Below, piece after piece: positions 1 through 64,000 of a DNA stretch of 64,000 nt (position 1 is its first letter; each line of letters begins with the position of its first letter). The stretch is from contig NC_134949.1 of NCBI RefSeq assembly GCF_965638725.1, forward strand, positions 81,622,017-81,686,016, given 5' to 3'. The position numbers and the translations under genes are program-made. Under the pieces are notes generated by a model. It made no database searches, was not told the DNA's origin, and saw only the letters and a list, made by a program, of their open reading frames with translations. The stretch comes from Aptenodytes patagonicus. Taxonomy: Eukaryota; Chordata; Aves; Sphenisciformes; Spheniscidae.

Positions 1-2228
1 TGAAAAAGGCATCAGCTACATATAAGCATGCACAAGATGCTTTAAAATAACAGGTCCTTAAAAAGAAATTATTTTATGAGATCGTGGTGTTGGGTGGATT
101 TAACTGCTGTGAAGGTGTGCTGCTTGCAAGAGCTTTTCAGTGCTGGTGCCTGCCCAAGACACTGGCTGTGGAAAAGTTGGGTGCTATTTCCAAGTAGTTT
201 TAACTTGCTGGTTGTGAGAAGCAGCGTGGTAGCAACTATTCACCTGCCTGATGTTCTGGTGAAAGGGCATGGCTGTGACATGCACAGGACTAAGACTCCA
301 GTTATTATTTTGTTCATACAGCAGTATGTGGTGTGCTGGGACTCCAACCTCGAGTGCTAGCCCACTCTTCTAGAGGGTCAGAGCTCAAAGAGTGGCAAAG
401 GTGGTTTTTTTTTTTTTTAAGAGAGCTGGAGTGTATGTCTCTACAAGACCTTATCTAGCTCTTGAATTCAAAGATTTACTTTAAACTACCTTGCATTGGC
501 ACAAAAAACCCTCAGGCGCTAAAAGTCTTTGAGAACTGAAGTACTTTGGCTGTAGTGTATAATGTAATATCCAGAAATCTTTCAAGTACGAGTAATAATA
601 GATAGCAAATTGTGAGTGCCTAGAGCCCCTCCTGGGAAGACTGTGTATGCCTAACTCCTGCTGAGCTAGGAGTATAAATCACACCACGCAGAAATATGAG
701 TGTGGTTCCATGAGAGGACAGAGCTGCGCTTGTCATGCCCGAAAGAGGACAGTCACTTTCCTTTCTTTGGAGCTTCTTTCTCCCTTGGCCATGGCTGGTT
801 AGTTTTATACTATTTCGGTGAATATAGTATCTGAACTAGAAGATCTTAAGGAGACACCTTGGTAGAGTGAATGAATTATTCAAACTGTATTCAGCAGTTC
901 AAATGTAAAAGAGATTGATTTTTTTTTTTCCTTTGCTTTTCTGAATGTATTATTTTTGTTTCATTGTCACTAGATGTCCATTAAGTACTTTCTGTTCCTC
1001 TATTTGCTTAAGGTAGGCAGCTACACCTGAATAAATTAGGAGAGGCAATATAGAGAGGGTAGGATTATGTTGGCATGTGATTGTTGACTCACTTGCCAAA
1101 GAAAGAATAGGCTCAATTGTATAATCCTTTTTTTCCCTTCATTCTAGCACATCAGTTCACTATGCTATTGTTTTTGTTGCAGCCTGCTAAGTTTGTAGAA
1201 CAAGTCACTTCTCTGAATGTCAAAGCTGACTTATTTTGTAGCATCACACAGTAAAAAAGTGCCTTTTTTTATTATGAACTCTGATATTTTGAACACTGCC
1301 TATTAGAAAAAGTACCATCTATACACAGTATGGTGAAACACTAAGCCGGTAGTGAAATTCTTGTATGTAGGTGTGTGTGTTAGGTGTGTTTCTCCACACC
1401 CCATCCATTCAAACAGTGTGGTCAGAATGCAAATAAAGAGAAATTCTCACTTCAGAGGGGAGGTGGGGTGTGTGGCTGACGTAATGCTTACAGGGCGATA
1501 CTACCTGATGGTCAGTGTACTGAATTTCAGACCATATTTAAGACTTCCATGTGCCATGCTCTCATGTTAAGAGTAAAATATTTGGGTGCGGAAGTGTAGA
1601 GTAAACATTTTTTATTTGTAGCAAGAGAAGCTTTCTGACCTGTAGAAAAGGAGCCACAAAGAAGAGGGGAAAATGATTGCAAAACCTGCAGTCTGTAGAA
1701 TAAGAAACTAGAGCGTTACAGTTCTGGAAGGGGGATCTAAATTAGGTGCTGGGAGAGTTGAACATTGGCATAGGTTGCATGAGGAAGTGTGAGGAGACAA
1801 TTTTCCAGGCTGTGTAGTATTGTTTCGAAGGTAAACATGGCTAGAGTGGTTAGGTACAACTGGAATAGAGGCAGCAGAGGTAGGACTCAGTGTAACTGAG
1901 TTCCCTGTTTAGTAAAAATCCTCACAAGATTCCTTTGAAAGAAATTAGGACCGAGGAAGCTCAGATGGCTAATGAGTAATTCTGACAAATTTAATCTTTC
2001 GAGTAGGCTGAAACTATGGTCATTTTACTGCAGCAAAGCTAAGTTTTGGACTATGTCGATTTAAATAAATATTTTTTTCTTCCAAATTAAAGTGTTAAAC
2101 TCCATAATATTTGCCAACTCTAGAAACACTATATTAGGGCAGGAGTTGTTGGTAATAATAAAATGGTTTTACTACGAATTTGACTGATCGTCTCTGTCTC
2201 CAAGGTGTCCCAGGTATCCTCATAGATA

Positions 2229-2532
2229 TCTGGAGTAGTGTGTCCAGTTCTGGGCTCCCCAGTACAAGAGAGAAATGGAGCTGCTGGAGAGAGTCCAGCA
2301 AAGGGCCACTAAGATGATGAAGGAGCACCTCTCCTGTGTGGAAAGGCTGAGAGGGCTGGGACTATCTAGCCTGGAGAAGAGAAGGCTCAGGGGACCTCAT
2401 CAGTGTGTACAAATACCTGCAGGGGAGGGTGTAAAGAGGACAGGGCCCAGCTTTCTTCAGTGGTACCCAGTGCCAGGACCAGAGGCAGTGGGCACAAACT
2501 GAAACACAGGAGGGTCCCTCTGAATATCAGGG

Positions 2533-2571
<39 letters not shown>

Positions 2572-2760
2572 GTGAGGGTGACCGAGCACTGGCACAGGTT
2601 GCCCAGAGGGGTGGTGGAGTCTCCCTCCTTGGAGATATTCAGAAGCCATCTGGACATGGTCCTGGGCAACTGGCTCTAGGTGGCCCTGTTTCAGCAGGGG
2701 GGATTGGACCAGATGACCTCCAGAGATCCCTGCCAATCTCAACTGCTCTGTGATGCTGTT
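2229..2760 (+). mobile_element. CR1 LINE 3' fragment
   Basis: The sequence reads as the last part of a CR1 ORF2 plus 3' UTR. It has the block coding for a Val-Gln-Phe-Trp-Ala-Pro-like stretch, then a Leu-Glu-Arg-Val-Gln segment, then the 'gagggtgaccgagcactggc' UTR block and a decayed octamer tail ending near 2755. It is much more diverged than the CR1 at 39571, so it is an old copy. It lies in the sense direction in CREBL2 intron 1. The 5' edge is approximate. Confidence 0.85.
2536..2568 (+). repeat. (T)33 run inside the CR1 fragment
   Basis: There are thirty-three consecutive T. Other CR1 copies have a short T tract at this place, just before the 'gtgagggtgacc' block, so this looks like expansion of that tract rather than a separate insertion. 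The exact length is prone to sequencing error. Confidence 0.8.
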
Positions 2761-3025
2761 CCTTCAAATCAGATTAGTAGCACTTACAATAGGACTGCTT
2801 AAGCACTGACTTCAATATGAAGTCATATCCCTCCCTTTTGTTTTTGATGCTGTCACTGAAAACTTCATACATCAGCCCCCTAAACAAGCTACATCTTTCC
2901 TCTGTTGCTTAGAATCAGTGAAAGTACATGCAAAATTTTCTACTTGAGACGCCTAGTAGGCACAATGACATGGCTGCAGCATTCCCTCTGCAGAGCAGGA
3001 TCTTTAATGTAACCTTCCTTTCCAG

Positions 3026-3223
3026 GTGGTCGGAGGCAAGGTAAAGAAACCAGGCAAGCGAGGTCGTAAACCAGCCAAAATAGACTTGAAGGCAAAGCTT
3101 GAAAGAAGTCGTCAGAGTGCAAGAGAGTGCAGAGCCAGGAAGAAGCTGAGGTACCAGTACCTGGAAGAGCTGGTTTCAAGCAGAGAGCGAGCCATCTGCG
3201 CTCTTAGAGAAGAGCTTGAAATG
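3026..3223 (+). CDS. CREBL2: CREBL2 exon 2 (basic region and leucine zipper)
   Basis: The 66 codons run from Val-Val-Gly-Gly-Lys to Glu-Leu-Glu-Met and match the human bZIP protein CREBL2 almost residue for residue, as I recall it. The exon is bounded by CAG (3023-3025) and a GTAAGA donor at 3224. It carries the Lys/Arg-rich N-terminal patch, a basic region (SRQSARECRARKK) and the start of the zipper (Tyr-Leu-Glu-Glu-Leu, then Ile and Leu at heptad spacing). The conserved bZIP Asn of the NxxAAxxCR signature is replaced by Ser, as in the family. CREBL2 is a nuclear protein of about 120 residues reported to pair with CREB and to act in adipocyte and metabolic gene control. The exon starts in phase 0, with codons 1-5 expected in exon 1 outside the window. 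Confidence 0.97.
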
Positions 3224-4345
3224 GTAAGAAACTATCACTTAACCTAACCCTCAGTATTATTTGGACCTGCCCTCGTGGACTTTTGTTCTTGAAATCACTG
3301 TAACTGAGAGTGGGATTTGGCTAGCCATAAGGTATCAGAACATCAGTAACAGATGCACTCAGCTGTTTGCCTACTTTGTGTGTTGAACATGAACCCCATG
3401 CTGCAAGTTATCTGCTGGTTTTGAACTGGAAGCAAGCAAAGAAAGTGCCACTGCTTATGAGTCTGTTGTATATGAAATGTTTGTTTTGGAAAACCTCTGA
3501 CAGAGGTAGAGGGTGGAAAAAGATGTGTTAAAATATGAAGGGGGACATACTACATCCACAGTGTGTCATTGCTTCCCACAGACCTTTGTCTCTGTGGGGG
3601 AGGTTGATTCTTGCAGGATACTCTCTGTGTAGATGGTTGCACAGCATGTATAAATGGGTGTCTTGGCCAAAGAAGCTGCATTAACCAAAGAGAATGTTTC
3701 ATCTGGAAATACAGAGTCAGCTCCTCAGTGATCTTGAGATGCCATTGAAATTTCACTGGAGCTGAGTATATTGTCCTGACCTTGCATTAAGTTTGTTTGA
3801 ATAGGCAGAGCTACTCACCACAAGTGAATAGGGTTAGGATTGGGTGGAAAGTCAGCCAACTGACCACAGGTTTTTTTGGTGTGCTTCAGGGTTTGCCAAT
3901 GAAGAATTTAAAATGAGGGAACTAGGAATAAGGCACATGTGCCGTAACCGTGCCTTGCACAATCAGAAAGGACCTCTTAATAGTCAATCAGCCCCAGAGT
4001 CATGTGAAATATTTGTTTTTAATAGGCCATGAACTGGAACGGTATTCTGGCATGCCAGCAGTGAGAAAATGCACAAAGTGTTCCATGTTGTTTAATAATT
4101 ACAGTATTGTGTCTAGTACTGCCACTGAGTAGCAGTTTATTGACTGAAACAGGATTTACTGAGGCCAGGTATGCAACCATGGACACGTGCTTAGCTCATT
4201 AGTGCTCTGCAGTTTTGTAAGAGGCTTCAGCCCAGTAAATTCAAACCTTAAATGAATATACCGGAAGGGAAAGATTACAGCTCTGTTTTGTTTGCTAATG
4301 TGATCCTGGCAGTTTGCTAATGCCTAATGTGTTTGCATATTTCAG
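3224..4345 (+). other. CREBL2: CREBL2 intron 2
   Basis: This 1,122-bp intron has a GTAAGA donor and a 'gcatatttcag' acceptor. I see no coding or recognisable repeat inside it; small open frames here lack any family resemblance. Confidence 0.9.
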
Positions 4346-4493
4346 TACAAGCAGTGGTGCATGGCGATGGACCAAGGGAAAATCCCCTCTGAAATAAAAG
4401 CCCTGCTAACTGGAGAGGAGCAGGGCAAAGCACAGCAGAACTCAAGCAAACTTGCCAAGGCTGGGAAGACAGACGCAAACAGCAGCAATCCCT
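4346..4493 (+). CDS. CREBL2: CREBL2 exon 3
   Basis: The exon encodes 49 codons plus one base, starting Tyr-Lys-Gln-Trp-Cys-Met and ending Ala-Asn-Ser-Ser-Asn-Pro. It follows an acceptor at 4341-4345 and is cut by a GTGAGT donor at 4494. It supplies the end of the zipper and the acidic/Ser-rich C-terminal tail (IPSEIKALLTGEEQ). The tail differs from the human one at several sites and is one residue longer by my alignment, giving about 121 residues in total. The last base (T) joins GG of the next exon to make the terminal Trp codon, which agrees with the C-terminal Trp of the human protein and confirms the splice phase. Confidence 0.96.
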
Positions 4494-7400
4494 GTGAGTA
4501 TCCAGCCTATGATTAATTCCTATTTTGTTACATCTTTTGTGGCGTAGGAGGATGGCTGTGGTGTAGGCAGAAACATAAGGATGTGCTTTTGGGCACAAAT
4601 AGTTGATTGAAGCAAAGAGCTTAGTGGGTGGTACAAAGACTCTGTGTAATGTTTACATGGACAACACAAATTACACTAGCTAGGAAGCTGGGCAGTTATT
4701 TTAAAAGAAGACTCAATCTTTGTGTTTTACCAAGGCCTGTGGAGACCTGTGAAGACCTGAGACCTTAATCTTTTACAGCATTTTCTGTTTTCCTCATGCA
4801 AGGTAAATGGGAGCACATAAAACATAATTGAATTTTAAAAACTCCATCAAGAAAACATTATTCTAGCTGCAAGCACACAAAAGTGAGAAATGCTGGACTT
4901 GGGATTTCCTATGGAGTCTTCTTTCCGCCTCATTTGTGCTTGTCCAGGGAATGAAATAAGGTTCTTCTGGGGATTGAAAGGTGAAAAGATCATGTGATGT
5001 AAAGTCATATTCCTGATACGTACAGGCAAAGGAACAGAGTTAAGGTGTAGCATGGGCAATTCTGTATATCACATCTTCTAATTTTGAAATATTTCATGCT
5101 ACAGGTTAAATTATACTTTACTGTAAATTTTTGAAAAATATGAATTCCTAGCTTTATGTTTTTAAAAAACAACGTGAAAACCATATTTGTAACTGTAACA
5201 ATCTTCCCCCATGGTGCATCATTTACAGGAGGCCAATGCAGAACTTTCTGCACTGCAGCAGAGATAGCTTGGTAGCTAGCAGAAGAAAGCTCTTGTCAGA
5301 GAAGTGGATGCATCCCTGGGTGCAGGGGGAAGGATCCCAATCTGCTGTCTTCTCTTTGCTCCTCCCCACATGAAACTCTTTTTGATTGTGGTGTTTCTAA
5401 GCCTGCATGGAGTGGGGTTTTGGGGGTAATAGGCGTTTGTGTACGCAGAGCCTTGTTCTTCCTTTCTCTACACCACCCTCCCCAAATACAGCTATGGCAG
5501 CTTTTGGGCATTCCCAATAAGAGATGGGGGCTGCTTTTGTGTCAGAGCCCAGAATTAGACTGCCTTTGTGGTCAGTAGTTATGTGGTTGGTAACTGTTGT
5601 GGGAGTCTGAGAGGTTCTGGGGGGGGAAAAAAAAGGCAAGAGGAGGATCTCATAACAGCTTTGCTAAAGCCAAATGGAGTACTGTAGGTGAAGGAGAAGG
5701 AACTGGATCAAAAGCTTTCATTAAGAAGGTTTATAGTAATGTAATTTGTAACCTAAATAAAGGTGTTGCTTTCAGCATCCTTTTATAATGCAGCATGTCT
5801 TTTATGTTACTGGGACTCTTAGAGAGGTACTAGATATATTCCCTGCTTCTGCCCATACTTCTTTTACAGGATGTGTTTCCCACCATCCATGCTCCTGCTA
5901 AGATAGTCAAAGCATGTCCCTCCACCTTGCTTCCAGCAGTGGACCAACTGCCATCTCCTCCCACCCATCGTGTCCTGCTATCTTTCTGTATCTACCTACG
6001 CTTTGGGCCCTAGTATCTTTCTAGCCTGCAACTTATTATGAATTCTGCTGTGCTATCCTGGTTTCCCAGCCAAAGACAATGCCAAGAACTGGTAGCAAGG
6101 AAAACAAGTTGCGTCAGTTTGGTTTTATGGTAAGAGAGGTGGTGGCAAAAGTCTTGTGGGCTGATTTACTCATCCAAGATATTGACAGATAACCTGCCGC
6201 TTTCCTCAGACTGCTCTTTCTTCTATATATGCTTTTTGCGTTTATATGATGCAATGTGGAGAGTGGAGCTCTCGGGATTTTCAGTGGGGGTTTTGCTTGC
6301 TTATTCTCTGTTTTGTTTGTGACAGTGTCTTTCTCTGTATTTTATGAAATGCATGGAACATTTTTTAGTTTTACGTTTTCTTTGTTTCGTAGAATAAATA
6401 TTATAATGAATGACTTTGCTAGACTGAATGTTGCCTTCTTTTTATTGAACTAATTGGGTCTGTTTAGCATTATCTCAACTCAGGATTAGTCAAAAGCACT
6501 GAAAATAATAAGGTGCCATATTGCAGTGTACAGCACAGTTGTTTTCAGAATTCCATTCTGAGCACTCATATATTAATCCTTAAGGCATGGTTTTAAATTT
6601 ATTTTCTAGACCCTCCACACATGTACTTAGTTAGCAATTGCTAGAAATGTTGCATAGACATGGAAAACTATTATGAAAGGTTAAGTAACACTGAAGCAGA
6701 GATGGGGAGGATATCAGGGTTCTCCCCCACCCTGTGTTTTAGGCTCTGAACTGCAGTTTGTCCTGAAAGATAGCAATAAAGCCAACCCATACGTTTTGGG
6801 ATTCTTGTCTATGTTGAATGCTTGCCTGTCCTTTTTCTGAGTTCTCTGGAGGGAAAAAAACCTAGGCCAGATGTCCAGAACTATACTCTGTGAACCTTGC
6901 AGTTGGATTTTGTAACATGATCATGTCAGAAGTGTAATATATTATTTTTGGTTTGAAACTAGACTGTGTAAGTCTAATTCTAATGTAAACTATGTATTGT
7001 AATTAAACATATTTCAAAGGTTATGTGTATACTTAAGTGTTTTTCTGAATTGGAGATGTAGAAAACATGCAGAGGACTTACAGTATGCATGACCAGAACA
7101 GCTTCACTCTGCACTAGGTTATGTGACAAATGCAGTTCTGATCTCACCAGAAATACCCACTTGCTCTCTTCCCTCCACTCTTTCTTTGTTTTACTTTCTG
7201 TGATACCAAACAAGAAACTTCTCAGGAGTTAAGTTTTCTTTTATGGAGGAAATGAGGAGTTGGAATTTCTCATTGTGATGAGCAAATTCCAACAGTTTTC
7301 ATCTGTTCCTCATCACAGTGGCTCCTGCTTCCTGGCTTAGCCAGCAGTTGGTATTACAGGATTGTGTTTGGCAAGCCTGGGCCCAGCTCTGTGGCACAAA

Positions 7401-8631
7401 GTGGCATCCATGTTCTAACAGGTTTTTTGTGCTTCATGCAGATGGGACGGGAGGCATGTTACAGCCTACATCATCTTAAACTGTTTCCTTGTTTGCCCTG
7501 CAAGCCAAAATATGTGTGACACAGAGTTAGAGGCTTTAACTGCAATCTTCCAGCCTGCTGTAGATGCTGTAGTTCATTGCAAAATGTAGGATTCCCAGCA
7601 ACAATCACTAATTAGGTAAAGTTCTGTGACTTCCATCACGTGGTAGATCATATAAATGTTCTAGCTTTAGATGGATCTCCAGGAGTCCTTTATTTTGGAG
7701 TTTGAAGTTTAGCAGTTCCCCTTGAAAACTAACAGAAATATTTATGGTTCGTGCTCATTTGGTACTATAATGCTTACAGTCTTCGTCCCCATTGAGGTGG
7801 CTCCTGGAAGTGATACAACTAGGTCCTCTGACTAGGAGTCTCATATAGTACCCTAAATAATGGAGGATGTCTTATCCTCTCTTTGTGTAAGATGGGTACA
7901 GCCTTCCACCCATTTCTTCTGCAGTGAGTGTGTGCAGCTGGTTCTCTCTCACAAACATTGAAGGAAGGAAATAAGCCTGGAAATGCTTCATTTTCCCACT
8001 TGCCATGGAAATCTAATGGTCAGCTAGAACCATTTGCCCAGGTGAAGGTGGGTACCTTTTGGAAACTATCCACAGCCTTTCAAAAATGCTGTCTGTAGTA
8101 TTTGGTGTTTATAACAATGCTAGGAATCTGTTGTGGTATGGTGTGAAATTGAACTCAGTTGATTCTGATGGAGTAAGCACAGTACAGTTGCTCTAATCTT
8201 TTTGGAGAATTTAACCCAAGGATTTACCAGATAGTGAAAACTTGATAAGAAAAAGATGTAGTGAGTCTTGTCTTTTTAATCCCAAATATATATGCTTGAG
8301 GCATAGAATCCTGAAAAATGAAGTGGATGCATTTAATAGACTTGTCACTCAACTGAGAACATTTTGTAATTACATGTGTTAAAAAAAAAAATCATGGTCT
8401 GCTTTCATAATCTGATAATAATAAGGGTTTGCCAAAGAACCTGCATTCTATTAAGTGCTTTTCAAAAGACTATTATAACTTATATCAGAGGTGTTTGGTT
8501 GTAGTTTTTTTTTAATGTACTAGATAAATTTCAAAAAGCTTTTCCCTTTCTTGACAGCTAAAACCATTACTAGCTTTGGAAGAGTGCCTGTGACTGACTT
8601 GTTTTTCCTTTTTTTCCCTTTTACATTTTAG
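4494..8631 (+). other. CREBL2: CREBL2 intron 3
   Basis: This 4,138-bp intron runs from GTGAGT to 'ttacattttag'. It is AT-rich and has no recognisable gene. A short hairpin (7262-7290) is listed separately. The AATAAA motifs near 5757 and 6771 lie inside the intron, so they could serve only for alternative early polyadenylation; I have no evidence that they are used. Confidence 0.85.
7262..7290. repeat. Small hairpin in CREBL2 intron 3
   Basis: The arms GGAATTTCTCAT and ATGAGCAAATTCC pair over 12 bp, with one bulged C and a four-base loop. It is too short for a standard miRNA precursor on its own. Confidence 0.5.
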
Positions 8632-8636
8632 GGTGA
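8632..8636 (+). CDS. CREBL2: CREBL2 exon 4, coding end (GG + TGA)
   Basis: After the acceptor CAT-TTTAG ending at 8631, the first two bases complete Trp (T from exon 3 + GG) and the next three are the TGA stop. This rebuilds the C-terminal Trp-stop known from human CREBL2. All of the remaining exon is 3' UTR. The exon would be missed by any ORF-based method because its coding part is five bases. Confidence 0.93.
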
Positions 8637-9331
8637 AGATTAATCTACATCAATAATGAATCTAGTTCTTCCCGGCATCCCATGAAGAGATGGAGAAGAT
8701 TTGGCATCATAGCTCCATGTGCTACATTCCAAGAAATTATAATCTCTATAACTAGCTATAAAATTACTCTTAATGTAAGGACCAAATGTCTGAGACTAGT
8801 CTGTAGAGGAATCAGAGGGAAAGCTGAAGTAAGAACCCTAGTCCTTCTCATTATGCTTAAGAGTTACAGCATGAGTGACAGAGGATCGGCTGATACAGAA
8901 ATCCCTGTTGTAGGTAAGGAAGGCAAAACGCCAGCTTGTGAGTTTCCTGCTGTTAGTGCCACTGAGCATTAATTTCTTTAAGTTATGTCGATAACTGAAT
9001 TTCTTGTATGACTGTTGCATGATGTTGTGGATTTGTATTAGAAAACAGAAGCTTCTAATCCACAGTAAAGTCTGAGGTATCCCATACTAGGTAGCGAAGC
9101 AGTGGACTAAAATTCAGCTGATGCTATATTTATGGAATGTATAGATTTGTACATGCAGATATATAAGTAGAATTTGTAATGTCAGTTATAGCCATTGCCT
9201 TAAGCAATTTCTGCAAAGGCTGTTGCTTGATATTATTTATACCATTATTTGTATTTTCTTTATCTTACCCACTTTAAATTGTAACTAGAAAATGCTGTCA
9301 TTATTCCGCTAATGATTTCCAGCAACACTTC

Positions 9332-9335
<4 letters not shown>

Positions 9336-9361
<26 letters not shown>
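9336..9361 (+). repeat. (A)26 run
   Basis: There are twenty-six consecutive A. No target duplication or SINE body is evident next to it. Confidence 0.8.
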
Positions 9362-9363
<2 letters not shown>

Positions 9364-10200
9364 ATTTAAAAACTTGAACAACTGACTTTTGGTTTCTCTT
9401 TTTCCTCCAGACAAATCACGTGGGAGGTAGAAGTTTTTCTTCCATAACTAGTGCAAGATTAGCCCTGCTTTTTTGTGTGTCTGCCTGTAACTCTCAACTG
9501 GCTTAAATCAATACTACTAACATTAACTGCTGCTTCAAGCAATTCTTGTGTATGGTCTCTATATATTAAGGTGGGTAATGGTGACATTCTTAACTATGTT
9601 GCAGCTGATAGGTATTCTGATGATGAAAGAAATTTGTGAGTAAAAGACTACAAGTGCATTATAAAACTGTGTTTTCAGGAGACAGGGTGTTCAATGTGAA
9701 TAGAAATAGCGTGCTATGAAAGGTAACTTTTTCCACACCTTTCTCATGGCAGCATTCAAAATACATTTTGATCAAGTTATACAGTGCTGGTGACAGCAAT
9801 GCTGCATATTCCTGTGGTAAAGCATACCAGTGTACTAACTTCACCATCTCTTTATGTGGCATGCTCTGAATGCCTGCTGATGCAAGAACAATTCTTTCCT
9901 ACACCTTATCGAACATAGATCCTGCCGTGTTGCTAGGTCAGTGTTTGCTGTTTTGCATTTCTGGGCTCTTTCTTTCCTCTCCCCTAAGCAGTACTTTGAA
10001 ATCTCCCACTTTTTGGTGTGCATCCTTTTTCCCTACAGAAAGTCTTCTGTGAATCTCCTTTCTTCCCTAAGTGGTCTGGCAGCTATTTTCAAAAGCTGTC
10101 AAGGGTTCCTTTTCCAGAGGACTATGTTAAAACATGAATTATTCTGCTGTTTCTCTCTGCCTCTGCACACATCCTGTACCATACCCACCAACTCACACTG

Positions 10201-10281
10201 AATACCCCTTCTGCGTTTTCAGCTCTCAGTAACATCAGAATAAATACCCCTTCTGCATTGCAAGCTCTTAATAATATCGTC
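10201..10281 (+). repeat. Diverged two-copy tandem repeat, period about 42 bp
   Basis: A block starting AATACCCCTTCTGC at 10201 recurs at 10243 with substitutions (roughly 75-80% identity by eye). The second copy overlaps the AATAAA at 10239. Confidence 0.55.
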
Positions 10282-10429
10282 ACCCTTTGTAGCTCAGGAC
10301 CCACTTCTTGTTTCTCTGCATAGCCTAGTGGAAGCAGTGCTGATATCAGCTCACCCCAGAGTGGTTTTTCGCTTGTTCAGTCGTTCTTCTGTTTAGCTGT
10401 GTGATCAGGAGTGTGATGCCCATGCCCTC

Positions 10430-11118
10430 ATGTAGCTGGACACAAGGGAGCAATGGCTGTGCAGAAACGGGGGACAGGATGGAGCGAAAGCCCCATAGCT
10501 CTCGCCTGTTTGGACACTGTCATCCTTGAGTATGTGCTCGCTTGATAAGTCCGCCTCTGCCACACCTCTCGCAGTTCTGAGGCCTAAACTTATGTCAAGG
10601 GCCTAAAGACCCAGGCTCTGAAACATATTTGAACCCACTGAGAGAGAAAACCTAAGGCGGGGAAGTAAAAGGAGAACCTCGCCCGCATAAAGTTAAAAGT
10701 AAAACCAACTTGTGATACTGAGCACTTAGTTTAGTGATATAACAGTTACGGCTCCTCATTATTAAAATAAGAGGGAAGGGGAGAAGACGGTGCATTTGGG
10801 TAAAAGATAAGACCCAACCAAGGGCTTATCTACCGAGACCGTGCGGCAACAAAAGCATAAAGGACGCGGACTGGAGGAGGCTCTTCGGAGCTCCCTCTCA
10901 GCTGGGCTGAGATCCCCAAACCATCTGTGACCACCGGCTTGATCCTTTTCAACAGGTTGTATTACCCTCCCTGTGTATGTAGTTGTCGTGTTATGTGTTA
11001 CTGTTTCATGAACCTATATGCTTGCTTAAGGATTCTGGCTCTCATAATAAACTGTCACCATATAGTACCCGCCTGACTGTGGAGTCTGAGTAGTGGTCGT
11101 TTCCCCCCCCCTTCTTTT
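10430..11118 (+). mobile_element. Probable solo LTR of an avian endogenous retrovirus (fossil)
   Basis: The composition changes sharply from its surroundings, with a GC-richer, CpG-bearing block. Late in the block there is a polyadenylation signal AATAAA (11046-11051), followed by a GT-rich stretch and a C run, as in the R/U5 part of an LTR. No gag, pol or env sequence lies next to it. Both edges are approximate and I could not settle the target duplication. The family is not identified, and the lack of a second copy in the window prevents dating. Confidence 0.5.
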
Positions 11119-11132
11119 GGTACTATATGGTG
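11056..11132. repeat. 14-bp perfect inverted repeat flanking the LTR end
   Basis: CACCATATAGTACC at 11056-11069 is the exact reverse complement of GGTACTATATGGTG at 11119-11132, 49 bases apart. The left arm starts five bases after the AATAAA of the presumed LTR. Confidence 0.8.
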
Positions 11133-14100
11133 CATGACAAGGAGGAAAGCAGCACTGTAAGCAGACAGCGGCAGCAGACAGCAATGACGGCGTTCTTCAG
11201 TTGTAGATGTTGGGCATGTTTTGAAACAGTTCTGCCGCTCACAAAGTTGTAAGTCGTCTTTCACTTGAAACATTGAGATTCAGATTAGTCTGTTCCTTGC
11301 GTTTCTTTAAAATTCCAGGTTGCCCAGCATTTTCACCAGTGACACTGTTTTCAAACAAAAGGGTACGTTCAGCTTAGGTTTACGTACCTGAAACACTCTA
11401 TGGAGTTAGGGGGGAATTCATTTGTGAGAGAGAAAATTTTGGCCCAAGGGCCTTTATCTCATGAACATCAGCCAGAATAGGTTTCATCAAAATAAATACA
11501 ACAGCGTTAGTTTTCCATTTAAACCTTCTCAGACAGAGAAAGGGGAAGGAGGTATTGTCTAGATTTCTGATTAGCTAATTACTCTTGTGACAAGTATTTG
11601 CGTAAACCTTCACAAGGTGATAGCTCACTTATACTGCAGGGACCTGTTCGTGAGAACAGAGAGCGTTACCATTCTCACTTCAGCAAGCTGCATGTCTCAT
11701 GACTTTATTCTTAGGGTTTCTTGCCTTCCTAAATAAAATAGCAATTAGCTTTTTAATTACTAGTATAGCAATGGAACCAAAGTGGATTGCTGCGGGTGTT
11801 TGAGAAACAGCCAATTAACTACTTCAGCTTCTGGATTTACGTAACCTTGTGTCTTTTTGCAGTAGCTGCTTAATGTTATCGTTTCAATGGAATGCCACTA
11901 AAGGAGTGGCATTGTTTATGGAGCTGATATTGTCTACACATGCTGGCAGATAGAAAAGGCTGACTGACAGCTGGAGAACGATGACAAAGGTTGTCTGTTT
12001 TAATCCCTCTGCCGTGAACTTCTCTCTTGTGGAATTAGCACAGTTGCAGTTCTGTGGATGCATTAACAAAAAACGTAGGCAGAATGATGAATGGCCTCTT
12101 GTGATTGCTTGTCTTCACCCTGCATTTTCTTCTGAATCATGCTCTTTGCATGAAATAAGTCATATAAACAAATGTGCCTGTTATTAACACAGCTTTGCCT
12201 TCATCTGTCAGAAATACTATCACCAGCTGTAACCTTAAATATCGCCTGTTAACATAGATTAAAATTATTTTCTTTGTTACGTAAAACCTCATTTTCCCCA
12301 TCTTCATTAGTATATAACTGTTTTCGGACATCAGTGAGAATTTTATAATGTAGCAATTTCAAATTAATTAGAAAGGATGGGGGATCCTTTCTAATTCTAA
12401 GGTGCAGGGATTGTCAAGGACACTTCTGAGCAGAATTTCTTCCACCTATGCCATTTTTCTATTATGCTTGATTTGAAGCTCTACGTGGAGATGGTAAGAG
12501 TAGAATGGAGGATCAATACTGATGCGCTCCAGTTTCTTTTCTGTTGCGGGGAGCTGACCGCTAGGCTTCCAAGGAGGATTGGGAGCTTTTGAGGTCACAA
12601 CTTTACTATAGTAAGGAGCAGGGAAAACTCAGCTAGTAGTGTTTCTCCTGCAGTGATCAGGCTACAAGAAAGAATCAGGGGTGGGGCCTATGCTTGGCAG
12701 CAGTCATTTGTCCTGTGGGTAGCTGACACTTGGAAGCCTGGACCCCTGCAAACTCCTCTTCTGCCCTCCAAAGAAAAATGGAACTTGAGTTGCTTTTCAT
12801 TAAACAATTAATCTACAGTTTCAAGCTCTCCTACCTGTACACCAGCTTTTCTTTTCCATTCAAAGTTTTCTTGTAGAGAATTGTCACTTTAGCTCCCTCC
12901 TTTAAAGATTAAAATAGTTACCTGTGTCAGAGAGTATTTCTGATATTGCCGGGGCCACTGATAGACTGTTTTCACAAACTCATTTTCCTTTGGCTTTGAT
13001 GGGACTGGGCCTATTTAGAGTCAGTTTTTGTTTCTCATCTGAAAGGCAGAAAGTTCTTAAACTGCTCCAACCTGATCACTTGTAACTGTAACTTAAATGA
13101 TACAGAAGCTCATAGCTAGCATCACTAGCATCCTTTTATTTTCCTCCAACGTTTGGATGGAGAATGAATATATAGCATGCTTGGTTTTTTGCTTTTATCT
13201 CAGCTTTAATAATGCTAATATACTCTGTTATACTTGTGCTGTTTTCATACACTGAAATTACAAAAATGTTTGCATGGTAAAATCTCATGGGAAGGGATTT
13301 TGACTGTTGCTGTAAAGCAAGTTGTTCCATTGGTAAAGTCCCTACAGTCTGATTTCCTTTGAGTTTTGTGATCTTTGCCTTACTTTTCCTTTTTCTTTGC
13401 TCAGTAACTGCAGCTGCCCCGCTTTTGACTCCCTGAGTGCTGCTGATGAGTAGGAGGGAGCCGGGCTGTGGCTGACCTTCAGGGATGCTTGCAAATTGAC
13501 TGGTGAGCAAGGGCACACGCCAGCTGGCTGGTGCGCTGCTCTCAGAGAACAAAAAGGCTGATGGAGGTCTCTTTTGCTTTCCCCTGCAGGTGGATAGGTT
13601 AGTCTGATCAGCCCTAGATTTGTTAGTTCTCCAAACTGCATTAACTTTATGACTGCCCTTTCAAATTGAGTTGGAGTTGGCAAAGGGACTCACAAGTTGC
13701 TGGTGCAGACTGACTGCAAACACAACTGCATAAGCCCTGGTTCCCCAGCAAACCAGGCGGGTGATAAATAAGTCGCAAAATGAGCTTGTGTGTGCCCAGA
13801 AGTCTGAGAGATTCTTGGTTCCAGTTCTACATTTTGGATCCATTTTGACCAGAGTCCATCTAAGAGAGAAGACTTCTGTGTAACCAGAGTGGTTGAAGAG
13901 TCTGGAGATTGCTCTGTAAAGCTGAAATCAACAGCTCACTTATGCTGGGATTTCAAAATTTACATCTGTATTATGTTGGTGGATGAAAAACGTTTTCCTT
14001 CAAGGAGTTTTATAAATGTATGGCATGTGATAAATTTCTCAACAAATGGAAAATAGATTATTTTCTCAACTAGCACTTCTGAGATATTCTGTAAAATACC

Positions 14101-17100
14101 TAAACTGAAAAAGTGGTTTTTGAAAGTGGTATTTATTAAAACTGAATATTTGAATGGTAAAAGTCTAGCTAGGTGAGCTTGAAACCCTAATACTCAATTG
14201 TGATGTCTTTGGTTTGGAAATGTAAGAAATGAGTGGCAATGCTTCTAAAGCCTCTGCCTCTATAATGTTTGGAAAACTTTCTCATGTGCTATCAGTTTTA
14301 AAGGCCAGCTTTTTCCTAGCTGAAGATTGTATATAAATGAAATGACAACTGCAGCCTCTTTACATAAGCTCTTGTGCTGCAAGTGTACAGCAGAAGGTTT
14401 GGCAGTGTGGAGGTGTTTTACAGGTGCCTCCTATGAGGTATTTGTGAATAAAATGTCCTAATCTAAGTTATGCTCTATGTTTCTTTTAAGCCAAAGGGTT
14501 TTTATGTTATGTTAAAATGATTTTGTGTGTGTTTGTTTTCCTTGTTTGTCTCTTCGTATATAGTGTGCTGCTGTCTTGCCCCTGGTTACATTTAAAAGCC
14601 TTAGAGAAATAAAGTGTGTTTTTAGGGAAATTTAGAAGAAAGTCATCCTGAGAACTAAGGTGAGAATGCTGCTGGTCTTGTAATCATGAGGAAATCATAG
14701 GGAAAAATACTGGATGTAAGGAATGAGTTACAGTGAGTGTTCTGTAAAGGGTAAGGAACACTCTTATTTCTAGATCAGTGTGGCAGGCAGATAGTTGGGC
14801 TCTGCGGGGAGTTTTTCTCTGTACAGATCATTGTATCTCCCTTCACCAAGCAGAAGTTAAGCTGGGAAGACTAAAAAGAGGTACCACCTCCCAAGAAGCT
14901 TTCTGTGTGCTAATGATGAGGTTGCACTGGATATGTGCAACATATCCTTCTGCATACGTACAGTGCAAGCTGGAACCGTGCAAGGTTGGTGGTATCGTAC
15001 ATCCCGTGCACACTCCGCTCATACTACAGAAGTCACTGCAATAAATACATCCCTTACACTCTCGCAACTGTGCTAAATCTGTGGAGAGCTTTGGTAGACT
15101 ACTGAAAGGGTCATTTTTGAATGAAAGCGTTCCTCCTTTGTCCTTTCACAAGCTAAACTTCCACGATGACATCAAATACCTGAAATACAATGCTCAAATA
15201 TATTTTAAAAGTGTTTACTAGTATGAAGAGATTTTTTTAATGGAGGAAAGAGGTAATTATTTCCCTTGAAGACAAAACCCCAAATGCTTTGTTACCTTGA
15301 CAGGAATTTCTTGTGACAGCTGACATGATCAACAAGCAGGAAATGGTCTTTGAAGACACAACTAGGTAACTTGGCCATCAAAAACAACGTTTGGCTGTCA
15401 GAAGCTGGCTAGTAATAGTGTTAGGATTTGTGGGTGTCAGCCCCTGTGCGGGGGCGATGAACAGTGGTGTGGAGTGGTGGTGGAAAGGCAACGTGTCTGT
15501 CATCGCACCCGGGACTGGAGCTCTCTGGTGGGATTTACAGAGGTGCTGTTGTAGGTTCACGAGCAATTTGTGGAGAGCCTTTGCCATATCACCCTCCATT
15601 GAAGTATTTTGGAATAGCTCTTTATATGTCGATCTGACTGGTTTCTGGCCTGTACTGAAGTGGTGGCTGCCTTCTGCTGGTGTCCTAAGATTATGCATGG
15701 TTTAGCTTGAAAACTCAGTGCTTTCTGCCATAGTCTGGTGCTGGCAGCGCAACTCCTGGTATGAGGGCCAAGGGCCACATCCCCAACATCCCACTTCTTA
15801 AGGAAAAAAATTTACAGCCTCAAGCCTTCATTCTGAGAAAGATGCCCTGGATTAATAAGAAAGACCAATTCAATAATGTGGCAAGAGCTGTTTCAGAGTC
15901 TGCAGAAAGCCTGACACAGATCAGCTCCCAGCAGTGCTGGGAGTTAATGAGAAACCCAGGGCTACTCCTGCTGCATTTACAGGTAACTGGTAAATAATCT
16001 GAAATCTTGCTAACTCTGGATGTCACTTAATCATTTTCCTTCCTGTGTTTGGATCAATACGGAGAGGGACTCTGGAGAGTACATATTGCAGTGGAGATGG
16101 TAAATCTCTAGGGCTGAAGAGAAGTGCTGTAGTGCCTTTGGAAATAAGATGGGTAGTTACACCCATCCATATGTGGCCTCTGCTGTCTCAAAAAAAATGT
16201 CCCTCAAAAAAAATGGAAGTCCTTGATCAGTCCCTCCTCTCCAAACCATGGAAACGAAAGCATTTCTTGCTCTTACTTGTACATGCAGTGAAAAAGCTAG
16301 TGTCTAGCCAGGCATGAGATGAGGACAAATTAAGTTATTTGGTGATGTAATACTACATTTTTTTTCTATTGCCCTGCAAACGTAGGACCAAATCAAGAGC
16401 TGGTCTAAAATGGTTGAGATACTGAACACAAAGAAATTACTCCTGTCTACGCCACTTCTGAATTTTATCCGGAGACCGGTTTCATGAGAAAACTGAAAGA
16501 AGACTTTGTGTGTGTTAGCAGTAGTGTAGAATAAATCTGTGTTTTAGTTCAGACTGCTCACCAGAAGGTGACATTTATATAACAATTTTCCAATAGGTGT
16601 GTTATGTTTTACTAGAAGCCAGTTCAAATAAAGCTTATGTAATTTATAATGGCCTATTCCACAACACTTGCTAGGTTGAAAAGAGCCAACTAATAAAGAC
16701 ATATTAACTTATAGAATCACTTAGGGGGCTAATAACCCTTCCTTTGAGCATATGGGTCTGGCTTTAATAAACTTTAAATCTGCTTTTTGTTCTTTTAAAC
16801 AGGAAGGATCTGATGCTGAGAAAGCTGAAATTGAGTGCTCAGCCTAAAATCGATGGTGTGCATTCAACACCTTGGAAAACCAACTCCTAAATCACTGTCA
16901 ATTAATTCTGAAGTCAAACTGGTTGAGTTGAGGAGACTGGAAAAACTCTGAGGATTCTTAACTGGGCATATGGAAATTCTGAAGTCCAATTATGGGTGAT
17001 AGCCACCTCGCTATCACCTCCAGGAGGCTGGCTGGAAAATAGGTTCAAGCAGTGTGTGTCTCTGCTTCTCACTATCCCCCACCCCTCAACTGGAAATTTT

Positions 17101-20100
17101 AAAAATATCTTTAACCAAAAATCTAACTTCCTGCTGAAATAAAAAGGGGGGGAACATAATTTGACAATTTGTAATACAATTCCCAAGTGCAAGCCACTTA
17201 ATACTAAAAGTAAACAGCAGTGATGGAATTTCCACTTATTGGGTGTCTGCTTAACGGAAAAAAAATGTTTAATGGTTGGCAAGGTGTCATGTTCTTACAC
17301 AGAAAACATTTGAGACTAAGGAGCAGGTGGGCTAGAGATCCAGGAGTCCCCTCTCCCAGAACTGCTCCTTTGCAGATGGGGTTGAGATATGTTTATGAAC
17401 GGGAAGTTTTTGTTTGCTTAGTGCCAACCTTGCCTTAATAACTTCTGCCAGCTTCAGCCTGCGTCTGCAGGCTGGTTTCCTCCTCATTACACATGCACTC
17501 ACGGGCATGCACACATACATACACAGGAGCAGTGGTTGGCATCCCGGGCACCTAACCAGCCTTTCTGGGGTCCAGGGGTGTCTGCCTCGAGAGCTGTATG
17601 AAACTCCAGGGGCAGTCACTGGCTATTCCCACATTAAATTGTGTTTCTTCAAGGTGCCTTTATCCGAGTAGCATTGCTTCGTTTAGGCCTAAAATTCTCT
17701 CACCCCTCATTCACTTTATTGTTGCGTTAGATATATCTAACAACTAAAATGATCTGTTGGCAATGAGGAGTTGTGAGGGAGTGTGCAGAGATTTGTTTAT
17801 ATTGATCAGGCAAATCCCGCAGCGTTTTCCATTTCTTGCTTGCATAACGAATGATCTTCCTCCTGAGTCTCTGGCACCTCTGTGGCCTTGGCAGACCAGG
17901 AGGTACCTGGTGGTTGGTGCTATCAAACCCATCCATCACTTCTTGTAAAATGATGGAAAGAGTGGAAAAGATTTCTCCTTGCTCTGGTGCCAGGTCAGCG
18001 CTTGTCAGTCTCCATCCATTTCATTACAGGTTTCTGAAGTCAACTCTAAGCAGGGAGCAGCTGCCATTTCAACTGTCAAGCTGCCAGGTATTTTCCATTT
18101 TCAGCACTGTTGTACCATGGTGTCTTCTTCAGCTCTTACAGCAGAAGCACCAAACTGCTAGTGGCTGGGGTCATCTGAAGGGCTGGAGCTGCCAGGGCGG
18201 CTTGGGGAGCATGGGGGCAACCTTTCCTCAGGCACTTCTCCCAGAAGCACGGTGTTCACCAAGACATGACCCTGGTCACAGCCGACAGGATAAGGGCCAG
18301 AGAGGATTTGCTGGATTTGGGAAAAAGGGAAAGGAAGGAGGTAGGAGTGAGCATGGGCACCTGATGTACAGGTATATCACTGCTCCTTTCACTTGTGCAG
18401 CATAGTGAAGTCCGGCTTTTGAGACCAAGGGCTATCTGTCAGCTAGCTAGCAATTTAAGCAGCGGGTTTTGTTTGATTGTTCTGGAAAACTTTTTTAACC
18501 ATACTAAAAGCTGCATCATATGGAAGTAGAAATCAGGAAGGTTTATCAGTATAACTGCATAAATGGACAGCTGCACGGGCAAATTCCTCCAAGTTCAAAT
18601 GCAGCTTATGTTAGTGAGAATGTGTTTTTACCAGTATAGTTCTGGCTAAAAGAAGCTATACAAGCAGAATCATGCTTACTCTGATACAGCTGTGACTGGG
18701 CTTTTACTGATATGGAAAGGTTGTTTAAGAAAGCCAACCTCCAGACTTCACTCACTGTCGCAGGGCCGGTTAGGCCTGTGATTCCAGGGCAGAACTGCCA
18801 ACTGTTTCAATCCGGGGACATTGTGTCCCTAGCTGTTGTGTCATGGAAGTCCTGGCTTTTCCTGGCCAGCTTGTGTAGTTTTACAGCTTCTGGGAGGTGG
18901 GGAAACGTGGTTGAGTTCACAAGAGGGAAAGTTGCACAGAAGTCTGTGGTTTCACACCTGCTGGTGTGTTTTTTGGGTTTTGTATGTGAAATGTCTGGCA
19001 GACTGTGGGTCTGCAACGTGGCACTAGTGCCTTAGGGATGGACTGCCTCTCTCCCTCTCTCCCTTTTCAGCCGTGAAGCAAGCCTGAAAGCAGCAGCCCC
19101 CACATGTGGTGGTTGCAGCAGTATTTTCCTTCGTGATCTGTAATGGTCTGAGACCTGCTCCTCACCTGAGGTCTGGAAGCTGGCTGTGCACAGGCAACAT
19201 CCACTGGAACATCTTTGGGGTCCGACTGTACAAGGACTCACTGCCTACAGCCTCTCTGGATACGCCTCGACAGGACAGTGACTGTTATGGCCTGTCCTGT
19301 CTGTGATGCCCAGATAATGAGGCTGCCTCATGCACTCCCATTCACGTAAACTTGAAGGAACAAGTGTCCTGGGTCCCTCTGGACTCAGACATGGCAGGAG
19401 GCGGGTAACCATGACCCTGTGGTCCTCTGCAACCTCAGGGTTCATTTTGTTCAGTCCTGTTTCTTTAATAAAACTACTAACCAAAAGAACAACTGTTGGG
19501 TTTCAGTCTTGCAACCCAATGTTAAAAATAATGGTGCAAAGTTGACCTGGCCTGCTTACCCTAGATCTGATTTTACTGTGTCAGAAGTAATTAAGTGGCA
19601 AAGAAAAACTAAGCATACAGTGATGTTTCAGGGAGAAACAACCTGCTTGGAACATGAACCACAGAAAATATTGGTCTTGTCTCATTTTCAATGTTCTCTC
19701 TTCTCCCAATTAATGGGAATTTTTGCTAATGGCTTTAATGAGAAATATCTGACCCTTATTAAATGGGGATTTCTGAATTTGTGAAATACATACTGGAACA
19801 TACTGTTCCTGCAGTCAGTAAGGGTTCTTACAATCATACTTCGTGTGGTAGAGGAGGAGAAAGGAAGTTTTCTGCCACACATGCAGGAATATGTCTCAAC
19901 AAAGGAGTTTCCCTACCCACATTGCCAGCATGAGAGTCTCTTCAGATGTCAGCTTGGGGCTCCCCCACATGTGTGCTTCTGCTCCCTGCTGACAGGAAAG
20001 GGAGATACTCAAGTGCGTTTAATACACCCTGTAGTACTTGCTGCTCTTGTTCTATTAACTTTCATTACTGCAGCACTTTTAGGCCCCAGGCATGAACAGG

Positions 20101-21229
20101 AACCCAGCTGTGCCACATTTGCTCTGAAAGCAGAAGAAAAAGATAATCCTTCTTTGAGGAGGTCGTGGCTGAGGATGTCTCTTTCAAACATACAGCGGGG
20201 AGCTTGAGATTTTGAAACAGGAGTATGTGGAGGGATAGCTGACACCTGCACACTGTCTTCTGTTGCCTAGTGTAATGCCTGGGATCAAAGTATCCACAGC
20301 GCTTTTAGGATGACTTGAGTGTGAAATGCCTGCTGGTAGTCTGGACTTGAGGATGCTTGGCCACGCTCTGGCTGCTACATTAGGGTGCTCCAAGAAGAGC
20401 CTGGCCTGGAGCCGTTTCTGTACAAGAAATGACTGAGTAGGATGAGACTCTTCAGTACAGAGGCACGGAGAGACTGGCACAGAGAGCGTGGGTGGGGATC
20501 AACTGTTCACCATCTACTGACTTTGTCAGAGCTAGTTGAGAAGAAAATAGAGAATAGGAAGAAAATGCTTGAGATCCTCAGCTGAAAAGAGGACAAATCC
20601 TTGATTGTCAAGTAAAACTCTCCTGAAATCCACTCAGATGGGGCCTGAGCAAGCGGGGCTGCTTGTCCCATCTTTGGGACTTTCTGACTAGGCCCATTCT
20701 GGACCTGCTCCGGATTTACTGAATGGTACCACTTTTTGGCAGCTACCATGTGCATGGTGTTAACAGCAACTGCCGCAGGCTGGAAGGATGTGTCAGGAGA
20801 CAATTCTGTAGATTCCCTGCTTCCTACGCTCTGTCCTCAAGCACCCGCTGGTGGCTATGGTCAGCGATAGGATACTGGGATGTACAGACCTCTAGTCTGA
20901 ACCCTGCGGGACACTACTGTCCATGTTGTAAGAAGACAAAATGGAAACCTTCCCGGGCAAGGGGTGCAGAACATGGGCTGGACCTTCCACTGCTCCAGGT
21001 CATGGGAGCATATTGATCCAGCAGAGTGAGGGGAATTCACCAACCGGATGCTAGTGCTGACGCCATTTTGTGGATAAATAGTGACATGCGATTTCTAAGG
21101 GCATGCTATTGTAGTTCTGGGCAATAATATGGGAACTAAGAAAATAAATCAATAATCAACACACAGACTCAGTCCAGTTCACATTAATGAGGTCGATGAA
21201 TGCAAAAAAAAAAAATAAAAAAGGCTACC
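11133..21229. other. Intergenic region between CREBL2 and the GPR19 array
   Basis: I find no recognisable protein gene, tRNA or rRNA on either strand. Open frames up to 184 codons occur (for example near 17851-18405 and 13136-13552) but none shows a domain, a codon pattern or splice signals that I can defend. Part may belong to a long CREBL2 3' UTR (AATAAA near 11730, 14450 and 14610) or to the GPR19 3' side. A strong hairpin at 12366 is listed separately. Confidence 0.6.
12366..12396. repeat. Perfect 13-bp hairpin, 5-base G loop
   Basis: AATTAGAAAGGAT and ATCCTTTCTAATT are exact reverse complements separated by GGGGG. The stem does not extend further. Confidence 0.85.
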
Positions 21230-21306
21230 TGTTTCAGGAAGTATTGATAGCTTTGTGTGGATTTATGAACTTGTATATTGTGGCCAAAATACAGCGATAT
21301 AAAAAA
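21230..21306. repeat. Diverged paralogue of the spacer-B end (left edge of the array)
   Basis: This stretch aligns with the last 77 or so bases of each spacer B (for example 30709-30785) at only about 72% identity by hand count (19 mismatches in 65 aligned bases, plus a matching AGGAAG block). Immediately to its right the copies become nearly identical. About 11 of the mismatches are A/T here and G/C in the spacers, against two the other way. It is therefore an old homologous flank that escaped the homogenisation of the gene block. Confidence 0.75.
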
Positions 21307-21464
21307 GCAGTGTTTTTTCTTCCCCTTTTCCCCGACCCACAGAGAGCGTGAGAGCTTGTCTGTTTTGTGAAAAAGTAATGCTCGTGAGTCAGGGAGCGTA
21401 GCTCCAAAATGCAGAATGTCACTGCAAGGAAACAGACTGCAAGGACACATCAAAAATCAAGGCA

Positions 21465-21470
21465 TTTAAT
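21465..21470 (-). promoter_or_regulatory. Likely GPR19 polyadenylation signal (ATTAAA)
   Basis: On the - strand ATTAAA lies 127 bases past the GPR19 stop and is followed by T- and GT-rich sequence. The same site is kept at 30944-30949, 36196-36201, 43281-43286 and 56025-56030. No canonical AATAAA is nearer. Confidence 0.5.
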
Positions 21471-21597
21471 GAAACAAAACATCTTATTTTCTTCCCTAAA
21501 AGCTACGTTAAAATATGTAAATATGCAGTGGTTCAAAACGGAGCGAAAGCTCCTTGTTCTGGGGGTAGGTTGTAATTTCTCAAAGCACTGAAGCCAA

Positions 21598-22827
21598 CTA
21601 GACAAACGTATTTGGGGGATTGGACTGAGTAGGCCAGGCAAGCCTTTTTTCCTTTGCTTCTCTGTTAAAAGCCTCATAGATGGACTCTTTGGTGAGCGTT
21701 TTGGCCGGAGCTGTGATTTCTGCGATGCCAACGTGATTTCTTTTGGCTATCCTGGAACTGGTGGTGATGGTGTACGCGTTGCTCCTGTAGCCTTTCATGG
21801 CGGACATGCAGAAAGTTTCTTTCACCCCTCTTCTGAAGTTTGCGTTATAGACGGAGTAGAGGGTTGGCTTAGAGGCTGCAGAACTGAAAGAGATCCAGGT
21901 GATGGCCAGGAAAAGCAGGGAGCTCTTTCTGTAGTCTGTTTCCTGCGGGTGCCAGAGCTGCACCACGTGAAAAGGGAGCCAGGACAGGAGAAACACCGAG
22001 TTTGACATTAAGAACATCTTGATGGTTTTCACTTTTGTTCTTGGGACGATATTCACTGTCCTCCTGACGGTCCTGCCATCGGTGCCTGCTCTCCAAATGT
22101 GCTCGACGACCTTCTGGTAGAAGAGCATAATGAGGACGGATGGGACCAGAGCCACCACCAAGAGGTGGATGATTCCGTAGGCGGCTCCTTCCCGAGAATC
22201 GGGGAGAAAAAAGTTGCAGTGGTCGTCGCTGTTGGAGCCATAGAAAAAGAAAGCCGGTGATGCAAGTACAGCGTCAAATAGCCAAGAGGCCAGAATCATT
22301 TTCTTGGCTTTCTCCCGCGACACCTTGAAGCTCAGGGGGTAGACGATAGTGTAGAATCGATCCACGCATACAGAGAGGAGCACGTATATCTGGACGCCAG
22401 GGGTGAGGTACTGTATGTACCTTACCAGCTTGCACATCACGTTCCCCAGCGTCCACCTGCCGAAGGTCAACTGGAGCAGCACGAAGGGCGCGCTTGCGAC
22501 ACTGGCGAGGAGGTCTGCACAAGCCATGGAGACCACAAAATAGTTGGTGGTGGATTGCGTCCTCCTGCTCCTGTGGATCACTAAGCAAACGAGGGAGTTT
22601 CCAAAGACGGAAACCAGCCACAACGCTCCCCGAACCGTGCTGGCTGCTGCCATTTCCCCCGGCCTCAGCTCATAGTGCGAGCCAGTGTGGTTCCTGCTTG
22701 AGCTGGGTCCCAGGGGTGACCCCGCCACCTCGTAGCCGGCAGGAGGGATGGAGGTTTCGGGGTAGCTCTTGTTCTGCAGCAGGAGCAATAAGGTGGGGAG
22801 AACAAAAGGACCGCTGCTGTTATCCAT
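21598..22827 (-). CDS. GPR19: GPR19 copy 1, orphan class A GPCR, open
   Basis: The 409 codons match human GPR19 along their whole length and to the same C-terminus (Asn-Thr-Phe-Val). Seven membrane segments are visible at about residues 67-86, 95-115, 132-158, 175-196, 217-241, 267-292 and 302-331. Other marks are Asn77 (TM1), Asp105 (TM2), Cys132 and Cys204 (disulphide), Asp-Arg-Phe at 156-158 in place of DRY, SWLP at 282-285 in place of CWxP, and a TM7 without classical NPxxY. Asn3, Asn19 and Asn46 are glycosylation sequons. I chose the ATG at 22827 because the frame upstream has no earlier ATG (only GTG and then a stop), and A at -3 with G at +4 is favourable. A strong splice acceptor (ctcttctcccttcatgcag) lies 36 bases upstream, so a 5' UTR intron is likely. 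GPR19 is a neural G-protein-coupled receptor, proposed but not settled as an adropin receptor. Residue 275 in TM6 is Ser here, Leu in copies 3, 4 and 6. Confidence 0.95.
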   Translation of the reverse strand: MDNSSGPFVLPTLLLLLQNKSYPETSIPPAGYEVAGSPLGPSSSRNHTGSHYELRPGEMAAASTVRGALWLVSVFGNSLVCLVIHRSRRTQSTTNYFVVSMACADLLASVASAPFVLLQLTFGRWTLGNVMCKLVRYIQYLTPGVQIYVLLSVCVDRFYTIVYPLSFKVSREKAKKMILASWLFDAVLASPAFFFYGSNSDDHCNFFLPDSREGAAYGIIHLLVVALVPSVLIMLFYQKVVEHIWRAGTDGRTVRRTVNIVPRTKVKTIKMFLMSNSVFLLSWLPFHVVQLWHPQETDYRKSSLLFLAITWISFSSAASKPTLYSVYNANFRRGVKETFCMSAMKGYRSNAYTITTSSRIAKRNHVGIAEITAPAKTLTKESIYEAFNREAKEKRLAWPTQSNPPNTFV

Positions 22828-25329
22828 GCTGTGGGCAAACGTGGCCACGTCTTTTGCTCAGGCTGCATGAAGGGAGAAGAGAAAAGGTTCTATTTAACAA
22901 GCGCGTGTGAAAAACCTGCCTTGACCAGCGAAAGATAATTCTCGGTAGTATACGTACTACTTGAAGTGGCAGATTTCAGAGAAACGGTCAGAAATCTGCG
23001 GTGAGAGTAGCTGGTACAGCAGAGGCCGTTAAGCCTCATGCCGATTTTTATTACTGGCCTGACTATTTTAGGACAGGCATTTCTGTCCTCTGACAGACAA
23101 GTGTCCCTTTCACAGGTAGAGGCTGAGGTGCAGGTTCACCAGCGCTGGTGACCTGCAGGCTGGGTGAGCGCAATATGCCCCACTGATCCCAGACAGGAGC
23201 TGCACTTCCCGGTGTCCGTGGAAGTTGCAAAAAAGCAGACCAGCAGTGTCCCCGCTCACTTGGCTTGCCATGAATCCATCAAGTCGACAGGCAAAGGAGG
23301 TGTTTCTTACAGCGAGAGGTGGACTGGGAAGCAACATTTCCCACCATCCTAGCGTCTTCATTGATGAGGGCCCTAGCAGCCAAAGCCTGCTCCCAGCCAA
23401 TCGTTAGCAACATGGGTGTTAATAGCCCGAATACCCCTGAGCCTCCTTGTTTCTGGGCGTAATTTTGGAAGGTCAGCGAGGTCTGGATTGGGAGGCAAAG
23501 GAAAGGTCAGCACAGCGGAAGGGCTGGCACCGAGCTGGGGGGGCGCTCCTCCCCGTGAATCCTCCTCAGCCCTTCCACAGTGAGGAAATGTTCCTCAAGA
23601 GCTGGACGTTGCGTACCTTAAAGAGCCTGTCCTGAGCACCGACGCTGTCCCCGCATGTCCTTGCCTCCTTAGTCACCGGCCCCATCAAGGGCAGCGTTTC
23701 CCTCTGCCACCCGTCGAACAAGGTGGCACGACAAGCTCCCCCCCAAACCTGCAGAAGCGGCTTTTTTGCCAACGGCAGGGTCTTGATTGAGAAGGAAAAC
23801 TCTGGGGGAGGAGGTAAATGCCCTCACGCAGCTGAGATGTGGGGGGAGCCTTTTGCTTTCCGGCAGCGGAGCCTTGGGTGGGTGGTGTGGCTTGCACGGT
23901 CGCTAGATGCGACTGCAGTCAGCTGTTGAGGCTCTCTATGCTGTGGAGAAAAGCCCGGGAGAGGGTCGATGTCCTTACCTTGCTCAGGGACCTCCCAAGC
24001 AGCAAGTCTGACTCCTCCCAGCTCACCCTGTCGAGCCCGGCTGTGGAGCGCAGCCCGTCCTCCACCGACCTGCAGGACCCAAGGGGCAACTGAAGGGTTG
24101 CCCTGAGCAACTGACACCAACACACACCACGGAACCTCTGGCGCCAGCTGTGCCACGGGGAGGCCCTTGCTCAGCTCTGGGGAGGGACCCAGTGGCCTTG
24201 TCCTGGCCTTGGGATGTGCCGACTTTCTGAGCTCAGGAGTCCTCTGTTGACAGGACCTGGGGGTTTGCAGGGCTGCGGGGGTTGCCAGAGGAGTCCAGCC
24301 CCTGTTCTTTTTAAACGTGAATGGCTCGGCTTACAGTCCCCCCTGTCTCCTTTTGCCATTCAAGTAGGTCCCCTTCTTTGCTTGCCAGACCCTTGCAGTC
24401 CTTCCTCCCTCTTGCCAGCCCCTGTACAGAGGTTGCCTCGCCTGGGCACTGATAACCTAGCCTTCACGGCTCTGAGGCCGGGTAGCGAACGGCACCAAAT
24501 CGGAGGGCACGAGGCAAAAAAAGAGGTTGGAACTGGGTTTAAAGGGGGTTATGGCTCTGTTAGCTGCCCAACAGCTCACTGTTACAGATGGGTAGTGGCT
24601 GAACTGGGGGGCCCTCAGCGTTTACCTCTCTAAAGCCGCACCGAGCAGTCATCCAACGTGGACTCTCCTTGCTGAGCACCCCACCAGCCCGAATGCTAAC
24701 ACAGTCAGTAATCGGTCTACTTTTCAGGCGGTGTTTTTCACCTGCCGGGACGCTCGAGTGACCTCTCTGTTTCTGAGCAAGCACGGAAATACAGCTTCTG
24801 GGATGAAACTGTAGCTGGTCCTTTCTGGTAGTTATGGTACACACCACGGTACGTGATAGCCGTGACCTCCTGTTTTAAGGCTGAGTGAGACAAGAAGGGG
24901 TATATTGCTAGGCAGTTTCCAAGCTTCGGTTTGGCCAGCTGTTTGGGTTGGTCCTAGCGTATCACAGGGATAACATGGAAGAATACTTAATATTGGTGCC
25001 TATGCATTTACAAACTCCGTGCCGGGGTCTGGTGTTCCAAAAAGTGTCCTTCCAATCACTGTGTTGACACGCAAAGCCTGTTGCTCATTAGAACTATAAA
25101 GTCTGTTTGTGTGGGTATAATGTGTGAATGCTTAACTCCAGAGCCTTGATACTGTGCAAGATGAACCAGGATGGAATCAATGACCAGCAGATCAAAATGC
25201 TCGCCCCAGAATCCCGGTGGACAAGTTCAAAAAGCACCACCATCCTCCCCAGCTTTCAAAGTGATCGAAATTCCCAGCTTTGCTTATTGAGATGCTTTTT
25301 GCTCGGCCTACTCTAGCTCTGCATCTATC
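22828..25329 (-). repeat. Block A upstream region of GPR19 copy 1
   Basis: This is about 2.5 kb of GPR19 5' DNA, repeated nearly base for base in every copy. It contains the splice acceptor next to the gene, a 16-bp palindrome 309 bases upstream of the ATG, and near its far end one member of a 51-bp direct repeat (24753-24803, about 90% identical to 25339-25389 in the spacer). Small open frames on both strands recur in all units only because the DNA is duplicated. A non-coding GPR19 exon is expected here or beyond, but I could not place its donor site. Confidence 0.7.
23136..23151. promoter_or_regulatory. 16-bp perfect palindrome upstream of GPR19
   Basis: TCACCAGCGCTGGTGA is self-complementary, and the symmetry continues imperfectly to 27 bases with one base missing. 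It is present in all six units (also 27363, 32615, 37867, 44952 and 57696), always 309 bases from the ATG. The binding factor is unknown. Confidence 0.5.
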
Positions 25330-26326
25330 TCTGTCTATCTCGAGTGACCTCTCTATTTCTGAGCAAGCACTGACGTACAGCTCCTGGGACCTAACAGTGT
25401 TGTGACCTCATCCTCGCGACAGGAGTAGACGTGCATCCCCGCTGGAGCAAGCCAAATTTGCCTGCAGAGTAAAGGCTTCCAGCCGGTGGACCCAAGGGAT
25501 GCATGCCCGCAAGGCACAGGTGCCTCCCGCCTTGTTCAGCTGGGCTGTGGGGCTGGCCCAGCTGCCCTATCAGCCGAACACCTCCCACCACCCTCCCCTG
25601 CCCCGCAGCCTCGCGCCCCGTGCCGGCGGAGCCGAAGGCCAGCCTCTGCAGGGCCCGCGTGTGGGTGCCCCTGTCCCCCACGCACAGGCGCCAGTGCCCG
25701 CTTCTCACGAGCACGTCACCGTCATGGGGCGCAGGGGGGTGCAGAGGAGCCCCTGCCTCTCCCCGCTGTTCCCCGGCCGGCACAGCCGGTGCCGTTCCCC
25801 TTCCCACCAGGACCGAAGCCCCGGCCGGTCCCGTTGGGTTGTTTTCTCACTGCGCTGGCAGAGGAATAGCAGCAGGAGCCGGCTCCACCTGCAGCCACAG
25901 CTCCCTGCCAGCTTGTCTCCTCTGGGACGCCGGTTAGGGACCTATTAACACATGCACCCGCGGAGGATGCCGTCAGGCGAGCGTGTGACTGCAGAGCTGG
26001 TTTTCCTGCTCCCGTTTGGGAAAACCCGCTATTTGCTGCAGGTGCCAGAGCCGTACCTCAGAAGGAGGGACTGCGGCCAGGAGACACACGAAATTTAAGA
26101 CGTGAGGAGTCCCCGGGTGCCTGGTAGGGCCGTGGCCCCACCAGGATCAGCAGGTCCTCTCCCAGGCGGTGCCCACCCCTGGCTTCTGGGTGTGTGCAGC
26201 AGGCTGGGTGGAGAAGCAGCTGGAGAGGAGGCGGGGAGGCCAAGAGCGAGGGGAGGACTTTTCTCAGGCGGTTTGGACCACGGGACCTCTGGAGAGGCGC
26301 AGCGACGAAGATGCAAAAGCATTCAG
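25330..26326. repeat. Spacer B1, truncated at its right end
   Basis: This is GC- and CpG-rich spacer DNA between copies 1 and 2. It is cut at 26326, where it joins GPR19 coding sequence directly. The last 233 bases of a full spacer, including the palindromic CRE, are missing. Long overlapping open frames in several phases (about 125-150 codons) reflect the low density of stop codons in GC-rich DNA; none resembles a known protein. It may work as a CpG-rich regulatory region for the gene copy to its left. Confidence 0.75.
25339..25389 (+). repeat. 51-bp direct repeat member at the A/B junction
   Basis: It matches 24753-24803 with five mismatches. It begins nine bases after the block A end (25329), the point at which copy 6 diverges into unique sequence. 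A pair of this kind is present in each unit. Confidence 0.8.
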
Positions 26327-27054
26327 TGCTCGACGACCTTCTGGTAGAAGAGCATAATGAGGACGGATGGGACCAGAGCCACCACCAAGAGGTGGATGAT
26401 TCCGTAGGCGGCTCCTTCCCGAGAATCGGGGAGAAAAAAGTTGCAGTGGTCGTCGCTGTTGGAGCCATAGAAAAAGAAAGCCGGTGATGCAAGTACAGCG
26501 TCAAATAGCCAAGAGGCCAGAATCATTTTCTTGGCTTTCTCCCGCGACACCTTGAAGCTCAGGGGGTAGACGATAGTGTAGAATCGATCCACGCATACAG
26601 AGAGGAGCACGTATATCTGGACGCCAGGGGTGAGGTACTGTATGTACCTTACCAGCTTGCACATCACGTTCCCCAGCGTCCACCTGCCGAAGGTCAACTG
26701 GAGCAGCACGAAGGGCGCGCTTGCGACACTGGCGAGGAGGTCTGCACAAGCCATGGAGACCACAAAATAGTTGGTGGTGGATTGCGTCCTCCTGCTCCTG
26801 TGGATCACTAAGCAAACGAGGGAGTTTCCAAAGACGGAAACCAGCCACAACGCTCCCCGAACCGTGCTGGCTGCTGCCATTTCCCCCGGCCTCAGCTCAT
26901 AGTGCGAGCCAGTGTGGTTCCTGCTTGAGCTGGGTCCCAGGGGTGACCCCGCCACCTCGTAGCCGGCAGGAGGGATGGAGGTTTCGGGGTAGCTCTTGTT
27001 CTGCAGCAGGAGCAATAAGGTGGGGAGAACAAAAGGACCGCTGCTGTTATCCAT
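26323..27054 (-). pseudogene. GPR19: GPR19 copy 2, truncated after TM5
   Basis: The frame is identical to copy 1 from the ATG to residue 243 (Val-Glu-His at the start of the third intracellular loop). It then meets a TGA supplied by the spacer sequence. The cause is a 1,025-bp deletion that joins spacer B (to 26326) to the gene and removes TM6, TM7, the C-tail, the gene's own polyadenylation site and the end of the spacer. At most 1 bp of homology is shared at the junction. The upstream region and splice acceptor are intact, so the copy could still be transcribed and could make a five-helix protein. Such a product would lack the helices needed for G-protein activation, so I class it as a pseudogene of the host. 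Confidence 0.9.
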
Positions 27055-29556
27055 GCTGTGGGCAAACGTGGCCACGTCTTTTGCTCAGGCTGCATGAAGG
27101 GAGAAGAGAAAAGGTTCTATTTAACAAGCGCGTGTGAAAAACCTGCCTTGACCAGCGAAAGATAATTCTCGGTAGTATACGTACTACTTGAAGTGGCAGA
27201 TTTCAGAGAAACGGTCAGAAATCTGCGGTGAGAGTAGCTGGTACAGCAGAGGCCGTTAAGCCTCATGCCGATTTTTATTACTGGCCTGACTATTTTAGGA
27301 CAGGCATTTCTGTCCTCTGACAGACAAGTGTCCCTTTCACAGGTAGAGGCTGAGGTGCAGGTTCACCAGCGCTGGTGACCTGCAGGCTGGGTGAGCGCAA
27401 TATGCCCCACTGATCCCAGACAGGAGCTGCACTTCCCGGTGTCCGTGGAAGTTGCAAAAAAGCAGACCAGCAGTGTCCCCGCTCACTTGGCTTGCCATGA
27501 ATCCATCAAGTCGACAGGCAAAGGAGGTGTTTCTTACAGCGAGAGGTGGACTGGGAAGCAACATTTCCCACCATCCTAGCGTCTTCATTGATGAGGGCCC
27601 TAGCAGCCAAAGCCTGCTCCCAGCCAATCGTTAGCAACATGGGTGTTAATAGCCCGAATACCCCTGAGCCTCCTTGTTTCTGGGCGTAATTTTGGAAGGT
27701 CAGCGAGGTCTGGATTGGGAGGCAAAGGAAAGGTCAGCACAGCGGAAGGGCTGGCACCGAGCTGGGGGGGCGCTCCTCCCCGTGAATCCTCCTCAGCCCT
27801 TCCACAGTGAGGAAATGTTCCTCAAGAGCTGGACGTTGCGTACCTTAAAGAGCCTGTCCTGAGCACCGACGCTGTCCCCGCATGTCCTTGCCTCCTTAGT
27901 CACCGGCCCCATCAAGGGCAGCGTTTCCCTCTGCCACCCGTCGAACAAGGTGGCACGACAAGCTCCCCCCCAAACCTGCAGAAGCGGCTTTTTTGCCAAC
28001 GGCAGGGTCTTGATTGAGAAGGAAAACTCTGGGGGAGGAGGTAAATGCCCTCACGCAGCTGAGATGTGGGGGGAGCCTTTTGCTTTCCGGCAGCGGAGCC
28101 TTGGGTGGGTGGTGTGGCTTGCACGGTCGCTAGATGCGACTGCAGTCAGCTGTTGAGGCTCTCTATGCTGTGGAGAAAAGCCCGGGAGAGGGTCGATGTC
28201 CTTACCTTGCTCAGGGACCTCCCAAGCAGCAAGTCTGACTCCTCCCAGCTCACCCTGTCGAGCCCGGCTGTGGAGCGCAGCCCGTCCTCCACCGACCTGC
28301 AGGACCCAAGGGGCAACTGAAGGGTTGCCCTGAGCAACTGACACCAACACACACCACGGAACCTCTGGCGCCAGCTGTGCCACGGGGAGGCCCTTGCTCA
28401 GCTCTGGGGAGGGACCCAGTGGCCTTGTCCTGGCCTTGGGATGTGCCGACTTTCTGAGCTCAGGAGTCCTCTGTTGACAGGACCTGGGGGTTTGCAGGGC
28501 TGCGGGGGTTGCCAGAGGAGTCCAGCCCCTGTTCTTTTTAAACGTGAATGGCTCGGCTTACAGTCCCCCCTGTCTCCTTTTGCCATTCAAGTAGGTCCCC
28601 TTCTTTGCTTGCCAGACCCTTGCAGTCCTTCCTCCCTCTTGCCAGCCCCTGTACAGAGGTTGCCTCGCCTGGGCACTGATAACCTAGCCTTCACGGCTCT
28701 GAGGCCGGGTAGCGAACGGCACCAAATCGGAGGGCACGAGGCAAAAAAAGAGGTTGGAACTGGGTTTAAAGGGGGTTATGGCTCTGTTAGCTGCCCAACA
28801 GCTCACTGTTACAGATGGGTAGTGGCTGAACTGGGGGGCCCTCAGCGTTTACCTCTCTAAAGCCGCACCGAGCAGTCATCCAACGTGGACTCTCCTTGCT
28901 GAGCACCCCACCAGCCCGAATGCTAACACAGTCAGTAATCGGTCTACTTTTCAGGCGGTGTTTTTCACCTGCCGGGACGCTCGAGTGACCTCTCTGTTTC
29001 TGAGCAAGCACGGAAATACAGCTTCTGGGATGAAACTGTAGCTGGTCCTTTCTGGTAGTTATGGTACACACCACGGTACGTGATAGCCGTGACCTCCTGT
29101 TTTAAGGCTGAGTGAGACAAGAAGGGGTATATTGCTAGGCAGTTTCCAAGCTTCGGTTTGGCCAGCTGTTTGGGTTGGTCCTAGCGTATCACAGGGATAA
29201 CATGGAAGAATACTTAATATTGGTGCCTATGCATTTACAAACTCCGTGCCGGGGTCTGGTGTTCCAAAAAGTGTCCTTCCAATCACTGTGTTGACACGCA
29301 AAGCCTGTTGCTCATTAGAACTATAAAGTCTGTTTGTGTGGGTATAATGTGTGAATGCTTAACTCCAGAGCCTTGATACTGTGCAAGATGAACCAGGATG
29401 GAATCAATGACCAGCAGATCAAAATGCTCGCCCCAGAATCCCGGTGGACAAGTTCAAAAAGCACCACCATCCTCCCCAGCTTTCAAAGTGATCGAAATTC
29501 CCAGCTTTGCTTATTGAGATGCTTTTTGCTCGGCCTACTCTAGCTCTGCATCTATC
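27055..29556 (-). repeat. Block A upstream region of copy 2
   Basis: It is nearly identical to the upstream block of copy 1. It shares with copy 1 three variants that differ from copies 3-6 (a T at the 'gcatgtcc' site near 27881, GTCG near 27939, and TTGG near 28101), which pairs copies 1 and 2 as closest relatives in this stretch. Confidence 0.85.
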
Positions 29557-30785
29557 TCTGTCTATCTCGAGTGACCTCTCTATTTCTGAGCAAGCACTGA
29601 CGTACAGCTCCTGGGACCTAACAGTGTTGTGACCTCATCCTCGCGACAGGAGTAGACGTGCATCCCCGCTGGAGCAAGCCAAATTTGCCTGCAGAGTAAA
29701 GGCTTCCAGCCGGTGGACCCAAGGGATGCATGCCCGCAAGGCACAGGTGCCTCCCGCCTTGTTCAGCTGGGCTGTGGGGCTGGCCCAGCTGCCCTATCAG
29801 CCGAACACCTCCCACCACCCTCCCCTGCCCCGCAGCCTCGCGCCCCGTGCCGGCGGAGCCGAAGGCCAGCCTCTGCAGGGCCCGCGTGTGGGTGCCCCTG
29901 TCCCCCACGCACAGGCGCCAGTGCCCGCTTCTCACGAGCACGTCACCGTCATGGGGCGCAGGGGGGTGCAGAGGAGCCCCTGCCTCTCCCCGCTGTTCCC
30001 CGGCCGGCACAGCCGGTGCCGTTCCCCTTCCCACCAGGACCGAAGCCCCGGCCGGTCCCGTTGGGTTGTTTTCTCACTGCGCTGGCAGAGGAATAGCAGC
30101 AGGAGCCGGCTCCACCTGCAGCCACAGCTCCCTGCCAGCTTGTCTCCTCTGGGACGCCGGTTAGGGACCTATTAACACATGCACCCGCGGAGGATGCCGT
30201 CAGGCGAGCGTGTGACTGCAGAGCTGGTTTTCCTGCTCCCGTTTGGGAAAACCCGCTATTTGCTGCAGGTGCCAGAGCCGTACCTCAGAAGGAGGGACTG
30301 CGGCCAGGAGACACACGAAATTTAAGACGTGAGGAGTCCCCGGGTGCCTGGTAGGGCCGTGGCCCCACCAGGATCAGCAGGTCCTCTCCCAGGCGGTGCC
30401 CACCCCTGGCTTCTGGGTGTGTGCAGCAGGCTGGGTGGAGAAGCAGCTGGAGAGGAGGCGGGGAGGCCAAGAGCGAGGGGAGGACTTTTCTCAGGCGGTT
30501 TGGACCACGGGACCTCTGGAGAGGCGCAGCGACGAAGATGCAAAAGCATTCAGCGCTGGCCTGATGCTGACCCTCCCGGGGCAGTGGGAATTTTAGCACT
30601 GACGTCAGTGGGCTCAGAGTGATGCCAGCGCTGCCCACGCCTGGACGTCTTACCCGTGGGGTCTGAACAAGAAGGAAAACCCCAGGGCAAAAGGATTCCG
30701 AGGGATAGAACGAAAGGAAGCGTAGATGGCTTTGGGTGGACTTATGCATTTATACATGGTGGCCAATGTAGAGGGATTAAAACAG
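29557..30785. repeat. Spacer B2, full length (1,229 bp)
   Basis: This is a complete spacer with a CpG-rich core (about 29770-30180), followed by a mixed segment that carries the palindromic CRE. The right end leads into the GPR19 3' flank of copy 3. No gene is recognised. Confidence 0.85.
30597..30610. promoter_or_regulatory. Palindromic cAMP-response element (spacer B2)
   Basis: CACTGACGTCAGTG is a perfect 14-bp palindrome centred on the full CRE octamer TGACGTCA, the consensus site of CREB/ATF dimers. It lies about 470 bases past the stop of GPR19 copy 3 and 3.5 kb upstream of the truncated copy 2. Confidence 0.6.
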
Positions 30786-31076
30786 GCAGTGTTTTTTCTT
30801 CCCCTTTTCCCCGACCCACAGAGAGCGTGAGAGCTTGTCTGTCTTGTGAAAAAGTAATGCTCGTGAGTCAGGGAGCGTAGCTCCAAAATGCAGAATGTCA
30901 CTGCAAGGAAACAGACTGCAAGGACACATCAAAAATCAAGGCATTTAATGAAACAAAACATCTTATTTTCTTCCCTAAAAGCTACGTTAAAATATGTAAA
31001 TATGCAGTGGTTCAAAACGGAGCGAAAGCTCCTTGTTCTGGGGGTAGGTTGTAATTTCTCAAAGCACTGAAGCCAA

Positions 31077-32306
31077 CTAGACAAACGTATTTGGGGGATT
31101 GGACTGAGTAGGCCAGGCAAGCCTTTTTTCCTTTGCTTCTCTGTTAAAAGCCTCATAGATGGACTCTTTGGTGAGCGTTTTGGCCGGAGCTGTGATTTCT
31201 GCGATGCCAACGTGATTTCTTTTGGCTATCCTGGAACTGGTGGTGATGGTGTACGCGTTGCTCCTGTAGCCTTTCATGGCGGACATGCAGAAAGTTTCTT
31301 TCACCCCTCTTCTGAAGTTTGCGTTATAGACGGAGTAGAGGGTTGGCTTAGAGGCTGCAGAACTGAAAGAGATCCAGGTGATGGCCAGGAAAAGCAGGGA
31401 GCTCTTTCTGTAGTCTGTTTCCTGCGGGTGCCAGAGCTGCACCACGTGAAAAGGGAGCCAGGACAGGAGAAACACCGAGTTTAACATTAAGAACATCTTG
31501 ATGGTTTTCACTTTTGTTCTTGGGACGATATTCACTGTCCTCCTGACGGTCCTGCCATCGGTGCCTGCTCTCCAAATGTGCTCGACGACCTTCTGGTAGA
31601 AGAGCATAATGAGGACGGATGGGACCAGAGCCACCACCAAGAGGTGGATGATTCCGTAGGCGGCTCCTTCCCGAGAATCGGGGAGAAAAAAGTTGCAGTG
31701 GTCGTCGCTGTTGGAGCCATAGAAAAAGAAAGCCGGTGATGCAAGTACAGCGTCAAATAGCCAAGAGGCCAGAATCATTTTCTTGGCTTTCTCCCGCGAC
31801 ACCTTGAAGCTCAGGGGGTAGACGATAGTGTAGAATCGATCCACGCATACAGAGAGGAGCACGTATATCTGGACGCCAGGGGTGAGGTACTGTATGTACC
31901 TTACCAGCTTGCACATCACGTTCCCCAGCGTCCACCTGCCGAAGGTCAACTGGAGCAGCACGAAGGGCGCGCTTGCGACACTGGCGAGGAGGTCTGCACA
32001 AGCCATGGAGACCACAAAATAGTTGGTGGTGGATTGCGTCCTCCTGCTCCTGTGGATCACTAAGCAAACGAGGGAGTTTCCAAAGACGGAAACCAGCCAC
32101 AACGCTCCCCGAACCGTGCTGGCTGCTGCCATTTCCCCCGGCCTCAGCTCATAGTGCGAGCCAGTGTGGTTCCTGCTTGAGCTGGGTCCCAGGGGTGACC
32201 CCGCCACCTCGTAGCCGGCAGGAGGGATGGAGGTTTCGGGGTAGCTCTTGTTCTGCAGCAGGAGCAATAAGGTGGGGAGAACAAAAGGACCGCTGCTGTT
32301 ATCCAT
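31077..32306 (-). CDS. GPR19: GPR19 copy 3, orphan class A GPCR, open
   Basis: It has the same 409-codon receptor layout as copy 1, with ATG at 32306, the same acceptor 36 bases upstream and the same stop context. The only protein difference from copy 1 is Leu at residue 275 in TM6; copy 1 has Ser. Leu is also found in copies 4 and 6 and in human GPR19, so it is the ancestral state. Like copies 1, 4 and 5 it carries the derived residues Val-Glu-His at 241-243, Ala247 and Gly346 that separate the array from copy 6. Its 3' flank is spacer B2 with the palindromic CRE. Confidence 0.95.
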   Translation of the reverse strand: MDNSSGPFVLPTLLLLLQNKSYPETSIPPAGYEVAGSPLGPSSSRNHTGSHYELRPGEMAAASTVRGALWLVSVFGNSLVCLVIHRSRRTQSTTNYFVVSMACADLLASVASAPFVLLQLTFGRWTLGNVMCKLVRYIQYLTPGVQIYVLLSVCVDRFYTIVYPLSFKVSREKAKKMILASWLFDAVLASPAFFFYGSNSDDHCNFFLPDSREGAAYGIIHLLVVALVPSVLIMLFYQKVVEHIWRAGTDGRTVRRTVNIVPRTKVKTIKMFLMLNSVFLLSWLPFHVVQLWHPQETDYRKSSLLFLAITWISFSSAASKPTLYSVYNANFRRGVKETFCMSAMKGYRSNAYTITTSSRIAKRNHVGIAEITAPAKTLTKESIYEAFNREAKEKRLAWPTQSNPPNTFV

Positions 32307-34808
32307 GCTGTGGGCAAACGTGGCCACGTCTTTTGCTCAGGCTGCATGAAGGGAGAAGAGAAAAGGTTCTATTTAACAAGCGCGTGTGAAAAACCTGCCT
32401 TGACCAGCGAAAGATAATTCTCGGTAGTATACGTACTACTTGAAGTGGCAGATTTCAGAGAAACGGTCAGAAATCTGCGGTGAGAGTAGCTGGTACAGCA
32501 GAGGCCGTTAAGCCTCATGCCGATTTTTATTACTGGCCTGACTATTTTAGGACAGGCATTTCTGTCCTCTGACAGACAAGTGTCCCTTTCACAGGTAGAG
32601 GCTGAGGTGCAGGTTCACCAGCGCTGGTGACCTGCAGGCTGGGTGAGCGCAATATGCCCCACTGATCCCAGACAGGAGCTGCACTTCCCGGTGTCCGTGG
32701 AAGTTGCAAAAAAGCAGACCAGCAGTGTCCCCGCTCACTTGGCTTGCCATGAATCCATCAAGTCGACAGGCAAAGGAGGTGTTTCTTACAGCGAGAGGTG
32801 GACTGGGAAGCAACATTTCCCACCATCCTAGCGTCTTCATTGATGAGGGCCCTAGCAGCCAAAGCCTGCTCCCAGCCAATCGTTAGCAACATGGGTGTTA
32901 ATAGCCCGAATACCCCTGAGCCTCCTTGTTTCTGGGCGTAATTTTGGAAGGTCAGCGAGGTCTGGATTGGGAGGCAAAGGAAAGGTCAGCACAGCGGAAG
33001 GGCTGGCACCGAGCTGGGGGGGCGCTCCTCCCCGTGAATCCTCCTCAGCCCTTCCACAGTGAGGAAATGTTCCTCAAGAGCTGGACGTTGCGTACCTTAA
33101 AGAGCCTGTCCTGAGCACCGACGCTGTCCCCGCACGTCCTTGCCTCCTTAGTCACCGGCCCCATCAAGGGCAGCGTTTCCCTCTGCCACCCGGCGAACAA
33201 GGTGGCACGACAAGCTCCCCCCCAAACCTGCAGAAGCGGCTTTTTTGCCAACGGCAGGGTCTTGATTGAGAAGGAAAACTCTGGGGGAGGAGGTAAATGT
33301 CCTCACGCAGCTGAGATGTGGGGGGAGCCTTTTGCTTTCCGGCAGCGGAGCCTCGGGTGGGTGGTGTGGCTTGCACGGTCGCTAGATGCGACTGCAGTCA
33401 GCTGTTGAGGCTCTCTATGCTGTGGAGAAAAGCCCGGGAGAGGGTCGATGTCCTTACCTTGCTCAGGGACCTCCCAAGCAGCAAGTCTGACTCCTCCCAG
33501 CTCACCCTGTCGAGCCCGGCTGTGGAGCGCAGCCCGTCCTCCACCGACCTGCAGGACCCAAGGGGCAACTGAAGGGTTGCCCTGAGCAACTGACACCAAC
33601 ACACACCACGGAACCTCTGGCGCCAGCTGTGCCACGGGGAGGCCCTTGCTCAGCTCTGGGGAGGGACCCAGTGGCCTTGTCCTGGCCTTGGGATGTGCCG
33701 ACTTTCTGAGCTCAGGAGTCCTCTGTTGACAGGACCTGGGGGTTTGCAGGGCTGCGGGGGTTGCCAGAGGAGTCCAGCCCCTGTTCTTTTTAAACGTGAA
33801 TGGCTCGGCTTACAGTCCCCCCTGTCTCCTTTTGCCATTCAAGTAGGTCCCCTTCTTTGCTTGCCAGACCCTTGCAGTCCTTCCTCCCTCTTGCCAGCCC
33901 CTGTACAGAGGTTGCCTCGCCTGGGCACTGATAACCTAGCCTTCACGGCTCTGAGGCCGGGTAGCGAACGGCACCAAATCGGAGGGCACGAGGCAAAAAA
34001 AGAGGTTGGAACTGGGTTTAAAGGGGGTTATGGCTCTGTTAGCTGCCCAACAGCTCACTGTTACAGATGGGTAGTGGCTGAACTGGGGGGCCCTCAGCGT
34101 TTACCTCTCTAAAGCCGCACCGAGCAGTCATCCAACGTGGACTCTCCTTGCTGAGCACCCCACCAGCCCGAATGCTAACACAGTCAGTAATCGGTCTACT
34201 TTTCAGGCGGTGTTTTTCACCTGCCGGGACGCTCGAGTGACCTCTCTGTTTCTGAGCAAGCACGGAAATACAGCTTCTGGGATGAAACTGTAGCTGGTCC
34301 TTTCTGGTAGTTATGGTACACACCACGGTACGTGATAGCCGTGACCTCCTGTTTTAAGGCTGAGTGAGACAAGAAGGGGTATATTGCTAGGCAGTTTCCA
34401 AGCTTCGGTTTGGCCAGCTGTTTGGGTTGGTCCTAGCGTATCACAGGGATAACATGGAAGAATACTTAATATTGGTGCCTATGCATTTACAAACTCCGTG
34501 CCGGGGTCTGGTGTTCCAAAAAGTGTCCTTCCAATCACTGTGTTGACACGCAAAGCCTGTTGCTCATTAGAACTATAAAGTCTGTTTGTGTGGGTATAAT
34601 GTGTGAATGCTTAACTCCAGAGCCTTGATACTGTGCAAGATGAACCAGGATGGAATCAATGACCAGCAGATCAAAATGCTCGCCCCAGAATCCCGGTGGA
34701 CAAGTTCAAAAAGCACCACCATCCTCCCCAGCTTTCAAAGTGATCGAAATTCCCAGCTTTGCTTATTGAGATGCTTTTTGCTCGGCCTACTCTAGCTCTG
34801 CATCTATC
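32307..34808 (-). repeat. Block A upstream region of copy 3
   Basis: This is a full-length upstream block. It carries a T at 33300 ('taaatgtcc') that is shared only with copy 6, while at the site near 34263 ('gcacgg') it agrees with copies 1, 2 and 5 and not with 4 and 6. Confidence 0.85.
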
Positions 34809-36037
34809 TCTGTCTATCTCGAGTGACCTCTCTATTTCTGAGCAAGCACTGACGTACAGCTCCTGGGACCTAACAGTGTTGTGACCTCATCCTCGCGACA
34901 GGAGTAGACGTGCATCCCCGCTGGAGCAAGCCAAATTTGCCTGCAGAGTAAAGGCTTCCAGCCGGTGGACCCAAGGGATGCATGCCCGCAAGGCACAGGT
35001 GCCTCCCGCCTTGTTCAGCTGGGCTGTGGGGCTGGCCCAGCTGCCCTATCAGCCGAACACCTCCCACCACCCTCCCCTGCCCCGCAGCCTCGCGCCCCGT
35101 GCCGGCGGAGCCGAAGGCCAGCCTCTGCAGGGCCCGCGTGTGGGTGCCCCTGTCCCCCACGCACAGGCGCCAGTGCCCGCTTCTCACGAGCACGTCACCG
35201 TCATGGGGCGCAGGGGGGTGCAGAGGAGCCCCTGCCTCTCCCCGCTGTTCCCCGGCCGGCACAGCCGGTGCCGTTCCCCTTCCCACCAGGACCGAAGCCC
35301 CGGCCGGTCCCGTTGGGTTGTTTTCTCACTGCGCTGGCAGAGGAATAGCAGCAGGAGCCGGCTCCACCTGCAGCCACAGCTCCCTGCCAGCTTGTCTCCT
35401 CTGGGACGCCGGTTAGGGACCTATTAACACATGCACCCGCGGAGGATGCCGTCAGGCGAGCGTGTGACTGCAGAGCTGGTTTTCCTGCTCCCGTTTGGGA
35501 AAACCCGCTATTTGCTGCAGGTGCCAGAGCCGTACCTCAGAAGGAGGGACTGCGGCCAGGAGACACACGAAATTTAAGACGTGAGGAGTCCCCGGGTGCC
35601 TGGTAGGGCCGTGGCCCCACCAGGATCAGCAGGTCCTCTCCCAGGCGGTGCCCACCCCTGGCTTCTGGGTGTGTGCAGCAGGCTGGGTGGAGAAGCAGCT
35701 GGAGAGGAGGCGGGGAGGCCAAGAGCGAGGGGAGGACTTTTCTCAGGCGGTTTGGACCACGGGACCTCTGGAGAGGCGCAGCGACGAAGATGCAAAAGCA
35801 TTCAGCGCTGGCCTGATGCTGACCCTCCCGGGGCAGTGGGAATTTTAGCACTGACGTCAGTGGGCTCAGAGTGATGCCAGCGCTGCCCACGCCTGGACGT
35901 CTTACCCGTGGGGTCTGAACAAGAAGGAAAACCCCAGGGCAAAAGGATTCCGAGGGATAGAACGAAAGGAAGCGTAGATGGCTTTGGGTGGACTTATGCA
36001 TTTATACATGGTGGCCAATGTAGAGGGATTAAAACAG
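34809..36037. repeat. Spacer B3, full length (1,229 bp)
   Basis: It is an intact copy of the spacer between copies 3 and 4, exactly 5,252 bases after B2, with the CpG-rich core and the CRE. Confidence 0.88.
35849..35862. promoter_or_regulatory. Palindromic cAMP-response element (spacer B3)
   Basis: It has the same CACTGACGTCAGTG palindrome as in B2, at the matching offset. Confidence 0.6.
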
Positions 36038-36328
36038 GCAGTGTTTTTTCTTCCCCTTTTCCCCGACCCACAGAGAGCGTGAGAGCTTGTCTGTCTTGTG
36101 AAAAAGTAATGCTCGTGAGTCAGGGAGCGTAGCTCCAAAATGCAGAATGTCACTGCAAGGAAACAGACTGCAAGGACACATCAAAAATCAAGGCATTTAA
36201 TGAAACAAAACATCTTATTTTCTTCCCTAAAAGCTACGTTAAAATATGTAAATATGCAGTGGTTCAAAACGGAGCGAAAGCTCCTTGTTCTGGGGGTAGG
36301 TTGTAATTTCTCAAAGCACTGAAGCCAA

Positions 36329-37558
36329 CTAGACAAACGTATTTGGGGGATTGGACTGAGTAGGCCAGGCAAGCCTTTTTTCCTTTGCTTCTCTGTTAAA
36401 AGCCTCATAGATGGACTCTTTGGTGAGCGTTTTGGCCGGAGCTGTGATTTCTGCGATGCCAACGTGATTTCTTTTGGCTATCCTGGAACTGGTGGTGATG
36501 GTGTACGCGTTGCTCCTGTAGCCTTTCATGGCGGACATGCAGAAAGTTTCTTTCACCCCTCTTCTGAAGTTTGCGTTATAGACGGAGTAGAGGGTTGGCT
36601 TAGAGGCTGCAGAACTGAAAGAGATCCAGGTGATGGCCAGGAAAAGCAGGGAGCTCTTTCTGTAGTCTGTTTCCTGCGGGTGCCAGAGCTGCACCACGTG
36701 AAAAGGGAGCCAGGACAGGAGAAACACCGAGTTTAACATTAAGAACATCTTGATGGTTTTCACTTTTGTTCTTGGGACGATATTCACTGTCCTCCTGACG
36801 GTCCTGCCATCGGTGCCTGCTCTCCAAATGTGCTCGACGACCTTCTGGTAGAAGAGCATAATGAGGACGGATGGGACCAGAGCCACCACCAAGAGGTGGA
36901 TGATTCCGTAGGCGGCTCCTTCCCGAGAATCGGGGAGAAAAAAGTTGCAGTGGTCGTCGCTGTTGGAGCCATAGAAAAAGAAAGCCGGTGATGCAAGTAC
37001 AGCGTCAAATAGCCAAGAGGCCAGAATCATTTTCTTGGCTTTCTCCCGCGACACCTTGAAGCTCAGGGGGTAGACGATAGTGTAGAATCGATCCACGCAT
37101 ACAGAGAGGAGCACGTATATCTGGACGCCAGGGGTGAGGTACTGTATGTACCTTACCAGCTTGCACATCACGTTCCCCAGCGTCCACCTGCCGAAGGTCA
37201 ACTGGAGCAGCACGAAGGGCGCGCTTGCGACACTGACGAGGAGGTCTGCACAAGCCATGGAGACCACAAAATAGTTGGTGGTGGATTGCATCCTCCTGCT
37301 CCTGTGGATCACTAAGCAAACGAGGGAGTTTCCAAAGACGGAAACCAGCCACAACGCTCCCCGAACCGTGCTGGCTGCTGCCATTTCCCCCGGCCTCAGC
37401 TCATAGTGCGAGCCAGTGTGGTTCCTGCTTGAGCTGGGTCCCAGGGGTGACCCCGCCACCTCGTAGCCGGCAGGAGGGATGGAGGTTTCGGGGTAGCTCT
37501 TGTTCTGCAGCAGGAGCAATAAGGTGGGGAGAACAAAAGGACCGCTGCTGTTATCCAT
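36329..37558 (-). CDS. GPR19: GPR19 copy 4, orphan class A GPCR, open
   Basis: The frame is a full 409 codons with ATG at 37558. It differs from copy 3 by Thr90 to Met in the first intracellular loop (Arg-Arg-Met-Gln) and Ala108 to Val in TM2, three residues after the conserved Asp105. The first site is Thr in human GPR19, so the Met is derived; both base changes are consistent with CpG transitions. TM6 residue 275 is Leu. About 2.0 kb upstream of its ATG a CR1 has inserted in the opposite orientation, so this copy has altered distal 5' DNA. Confidence 0.94.
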   Translation of the reverse strand: MDNSSGPFVLPTLLLLLQNKSYPETSIPPAGYEVAGSPLGPSSSRNHTGSHYELRPGEMAAASTVRGALWLVSVFGNSLVCLVIHRSRRMQSTTNYFVVSMACADLLVSVASAPFVLLQLTFGRWTLGNVMCKLVRYIQYLTPGVQIYVLLSVCVDRFYTIVYPLSFKVSREKAKKMILASWLFDAVLASPAFFFYGSNSDDHCNFFLPDSREGAAYGIIHLLVVALVPSVLIMLFYQKVVEHIWRAGTDGRTVRRTVNIVPRTKVKTIKMFLMLNSVFLLSWLPFHVVQLWHPQETDYRKSSLLFLAITWISFSSAASKPTLYSVYNANFRRGVKETFCMSAMKGYRSNAYTITTSSRIAKRNHVGIAEITAPAKTLTKESIYEAFNREAKEKRLAWPTQSNPPNTFV

Positions 37559-39570
37559 GCTGTGGGCAAACGTGGCCACGTCTTTTGCTCAGGCTGCATG
37601 AAGGGAGAAGAGAAAAGGTTCTATTTAACAAGCGCGTGTGAAAAACCTGCCTTGACCAGCGAAAGATAATTCTCGGTAGTATACGTACTACTTGAAGTGG
37701 CAGATTTCAGAGAAACGGTCAGAAATCTGCGGTGAGAGTAGCTGGTACAGCAGAGGCCGTTAAGCCTCATGCCGATTTTTATTACTGGCCTGACTATTTT
37801 AGGACAGGCATTTCTGTCCTCTGACAGACAAGTGTCCCTTTCACAGGTAGAGGCTGAGGTGCAGGTTCACCAGCGCTGGTGACCTGCAGGCTGGGTGAGC
37901 GCAATATGCCCCACTGATCCCAGACAGGAGCTGCACTTCCCGGTGTCCGTGGAAGTTGCAAAAAAGCAGACCAGCAGTGTCCCCGCTCACTTGGCTTGCC
38001 ATGAATCCATCAAGTCGACAGGCAAAGGAGGTGTTTCTTACAGCGAGAGGTGGACTGGGAAGCAACATTTCCCACCATCCTAGCGTCTTCATTGATGAGG
38101 GCCCTAGCAGCCAAAGCCTGCTCCCAGCCAATCGTTAGCAACATGGGTGTTAATAGCCCGAATACCCCTGAGCCTCCTTGTTTCTGGGCGTAATTTTGGA
38201 AGGTCAGCGAGGTCTGGATTGGGAGGCAAAGGAAAGGTCAGCACAGCGGAAGGGCTGGCACCGAGCTGGGGGGGCGCTCCTCCCCGTGAATCCTCCTCAG
38301 CCCTTCCACAGTGAGGAAATGTTCCTCAAGAGCTGGACGTTGCGTACCTTAAAGAGCCTGTCCTGAGCACCGACGCTGTCCCCGCACGTCCTTGCCTCCT
38401 TAGTCACCGGCCCCATCAAGGGCAGCGTTTCCCTCTGCCACCCGGCGAACAAGGTGGCACGACAAGCTCCCCCCCAAACCTGCAGAAGCGGCTTTTTTGC
38501 CAACGGCAGGGTCTTGATTGAGAAGGAAAACTCTGGGGGAGGAGGTAAATGCCCTCACGCAGCTGAGATGTGGGGGGAGCCTTTTGCTTTCCGGCAGCGG
38601 AGCCTCGGGTGGGTGGTGTGGCTTGCACGGTCGCTAGATGCGACTGCAGTCAGCTGTTGAGGCTCTCTATGCTGTGGAGAAAAGCCCGGGAGAGGGTCGA
38701 TGTCCTTACCTTGCTCAGGGACCTCCCAAGCAGCAAGTCTGACTCCTCCCAGCTCACCCTGTCGAGCCCGGCTGTGGAGCGCAGCCCGTCCTCCACCGAC
38801 CTGCAGGACCCAAGGGGCAACTGAAGGGTTGCCCTGAGCAACTGACACCAACACACACCACGGAACCTCTGGCGCCAGCTGTGCCACGGGGAGGCCCTTG
38901 CTCAGCTCTGGGGAGGGACCCAGTGGCCTTGTCCTGGCCTTGGGATGTGCCGACTTTCTGAGCTCAGGAGTCCTCTGTTGACAGGACCTGGGGGTTTGCA
39001 GGGCTGCGGGGGTTGCCAGAGGAGTCCAGCCCCTGTTCTTTTTAAACGTGAATGGCTCGGCTTACAGTCCCCCCTGTCTCCTTTTGCCATTCAAGTAGGT
39101 CCCCTTCTTTGCTTGCCAGACCCTTGCAGTCCTTCCTCCCTCTTGCCAGCCCCTGTACAGAGGTTGCCTCGCCTGGGCACTGATAACCTAGCCTTCACGG
39201 CTCTGAGGCCGGGTAGCGAACGGCACCAAATCGGAGGGCACGAGGCAAAAAAAGAGGTTGGAACTGGGTTTAAAGGGGGTTATGGCTCTGTTAGCTGCCC
39301 AACAGCTCACTGTTACAGATGGGTAGTGGCTGAACTGGGGGGCCCTCAGCGTTTACCTCTCTAAAGCCGCACCGAGCAGTCATCCAACGTGGACTCTCCT
39401 TGCTGAGCACCCCACCAGCCCGAATGCTAACACAGTCAGTAATCGGTCTACTTTTCAGGCGGTGTTTTTCACCTGCCGGGACGCTCGAGTGACCTCTCTG
39501 TTTCTGAGCAAGCACTGAAATACAGCTTCTGGGATGAAACTGTAGCTGGTCCTTTCTGGTAGTTATGGTA
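37559..39570 (-). repeat. Block A upstream region of copy 4, before the CR1
   Basis: This is the proximal 2.0 kb of the upstream block, with the palindrome at 37867. Near 39514 it has 'gcactgaaat', a variant shared only with copy 6 (59342). Confidence 0.85.
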
Positions 39571-41405
39571 GGCCGCTGTCGTTAAAGACAACAAAAAAAG
39601 TTTTTACAAATATATTAATGACAAGAAGAGAGCCAAGGAGAATCTCCATCTTTTATTGGATGCAAGGGGGAACATTGTCACTGAGGATGAGGAAAAGGCT
39701 GAGGTACTCAATGCCTTCTTTGCCTCAGTCTTTAACAGGCAGACCAGTTATCCTCAGGGTACTCGGCCCCCCGAGCTGGAAGACGGGGACGGCGAGCAGG
39801 ATGAACCCCCCGTAATCCAGGAGGAAGCAGTCAATGACCTGCTATGCCACCTGGACACTCACAAGTCTATGGGGCCAGATGGGATCCACCCGAGAGTGCT
39901 GAGGGAGCTGGCGGAGGTGCTCGCCAAGCCACTCTCCATCATTTATCAGCAGTCCTGGTTAACGGGGGAGGTCCCGGACGACTGGAGGCTTGCCAATGTG
40001 ACGCCCATCCACAAGAAGGGCCGGAAGGAGGATCCGGGGAACTACAGGCCTGTCAGCCTGACCTCGGTGCCGGGGAAGATTATGGAGCGGCTCATCTTGA
40101 GGGTGCTCACAAGGCATGAGCAGGACAACCAGGGGATCCGGCGTAGCCAGCATGGATTCATTAGAGGCAGGTCCTGCTTGACCAACCTGATCTCCTTCTA
40201 TGACCAGGTGACCCGCCTAGTGGATGAGGGAAAGGCTGTGGATGTGGTCTACCTGGACTTCAGCAAGGCCTTTGACACTGTCTCCCACAGCATTCTCCTA
40301 GAGAAGCTGGCGGCTCACGGCTTAGACAGGTGGACTCTGCGCTGGGTCAAAAACTGGCTGGATGGCCGGGCCCAGAGAGTTGTGGTAAATGGAGTTACAT
40401 CCAGTTGGCGGCCGGTCACAAGCGGTGTTCCCCAGGGCTCAGTACTGGGGCCGGTCTTGTTTAATATCTTTATTGATGATCTGGATGAGGGGATTGAGTG
40501 CACCCTCAGTAAGTTTGCAGACGACACCAAGTTGGGTGGGAGTGTTGATCTGCTCGAGGGTAGGAAGGCTCTGCAGAGGGACCTGGACAGGCTGGATGGA
40601 TGGGCCCAGGCCAACTGTATGAGGTTCAACAAGGACAAGTGCCGGGTCCTGCACTTCGGCCACAACAACCCCATGCAGCGCTACAGGCTTGGGGAAGAGT
40701 GGCTGGAAAGCTGCCCAGCAGAGAAGGACCTGGGGGTGTTGGTCGACAGCCGGCTGAACATGAGCCGGCAGTGTGCCCAGGCGGCCAAGAAGGCCAATGG
40801 CATCCTGGCCTGTATCAGAAATAGCGTGGCCAGTAGGAGTAGGGAAGTGATCGTGCCCCTGTACTCGGCACTGGTGAGGCCGCACCTCGAATACTGTGTT
40901 CAGTTTTGGGCCCCTCACTACAAGAAGGACGTTGAGGTGCTGGAGCGTGTCCAGAGAAGGGCAACGAGGCTGGTGAGGGGTCTGGAGAACAAGTCTTATG
41001 AGGAGCGGCTGAGGGAACTGGGGTTGTTTAGCCTGGAGAAAAGGAGGCTGAGGGGAGACCTCATCGCTCTCTACAACTACCTGAAAGGAGGTTGTAGCGA
41101 GGTGGGTGTTGGTCTTTTCTCCGAAGTAACAAGCGATAGGACGAGAGGAAATGGCCTCAAGTTGCGGCAGGGGAGGTTTAGATTGGATGTAAGGAAAAAT
41201 TTCTGTACTGAAAGAGTGGTGAAACATTGGAACAGGCTGCCCAGGGAAGTGGTGGAGTCCCCATCCCTGGAGGTATTTAAAAGACGTGTAGATGAGGCGC
41301 TTAGGGACATGGTTTAGTGGGCATGGTGGTGTTGGGTTGACGGTTGGACTCGATGATCTTAGAGGTCTTTTCCAACCTCAATGATTCTATGATTCTATGA
41401 TTCTA
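39571..41405 (+). mobile_element. CR1 LINE, 5'-truncated, inserted in copy 4 block A
   Basis: The element is 1,835 bp long and absent from the other five units, so both edges are known exactly. The empty site 'ttatggta|cacaccacgg' is restored on each side with no target duplication beyond an ambiguous TA, as is usual for CR1. It begins inside ORF2, in the linker before the reverse transcriptase, and ends with nearly three ATTCTATG-type octamers. Its ORF is still open to the end, which fits a young insertion. Confidence 0.95.
39572..41317 (+). CDS. CR1 ORF2 3' part: reverse transcriptase and C-terminal region
   Basis: The frame is open from the truncation point to TAG at 41315-41317, 581 codons, with no internal stop. 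It has lost the endonuclease domain. The reverse-transcriptase blocks appear in order: a Lys-Ser-Met-Gly-Pro-Asp-Gly-Ile palm entry, NYRPVSLTS, a [11 protein letters not shown] block with the first catalytic Asp, [11 protein letters not shown], and FADDTKL with the catalytic Asp pair, followed by the thumb and the C-terminal [16 protein letters not shown] region typical of CR1. There is no native start codon because the 5' end is missing, so translation is not expected. All three catalytic aspartates are present. Confidence 0.93.
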
Positions 41406-41895
41406 CACACCACGGTACGTGATAGCCGTGACCTCCTGTTTTAAGGCTGAGTGAGACAAGAAGGGGTATATTGCTAGGCAGTTTCCAAGCTTCGATTTGG
41501 CCAGCTGTTTGGGTTGGTCCTAGCGTATCACAGGGATAACATGGAAGAATACTTAATATTGGTGCCTATGCATTTACAAACTCCGTGCCGGGGTCTGGTG
41601 TTCCAAAAAGTGTCCTTCCAATCACTGTGTTGACACGCAAAGCCTGTTGCTCATTAGAACTATAAAGTCTGTTTGTGTGGGTATAATGTGTGAATGCTTA
41701 ACTCCAGAGCCTTGATACTGTGCAAGATGAACCAGGATGGAATCAATGACCAGCAGATCAAAATGCTCGCCCCAGAATCCCGGTGGACAAGTTCAAAAAG
41801 CACCACCATCCTCCCCAGCTTTCAAAGTGATCGAAATTCCCAGCTTTGCTTATTGAGATGCTTTTTGCTCGGCCTACTCTAGCTCTGCATCTATC
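41406..41895 (-). repeat. Block A distal end of copy 4, after the CR1
   Basis: The upstream block resumes exactly where the CR1 interrupted it and ends at the A/B junction 'gcatctatc'. It has one private variant ('ttcgatttgg' near 41491; 'ttcggtttgg' elsewhere). Confidence 0.9.
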
Positions 41896-43122
41896 TCTGT
41901 CTATCTCGAGTGACCTCTCTATTTCTGAGCAAGCACTGACGTACAGCTCCTGGGACCTAACAGTGTTGTGACCTCATCCTCGCGACAGGAGTAGACGTGC
42001 ATCCCCGCTGGAGCAAGCCAAATTTGCCTGCAGAGTAAAGGCTTCCAGCCGGTGGACCCAAGGGATGCATGCCCGCAAGGCACAGGTGCCTCCCGCCTTG
42101 TTCAGCTGGGCTGTGGGGCTGGCCCAGCTGCCCTATCAGCCGAACACCTCCCACCACCCTCCCCTGCCCCGCAGCCTCGCGCCCCGTGCCGGCGGAGCCG
42201 AAGGCCAGCCTCTGCAGGGCCCGCGTGTGGGTGCCCCTGTCCCCCACGCACAGGCGCCAGTGCCCGCTTCTCACGAGCACGTCACCGTCATGGGGCGCAG
42301 GGGGGTGCAGAGGAGCCCCTGCCTCTCCCCGCTGTTCCCCGGCCGGCACAGCCGGTGCCGTTCCCCTTCCCACCAGGACCGAAGCCCCGGCCGGTCCCGT
42401 TGGGTTGTTTTCTCACTGCGCTGGCAGAGGAATAGCAGCAGGAGCCGGCTCCACCTGCAGCCACAGCTCCCTGCCAGCTTGTCTCCTCTGGGACGCCGGT
42501 TAGGGACCTATTAACACATGCACCCGCGGAGGATGCCGTCAGGCGAGCGTGTGACTGCAGAGCTGGTTTTCCTGCTCCCGTTTGGGAAAACCCGCTATTT
42601 GCTGCAGGTGCCAGAGCCGTACCTCAGAAGGAGGGACTGCGGCCAGGAGACACACGAAATTTAAGACATGAGGAGTCCCCGGGTGCCTGGTAGGGCCGTG
42701 GCCCCACCAGGATCAGCAGGTCCTCTCCCAGGCGGTGCCCACCCCTGGCTTCTGGGTGTGTGCAGCAGGCTGGGTGGAGAAGCAGCTGGAGAGGAGGCGG
42801 GGAGGCCAAGAGCGAGGGGAGGACTTCTCAGGCGGTTTGGACCACGGGACCTCTGGAGAGGCGCAGCGACGAAGATGCAAAAGCATTCAGCGCTGGCCTG
42901 ATGCTGACCCTCCCGGGGCAGTGGGAATTTTAGCACTGACGTCAGTGGGCTCAGAGTGATGCCAGCGCTGCCCACGCCTGGACGTCTTACCCGTGGGGTC
43001 TGAACAAGAAGGAAAACCCCAGGGCAAAAGGATTCCGAGGGATAGAACGAAAGGAAGCGTAGATGGCTTTGGGTGGACTTATGCATTTATACATGGTGGC
43101 CAATGTAGAGGGATTAAAACAG
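41896..43122. repeat. Spacer B4 (1,227 bp)
   Basis: This is a full spacer apart from a 2-bp loss in a T run near 42826 and a G-to-A change near 42667. It contains the CpG-rich core and the CRE. Confidence 0.88.
42934..42947. promoter_or_regulatory. Palindromic cAMP-response element (spacer B4)
   Basis: It has the same CACTGACGTCAGTG palindrome as in B2 and B3. Confidence 0.6.
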
Positions 43123-43413
43123 GCAGTGTTTTTTCTTCCCCTTTTCCCCGACCCACAGAGAGCGTGAGAGCTTGTCTGTCTTGTGAAAAAGTAATGCTCG
43201 TGAGTCAGGGAGCGTAGCTCCAAAATGCAGAATGTCACTGCAAGGAAACAGACTGCAAGGACACATCAAAAATCAAGGCATTTAATGAAACAAAACATCT
43301 TATTTTCTTCCCTAAAAGCTACGTTAAAATATGTAAATATGCAGTGGTTCAAAACGGAGCGAAAGCTCCTTGTTCTGGGGGTAGGTTGTAATTTCTCAAA
43401 GCACTGAAGCCAA

Positions 43414-44643
43414 CTAGACAAACGTATTTGGGGGATTGGACTGAGTAGGCCAGGCAAGCCTTTTTTCCTTTGCTTCTCTGTTAAAAGCCTCATAGATGGA
43501 CTCTTTGGTGAGCGTTTTGGCCGGAGCTGTGATTTCTGCGATGCCAACGTGATTTCTTTTGGCTATCCTGGAACTGGTGGTGATGGTGTACGCGTTGCTC
43601 CTGTAGCCTTTCATGGCGGACATGCAGAAAGTTTCTTTCACCCCTCTTCTGAAGTTTGCGTTATAGACGGAGTAGAGGGTTGGCTTAGAGGCTGCAGAAC
43701 TGAAAGAGATCCAGGTGATGGCCAGGAAAAGCAGGGAGCTCTTTCTGTAGTCTGTTTCCTGCGGGTGCCAGAGCTGCACCACGTGAAAAGGGAGCCAGGA
43801 CAGGAGAAACACCGAGTTTGACATTAAGAACATCTTGATGGTTTTCACTTTTGTTCTTGGGACGATATTCACTGTCCTCCTGACGGTCCTGCCATCGGTG
43901 CCTGCTCTCCAAATGTGCTCGACGACCTTCTGGTAGAAGAGCATAATGAGGACGGATGGGACCAGAGCCACCACCAAGAGGTGGATGATTCCGTAGGCGG
44001 CTCCTTCCCGAGAATCGGGGAGAAAAAAGTTGCAGTGGTCGTCGCTGTTGGAGCCATAGAAAAAGAAAGCCGGTGATGCAAGTACAGCGTCAAATAGCCA
44101 AGAGGCCAGAATCATTTTCTTGGCTTTCTCCCGCGACACCTTGAAGCTCAGGGGGTAGACGATAGTGTAGAATCGATCCACGCATACAGAGAGGAGCACG
44201 TATATCTGGACGCCAGGGGTGAGGTACTGTATGTACCTTACCAGCTTGCACATCACGTTCCCCAGCGTCCACCTGCCGAAGGTCAACTGGAGCAGCACGA
44301 AGGGCGCGCTTGCGACACTGGCGAGGAGGTCTGCACAAGCCATGGAGACCACAAAATAGTTGGTGGTGGATTGCGTCCTCCTGCTCCTGTGGATCACTAA
44401 GCAAACGAGGGAGTTTCCAAAGACGGAAACCAGCCACAACGCTCCCCGAACCGTGCTGGCTGCTGCCATTTCCCCCGGCCTCAGCTCATAGTGCGAGCCA
44501 GTGTGGTTCCTGCTTGAGCTGGGTCCCAGGGGTGACCCCGCCACCTCGTAGCCGGCAGGAGGGATGGAGGTTTCGGGGTAGCTCTTGTTCTGCAGCAGGA
44601 GCAATAAGGTGGGGAGAACAAAAGGACCGCTGCTGTTATCCAT
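43414..44643 (-). CDS. GPR19: GPR19 copy 5, orphan class A GPCR, open
   Basis: The protein is identical to copy 1 over all 409 residues, including Ser275 in TM6, although copy 1 lies 22 kb away and copies 3 and 4 between them have Leu. That pattern fits exchange between non-adjacent units or loss and gain by unequal crossing-over. The start (ATG at 44643), acceptor and polyadenylation motif match the other copies. The 3' LTR of the retroviral fossil lies 3.3 kb upstream of its ATG in the same transcriptional direction, beyond the block A/B junction. Confidence 0.95.
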   Translation of the reverse strand: MDNSSGPFVLPTLLLLLQNKSYPETSIPPAGYEVAGSPLGPSSSRNHTGSHYELRPGEMAAASTVRGALWLVSVFGNSLVCLVIHRSRRTQSTTNYFVVSMACADLLASVASAPFVLLQLTFGRWTLGNVMCKLVRYIQYLTPGVQIYVLLSVCVDRFYTIVYPLSFKVSREKAKKMILASWLFDAVLASPAFFFYGSNSDDHCNFFLPDSREGAAYGIIHLLVVALVPSVLIMLFYQKVVEHIWRAGTDGRTVRRTVNIVPRTKVKTIKMFLMSNSVFLLSWLPFHVVQLWHPQETDYRKSSLLFLAITWISFSSAASKPTLYSVYNANFRRGVKETFCMSAMKGYRSNAYTITTSSRIAKRNHVGIAEITAPAKTLTKESIYEAFNREAKEKRLAWPTQSNPPNTFV

Positions 44644-47145
44644 GCTGTGGGCAAACGTGGCCACGTCTTTTGCTCAGGCTGCATGAAGGGAGAAGAGAAA
44701 AGGTTCTATTTAACAAGCGCGTGTGAAAAACCTGCCTTGACCAGCGAAAGATAATTCTCGGTAGTATACGTACTACTTGAAGTGGCAGATTTCAGAGAAA
44801 CGGTCAGAAATCTGCGGTGAGAGTAGCTGGTACAGCAGAGGCCGTTAAGCCTCATGCCGATTTTTATTACTGGCCTGACTATTTTAGGACAGGCATTTCT
44901 GTCCTCTGACAGACAAGTGTCCCTTTCACAGGTAGAGGCTGAGGTGCAGGTTCACCAGCGCTGGTGACCTGCAGGCTGGGTGAGCGCAATATGCCCCACT
45001 GATCCCAGACAGGAGCTGCACTTCCCGGTGTCCGTGGAAGTTGCAAAAAAGCAGACCAGCAGTGTCCCCGCTCACTTGGCTTGCCATGAATCCATCAAGT
45101 CGACAGGCAAAGGAGGTGTTTCTTACAGCGAGAGGTGGACTGGGAAGCAACATTTCCCACCATCCTAGCGTCTTCATTGATGAGGGCCCTAGCAGCCAAA
45201 GCCTGCTCCCAGCCAATCGTTAGCAACATGGGTGTTAATAGCCCGAATACCCCTGAGCCTCCTTGTTTCTGGGCGTAATTTTGGAAGGTCAGCGAGGTCT
45301 GGATTGGGAGGCAAAGGAAAGGTCAGCACAGCGGAAGGGCTGGCACCGAGCTGGGGGGGCGCTCCTCCCCGTGAATCCTCCTCAGCCCTTCCACAGTGAG
45401 GAAATGTTCCTCAAGAGCTGGACGTTGCGTACCTTAAAGAGCCTGTCCTGAGCACCGACGCTGTCCCCGCACGTCCTTGCCTCCTTAGTCACCGGCCCCA
45501 TCAAGGGCAGCGTTTCCCTCTGCCACCCGGCGAACAAGGTGGCACGACAAGCTCCCCCCCAAACCTGCAGAAGCGGCTTTTTTGCCAACGGCAGGGTCTT
45601 GATTGAGAAGGAAAACTCTGGGGGAGGAGGTAAATGCCCTCACGCAGCTGAGATGTGGGGGGAGCCTTTTGCTTTCCGGCAGCGGAGCCTCGGGTGGGTG
45701 GTGTGGCTTGCACGGTCGCTAGATGCGACTGCAGTCAGCTGTTGAGGCTCTCTATGCTGTGGAGAAAAGCCCGGGAGAGGGTCGATGTCCTTACCTTGCT
45801 CAGGGACCTCCCAAGCAGCAAGTCTGACTCCTCCCAGCTCACCCTGTCGAGCCCGGCTGTGGAGCGCAGCCCGTCCTCCACCGACCTGCAGGACCCAAGG
45901 GGCAACTGAAGGGTTGCCCTGAGCAACTGACACCAACACACACCACGGAACCTCTGGCGCCAGCTGTGCCACGGGGAGGCCCTTGCTCAGCTCTGGGGAG
46001 GGACCCAGTGGCCTTGTCCTGGCCTTGGGATGTGCCGACTTTCTGAGCTCAGGAGTCCTCTGTTGACAGGACCTGGGGGTTTGCAGGGCTGCGGGGGTTG
46101 CCAGAGGAGTCCAGCCCCTGTTCTTTTTAAACGTGAATGGCTCGGCTTACAGTCCCCCCTGTCTCCTTTTGCCATTCAAGTAGGTCCCCTTCTTTGCTTG
46201 CCAGACCCTTGCAGTCCTTCCTCCCTCTTGCCAGCCCCTGTACAGAGGTTGCCTCGCCTGGGCACTGATAACCTAGCCTTCACGGCTCTGAGGCCGGGTA
46301 GCGAACGGCACCAAATCGGAGGGCACGAGGCAAAAAAAGAGGTTGGAACTGGGTTTAAAGGGGGTTATGGCTCTGTTAGCTGCCCAACAGCTCACTGTTA
46401 CAGATGGGTAGTGGCTGAACTGGGGGGCCCTCAGCGTTTACCTCTCTAAAGCCGCACCGAGCAGTCATCCAACGTGGACTCTCCTTGCTGAGCACCCCAC
46501 CAGCCCGAATGCTAACACAGTCAGTAATCGGTCTACTTTTCAGGCGGTGTTTTTCACCTGCCGGGACGCTCGAGTGACCTCTCTGTTTCTGAGCAAGCAC
46601 GGAAATACAGCTTCTGGGATGAAACTGTAGCTGGTCCTTTCTGGTAGTTATGGTACACACCACGGTACGTGATAGCCGTGACCTCCTGTTTTAAGGCTGA
46701 GTGAGACAAGAAGGGGTATATTGCTAGGCAGTTTCCAAGCTTCGGTTTGGCCAGCTGTTTGGGTTGGTCCTAGCGTATCACAGGGATAACATGGAAGAAT
46801 ACTTAATATTGGTGCCTATGCATTTACAAACTCCGTGCCGGGGTCTGGTGTTCCAAAAAGTGTCCTTCCAATCACTGTGTTGACACGCAAAGCCTGTTGC
46901 TCATTAGAACTATAAAGTCTGTTTGTGTGGGTATAATGTGTGAATGCTTAACTCCAGAGCCTTGATACTGTGCAAGATGAACCAGGATGGAATCAATGAC
47001 CAGCAGATCAAAATGCTCGCCCCAGAATCCCGGTGGACAAGTTCAAAAAGCACCACCATCCTCCCCAGCTTTCAAAGTGATCGAAATTCCCAGCTTTGCT
47101 TATTGAGATGCTTTTTGCTCGGCCTACTCTAGCTCTGCATCTATC
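44644..47145 (-). repeat. Block A upstream region of copy 5
   Basis: This is a complete upstream block, close to copies 3, 4 and 6 at the sites that set copies 1 and 2 apart ('gcacgtcc', 'ggcgaac', 'ctcggg'). The palindrome is at 44952. Confidence 0.85.
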
Positions 47146-47939
47146 TCTGTCTATCTCGAGTGACCTCTCTATTTCTGAGCAAGCACTGACGTACAGCTCC
47201 TGGGACCTAACAGTGTTGTGACCTCATCCTCGCGACAGGAGTAGATGTGCATCCCCGCTGGAGCAAGCCAAATTTGCCTGCAGAGTAAAGGCTTCCAGCT
47301 GGTGGACCCAAGGGATGCATGCCCGCAAGGCATAGGTGCCTCCCGCCTTGTTCAGCTGGGCTGTGGGGCTGGCCCAGCTGCCCTATCAGCCGAACACCTC
47401 CCACCACCCTCCCCTGCCCCGCAGCCTCGCGCCCCGTGCCGGCGGAGCCGAAGGCCAGCCTCTGCAGGGCCCGCGTGTGGGTGCCCCTGTCCCCCACGCA
47501 CAGGCGCCAGTGCCCGCTTCTCACGAGCACGTCACCGTCATGGGGCGCAGGGGGGTGCAGAGGAGCCCCTGCCTCTCCCCGCTGTTCCCCGGCCGGCACA
47601 GCCGGTGCCGTTCCCCTTCCCACCAGGACCGAAGCCCCGGCCGGTCCCGTTGGGTTGTTTTCTCACTGCGCTGGCAGAGGAATAGCAGCAGGAGCCGGCT
47701 CCACCTGCAGCCACAGCTCCCTGCCAGCTTGTCTCCTCTGGGACGCCGGTTAGGGACCTATTAACACATGCACCCGCGGAGGATGCCGTCAGGCGAGCGT
47801 GTGACTGCAGAGCTGGTTTTCCTGCTCCCGTTTGGGAAAACCCGCTATTTGCTGCAGGTGCCAGAGCCGTACCTCAGAAGGAGGGACTGCGGCCAGGAGA
47901 CACACGAAATTTAAGACGTGAGGAGTCCCCGGGTGCCTG
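47146..47939. repeat. Spacer B5, left part
   Basis: This is the first 794 bases of the spacer between copies 5 and 6, ending with GCCTG (47935-47939), the left target duplication of the retroviral insertion. It has three private changes in the first 200 bases (near 47246, 47300 and 47333). Confidence 0.88.
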
Positions 47940-48508
47940 TGTGGTGGAGGCTCATGGAATCAAATTAGGCCGGTGATAGTTTCAAAAATAAACTTTATTT
48001 TGACCAAAATTGTTTATGAGAAAACTAACTAGATATGAGGCATCAGCAGTCCGACAACATCAGTAAACCACATGTCCAGGATGGTGTACGAGGGAATAAT
48101 TCTGCACAGCTGGCTTTAGAAATGAGGATCCAAAATGTACACAGTCACTCACCTGTGAGATGAGGGCTCTTAACCTCAAGCACTTTCCTTGGGAGGTGTC
48201 CCAACCCTAGGGGTGCGTCCCCGACTGCAGGCCCGCTGCTCCGAGGAGGACTGGCTCAACTTGCCCTTTGGCGGGGCTCCATTTATACCCTAGTCGAAGC
48301 TGACCTGTGGTCACTTTCTAATTGGCTGAGGGCCTTGACTTGCTTATTCCTCGCCCGAGGTGTATACATGACCATCATGACTGGCCCAAGGTGTGTACGT
48401 GATGGTCAGCACTTGCCACCTTAAAGGCACAAAATTAAGGGTGCGAAAAGTAAGGACGCAGCGGTCTTAATGCCCCCAGTCCTTGTCAGGGCGCGTGCAC
48501 CTGCCAGA
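47940..48508 (-). repeat. 3' LTR of the retroviral fossil
   Basis: 569 bp, about 98% identical to the LTR at 54862-55430. It is the nearer LTR to GPR19 copy 5 and points towards it. Confidence 0.92.
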
Positions 48509-51500
48509 AAATCCATCGTGACCATAGACACGATTCGACTGGTTTCCTTGGAGCAGTGGTACAGTCTCCTCTTACCTCCAAAGTTAAAAGGGTGTGCAGT
48601 CTTGGTGACTTCGGTGCTCACTGTGAATCATCATTTCTCAGTTGTTTAAGGTCGTACTGGAACATCAGTTATAGGAACAGATTTTGATGGAGCATACTCC
48701 ATGGTTAATACAGTTTGTTATTGTGTGCTTAACACAATCTATAACGATACAAATCACAACAATCACAACTACAGCCATTATCAGAGACTGGCAAAGATGA
48801 TTGGTTAGCCATCCTGACAAAGAAAACCCAAACATATCGAAAATTTTCCCCAACCAATTAGTCCCTAGTGCAGCAACAATTGCTTCTGATTCATTTGCTA
48901 CTTTTTTCATTTTGTTGATCTGGTCTTGAAGGTGTACTGAGACATTTGGGATGTGGACACAGCACTCATCTTCTGATAGGCTCAGGACTCCACATACACC
49001 TTTCTCCTTTAACAGCATCAGATCTAATACGGCTCAGTTTTGAACAGTCATTCTACTGGTATGTTGTAGTTGATTATCTAATAGCCCCAAACTATCAGAC
49101 GTGGCGGTGGCCAAGGCTGACAGCTGCAGGCCCAGTTCCAGAATAGCCTGCTGGTTCTGTACCGCAGCAACTCCCATCCCAAAATTGATTCCAGCCACCA
49201 TCCTACTCATGTGGAGGATTCCTGCCATTCCCCCCGCAAGTCCCTTGGGCTGCAATCCCACCACTTATGTGGCATGGATCCTTCCCGATAAATGGGACAG
49301 AGAGAGAACACGGCTAATGTGCAGGCTAGTCCCTGGATGGTTGGGTATAATTGGGAATATAAGCGGCCGTCAGAACATGCCCACACTAAGTTAGGAGCTG
49401 CAGGGACAAAGGATGTTTGGCATGAACCTGGCATGGTAGTAAGGGGATGACAGTAATCTTTCTTAAAACAATCTAGGGCAAAGGGCCGTAAGTAACCGGT
49501 ATTGCTACATAGGCAGCCCTGCATTAAAGCGTCCTGAGCAGGAGGATATAGCAATAAGAGTGGCATTTCATCTATGTCTTTACACCCGATCTCTGCCTGA
49601 CAGTTCCAGAGTGGAGATTTCCCTACCTGGAATACCTTATCTTTTTCCCCGTACCAGCTGAGTGTATCTAGCCCACGTGCAGCTGAGGGGGCAGTCCCAC
49701 GAATTTCGATTACACACACTGGGACATTCATTATTATCCTTTTCAGGGTGTTTGATGCACCATGAGGCATTTAATGGTTTTGTATATTGTAGGGAGAGGT
49801 CATCAGTGCTCCAGCAAGCACTATATTCGGTAGCTCCCCATGGAATTTCAGGGCATGGTGTAGTGCCATTCCAGCTCCACCCCATGGCCTCATGGGTAGG
49901 TTGAAGAATATAGTCACATCTGGCATCCCATACCAAACTAGCATTTACCTTGCCCAGCAACCAGCTGTAGACAATGTAAGTATAGCCTCTTCCCTCAATC
50001 TCCCTAAATCTCCAACTATAATTAGTATATTGCTCCCATGTGAGCTCGAGGGCTAGTGATATGTTAATGTCCTGCACAAAAATTGGTGAAAGGTCTTCTG
50101 CTGACTTGGGTGTGGGCAGGCAAACCGTTACTATCGTTCGGGCAAATCCTACTATCATTTTTACTACCATATTGCTGTCAAGGTCCTGGTTGTTTCCGCT
50201 GGTCACTGTCACCATTGCCAGTATGAGCACCAAAGCAGTCCACTTTTCCATTGTCCTGTAAGAAAACACAGAGCTGGGCCTTGGGCTTGAAACTGGGCTT
50301 CAGGGTTAGAAGTCAGGGATTATCCACCAAGCACTAATACGGTGGGTTTTTCCACTCCTGTCCAGAGCTTCCCAGGCATATAGGCCTCTGGGTTTTGCCA
50401 GGGTCATGGGTACAATGCCAATAGAGGGTAGCTTCACCATTACAGTTTGGCCCACGTACATCCATAGTGGGAACTGGTCCTTTGTATCGCTCAGTGTAGG
50501 GTCATCGCCCATCAGTGGTCTCGTAGGGCAAAACGCTCGAATTTTGGGGTTTCCATAGCTTCCCCAGCAGCTGTGAGCAATAAAGACTGCCTGTGGTAAT
50601 CATATGTCCCAGTTGTGGCATGAGACATCAGCATGATCAGCATGATCAACCAATCAAACCACTGGTTCATTCGACTATACCGTTAGCTGGAGGATAATAT
50701 GGTGTATGGAACACCCATTTGATGTCTTCCCCTCGAGCGCAGTCTTGCACCACTGCGGCCATAAAATGTGACCCATTATCACTTTGAATGCACGCGGGGG
50801 TGGGTAAAATACTAAACCACTTTCTTAACGCTTGGACCGTCTGATCTCCGGTGGCGGTGCTAACAGCTGTAGCCATGGTCAGTCCTGACACCACCTCTAC
50901 TCCTACCAAGATATATTTCTTCCCATGGGATGGCCACAAAGGACCAATATAATTGATTTGCCAGGTGCTCCAAAGAGCCTTGCCTTGTTCGATATGCTGG
51001 GCTGGAGCTTGATTTGGATGGTTGGCCTTAAGCCTTATCTGACATTGTGGGCAAGCCGTAAGGACTGCTTCACATATTCTCATGGACACTGGCCATCCCC
51101 GGGACCGACACTCGTAATAGAGGTCTGCTTTCTCCGAGTGGCCTCACTTAATGTGCAGCCACTCAGCCAACAGTCCCCAATCTTCCTTTTCGCTACCTAC
51201 TACCTTAATTTGGGCTAGGTGATCTACCTGTTGATTCCATTTTGCAGCAGAAGTCCCATTTCTTGCATGGCCTTTTAACCACCCGACCTTTAGGGGTCGT
51301 GATCTGCCTATTTCTAACAATCGCTGCCAGTCTCCAGCTCTCCAGACTTTTGTACGGCCTGCTTCCCACTGACTGGATTCCCATTGGCATATCCTATGTG
51401 GCACCCTTATAGGTTGCGTAGGAATCAGTGTAAATTATGGCAGCGCCATTGCTGCCAGCAGGAGGGCATGCAACTCCCATACGTGTGCGCTACCTCCCCC

Positions 51501-54500
51501 CTCCTCTGTAATCATTTTCCCCATACCAATTTCCAATGCCGCTGCTTTATATTGCCACCTGGATGCCACTCGGCGGGCAGATGCATCTGTGAACCACACT
51601 CATTGTGTACCTGAGCCTGTGGTCAGTTCGTGCACCTCTTTGACCGGGGAAGGTTTATAGGGTTGTCCCAGCAAAACCGGATCTGGATTCACAGGTTGTT
51701 GGAGCTTAGAGGCTTTGATCGGGCCCTCTCTTAATGACAGTAACTGACTAACTCCCTCTAGATAGGCATACCACTTCTGTATCGTGGCCTTCTGGGCCAC
51801 TCCCTCAGGAGGGGGTGATCCCTTGAGGATCAAATTTAGCAGAGGAAAAGGGCCTTGTACTATAATGTCTTGTGAAGTATGTAACCTCTCTGCCTTCTTA
51901 ACTGCCCTGGTAAGTGAGAGGAGTCCCTTTTCCCACACTGAGTACCATTGTTCAGCTTCCTTGAATGAGGTAGAAGAGAATAATAAAGGTCTAGCTGGCC
52001 CCCTCAGTTCCTTTTGGAATATACCACAATAGGAGGCATGTTCTGTGAACCCCCATTCTACCCTCAGCGGGTCTCATGAGTGTAGTGGGCCTAGCCTCTG
52101 ATAGGTCTTAAGTTCATCCTTCAGGACATTAAGGGCCTCTGTGTCATGGATTCTAATCCCATTCCTTAATTCTTTCGGAGCAAGTCACATAAAGGGCGAG
52201 CAATCACCGAAAACCCCAGTATATATTTTCTCCAACAGCCCATTACACCTAATAACTGCTGTAATTCTGTCTTATTGCCTGGAGTTCGCCCTTTCTCAAT
52301 AGCTGATAGAGTGTCACTGGGCACCGCAACTGCTCCAGCTATCCACCAAGCTCCTAGGAATTTAATTTCTTCTCCAGGACCTTGACATTTGGAAGGCAGA
52401 ATGTCTAGCCTGTTTTTAGTCAACTGGTTCCAGTTGGCTTCGGCTACTTGCCTTACCTGTTCTTTATTATCTCCACCAACTAGGATGTCGTGTATGTACT
52501 GATGTATGTGGACGCCTGACGGCACCTCCACTGTGTCAAGGAGTTTGGCCAAGGCATTGTGAGCAATAGTGGGGGAGTGTTTGCCCAAGTAAAGGCAAAG
52601 TGAGGCTTATCCTCTTCTCTTAATGGAATAATGAAAAACATGTCCTTGACATCCAGGGTGGCCATCCACGGGGTGGGCGGCTGCCTGTATTCCTGTTACT
52701 ACTGAGGTTAGACTCGGGACGGCAGCCATTAGCTGCGGGGTATTATTGTTTAATCTTCAGTAGTCAATCGTTAGGTGCCACTGCCCATCTGGCTTACGAA
52801 CTGGCCAGACTGGAGAATTATAGGGGGAGTGTGTGCGACTTACGATCTGTCTCTTCTCGAGGTCGCTAATTACCTCTGAAATGCCCTGTTTAGCTGCGGT
52901 TGGTAGCAGATATTGAGAAATGCAGGTTACTTTAGATTGCGGTAGTGCGGGAGCAAGCTGCAGGGTCCTAACATGGACAGCTTCTGCTCCTCTGCCTCCA
53001 AAACTCCACACCTTGCCGTTAGGTAAATACCACTGCTTGCCCGCTAATCCATCAAATCCCAATATATTTCCCTTATAAGGGCTTAGAGCCACCTCCACTG
53101 CTGTCATCCGCTTTTCTCCAGGTAGCCAAAGTTGAGTCCGAGCTATGGGACATTTTTCTGCTGCACCCGTCACCGCTATTATGTTTATAGTCTTTCTCGA
53201 TGGTTTAATTCCTAACTCATCGGCTTGTTGCTTATTTAGAACAGTAATTTGGGCCCCTGTATCAATTAAGAACTCTAAACTTAGTCGCTTCGGACCCACG
53301 TGGATCTGTATGTAAGGTTCCTTGTCAGCGGACCATTGGCAGGAATTCACCATGCGGAGTGGGCGGCCCGAACCCCAAACTGCGTCTTCTAGTTTTTTAA
53401 CTCATCCAGTTCCCCTCACAGGGACGCGAAAAGGTTAATTGTGTCTGTGCTGTTGTGAGGGAGGGTGGTTGCCCTTGTTTTCCCTTGATCTTTGGTTTTC
53501 CCCTCGAGCAATTCCACCAGTTTCTGGATGTGGTCGGTGGGCTGCCTGTGCAGCATCGCCCGGGGTACTCCCAGCGCTAATGCTTTTTGCCAAAGGTCGT
53601 TCCCTCCCAGATCGTGGGCTCAATCCGGTCTATCTCGGGAAGGTGCGGGCTCCATGTGGGGAGGCCATCTGGGGTGGGGGTTTTGGCTGGCTTGTTGAAC
53701 CCTCCTATTCCCGTCCGTGCCACTGCCTGGATCAGTCCATCCCATCTCACACCCGTCAGTGACTACATCGTGTAACATCTCCGCCCAGGTCAGCACATGT
53801 GCGGGCGGATTCTGAGGGTTTTGCTGATTGTGTTCTATGGTCCTCTGGATCCTTTCTCCAAGAGACTGAACACGTATTTTTAAGGCGTCCGGTAGCCCTC
53901 TAATGAGAGGTCTAAGGTGGCTGGTGTCCACCGGTGCAGCCATTGGTACCCTTTGCCGCCCCCTCTCATACATTGCCTGGATACAAGCAGCCTTTGGTAC
54001 TCCTTCCGCTAACTCCAACAGTCCTTTTACTCGGATGGCAACAGGCTCCCCTCGCTCTTTGGGGTCCACACCCCCAGCCCAATAAGCCACTCGGGACGTG
54101 ATCGACTGGTTGCCTGCTGGCCCCTCACCCAGAAACACTCTGGGGCCCCAAAATCCCCTAGCCTCGTCCTCACTCAACAGTATCCGATATCCGCCCCCCC
54201 GTTAAAGAGACACGCCACAGATACGCAGTTTCCATTTCTCCTGGTCTATGCGAAAACCTGGCTTGTAATTCACTGAGCTCAGGTCCCGTCCAGGGGGAGG
54301 TACAGACAGTGGTTTGGGGGTTCCTGCCCCACGGACCCGTATGCCTCTCTGTTTTAATAAGAGGTCGCACTGCTTTTCCCTCCAATTCCTCTGTTTCCTC
54401 AGACTATTTTCCTCAGGGTCTCCCCAGATGTCCCCATCCCAATCCTCAGGATCTGCGCCCACAATTACTTTTCGGATTTGGACAACACTGGGGGGTCTTT

Positions 54501-54861
54501 TCGCTTGTGCTAGCATGAGCTCCATTTTTTGTTCTAACAGATGCGTCCGCTCTCTTTCTCTTTCCAATTCTCCTTTTAAACAATGGGTTTCTAACTGCTT
54601 CTTTAAATTGCTCTGTTCTAATATTCCGGAATAATTGTAATGATCTCGCGCTTGAATTACACAGGCATCTAGGACGGCACACATGGTCCCTTCACCTTTA
54701 CCGTTTCGATTATTCCCGTGGCATTGTTCTAATCTCTCTGCGACTGCTGCTGGGTCGAACCACTTCTCCTTCGCCCATTTTATACCTGGGGAGAAGGGCT
54801 ACATCTGTGCCTCCGTAATAAGTACACTACTGAAACCATCCAGCCGACTATGCCAATTTAA

Positions 54862-55430
54862 TGTCACGGAGGCTCATGTAATCAAATTAAGCCGGTGATA
54901 GATTCAAAAATAAACTTTATTTTGACCAAAATTGTTTATGAGAAAACTAACTAGAAATGAGGCATCAGCAGTCTGACAACATCAGTAAACCACATGTCTA
55001 GGATGGTGTACGAGGGAATAATTCTGCACAGCTGGCTTTAGAAATGAGGATCCAAAATGTACACAGTCACTCACCTGTGAGATGAGGGCTCTTAACCTCA
55101 AGCACTTTCCTTGGGAGGTGTCCCAACCCTAGGGGTGCGTCCCCGACTGCAGGCCCGCTGCTCCGAGGAGGACTGGCTCAACTTGCCCTTTGGCGGGGCT
55201 CCATTTATACCCTAGTCGAAGCTGACCTGTGGTCACTTTCTAATTGGCTGAGGGCCTTGACTTGCTTATTCCTCGCCCGAGGTGTATACATGACCATCAT
55301 GACTGGCCCAAGGTGTGTACGTGACGGTCAGCACTTGCCACCTTAAAGGCACAAAATTAAGGGTGCGAAAAGTAAGGACGCAGCGGTCTTAATGCCCCCA
55401 GTCCTTGTCAGGGTGCGTGCACCTGCCACA
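54862..55430 (-). repeat. 5' LTR of the retroviral fossil
   Basis: 569 bp, the right-hand LTR. It is followed by GTCTG (55431-55435) and then by the spacer exactly at the point where the left side stopped. Confidence 0.92.
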
Positions 55431-55870
55431 GTCTGGTAGGGCCGTGGCCCCACCAGGATCAGCAGGTCCTCTCCCAGGCGGTGCCCACCCCTGGCTTCTG
55501 GGTGTGTGCAGCAGGCTGGGTGGAGAAGCAGCTGGAGAGGAGGCGGGGAGGCCAAGAGCGAGGGGAGGACTTTTCTCAGGCGGTTTGGACCACGGGACCT
55601 CTGGAGAGGCGCAGCGACGAAGATGCAAAAGCATTCAGCGCTGGCCTGATGCTGACCCTCCCGGGGCAGTGGGAATTTTAGCACTGACGTCAGTGGGCTC
55701 AGAGTGATGCCAGCGCTGCCCACGCCTGGACGTCTTACCCGTGGGGTCTGAACAAGAAGGAAAACCCCAGGGCAAAAGGATTCCGAGGGATAGAACGAAA
55801 GGAAGCGTAGATGGCTTTGGGTGGACTTATGCATTTATACATGGTGGCCAATGTAGAGGGATTAAAACAG
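55431..55870. repeat. Spacer B5, right part
   Basis: This is the remaining spacer sequence after the retroviral insertion, leading into the 3' flank of copy 6. It matches the spacers of the homogenised array and not the old left flank at 21230. Confidence 0.9.
55682..55695. promoter_or_regulatory. Palindromic cAMP-response element (spacer B5)
   Basis: It has the same CACTGACGTCAGTG palindrome, about 460 bases past the stop of GPR19 copy 6. Confidence 0.6.
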
Positions 55871-56157
55871 GCAGTGTTTTTTCTTCCCCTTTTCCCCGAC
55901 CCACAGAGAGCGTGAGAGCTTGTCTGTTTTGTGAAAAAGTAATGCTCGTGAGTCAGGGAGCGTAGCTCCAAAATGCAGAATGTCACTGCAAGGAAACAGA
56001 CTGGACACATCAAAAATCAAGGCATTTAATAAAATAAAACATCTTATTTTCTTCCCTAAAAGCTACATTAAAATATGTAAATATGCAGTGGTTCAAAACG
56101 GAGCGAAAGCTCCTTGTTCTGGGGGTAGGTTGTAATTTCTCAAAGCACTGAAGCCAA

Positions 56158-57387
56158 CTAGACAAACGTATTTGGGGGATTGGACTGAATAGGCCAGGCA
56201 AGCCTTTTTTCCTTTGCTTCTCTGTTAAAAGCCTCATAGATGGACTCTTTGGTGACCGTTTTGGCCGGAGCTGTGATTTCTGCAATGCCAACGTGATTTT
56301 TTTTGGCTATCCTGGAACTGGTGGTGATGGTGTACGCGTTGCTCCTGTAGCATTTCATGGCGGACATGCAGAAAGTTTCTTTCATCCCTCTTCTGAAGTT
56401 TGCGTTATAGACGGAGTAGAGGGTTGGCTTAGAGGCTGCAGAACTGAAAGAGATCCAGGTGATGGCCAGGAAAAGCAGGGAGCTCTTTCTGTAGTCTGTT
56501 TCCTGCGGGTGCCAGAGCTGCACCACGTGAAAAGGGAGCCAGGACAGGAGAAACACCGAGTTTAACATTAAGAACATCTTGATGGTTTTCACTTTTGTTC
56601 TTGGGACGATATTCATTGTCCTCCTGACGGTCCTGCCATCGGTGCCTATTCTCCAAATGTACTTGATGACCTTCTGGTAGAAGAGCATAATGAGGACGGA
56701 TGGGACCAGAACCACCACCAAGAGGTGGATGATTCCGTAGGCGGCTCCTTCCCAAGAATCGGGGAGAAAAAAGTTGCAGTGGTCGTCGCTGTTGGAGCCA
56801 TAGAAAAAGAAAGCCGGTGATGCAAGTACAGCGTCAAATAGCCAAGAGGCCAGAATCATTTTCTTGGCTTTCTCCCGCGACACCTTGAAGCTCAGGGGGT
56901 AGACGATAGTGTAGAATCGATCCACGCATATAGAGAGGAGCACGTATATCTGGACGCCAGGGGTGAGGTACTGTATGTACCTTACCAGCTTGCACATCAC
57001 GTTCCCCAGCGTCCACCTGCCGAAGGTCAACTGGAGCAGCACGAAGGGCGCGCTTGCGACACTGGCGAGGAGGTCTGCACAAGCCATGGAGACCACAAAA
57101 TAGTTGGTGGTGGATTGCGTCCTCCTGCTCCTGTGGATCACTAAGCAAACGAGGGAGTTTCCAAAGACGGAAACCAGCCACAGTGCTCCCCAAACTGTGC
57201 TGGCTGCTGCCATTTCCCCCGGCCTCAGCTCATAGTGCGAGCCAGTGTGGTTCCTGCTTGAGCTGGGTCCCAGGGGTGACCCCGCCACCTCGTAGCCGGC
57301 AGGAGGGATGGAGGTTTCAGGGTAGCTCTTGTTCTGCAGCAGGAGCAATAAGGTGGGGAGAACAAAAGGACCGCTGCTGTTATCCAT
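56158..57387 (-). CDS. GPR19: GPR19 copy 6, the ancestral-like gene, open
   Basis: The 409-codon frame is the most human-like of the six. It has Ile-Lys-Tyr at 241-243 and Ile247 (array: Val-Glu-His and Ala), Met in RRTMNIV, Met in GMKETF, Cys346 in MKCYRSN (array Gly), Lys in AKKN, Trp in SWEG and Ile in WPIQ. Human GPR19, as I recall it, has the copy 6 residue at about 11 of the 14 differing sites. Cys346 would give the C-tail a second cysteine for possible palmitoylation. I count 20 base differences from copy 3 within the coding region, about 15 of which change an amino acid. The ATG at 57387, acceptor and polyadenylation motif match the other copies. This is the best candidate for the original, constrained gene, and the only one with unique upstream DNA. 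Confidence 0.96.
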   Translation of the reverse strand: MDNSSGPFVLPTLLLLLQNKSYPETSIPPAGYEVAGSPLGPSSSRNHTGSHYELRPGEMAAASTVWGALWLVSVFGNSLVCLVIHRSRRTQSTTNYFVVSMACADLLASVASAPFVLLQLTFGRWTLGNVMCKLVRYIQYLTPGVQIYVLLSICVDRFYTIVYPLSFKVSREKAKKMILASWLFDAVLASPAFFFYGSNSDDHCNFFLPDSWEGAAYGIIHLLVVVLVPSVLIMLFYQKVIKYIWRIGTDGRTVRRTMNIVPRTKVKTIKMFLMLNSVFLLSWLPFHVVQLWHPQETDYRKSSLLFLAITWISFSSAASKPTLYSVYNANFRRGMKETFCMSAMKCYRSNAYTITTSSRIAKKNHVGIAEITAPAKTVTKESIYEAFNREAKEKRLAWPIQSNPPNTFV

Positions 57388-59889
57388 GCTGTGGGCAAAC
57401 GTGGCCACGTCTTTTGCTCAGGCTGCATGAAGGGAGAAGAGAAAAGGTTCTATTTAACAAGCGCGTGTGAAAAACCTGCCTTGACCAGCGAAAGATAATT
57501 CTCGGTAGTATACGTACTACTTGAAGTGGCAGATTTCAGAGAAACGGTCAGAAATCTGCGGTGAGAGTAGCTGGTACAGCAGAGGCCGTTAAGCCTCATG
57601 CCGATTTTTATTACTGGCCTGACTATTTTAGGACAGGCATTTCTGTCCTCTGACAGACAAGTGTCCCTTTCACAGGTAGAGGCTGAGGTGCAGGTTCACC
57701 AGCGCTGGTGACCTGCAGGCTGGGTGAGCGCAATATGCCCCACTGATCCCAGACAGGAGCTGCACTTCCCGGTGTCCGTGGAAGTTGCAAAAAAGCAGAC
57801 CAGCAGTGTCCCCGCTCACTTGGCTTGCCATGAATCCATCAAGTCGACAGGCAAAGGAGGTGTTTCTTACAGCGAGAGGTGGGCTGGGAAGCAACATTTC
57901 CCACCATCCTAGCGTCTTCATTGATGAGGGCCCTAGCAGCCAAAGCCTGCTCCCAGCCAATCGTTAGCAACATGGGTGTTAATAGCCCGAATACCCCTGA
58001 GCCTCCTTGTTTCTGGGCGTAATTTTGGAAGGTCAGCGAGGTCTGGATTGGGAGGCAAAGGAAAGGTCAGCACAGCGGAAGGGCTGGCACCGAGCTGGGG
58101 GGGCGCTCCTCCCCGTGAATCCTCCTCAGCCCTTCCACAGTGAGGAAATGTTCCTCAAGAGCTGGACGTTGCGTACCTTAAAGAGCCTGTCCTGAGCACC
58201 GACGCTGTCCCCGCACGTCCTTGCCTCCTTAGTCACCGGCCCCATCAAGGGCAGCGTTTCCCTCTGCCACCCGGCGAACAAGGTGGCACGACAAGCTCCC
58301 CCCCAAACCTGCAGAAGCGGCTTTTTTGCCAACGGCAGGGTCTTGATTGAGAAGGAAAACTCTGGGGGAGGAGGTAAATGTCCTCACGCAGCTGAGATGT
58401 GGGGGGAGCCTTTTGCTTTCCGGCAGCGGAGCCTCGGGTGGGTGGTGTGGCTTGCACGGTCGCTAGATGCGACTGCAGTCAGCTGTTGAGGCTCTCTATG
58501 CTGTGGAGAAAAGCCCGGGAGAGGGTCGATGTCCTTACCTTGCTCAGGGACCTCCCAAGCAGCAAGTCTGACTCCTCCCAGCTCACCCTGTCGAGCCCGG
58601 CTGTGGAGCGCAGCCCGTCCTCCACCGACCTGCAGGACCCAAGGGGCAACTGAAGGGTTGCCCTGAGCAACTGACACCAACACACACCACGGAACCTCTG
58701 GCGCCAGCTGTGCCACGGGGAGGCCCTTGCTCAGCTCTGGGGAGGGACCCAGTGGCCTTGTCCTGGCCTTGGGATGTGCCGACTTTCTGAGCTCAGGAGT
58801 CCTCTGTTGACAGGACCTGGGGGTTTGCAGGGCTGCGGGGGTTGCCAGAGGAGTCCAGCCCCTGTTCTTTTTAAACGTGAATGGCTCGGCTTACAGTCCC
58901 CCCTGTCTCCTTTTGCCATTCAAGTAGGTCCCCTTCTTTGCTTGCCAGACCCTTGCAGTCCTTCCTCCCTCTTGCCAGCCCCTGTACAGAGGTTGCCTCG
59001 CCTGGGCACTGATAACCTAGCCTTCACGGCTCTGAGGCCGGGTAGCGAACGGCACCAAATCGGAGGGCACGAGGCAAAAAAAGAGGTTGGAACTGGGTTT
59101 AAAGGGGGTTATGGCTCTGTTAGCTGCCCAACAGCTCACTGTTACAGATGGGTAGTGGCTGAACTGGGGGGCCCTCAGCGTTTACCTCTCTAAAGCCGCA
59201 CCGAGCAGTCATCCAACGTGGACTCTCCTTGCTGAGCACCCCACCAGCCCGAATGCTAACACAGTCAGTAATCGGTCTACTTTTCAGGCGGTGTTTTTCA
59301 CCTGCCGGGACGCTCGAGTGACCTCTCTGTTTCTGAGCAAGCACTGAAATACAGCTTCTGGGATGAAACTGTAGCTGGTCCTTTCTGGTAGTTATGGTAC
59401 ACACCACGGTACGTGATAGCCGTGACCTCCTGTTTTAAGGCTGAGTGAGACAAGAAGGGGTATATTGCTAGGCAGTTTCCAAGCTTCGGTTTGGCCAGCT
59501 GTTTGGGTTGGTCCTAGCGTATCACAGGGATAACATGGAAGAATACTTAATATTGGTGCCTATGCATTTACAAACTCCGTGCCGGGGTCTGGTGTTCCAA
59601 AAAGTGTCCTTCCAATCACTGTGTTGACACGCAAAGCCTGTTGCTCATTAGAACTATAAAGTCTGTTTGTGTGGGTATAATGTGTGAATGCTTAACTCCA
59701 GAGCCTTGATACTGTGCAAGATGAACCAGGATGGAATCAATGACCAGCAGATCAAAATGCTCGCCCCAGAATCCCGGTGGACAAGTTCAAAAAGCACCAC
59801 CATCCTCCCCAGCTTTCAAAGTGATCGAAATTCCCAGCTTTGCTTATTGAGATGCTTTTTGCTCGGCCTACTCTAGCTCTGCATCTATC
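57388..59889 (-). repeat. Block A upstream region of copy 6, last of the array
   Basis: It is nearly identical to the other upstream blocks even though the coding region beside it has diverged, so homogenisation has reached this part. It ends at 59889, after which the sequence is unique and no spacer follows. The palindrome is at 57696. Confidence 0.88.
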
Positions 59890-61387
59890 ACGAAATATTT
59901 CCTCCTGTCTGCCTACTCAGAGCGGAGCCTAAAAGCGCAAAGCCACTGGATGAATTTGGGATCTTGCTCCTTGCACTTTTTTGCATGTCATCTTCAATAA
60001 TGCAATGCAAAAAAAAAAATTATATATGGAAGAAACAAAGATATATTAATTTCGTGATGTGGTTAGAGAAGGTTTTTGTCCTCTAGCTTTTTAGACCCTG
60101 TATTCATCAGCTGTGGTTAATACAACATTGCATTTTTCACATGAACAGGCTTGATGTACAATCAGTTGCACAGCACAGGCATAAGTTTAGCTTGAAAATG
60201 CAGAGTGTGTTTCAGAGCAGCGCGGCACAGCTGCACGGACACAGGCAGTCTGCGTAGCCGCAGCTGGGCTGCCGCAGGACCCTGCTGCGCCTCTCCTCCT
60301 CACCTCGTGCTATGCCCGACAGCTGACTCTGCATCATTAGAAAGTGGGTCAATGCGTGAGTCACTAACGCTGCTCCCAAAGCAGCTGGCTTTGTTTAGCA
60401 GCTTTCGCATGCAGGTAGTGTCTGGGAGTGGAAAACACGCCTCAGGTTTAAGTTGGACTCGTAGCTGAAGCAGTTTGAGGCTAGTAACAACTGGGTGTGT
60501 TTCAGTGGAGCGTGTTAAACAAGGAATTTTGCATGGCACCGTCCTGTCAAAATAACACTCAGAGACATCAGTAGTGAGACCCAGAAGTAGGTGTCATGGT
60601 GGTTGGGTTGCTAACCACCTGCAAGGGGCACTGTCTGCAGACCCTGCCCCTCATCCCGTCTTCTGCCGGAGGGCTGTGCAGTGCTGCCCAGCCTGGCCTT
60701 TGCTTTCCCCTCACCCTTAGCTGCCTGCCTTCTTTGTTTTCTTGGTAGCTTTGCCTGGCAGATGATTCCTGGTTTCTCAAACAATTCCCGTTTGCCTTTC
60801 CCCACCCTCCGTTGGGTGGATCTGTTCTCCTGGAGATATCCTGCCATCATCAGCTGTCTGCAGGGTATTTGGGCTGCTATCTCTGGCAGAGTGGCAGGAT
60901 GCATTGACAGTACAACCCACTAAATTACATGTTAGAATTACCTGTAATAGAATAATACATGTGGAGCCTATTAACCAGATAGAAAAGATTATTATGGGCT
61001 AATTTTCTTCCTTAATTTCCCTTCTTGCCGTGCAGCAGTATGTGCCATTTAAAAATAGCCCGCTGCACAAATTAAGCTCAGTAGAAGAATAACCAGATGA
61101 AATTTCTTGACCGATATTGAGGAGTAGTGGAAGTCAGGTACAAGAATGAAAGGACCTTCCTAAGCCTTTAAAATATGCAGACTTGCCAACACTGTTCTCA
61201 TGATATTTCTCCTGGTGAGACAAATCTGCTATCCATGTCTTTTCAGACCTGAGACATTTAGTTATGCAGGTGGGTAAACCAAAAATAGTTACAGGGTTGT
61301 AGCACTCAAATAGTACTTTTTTCTGTTGCATTTTGCCTAGAAGTCAGCCCAACCGCTGTTTACTGGAGAACGCAGGTAACCTGCAAA

Positions 61388-61528
61388 CATAGAATTGTAG
61401 AATCATTTAGGTTGGAAAAGACCCTTAAGATCATCGAGTCCAACTGTAAACCTAACACTGCCAAGTCCACCACTAAACCATGTCCCTAAGCGTCATGTCT
61501 ACATGTTTTTAAATATGTCCAGGGATGG
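61388..61528 (-). mobile_element. CR1 LINE 3' tail, reversed
   Basis: Read on the - strand, it carries the CR1 end: 'gcttagggacatggttta', then 'ttggactcgatgatctta', then 'ttccaacctaaatgattcta' and an octamer remnant. This matches the tail of the young CR1 at 41287-41405 with many substitutions, so it is older. Confidence 0.88.
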
Positions 61529-63229
61529 TAGAACAGAAGAGGCACCAAACACAGGTGCAAGTAATACTGTATTTTGTGATTCTTTCTTCACTGGAAAAAT
61601 CCAAAGACATTCAGCACACTGCCCACAAGATCCAGGTGAAAATATAAGTGCAATAATAGGGACTTGAACTACCCTGAGCATAGGATTGCTCTGGTTGAAC
61701 AGCAATTACTTGTTTTACTTTTTTTAAAAGTGAATGTTACCTGATTAACCAATGTGCTCTGAGATTCCTGCATTCTTAGTCACAGATAATTTTTCCTTCT
61801 AATGGACCAGAAGATGATCTTTAATATTAAAGGATCTCTATTCAACCCTATTTTTCCTAGGTGGCACTGAGATCAGAATCGTGCCTTGATTTAGCACTAA
61901 GCAGCTTAGTGTCTATGGCCCAGCATATCTTTTTCTTCTGTGGGTAAGTCTGTTTTTTATAGTGGAGACTTAAACTTCTGCATAATGAGTAATGCTCCTA
62001 ATGGCAACGTGAGTGTAAAAAGCTCAGCATACATACCACTCTGTATGGGTCTAGGATGCAAATAACTAGAGATTCTGTATCTTGCGACATTATGACTCTC
62101 CAATTCCCACGTCCCCGTTTGCTGCATCGTTTACTGAAATATGATTTAAGTGTTGCTGAACTGTTTAACTAGCAAATATTAGATCCATAAGAAAATAGTG
62201 ATGAGCTCTTTAGCCTCCCTCTGCCTTGCAGGTCAATAAGCAGGTATTAGAAACACAAAAAGTAAAAATTACATATACCAAATACATGAGGCCTAATGAC
62301 ATTTTTATTTAACAAAAATGCTTTTGTTTGATTTTCCCTTTAAACCTATATAACACCGAGCTGAGTGAAAGGATACTTTCTAGTAATTGTGAGTCTCCAT
62401 GGATGCAGCAGTGCCAGAAATCTCACTTTTTCTTTTGAACATTTTAGAGTGGGAATCCTTTTAAAACTGGTATAAGGACTTCCTGTATTTCTGTTTAAAA
62501 CCCTAAATTCTGTGCATTTGCTTGGGGAAAAAAAGAGCATGTGAAATGACTCCTAATCATCAAAGAGGGATTTTCTGGTGCCACAGTTCCTATTTTATGG
62601 ACCTTAATTTGCAGTTTGAAGGCCCAAACACTCAATTTTCAGGGTTATTCCTTTGGGTTGATAGCAAAGGAAACATATTCTTGCTAACTCTCTGAAACAG
62701 ATCTGTTACTTAGAGAAGCAGTATTTGAGCCAAAAGAACTTCATAAAATCACTGCCACATCTACTTTGCTGTTGCATAAAACCCATAGTTACTATGTGTT
62801 TGCATATTTACTGTCCTGTCGAGAAATATAGCGTCCATTGCAATTTGGAAGAGTAAAACCTAGTAAGATTCGCAAAGGAATGCAATAAATGGCTTTTTAA
62901 ATGTTTAATCAAAAGAATATTTTTTTTTCCCCAACCACTGTTTTTCAGGATTAAAAAGGTAGCTAAAGAAACAGATCATTGTACATTGCTTAACCTAGCA
63001 CTAGCAGAGGAGCTTTTTTATTCAACATATTTTACCTCTCTGCATCGTAACTGCAAAACAGTAAGGCAAGCTTTGGCCTAGCAAATTATTTCAAAAGCAT
63101 TAAGCTGGTCATTTACTCCATAAACTTCCCTCTGAAGAATAGCTTGGGAATAGCTGCCACACTGGGAGAGGAACGCTTCATCTAACTGAGTTTAATCAAT
63201 ATTAGAAGTGGGAGTAAATTGAATCAGAA

Positions 63230-63251
63230 GGGGGGGGGGGGGGGGGGGGGG
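63230..63251 (+). repeat. (G)22 run
   Basis: There are twenty-two consecutive G. The length is uncertain because such runs are poorly sequenced. Confidence 0.75.
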
Positions 63252-64000
63252 CTTTTGTCTGGGTGTAAGATGCTAGAAGGTGACATTCATCTCTGCCTGA
63301 ATTCAAACTAACTACCCTGTGCGTGTATCGTCTCAATGTAATAATCCTTTTATAGAAGAACACAGAGTCTTTTAACCTCTCTCTGTTTCTTGCTATGCAG
63401 AGATATCTGTGTGCATATTGAGGCCATTTAGTACTTCTGCTTCCAGGGGAGGAATGCGGATACACATGCTTTTGTAAGCACACAGATTCCCTGGCAGTTC
63501 TTTTCTCTGGTCTAGTGCCCATAAAAATGCTCAGCTATTTGCGCTGTTCCTCTTACGAAGGGTTTTCTATTCTCTGGGCAGCTCTTCTGAGCAAAGCCTG
63601 AAAATCTCTTGAGGTGAAGTGTGTTCATCCTCACTCTCTGCTTTCCAGTGCATGGGGATAGAAAACATCTGCCCCTCTTTTATCAGGAGAATGAAACGTT
63701 TTGAATGCAATAAAACTTTTGAGATCCATACCCATATCTCATACGTTGCTGCCTGCTCCCTGGCTCTACCCAGCTGGTGGAGATTCCTGTTCTGCAACAT
63801 GGGTAGCTAAAGATGACATGACTAGAAGTGTGGATAGGCTGTTTCATGGATGAATCTTCCAGTGCCAGTGTGGTCTCAGCTCAACTTACAGTAAAAGCTT
63901 CTGAACTGAACTGATGATGTAAGTCGATATACGTTATTGCATCTTATATCAGCATCTGAGAACCTAGCCTGTATTGCAGGGTGAGGTCATGGGAGCAGGA

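Follow-up and report, generated by a model that had tools for sequence, protein, structure and literature searches.

GPR19 is generally regarded as a single-copy gene. On the human map we take CREBL2 to be its neighbor on the 3' side, and the other neighbor is presumably CDKN1B. Its product is an orphan class A receptor. A circadian role in mouse is reported in PMC8599615, ligand and activity are treated in PMC9653598, with adropin as a proposed ligand, loss of the gene in hadal snailfish is described in PMC10746142, and PMC6504862 also contains passages on GPR19.

Among described systems, the mammalian tandem gene arrays characterized in PMC10463633 resemble the locus studied here in their expansion in cis, their base-composition bias and their tolerated nonsynonymous variation. 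Those arrays are described there as A/T-rich with low recombination, whereas the GPR19 array is G/C-rich with signs of exchange. GC-biased substitution hotspots in genes are reported in PMC2631073. At such hotspots, as in our array, clustered A/T to G/C changes alter a conserved protein without adaptation being needed. In the present case the changes separate paralogues arranged in tandem, and a copy that escaped them, in the same array, provides a built-in reference. Searches of open-licence papers showed no title on a bird GPR19 array, which is weak evidence of absence. Where the ordinary gene is usually present once, the locus has six copies, an unexpected number, and 14 codons of copies 1-5 depart from copy 6.

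Organization of the GPR19 array

The window, by which we mean the whole stretch of 64,000 nucleotides that was analysed, contained six GPR19 coding exons arranged head to tail on the minus strand (21307..59889), with a repeat unit of 5,252 bp. Self-comparison showed the array blocks to be 98.7-99.98% identical, with full units offset by 5,252 bp, and a 27-bp sequence marking the start of the unit occurred five times (21307, 30786, 36038, 43123 and 55871) against 0.00 expected by chance. The portion of the unit carrying this marker was missing from copy 2. A 1,251-bp frame was open in copies 1, 3, 4, 5 and 6 and encoded 409 residues counted from the first ATG (the listed open frames start with GTG, and the first ATG is codon 8). 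The coding frames of copies 1, 3, 4 and 5 had neither a stop nor a frameshift, and an identical splice-acceptor-like sequence was present directly before the frame in all six copies. In copy 2 a deletion of about 1,025 bp (unit ~5025 to ~796) cut the frame short, to 243 residues from the first ATG. A tandem GPR19 array with five open copies and one truncated copy, as the first-pass annotation had proposed, was thus borne out by the self-comparison, the marker and the frames.

21307..26330, minus strand: copy 1 (unit 1-5024)
21598..22848, minus strand: GPR19 frame of copy 1, 409 residues
26326..30785, minus strand: copy 2 (unit 793-5252), after the deletion of ~1,025 bp
26323..27075, minus strand: truncated GPR19 frame of copy 2
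30786..36037, minus strand: copy 3, a complete 5,252-bp unit
31077..32327, minus strand: GPR19 frame of copy 3
36038..43122, minus strand: copy 4, with the CR1 inside
36329..37579, minus strand: GPR19 frame of copy 4, with private T97M and A115V
43123..55870, minus strand: copy 5, with the LTR element inside
43414..44664, minus strand: GPR19 frame of copy 5
55871..59889, minus strand: copy 6, which stops at unit ~4023 and adjoins unique DNA
56158..57408, minus strand: GPR19 frame of copy 6, with more conserved residues

The GC content of the unit was 55.6%, against 42% in the flanks, a contrast that could be older than the array.

Units this similar might also arise if the assembler had over-expanded the array, and the 4,232 aligned bases of copies 1 and 2 do contain just one substitution, while copy 3 has no private substitution. 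We consider such an artefact very unlikely, as at least one substitution separates every pair of copies and the copies bear marks of their own: copy 2 has its deletion, copy 4 carries the CR1 and four single changes, copy 5 carries the LTR element and three such changes, and copy 6 has 24 private sites and its truncation. In addition, the self-comparison found no flank block of at least 150 bp duplicated within the window. At most, some of the inner copies would be false.

Departures from the repeat period

Apart from the deletion in copy 2, the period was interrupted by two inserted elements and by small gaps of 2 bp in copy 4 and 4 bp in copy 6, and the array was bordered on its left by diverged sequence.

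39571..41403, plus strand: retrotransposon fragment, CR1-like, 1,833 bp, with a ATGATTCT tail, inserted at unit ~3532 of copy 4
about 47940..55432 (outer ends approximate), minus strand: endogenous retrovirus-like element, 7,492 bp, inserted at unit ~4817 of copy 5
21236..21304, no strand assigned: diverged left edge with homology to unit 5182-5249 over 69 columns (15 mismatches, one gap)

The fragment at 39571-41403, which we take to be a CR1, contained a reverse-transcriptase frame of 553 residues (39656-41317; Pfam RVT_1, E 1.9e-36). The retrovirus-like element had a pair of LTRs (47946-48506 and 54868-55428) with 8 differences in 561 positions, and an internal match to a retroviral protease (52757-53353). 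The initial explanation of all departures from the period by one deletion, one CR1, one retroviral insertion and two tiny gaps held, apart from a few additional bases where the elements had inserted, 2 at one site and 3 at the other. The complete upstream blocks that had been described were present in open copies 1 (to unit 5024) and 3, and in copy 2, whose gene is truncated. They were not present in copies 4, 5 and 6, in which the block holds the CR1, holds the LTR element, or ends at unit ~4023, respectively.

The left boundary had been placed at 21307, and homology to the unit was found to extend beyond it, into 21236-21304. The alignment of this edge scored 35 against a maximum of 16 in 30 shuffles, and its 15 mismatches comprised nine at which the flank has A/T where the unit has G/C, two of the reverse type and four of neither. 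The edge could reflect either a very old first duplication, with the edge spared homogenisation, or recombination between two old repeats. A diverged continuation of copy 6 in the right flank was rejected: the best local alignments there (scores 17 and 18, ~50 columns) barely exceeded the maxima of 30 simple shuffles (15 and 16) and lay away from the copy 6 junction, and they were not counted as homology. Two upstream frames (154 and 163 residues) and one left-flank frame (184 residues) had no Pfam match at E 0.001 and were treated as chance.

Identity of the receptor and its genomic neighbor

A Pfam receptor-domain scan covering copies 2, 3 and 6 identified 7tm_1 (PF00001) in copy 6 (E 6e-45), copy 3 (E 1.5e-44) and truncated copy 2 (E 9.4e-34). 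The top three relatives of copy 6 were of bird-type GPR19, the third of them without a name, at 89-90% identity over nearly the full length, and identity to bird GPR19 reached 91% among the matches listed; with copy 4 as the query the top relatives were at 86-87%. Among the best 120 of 505 matches, those with names were GPR19, except one that was first named "hypothetical protein". Copy 6 was 76.6% identical to a human GPR19 sequence entered by hand. A quick tree was made with 79 homologues out of the best 120 of 505 matches (one representative per 90% cluster), and in it the five open copies formed a single clade (SH-aLRT 99) whose nearest row was Fregata (SH-aLRT 93).

Searches with a human CREBL2 protein, likewise entered by hand, identified two exons to the left of the array, a neighbor that the locus has in common with ordinary GPR19.

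3023..3235, plus strand: CREBL2 exon (tblastn E 2e-39, 93% identity over 71 residues)
4346..4489, plus strand: later CREBL2 exon (tblastn E 5e-24, 85% identity over 48 residues)

A search for CDKN1B was negative in the 4.1 kb on the right of the array, its best tblastn match (E 1.7) falling within the units. By its protein matches, the array is assigned to GPR19, tandemly amplified next to CREBL2.

Copy 6 is distinct in its coding exon

The copies were not all equivalent: copy 6 was distinctly diverged in its coding exon. In the unit alignment copy 6 alone differed at 24 sites, besides its 4-bp gap. The coding exon held 20 of these sites, another 3 fell in its 3' flank (unit 1-291) and 1 in unit 1543-4023. 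Copy 6 was a mosaic, with a switch point between unit 1453 and 2017: 23 of the 24 private sites were in unit 1-1453 and one was in the next ~2,570 bp (p 1e-9).

Within the coding exon, 14 codons differed in their residue between copy 6 and the others, through 15 nonsynonymous changes, and a further 5 changes were synonymous; copy 2 covers the first part only of the 14 changed codons. At all 14 codons the residue of copies 1-5 was a minority residue or absent among the 79 homologues, and the copy 6 residue was the majority one in 12. It was intermediate in the other two, codon 73, where copy 6 has W as do Fregata and 11 others of the 79, and codon 233, where copy 6 has V and 76 of the 79 have F. 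Copy 6 kept W219, I160 and I407, which are conserved in 79 of 79, 78 of 79 and all 55 homologues with a residue at that column, respectively, and which were lost in copies 1, 3, 4 and 5. The residues of copies 1-5 were found elsewhere among the 79 for V248 (14), H250 (8), R370 (2), V160 (1) and V265 (1). Codon 342 was the weakest of the 14 polarised codons, as V342 of copies 1-5 is also present in Fregata, the nearest row, and in three others of the 79. Judged against the homologues, the amino-acid changes arose on the side of copies 1-5. S324A and K402R were common to the five open copies, at positions where the consensus share rounds to 1.00.

It is conceivable that copy 6 split early from the ancestor of copies 1-5 and diverged in the ordinary way, with the inner unit amplified recently and a single crossover homogenising the upstream part of copy 6, so that biased conversion would be unneeded. 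The switch in copy 6 between unit 1453 and 2017 agrees with this history, and the diverged left edge fits an old first duplication. However, an old split predicts amino-acid changes private to copy 6, and by the homologues there were 0 of these against 15 nucleotide changes in 14 codons on the other side (p 6e-5, or 1e-4 by codons). It also predicts a bias towards A/T, as in the single-copy changes described below, and not the bias towards G/C that was observed. We consider this history quite unlikely.

The changes in copies 1-5 were without detectable constraint. The ratio of 15 nonsynonymous to 5 synonymous changes was compatible with neutrality (p 0.79), although 20 changes give little power, and dN and dS between copies 6 and 3 were 0.016 and 0.017. 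These values bear on whether copies 1-5 represent a selected second receptor type, with an altered G-protein contact and raised dosage, while copy 6 retains the old role. Four full frames do remain open, a CpG-rich block in the full unit is absent from copy 6, and 5 of the 14 changed codons are at 248-265, at or just past the inner end of helix 5 as predicted (219-256). Codons 248-254 are at the inner end of this helix in a low-confidence model that gives rough helix positions only, and K249E, Y250H and I254A may there alter the proposed G-protein contact. Adaptive specialisation is nevertheless unlikely in our assessment, as the 15:5 ratio is that expected with no selection and shows no excess, 14 of the 15 nonsynonymous changes were from A/T to G/C, a bias that functional selection would not call for, the near-invariant W219, I160 and I407 were lost, and the mean pLDDT of the fold model was 59. 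The first-pass annotation had suggested that amplification with complete upstream blocks would change dosage or allow specialisation; as put, this was not supported, given the 14 shared changed codons, the neutral-like ratio and the breaks in three of the six blocks, although a gain in dosage or a specialisation is still conceivable.

Direction of the base changes and homogenisation

The private sites of copy 6 were biased in base composition, with A/T in copy 6 and G/C elsewhere at 21, the reverse at 2 and a neutral difference at 1 (sign test p 7e-5); nine of the 24 (5 synonymous, 4 noncoding), of which 7 have A/T in copy 6, are without polarity, and the others were polarised by homologous proteins. 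Among the amino-acid changes common to copies 1-5, 14 were from A/T to G/C, none was the reverse and 1 was neutral. Within copies 1-5 the single-copy changes, which are presumably the most recent ones, had the opposite bias, as 8 of 8 were from G/C to A/T, with 3 of the 8 falling where copy 6 is comparable. This contrast, 14:0 for amino-acid changes only versus 0:8 (Fisher p 3e-6), is what GC-biased gene conversion would leave.

In a test of amino-acid G/C drift with the 79 homologues, copies 1-5 stood at 7-8 to 0-1 with a 90% threshold, the next best being 4:0, and they were separated weakly at thresholds of 80% and 95%. At 80% the A/T to G/C excess was 12-13 to 1-2 in copies 1-5, 9:1 in row P0014 and 12:4 in row P0031, and when 56 rows were ranked by their proportion of G/C-coded residues P0014 was above the array copies. 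By residue counts alone, the array copies were not outstanding against all other GPR19 proteins, a point against biased conversion.

Exchange between copies is suggested by four pairs of sites that violated the four-gamete condition, and by L282S, which is common to copies 1 and 5 although they are not neighbors. Every one of the four pairs included site 58, 2515 or 3479, and some of the violations could have come from recurrent mutation. Copies 3 and 5 had 4 differences in 3,799 bases. The LTRs, with their 8 differences in 561, were more diverged than copies 5 and 6 upstream of the coding exon (3 in 2,570; p 1e-4), so that homogenisation probably continued after the insertion if rates were similar; as a counterpoint, LTRs may evolve faster than the unit.

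Upstream sequences and the working copy

Profiling of copy 3 revealed a CpG-rich block at unit 4301-4800, and shorter windows in other parts of the unit pass too. Copy 6 is without this block because it stops at unit ~4023, and the right flank had one 200-bp CpG-rich window, at 60208. The CpG-rich block is the strongest argument that copies 1-5 might be expressed. N-terminal queries from seven other species identified no clear upstream GPR19 exon; their clear matches all fell in the coding exon or immediately ahead of it. Since its protein is more conserved and it adjoins unique DNA on the upstream side, copy 6 most likely performs the usual role of GPR19.

Discussion

We think it probable, from the pattern of sequence differences, that GC-biased gene conversion has homogenised the array, that copy 6 is the preserved GPR19 and that copies 1-5 are drifting. 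The bird GPR19 locus would have expanded into six tandem units, kept alike through repeated unequal exchange and through gene conversion favoring G/C. The ancestral residues would have been retained in copy 6, which lies beside unique upstream DNA at the array's 5' end. The ancestor of copies 1-5 would have escaped constraint and gathered A/T to G/C changes, including amino-acid changes, which biased conversion would then have spread across the inner units. On this account gene conversion would be the cause of the bias, and copies 1-5 would be drifting or weakly functional. Counterpoints are the frames of copies 1, 3, 4 and 5, still free of stops and frameshifts, and the GC contrast between unit and flanks, which may be older than the array.

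We put forward more tentatively the speculation that biased conversion overran purifying selection on a neural receptor, such that the inner copies became G/C-coded at near-invariant sites and the edge copy was sheltered.

With an altered set and a conserved copy side by side, the array could be used to measure how much biased conversion costs a protein, and the changed residues are positions worth testing for receptor function. Gene counting at the array may overstate GPR19 dosage. If the speculation is correct, lying at the edge of an array would determine which of the paralogues persists as the functional gene.

Inserted elements and base composition of the array

Analysis of the GPR19 array identified two inserted elements, each splitting one of the open copies:

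39656-41317, + strand: open reverse-transcriptase frame of 553 aa in the CR1-like fragment of copy 4
47940-55432: LTR element inside copy 5, with a pair of 561-bp LTRs

The CR1-like fragment looks fairly young, because its 553-aa frame is still open and its end is formed by ATGATTCT repeats. The two LTRs of the copy 5 element differ at 8 positions, and, judged by eye, the element is flanked by a 5-bp site duplication with one mismatch. Pfam searches of five frames of this element identified a retroviral protease match in one and no match in the remaining four. The G+C content of the array unit was 55.6%, compared to 42% in the flanks, and CpG depletion was much weaker across the array (21307-59889) than in the flanks.

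Coding features of the GPR19 copies

The upstream ATG at which some other birds' GPR19 models start was missing from codons 1-8 of all six frames; codon 8 would be the translation start in these copies. Four changes at conserved positions (I66M, S324A, D388E, and K402R) were common to all five open copies, including copy 6 at the array end. This likeness at codons 66, 324, 388, and 402 suggests either that the lineage was altered before copies 1-5 and copy 6 split, or that the changes were spread by conversion.
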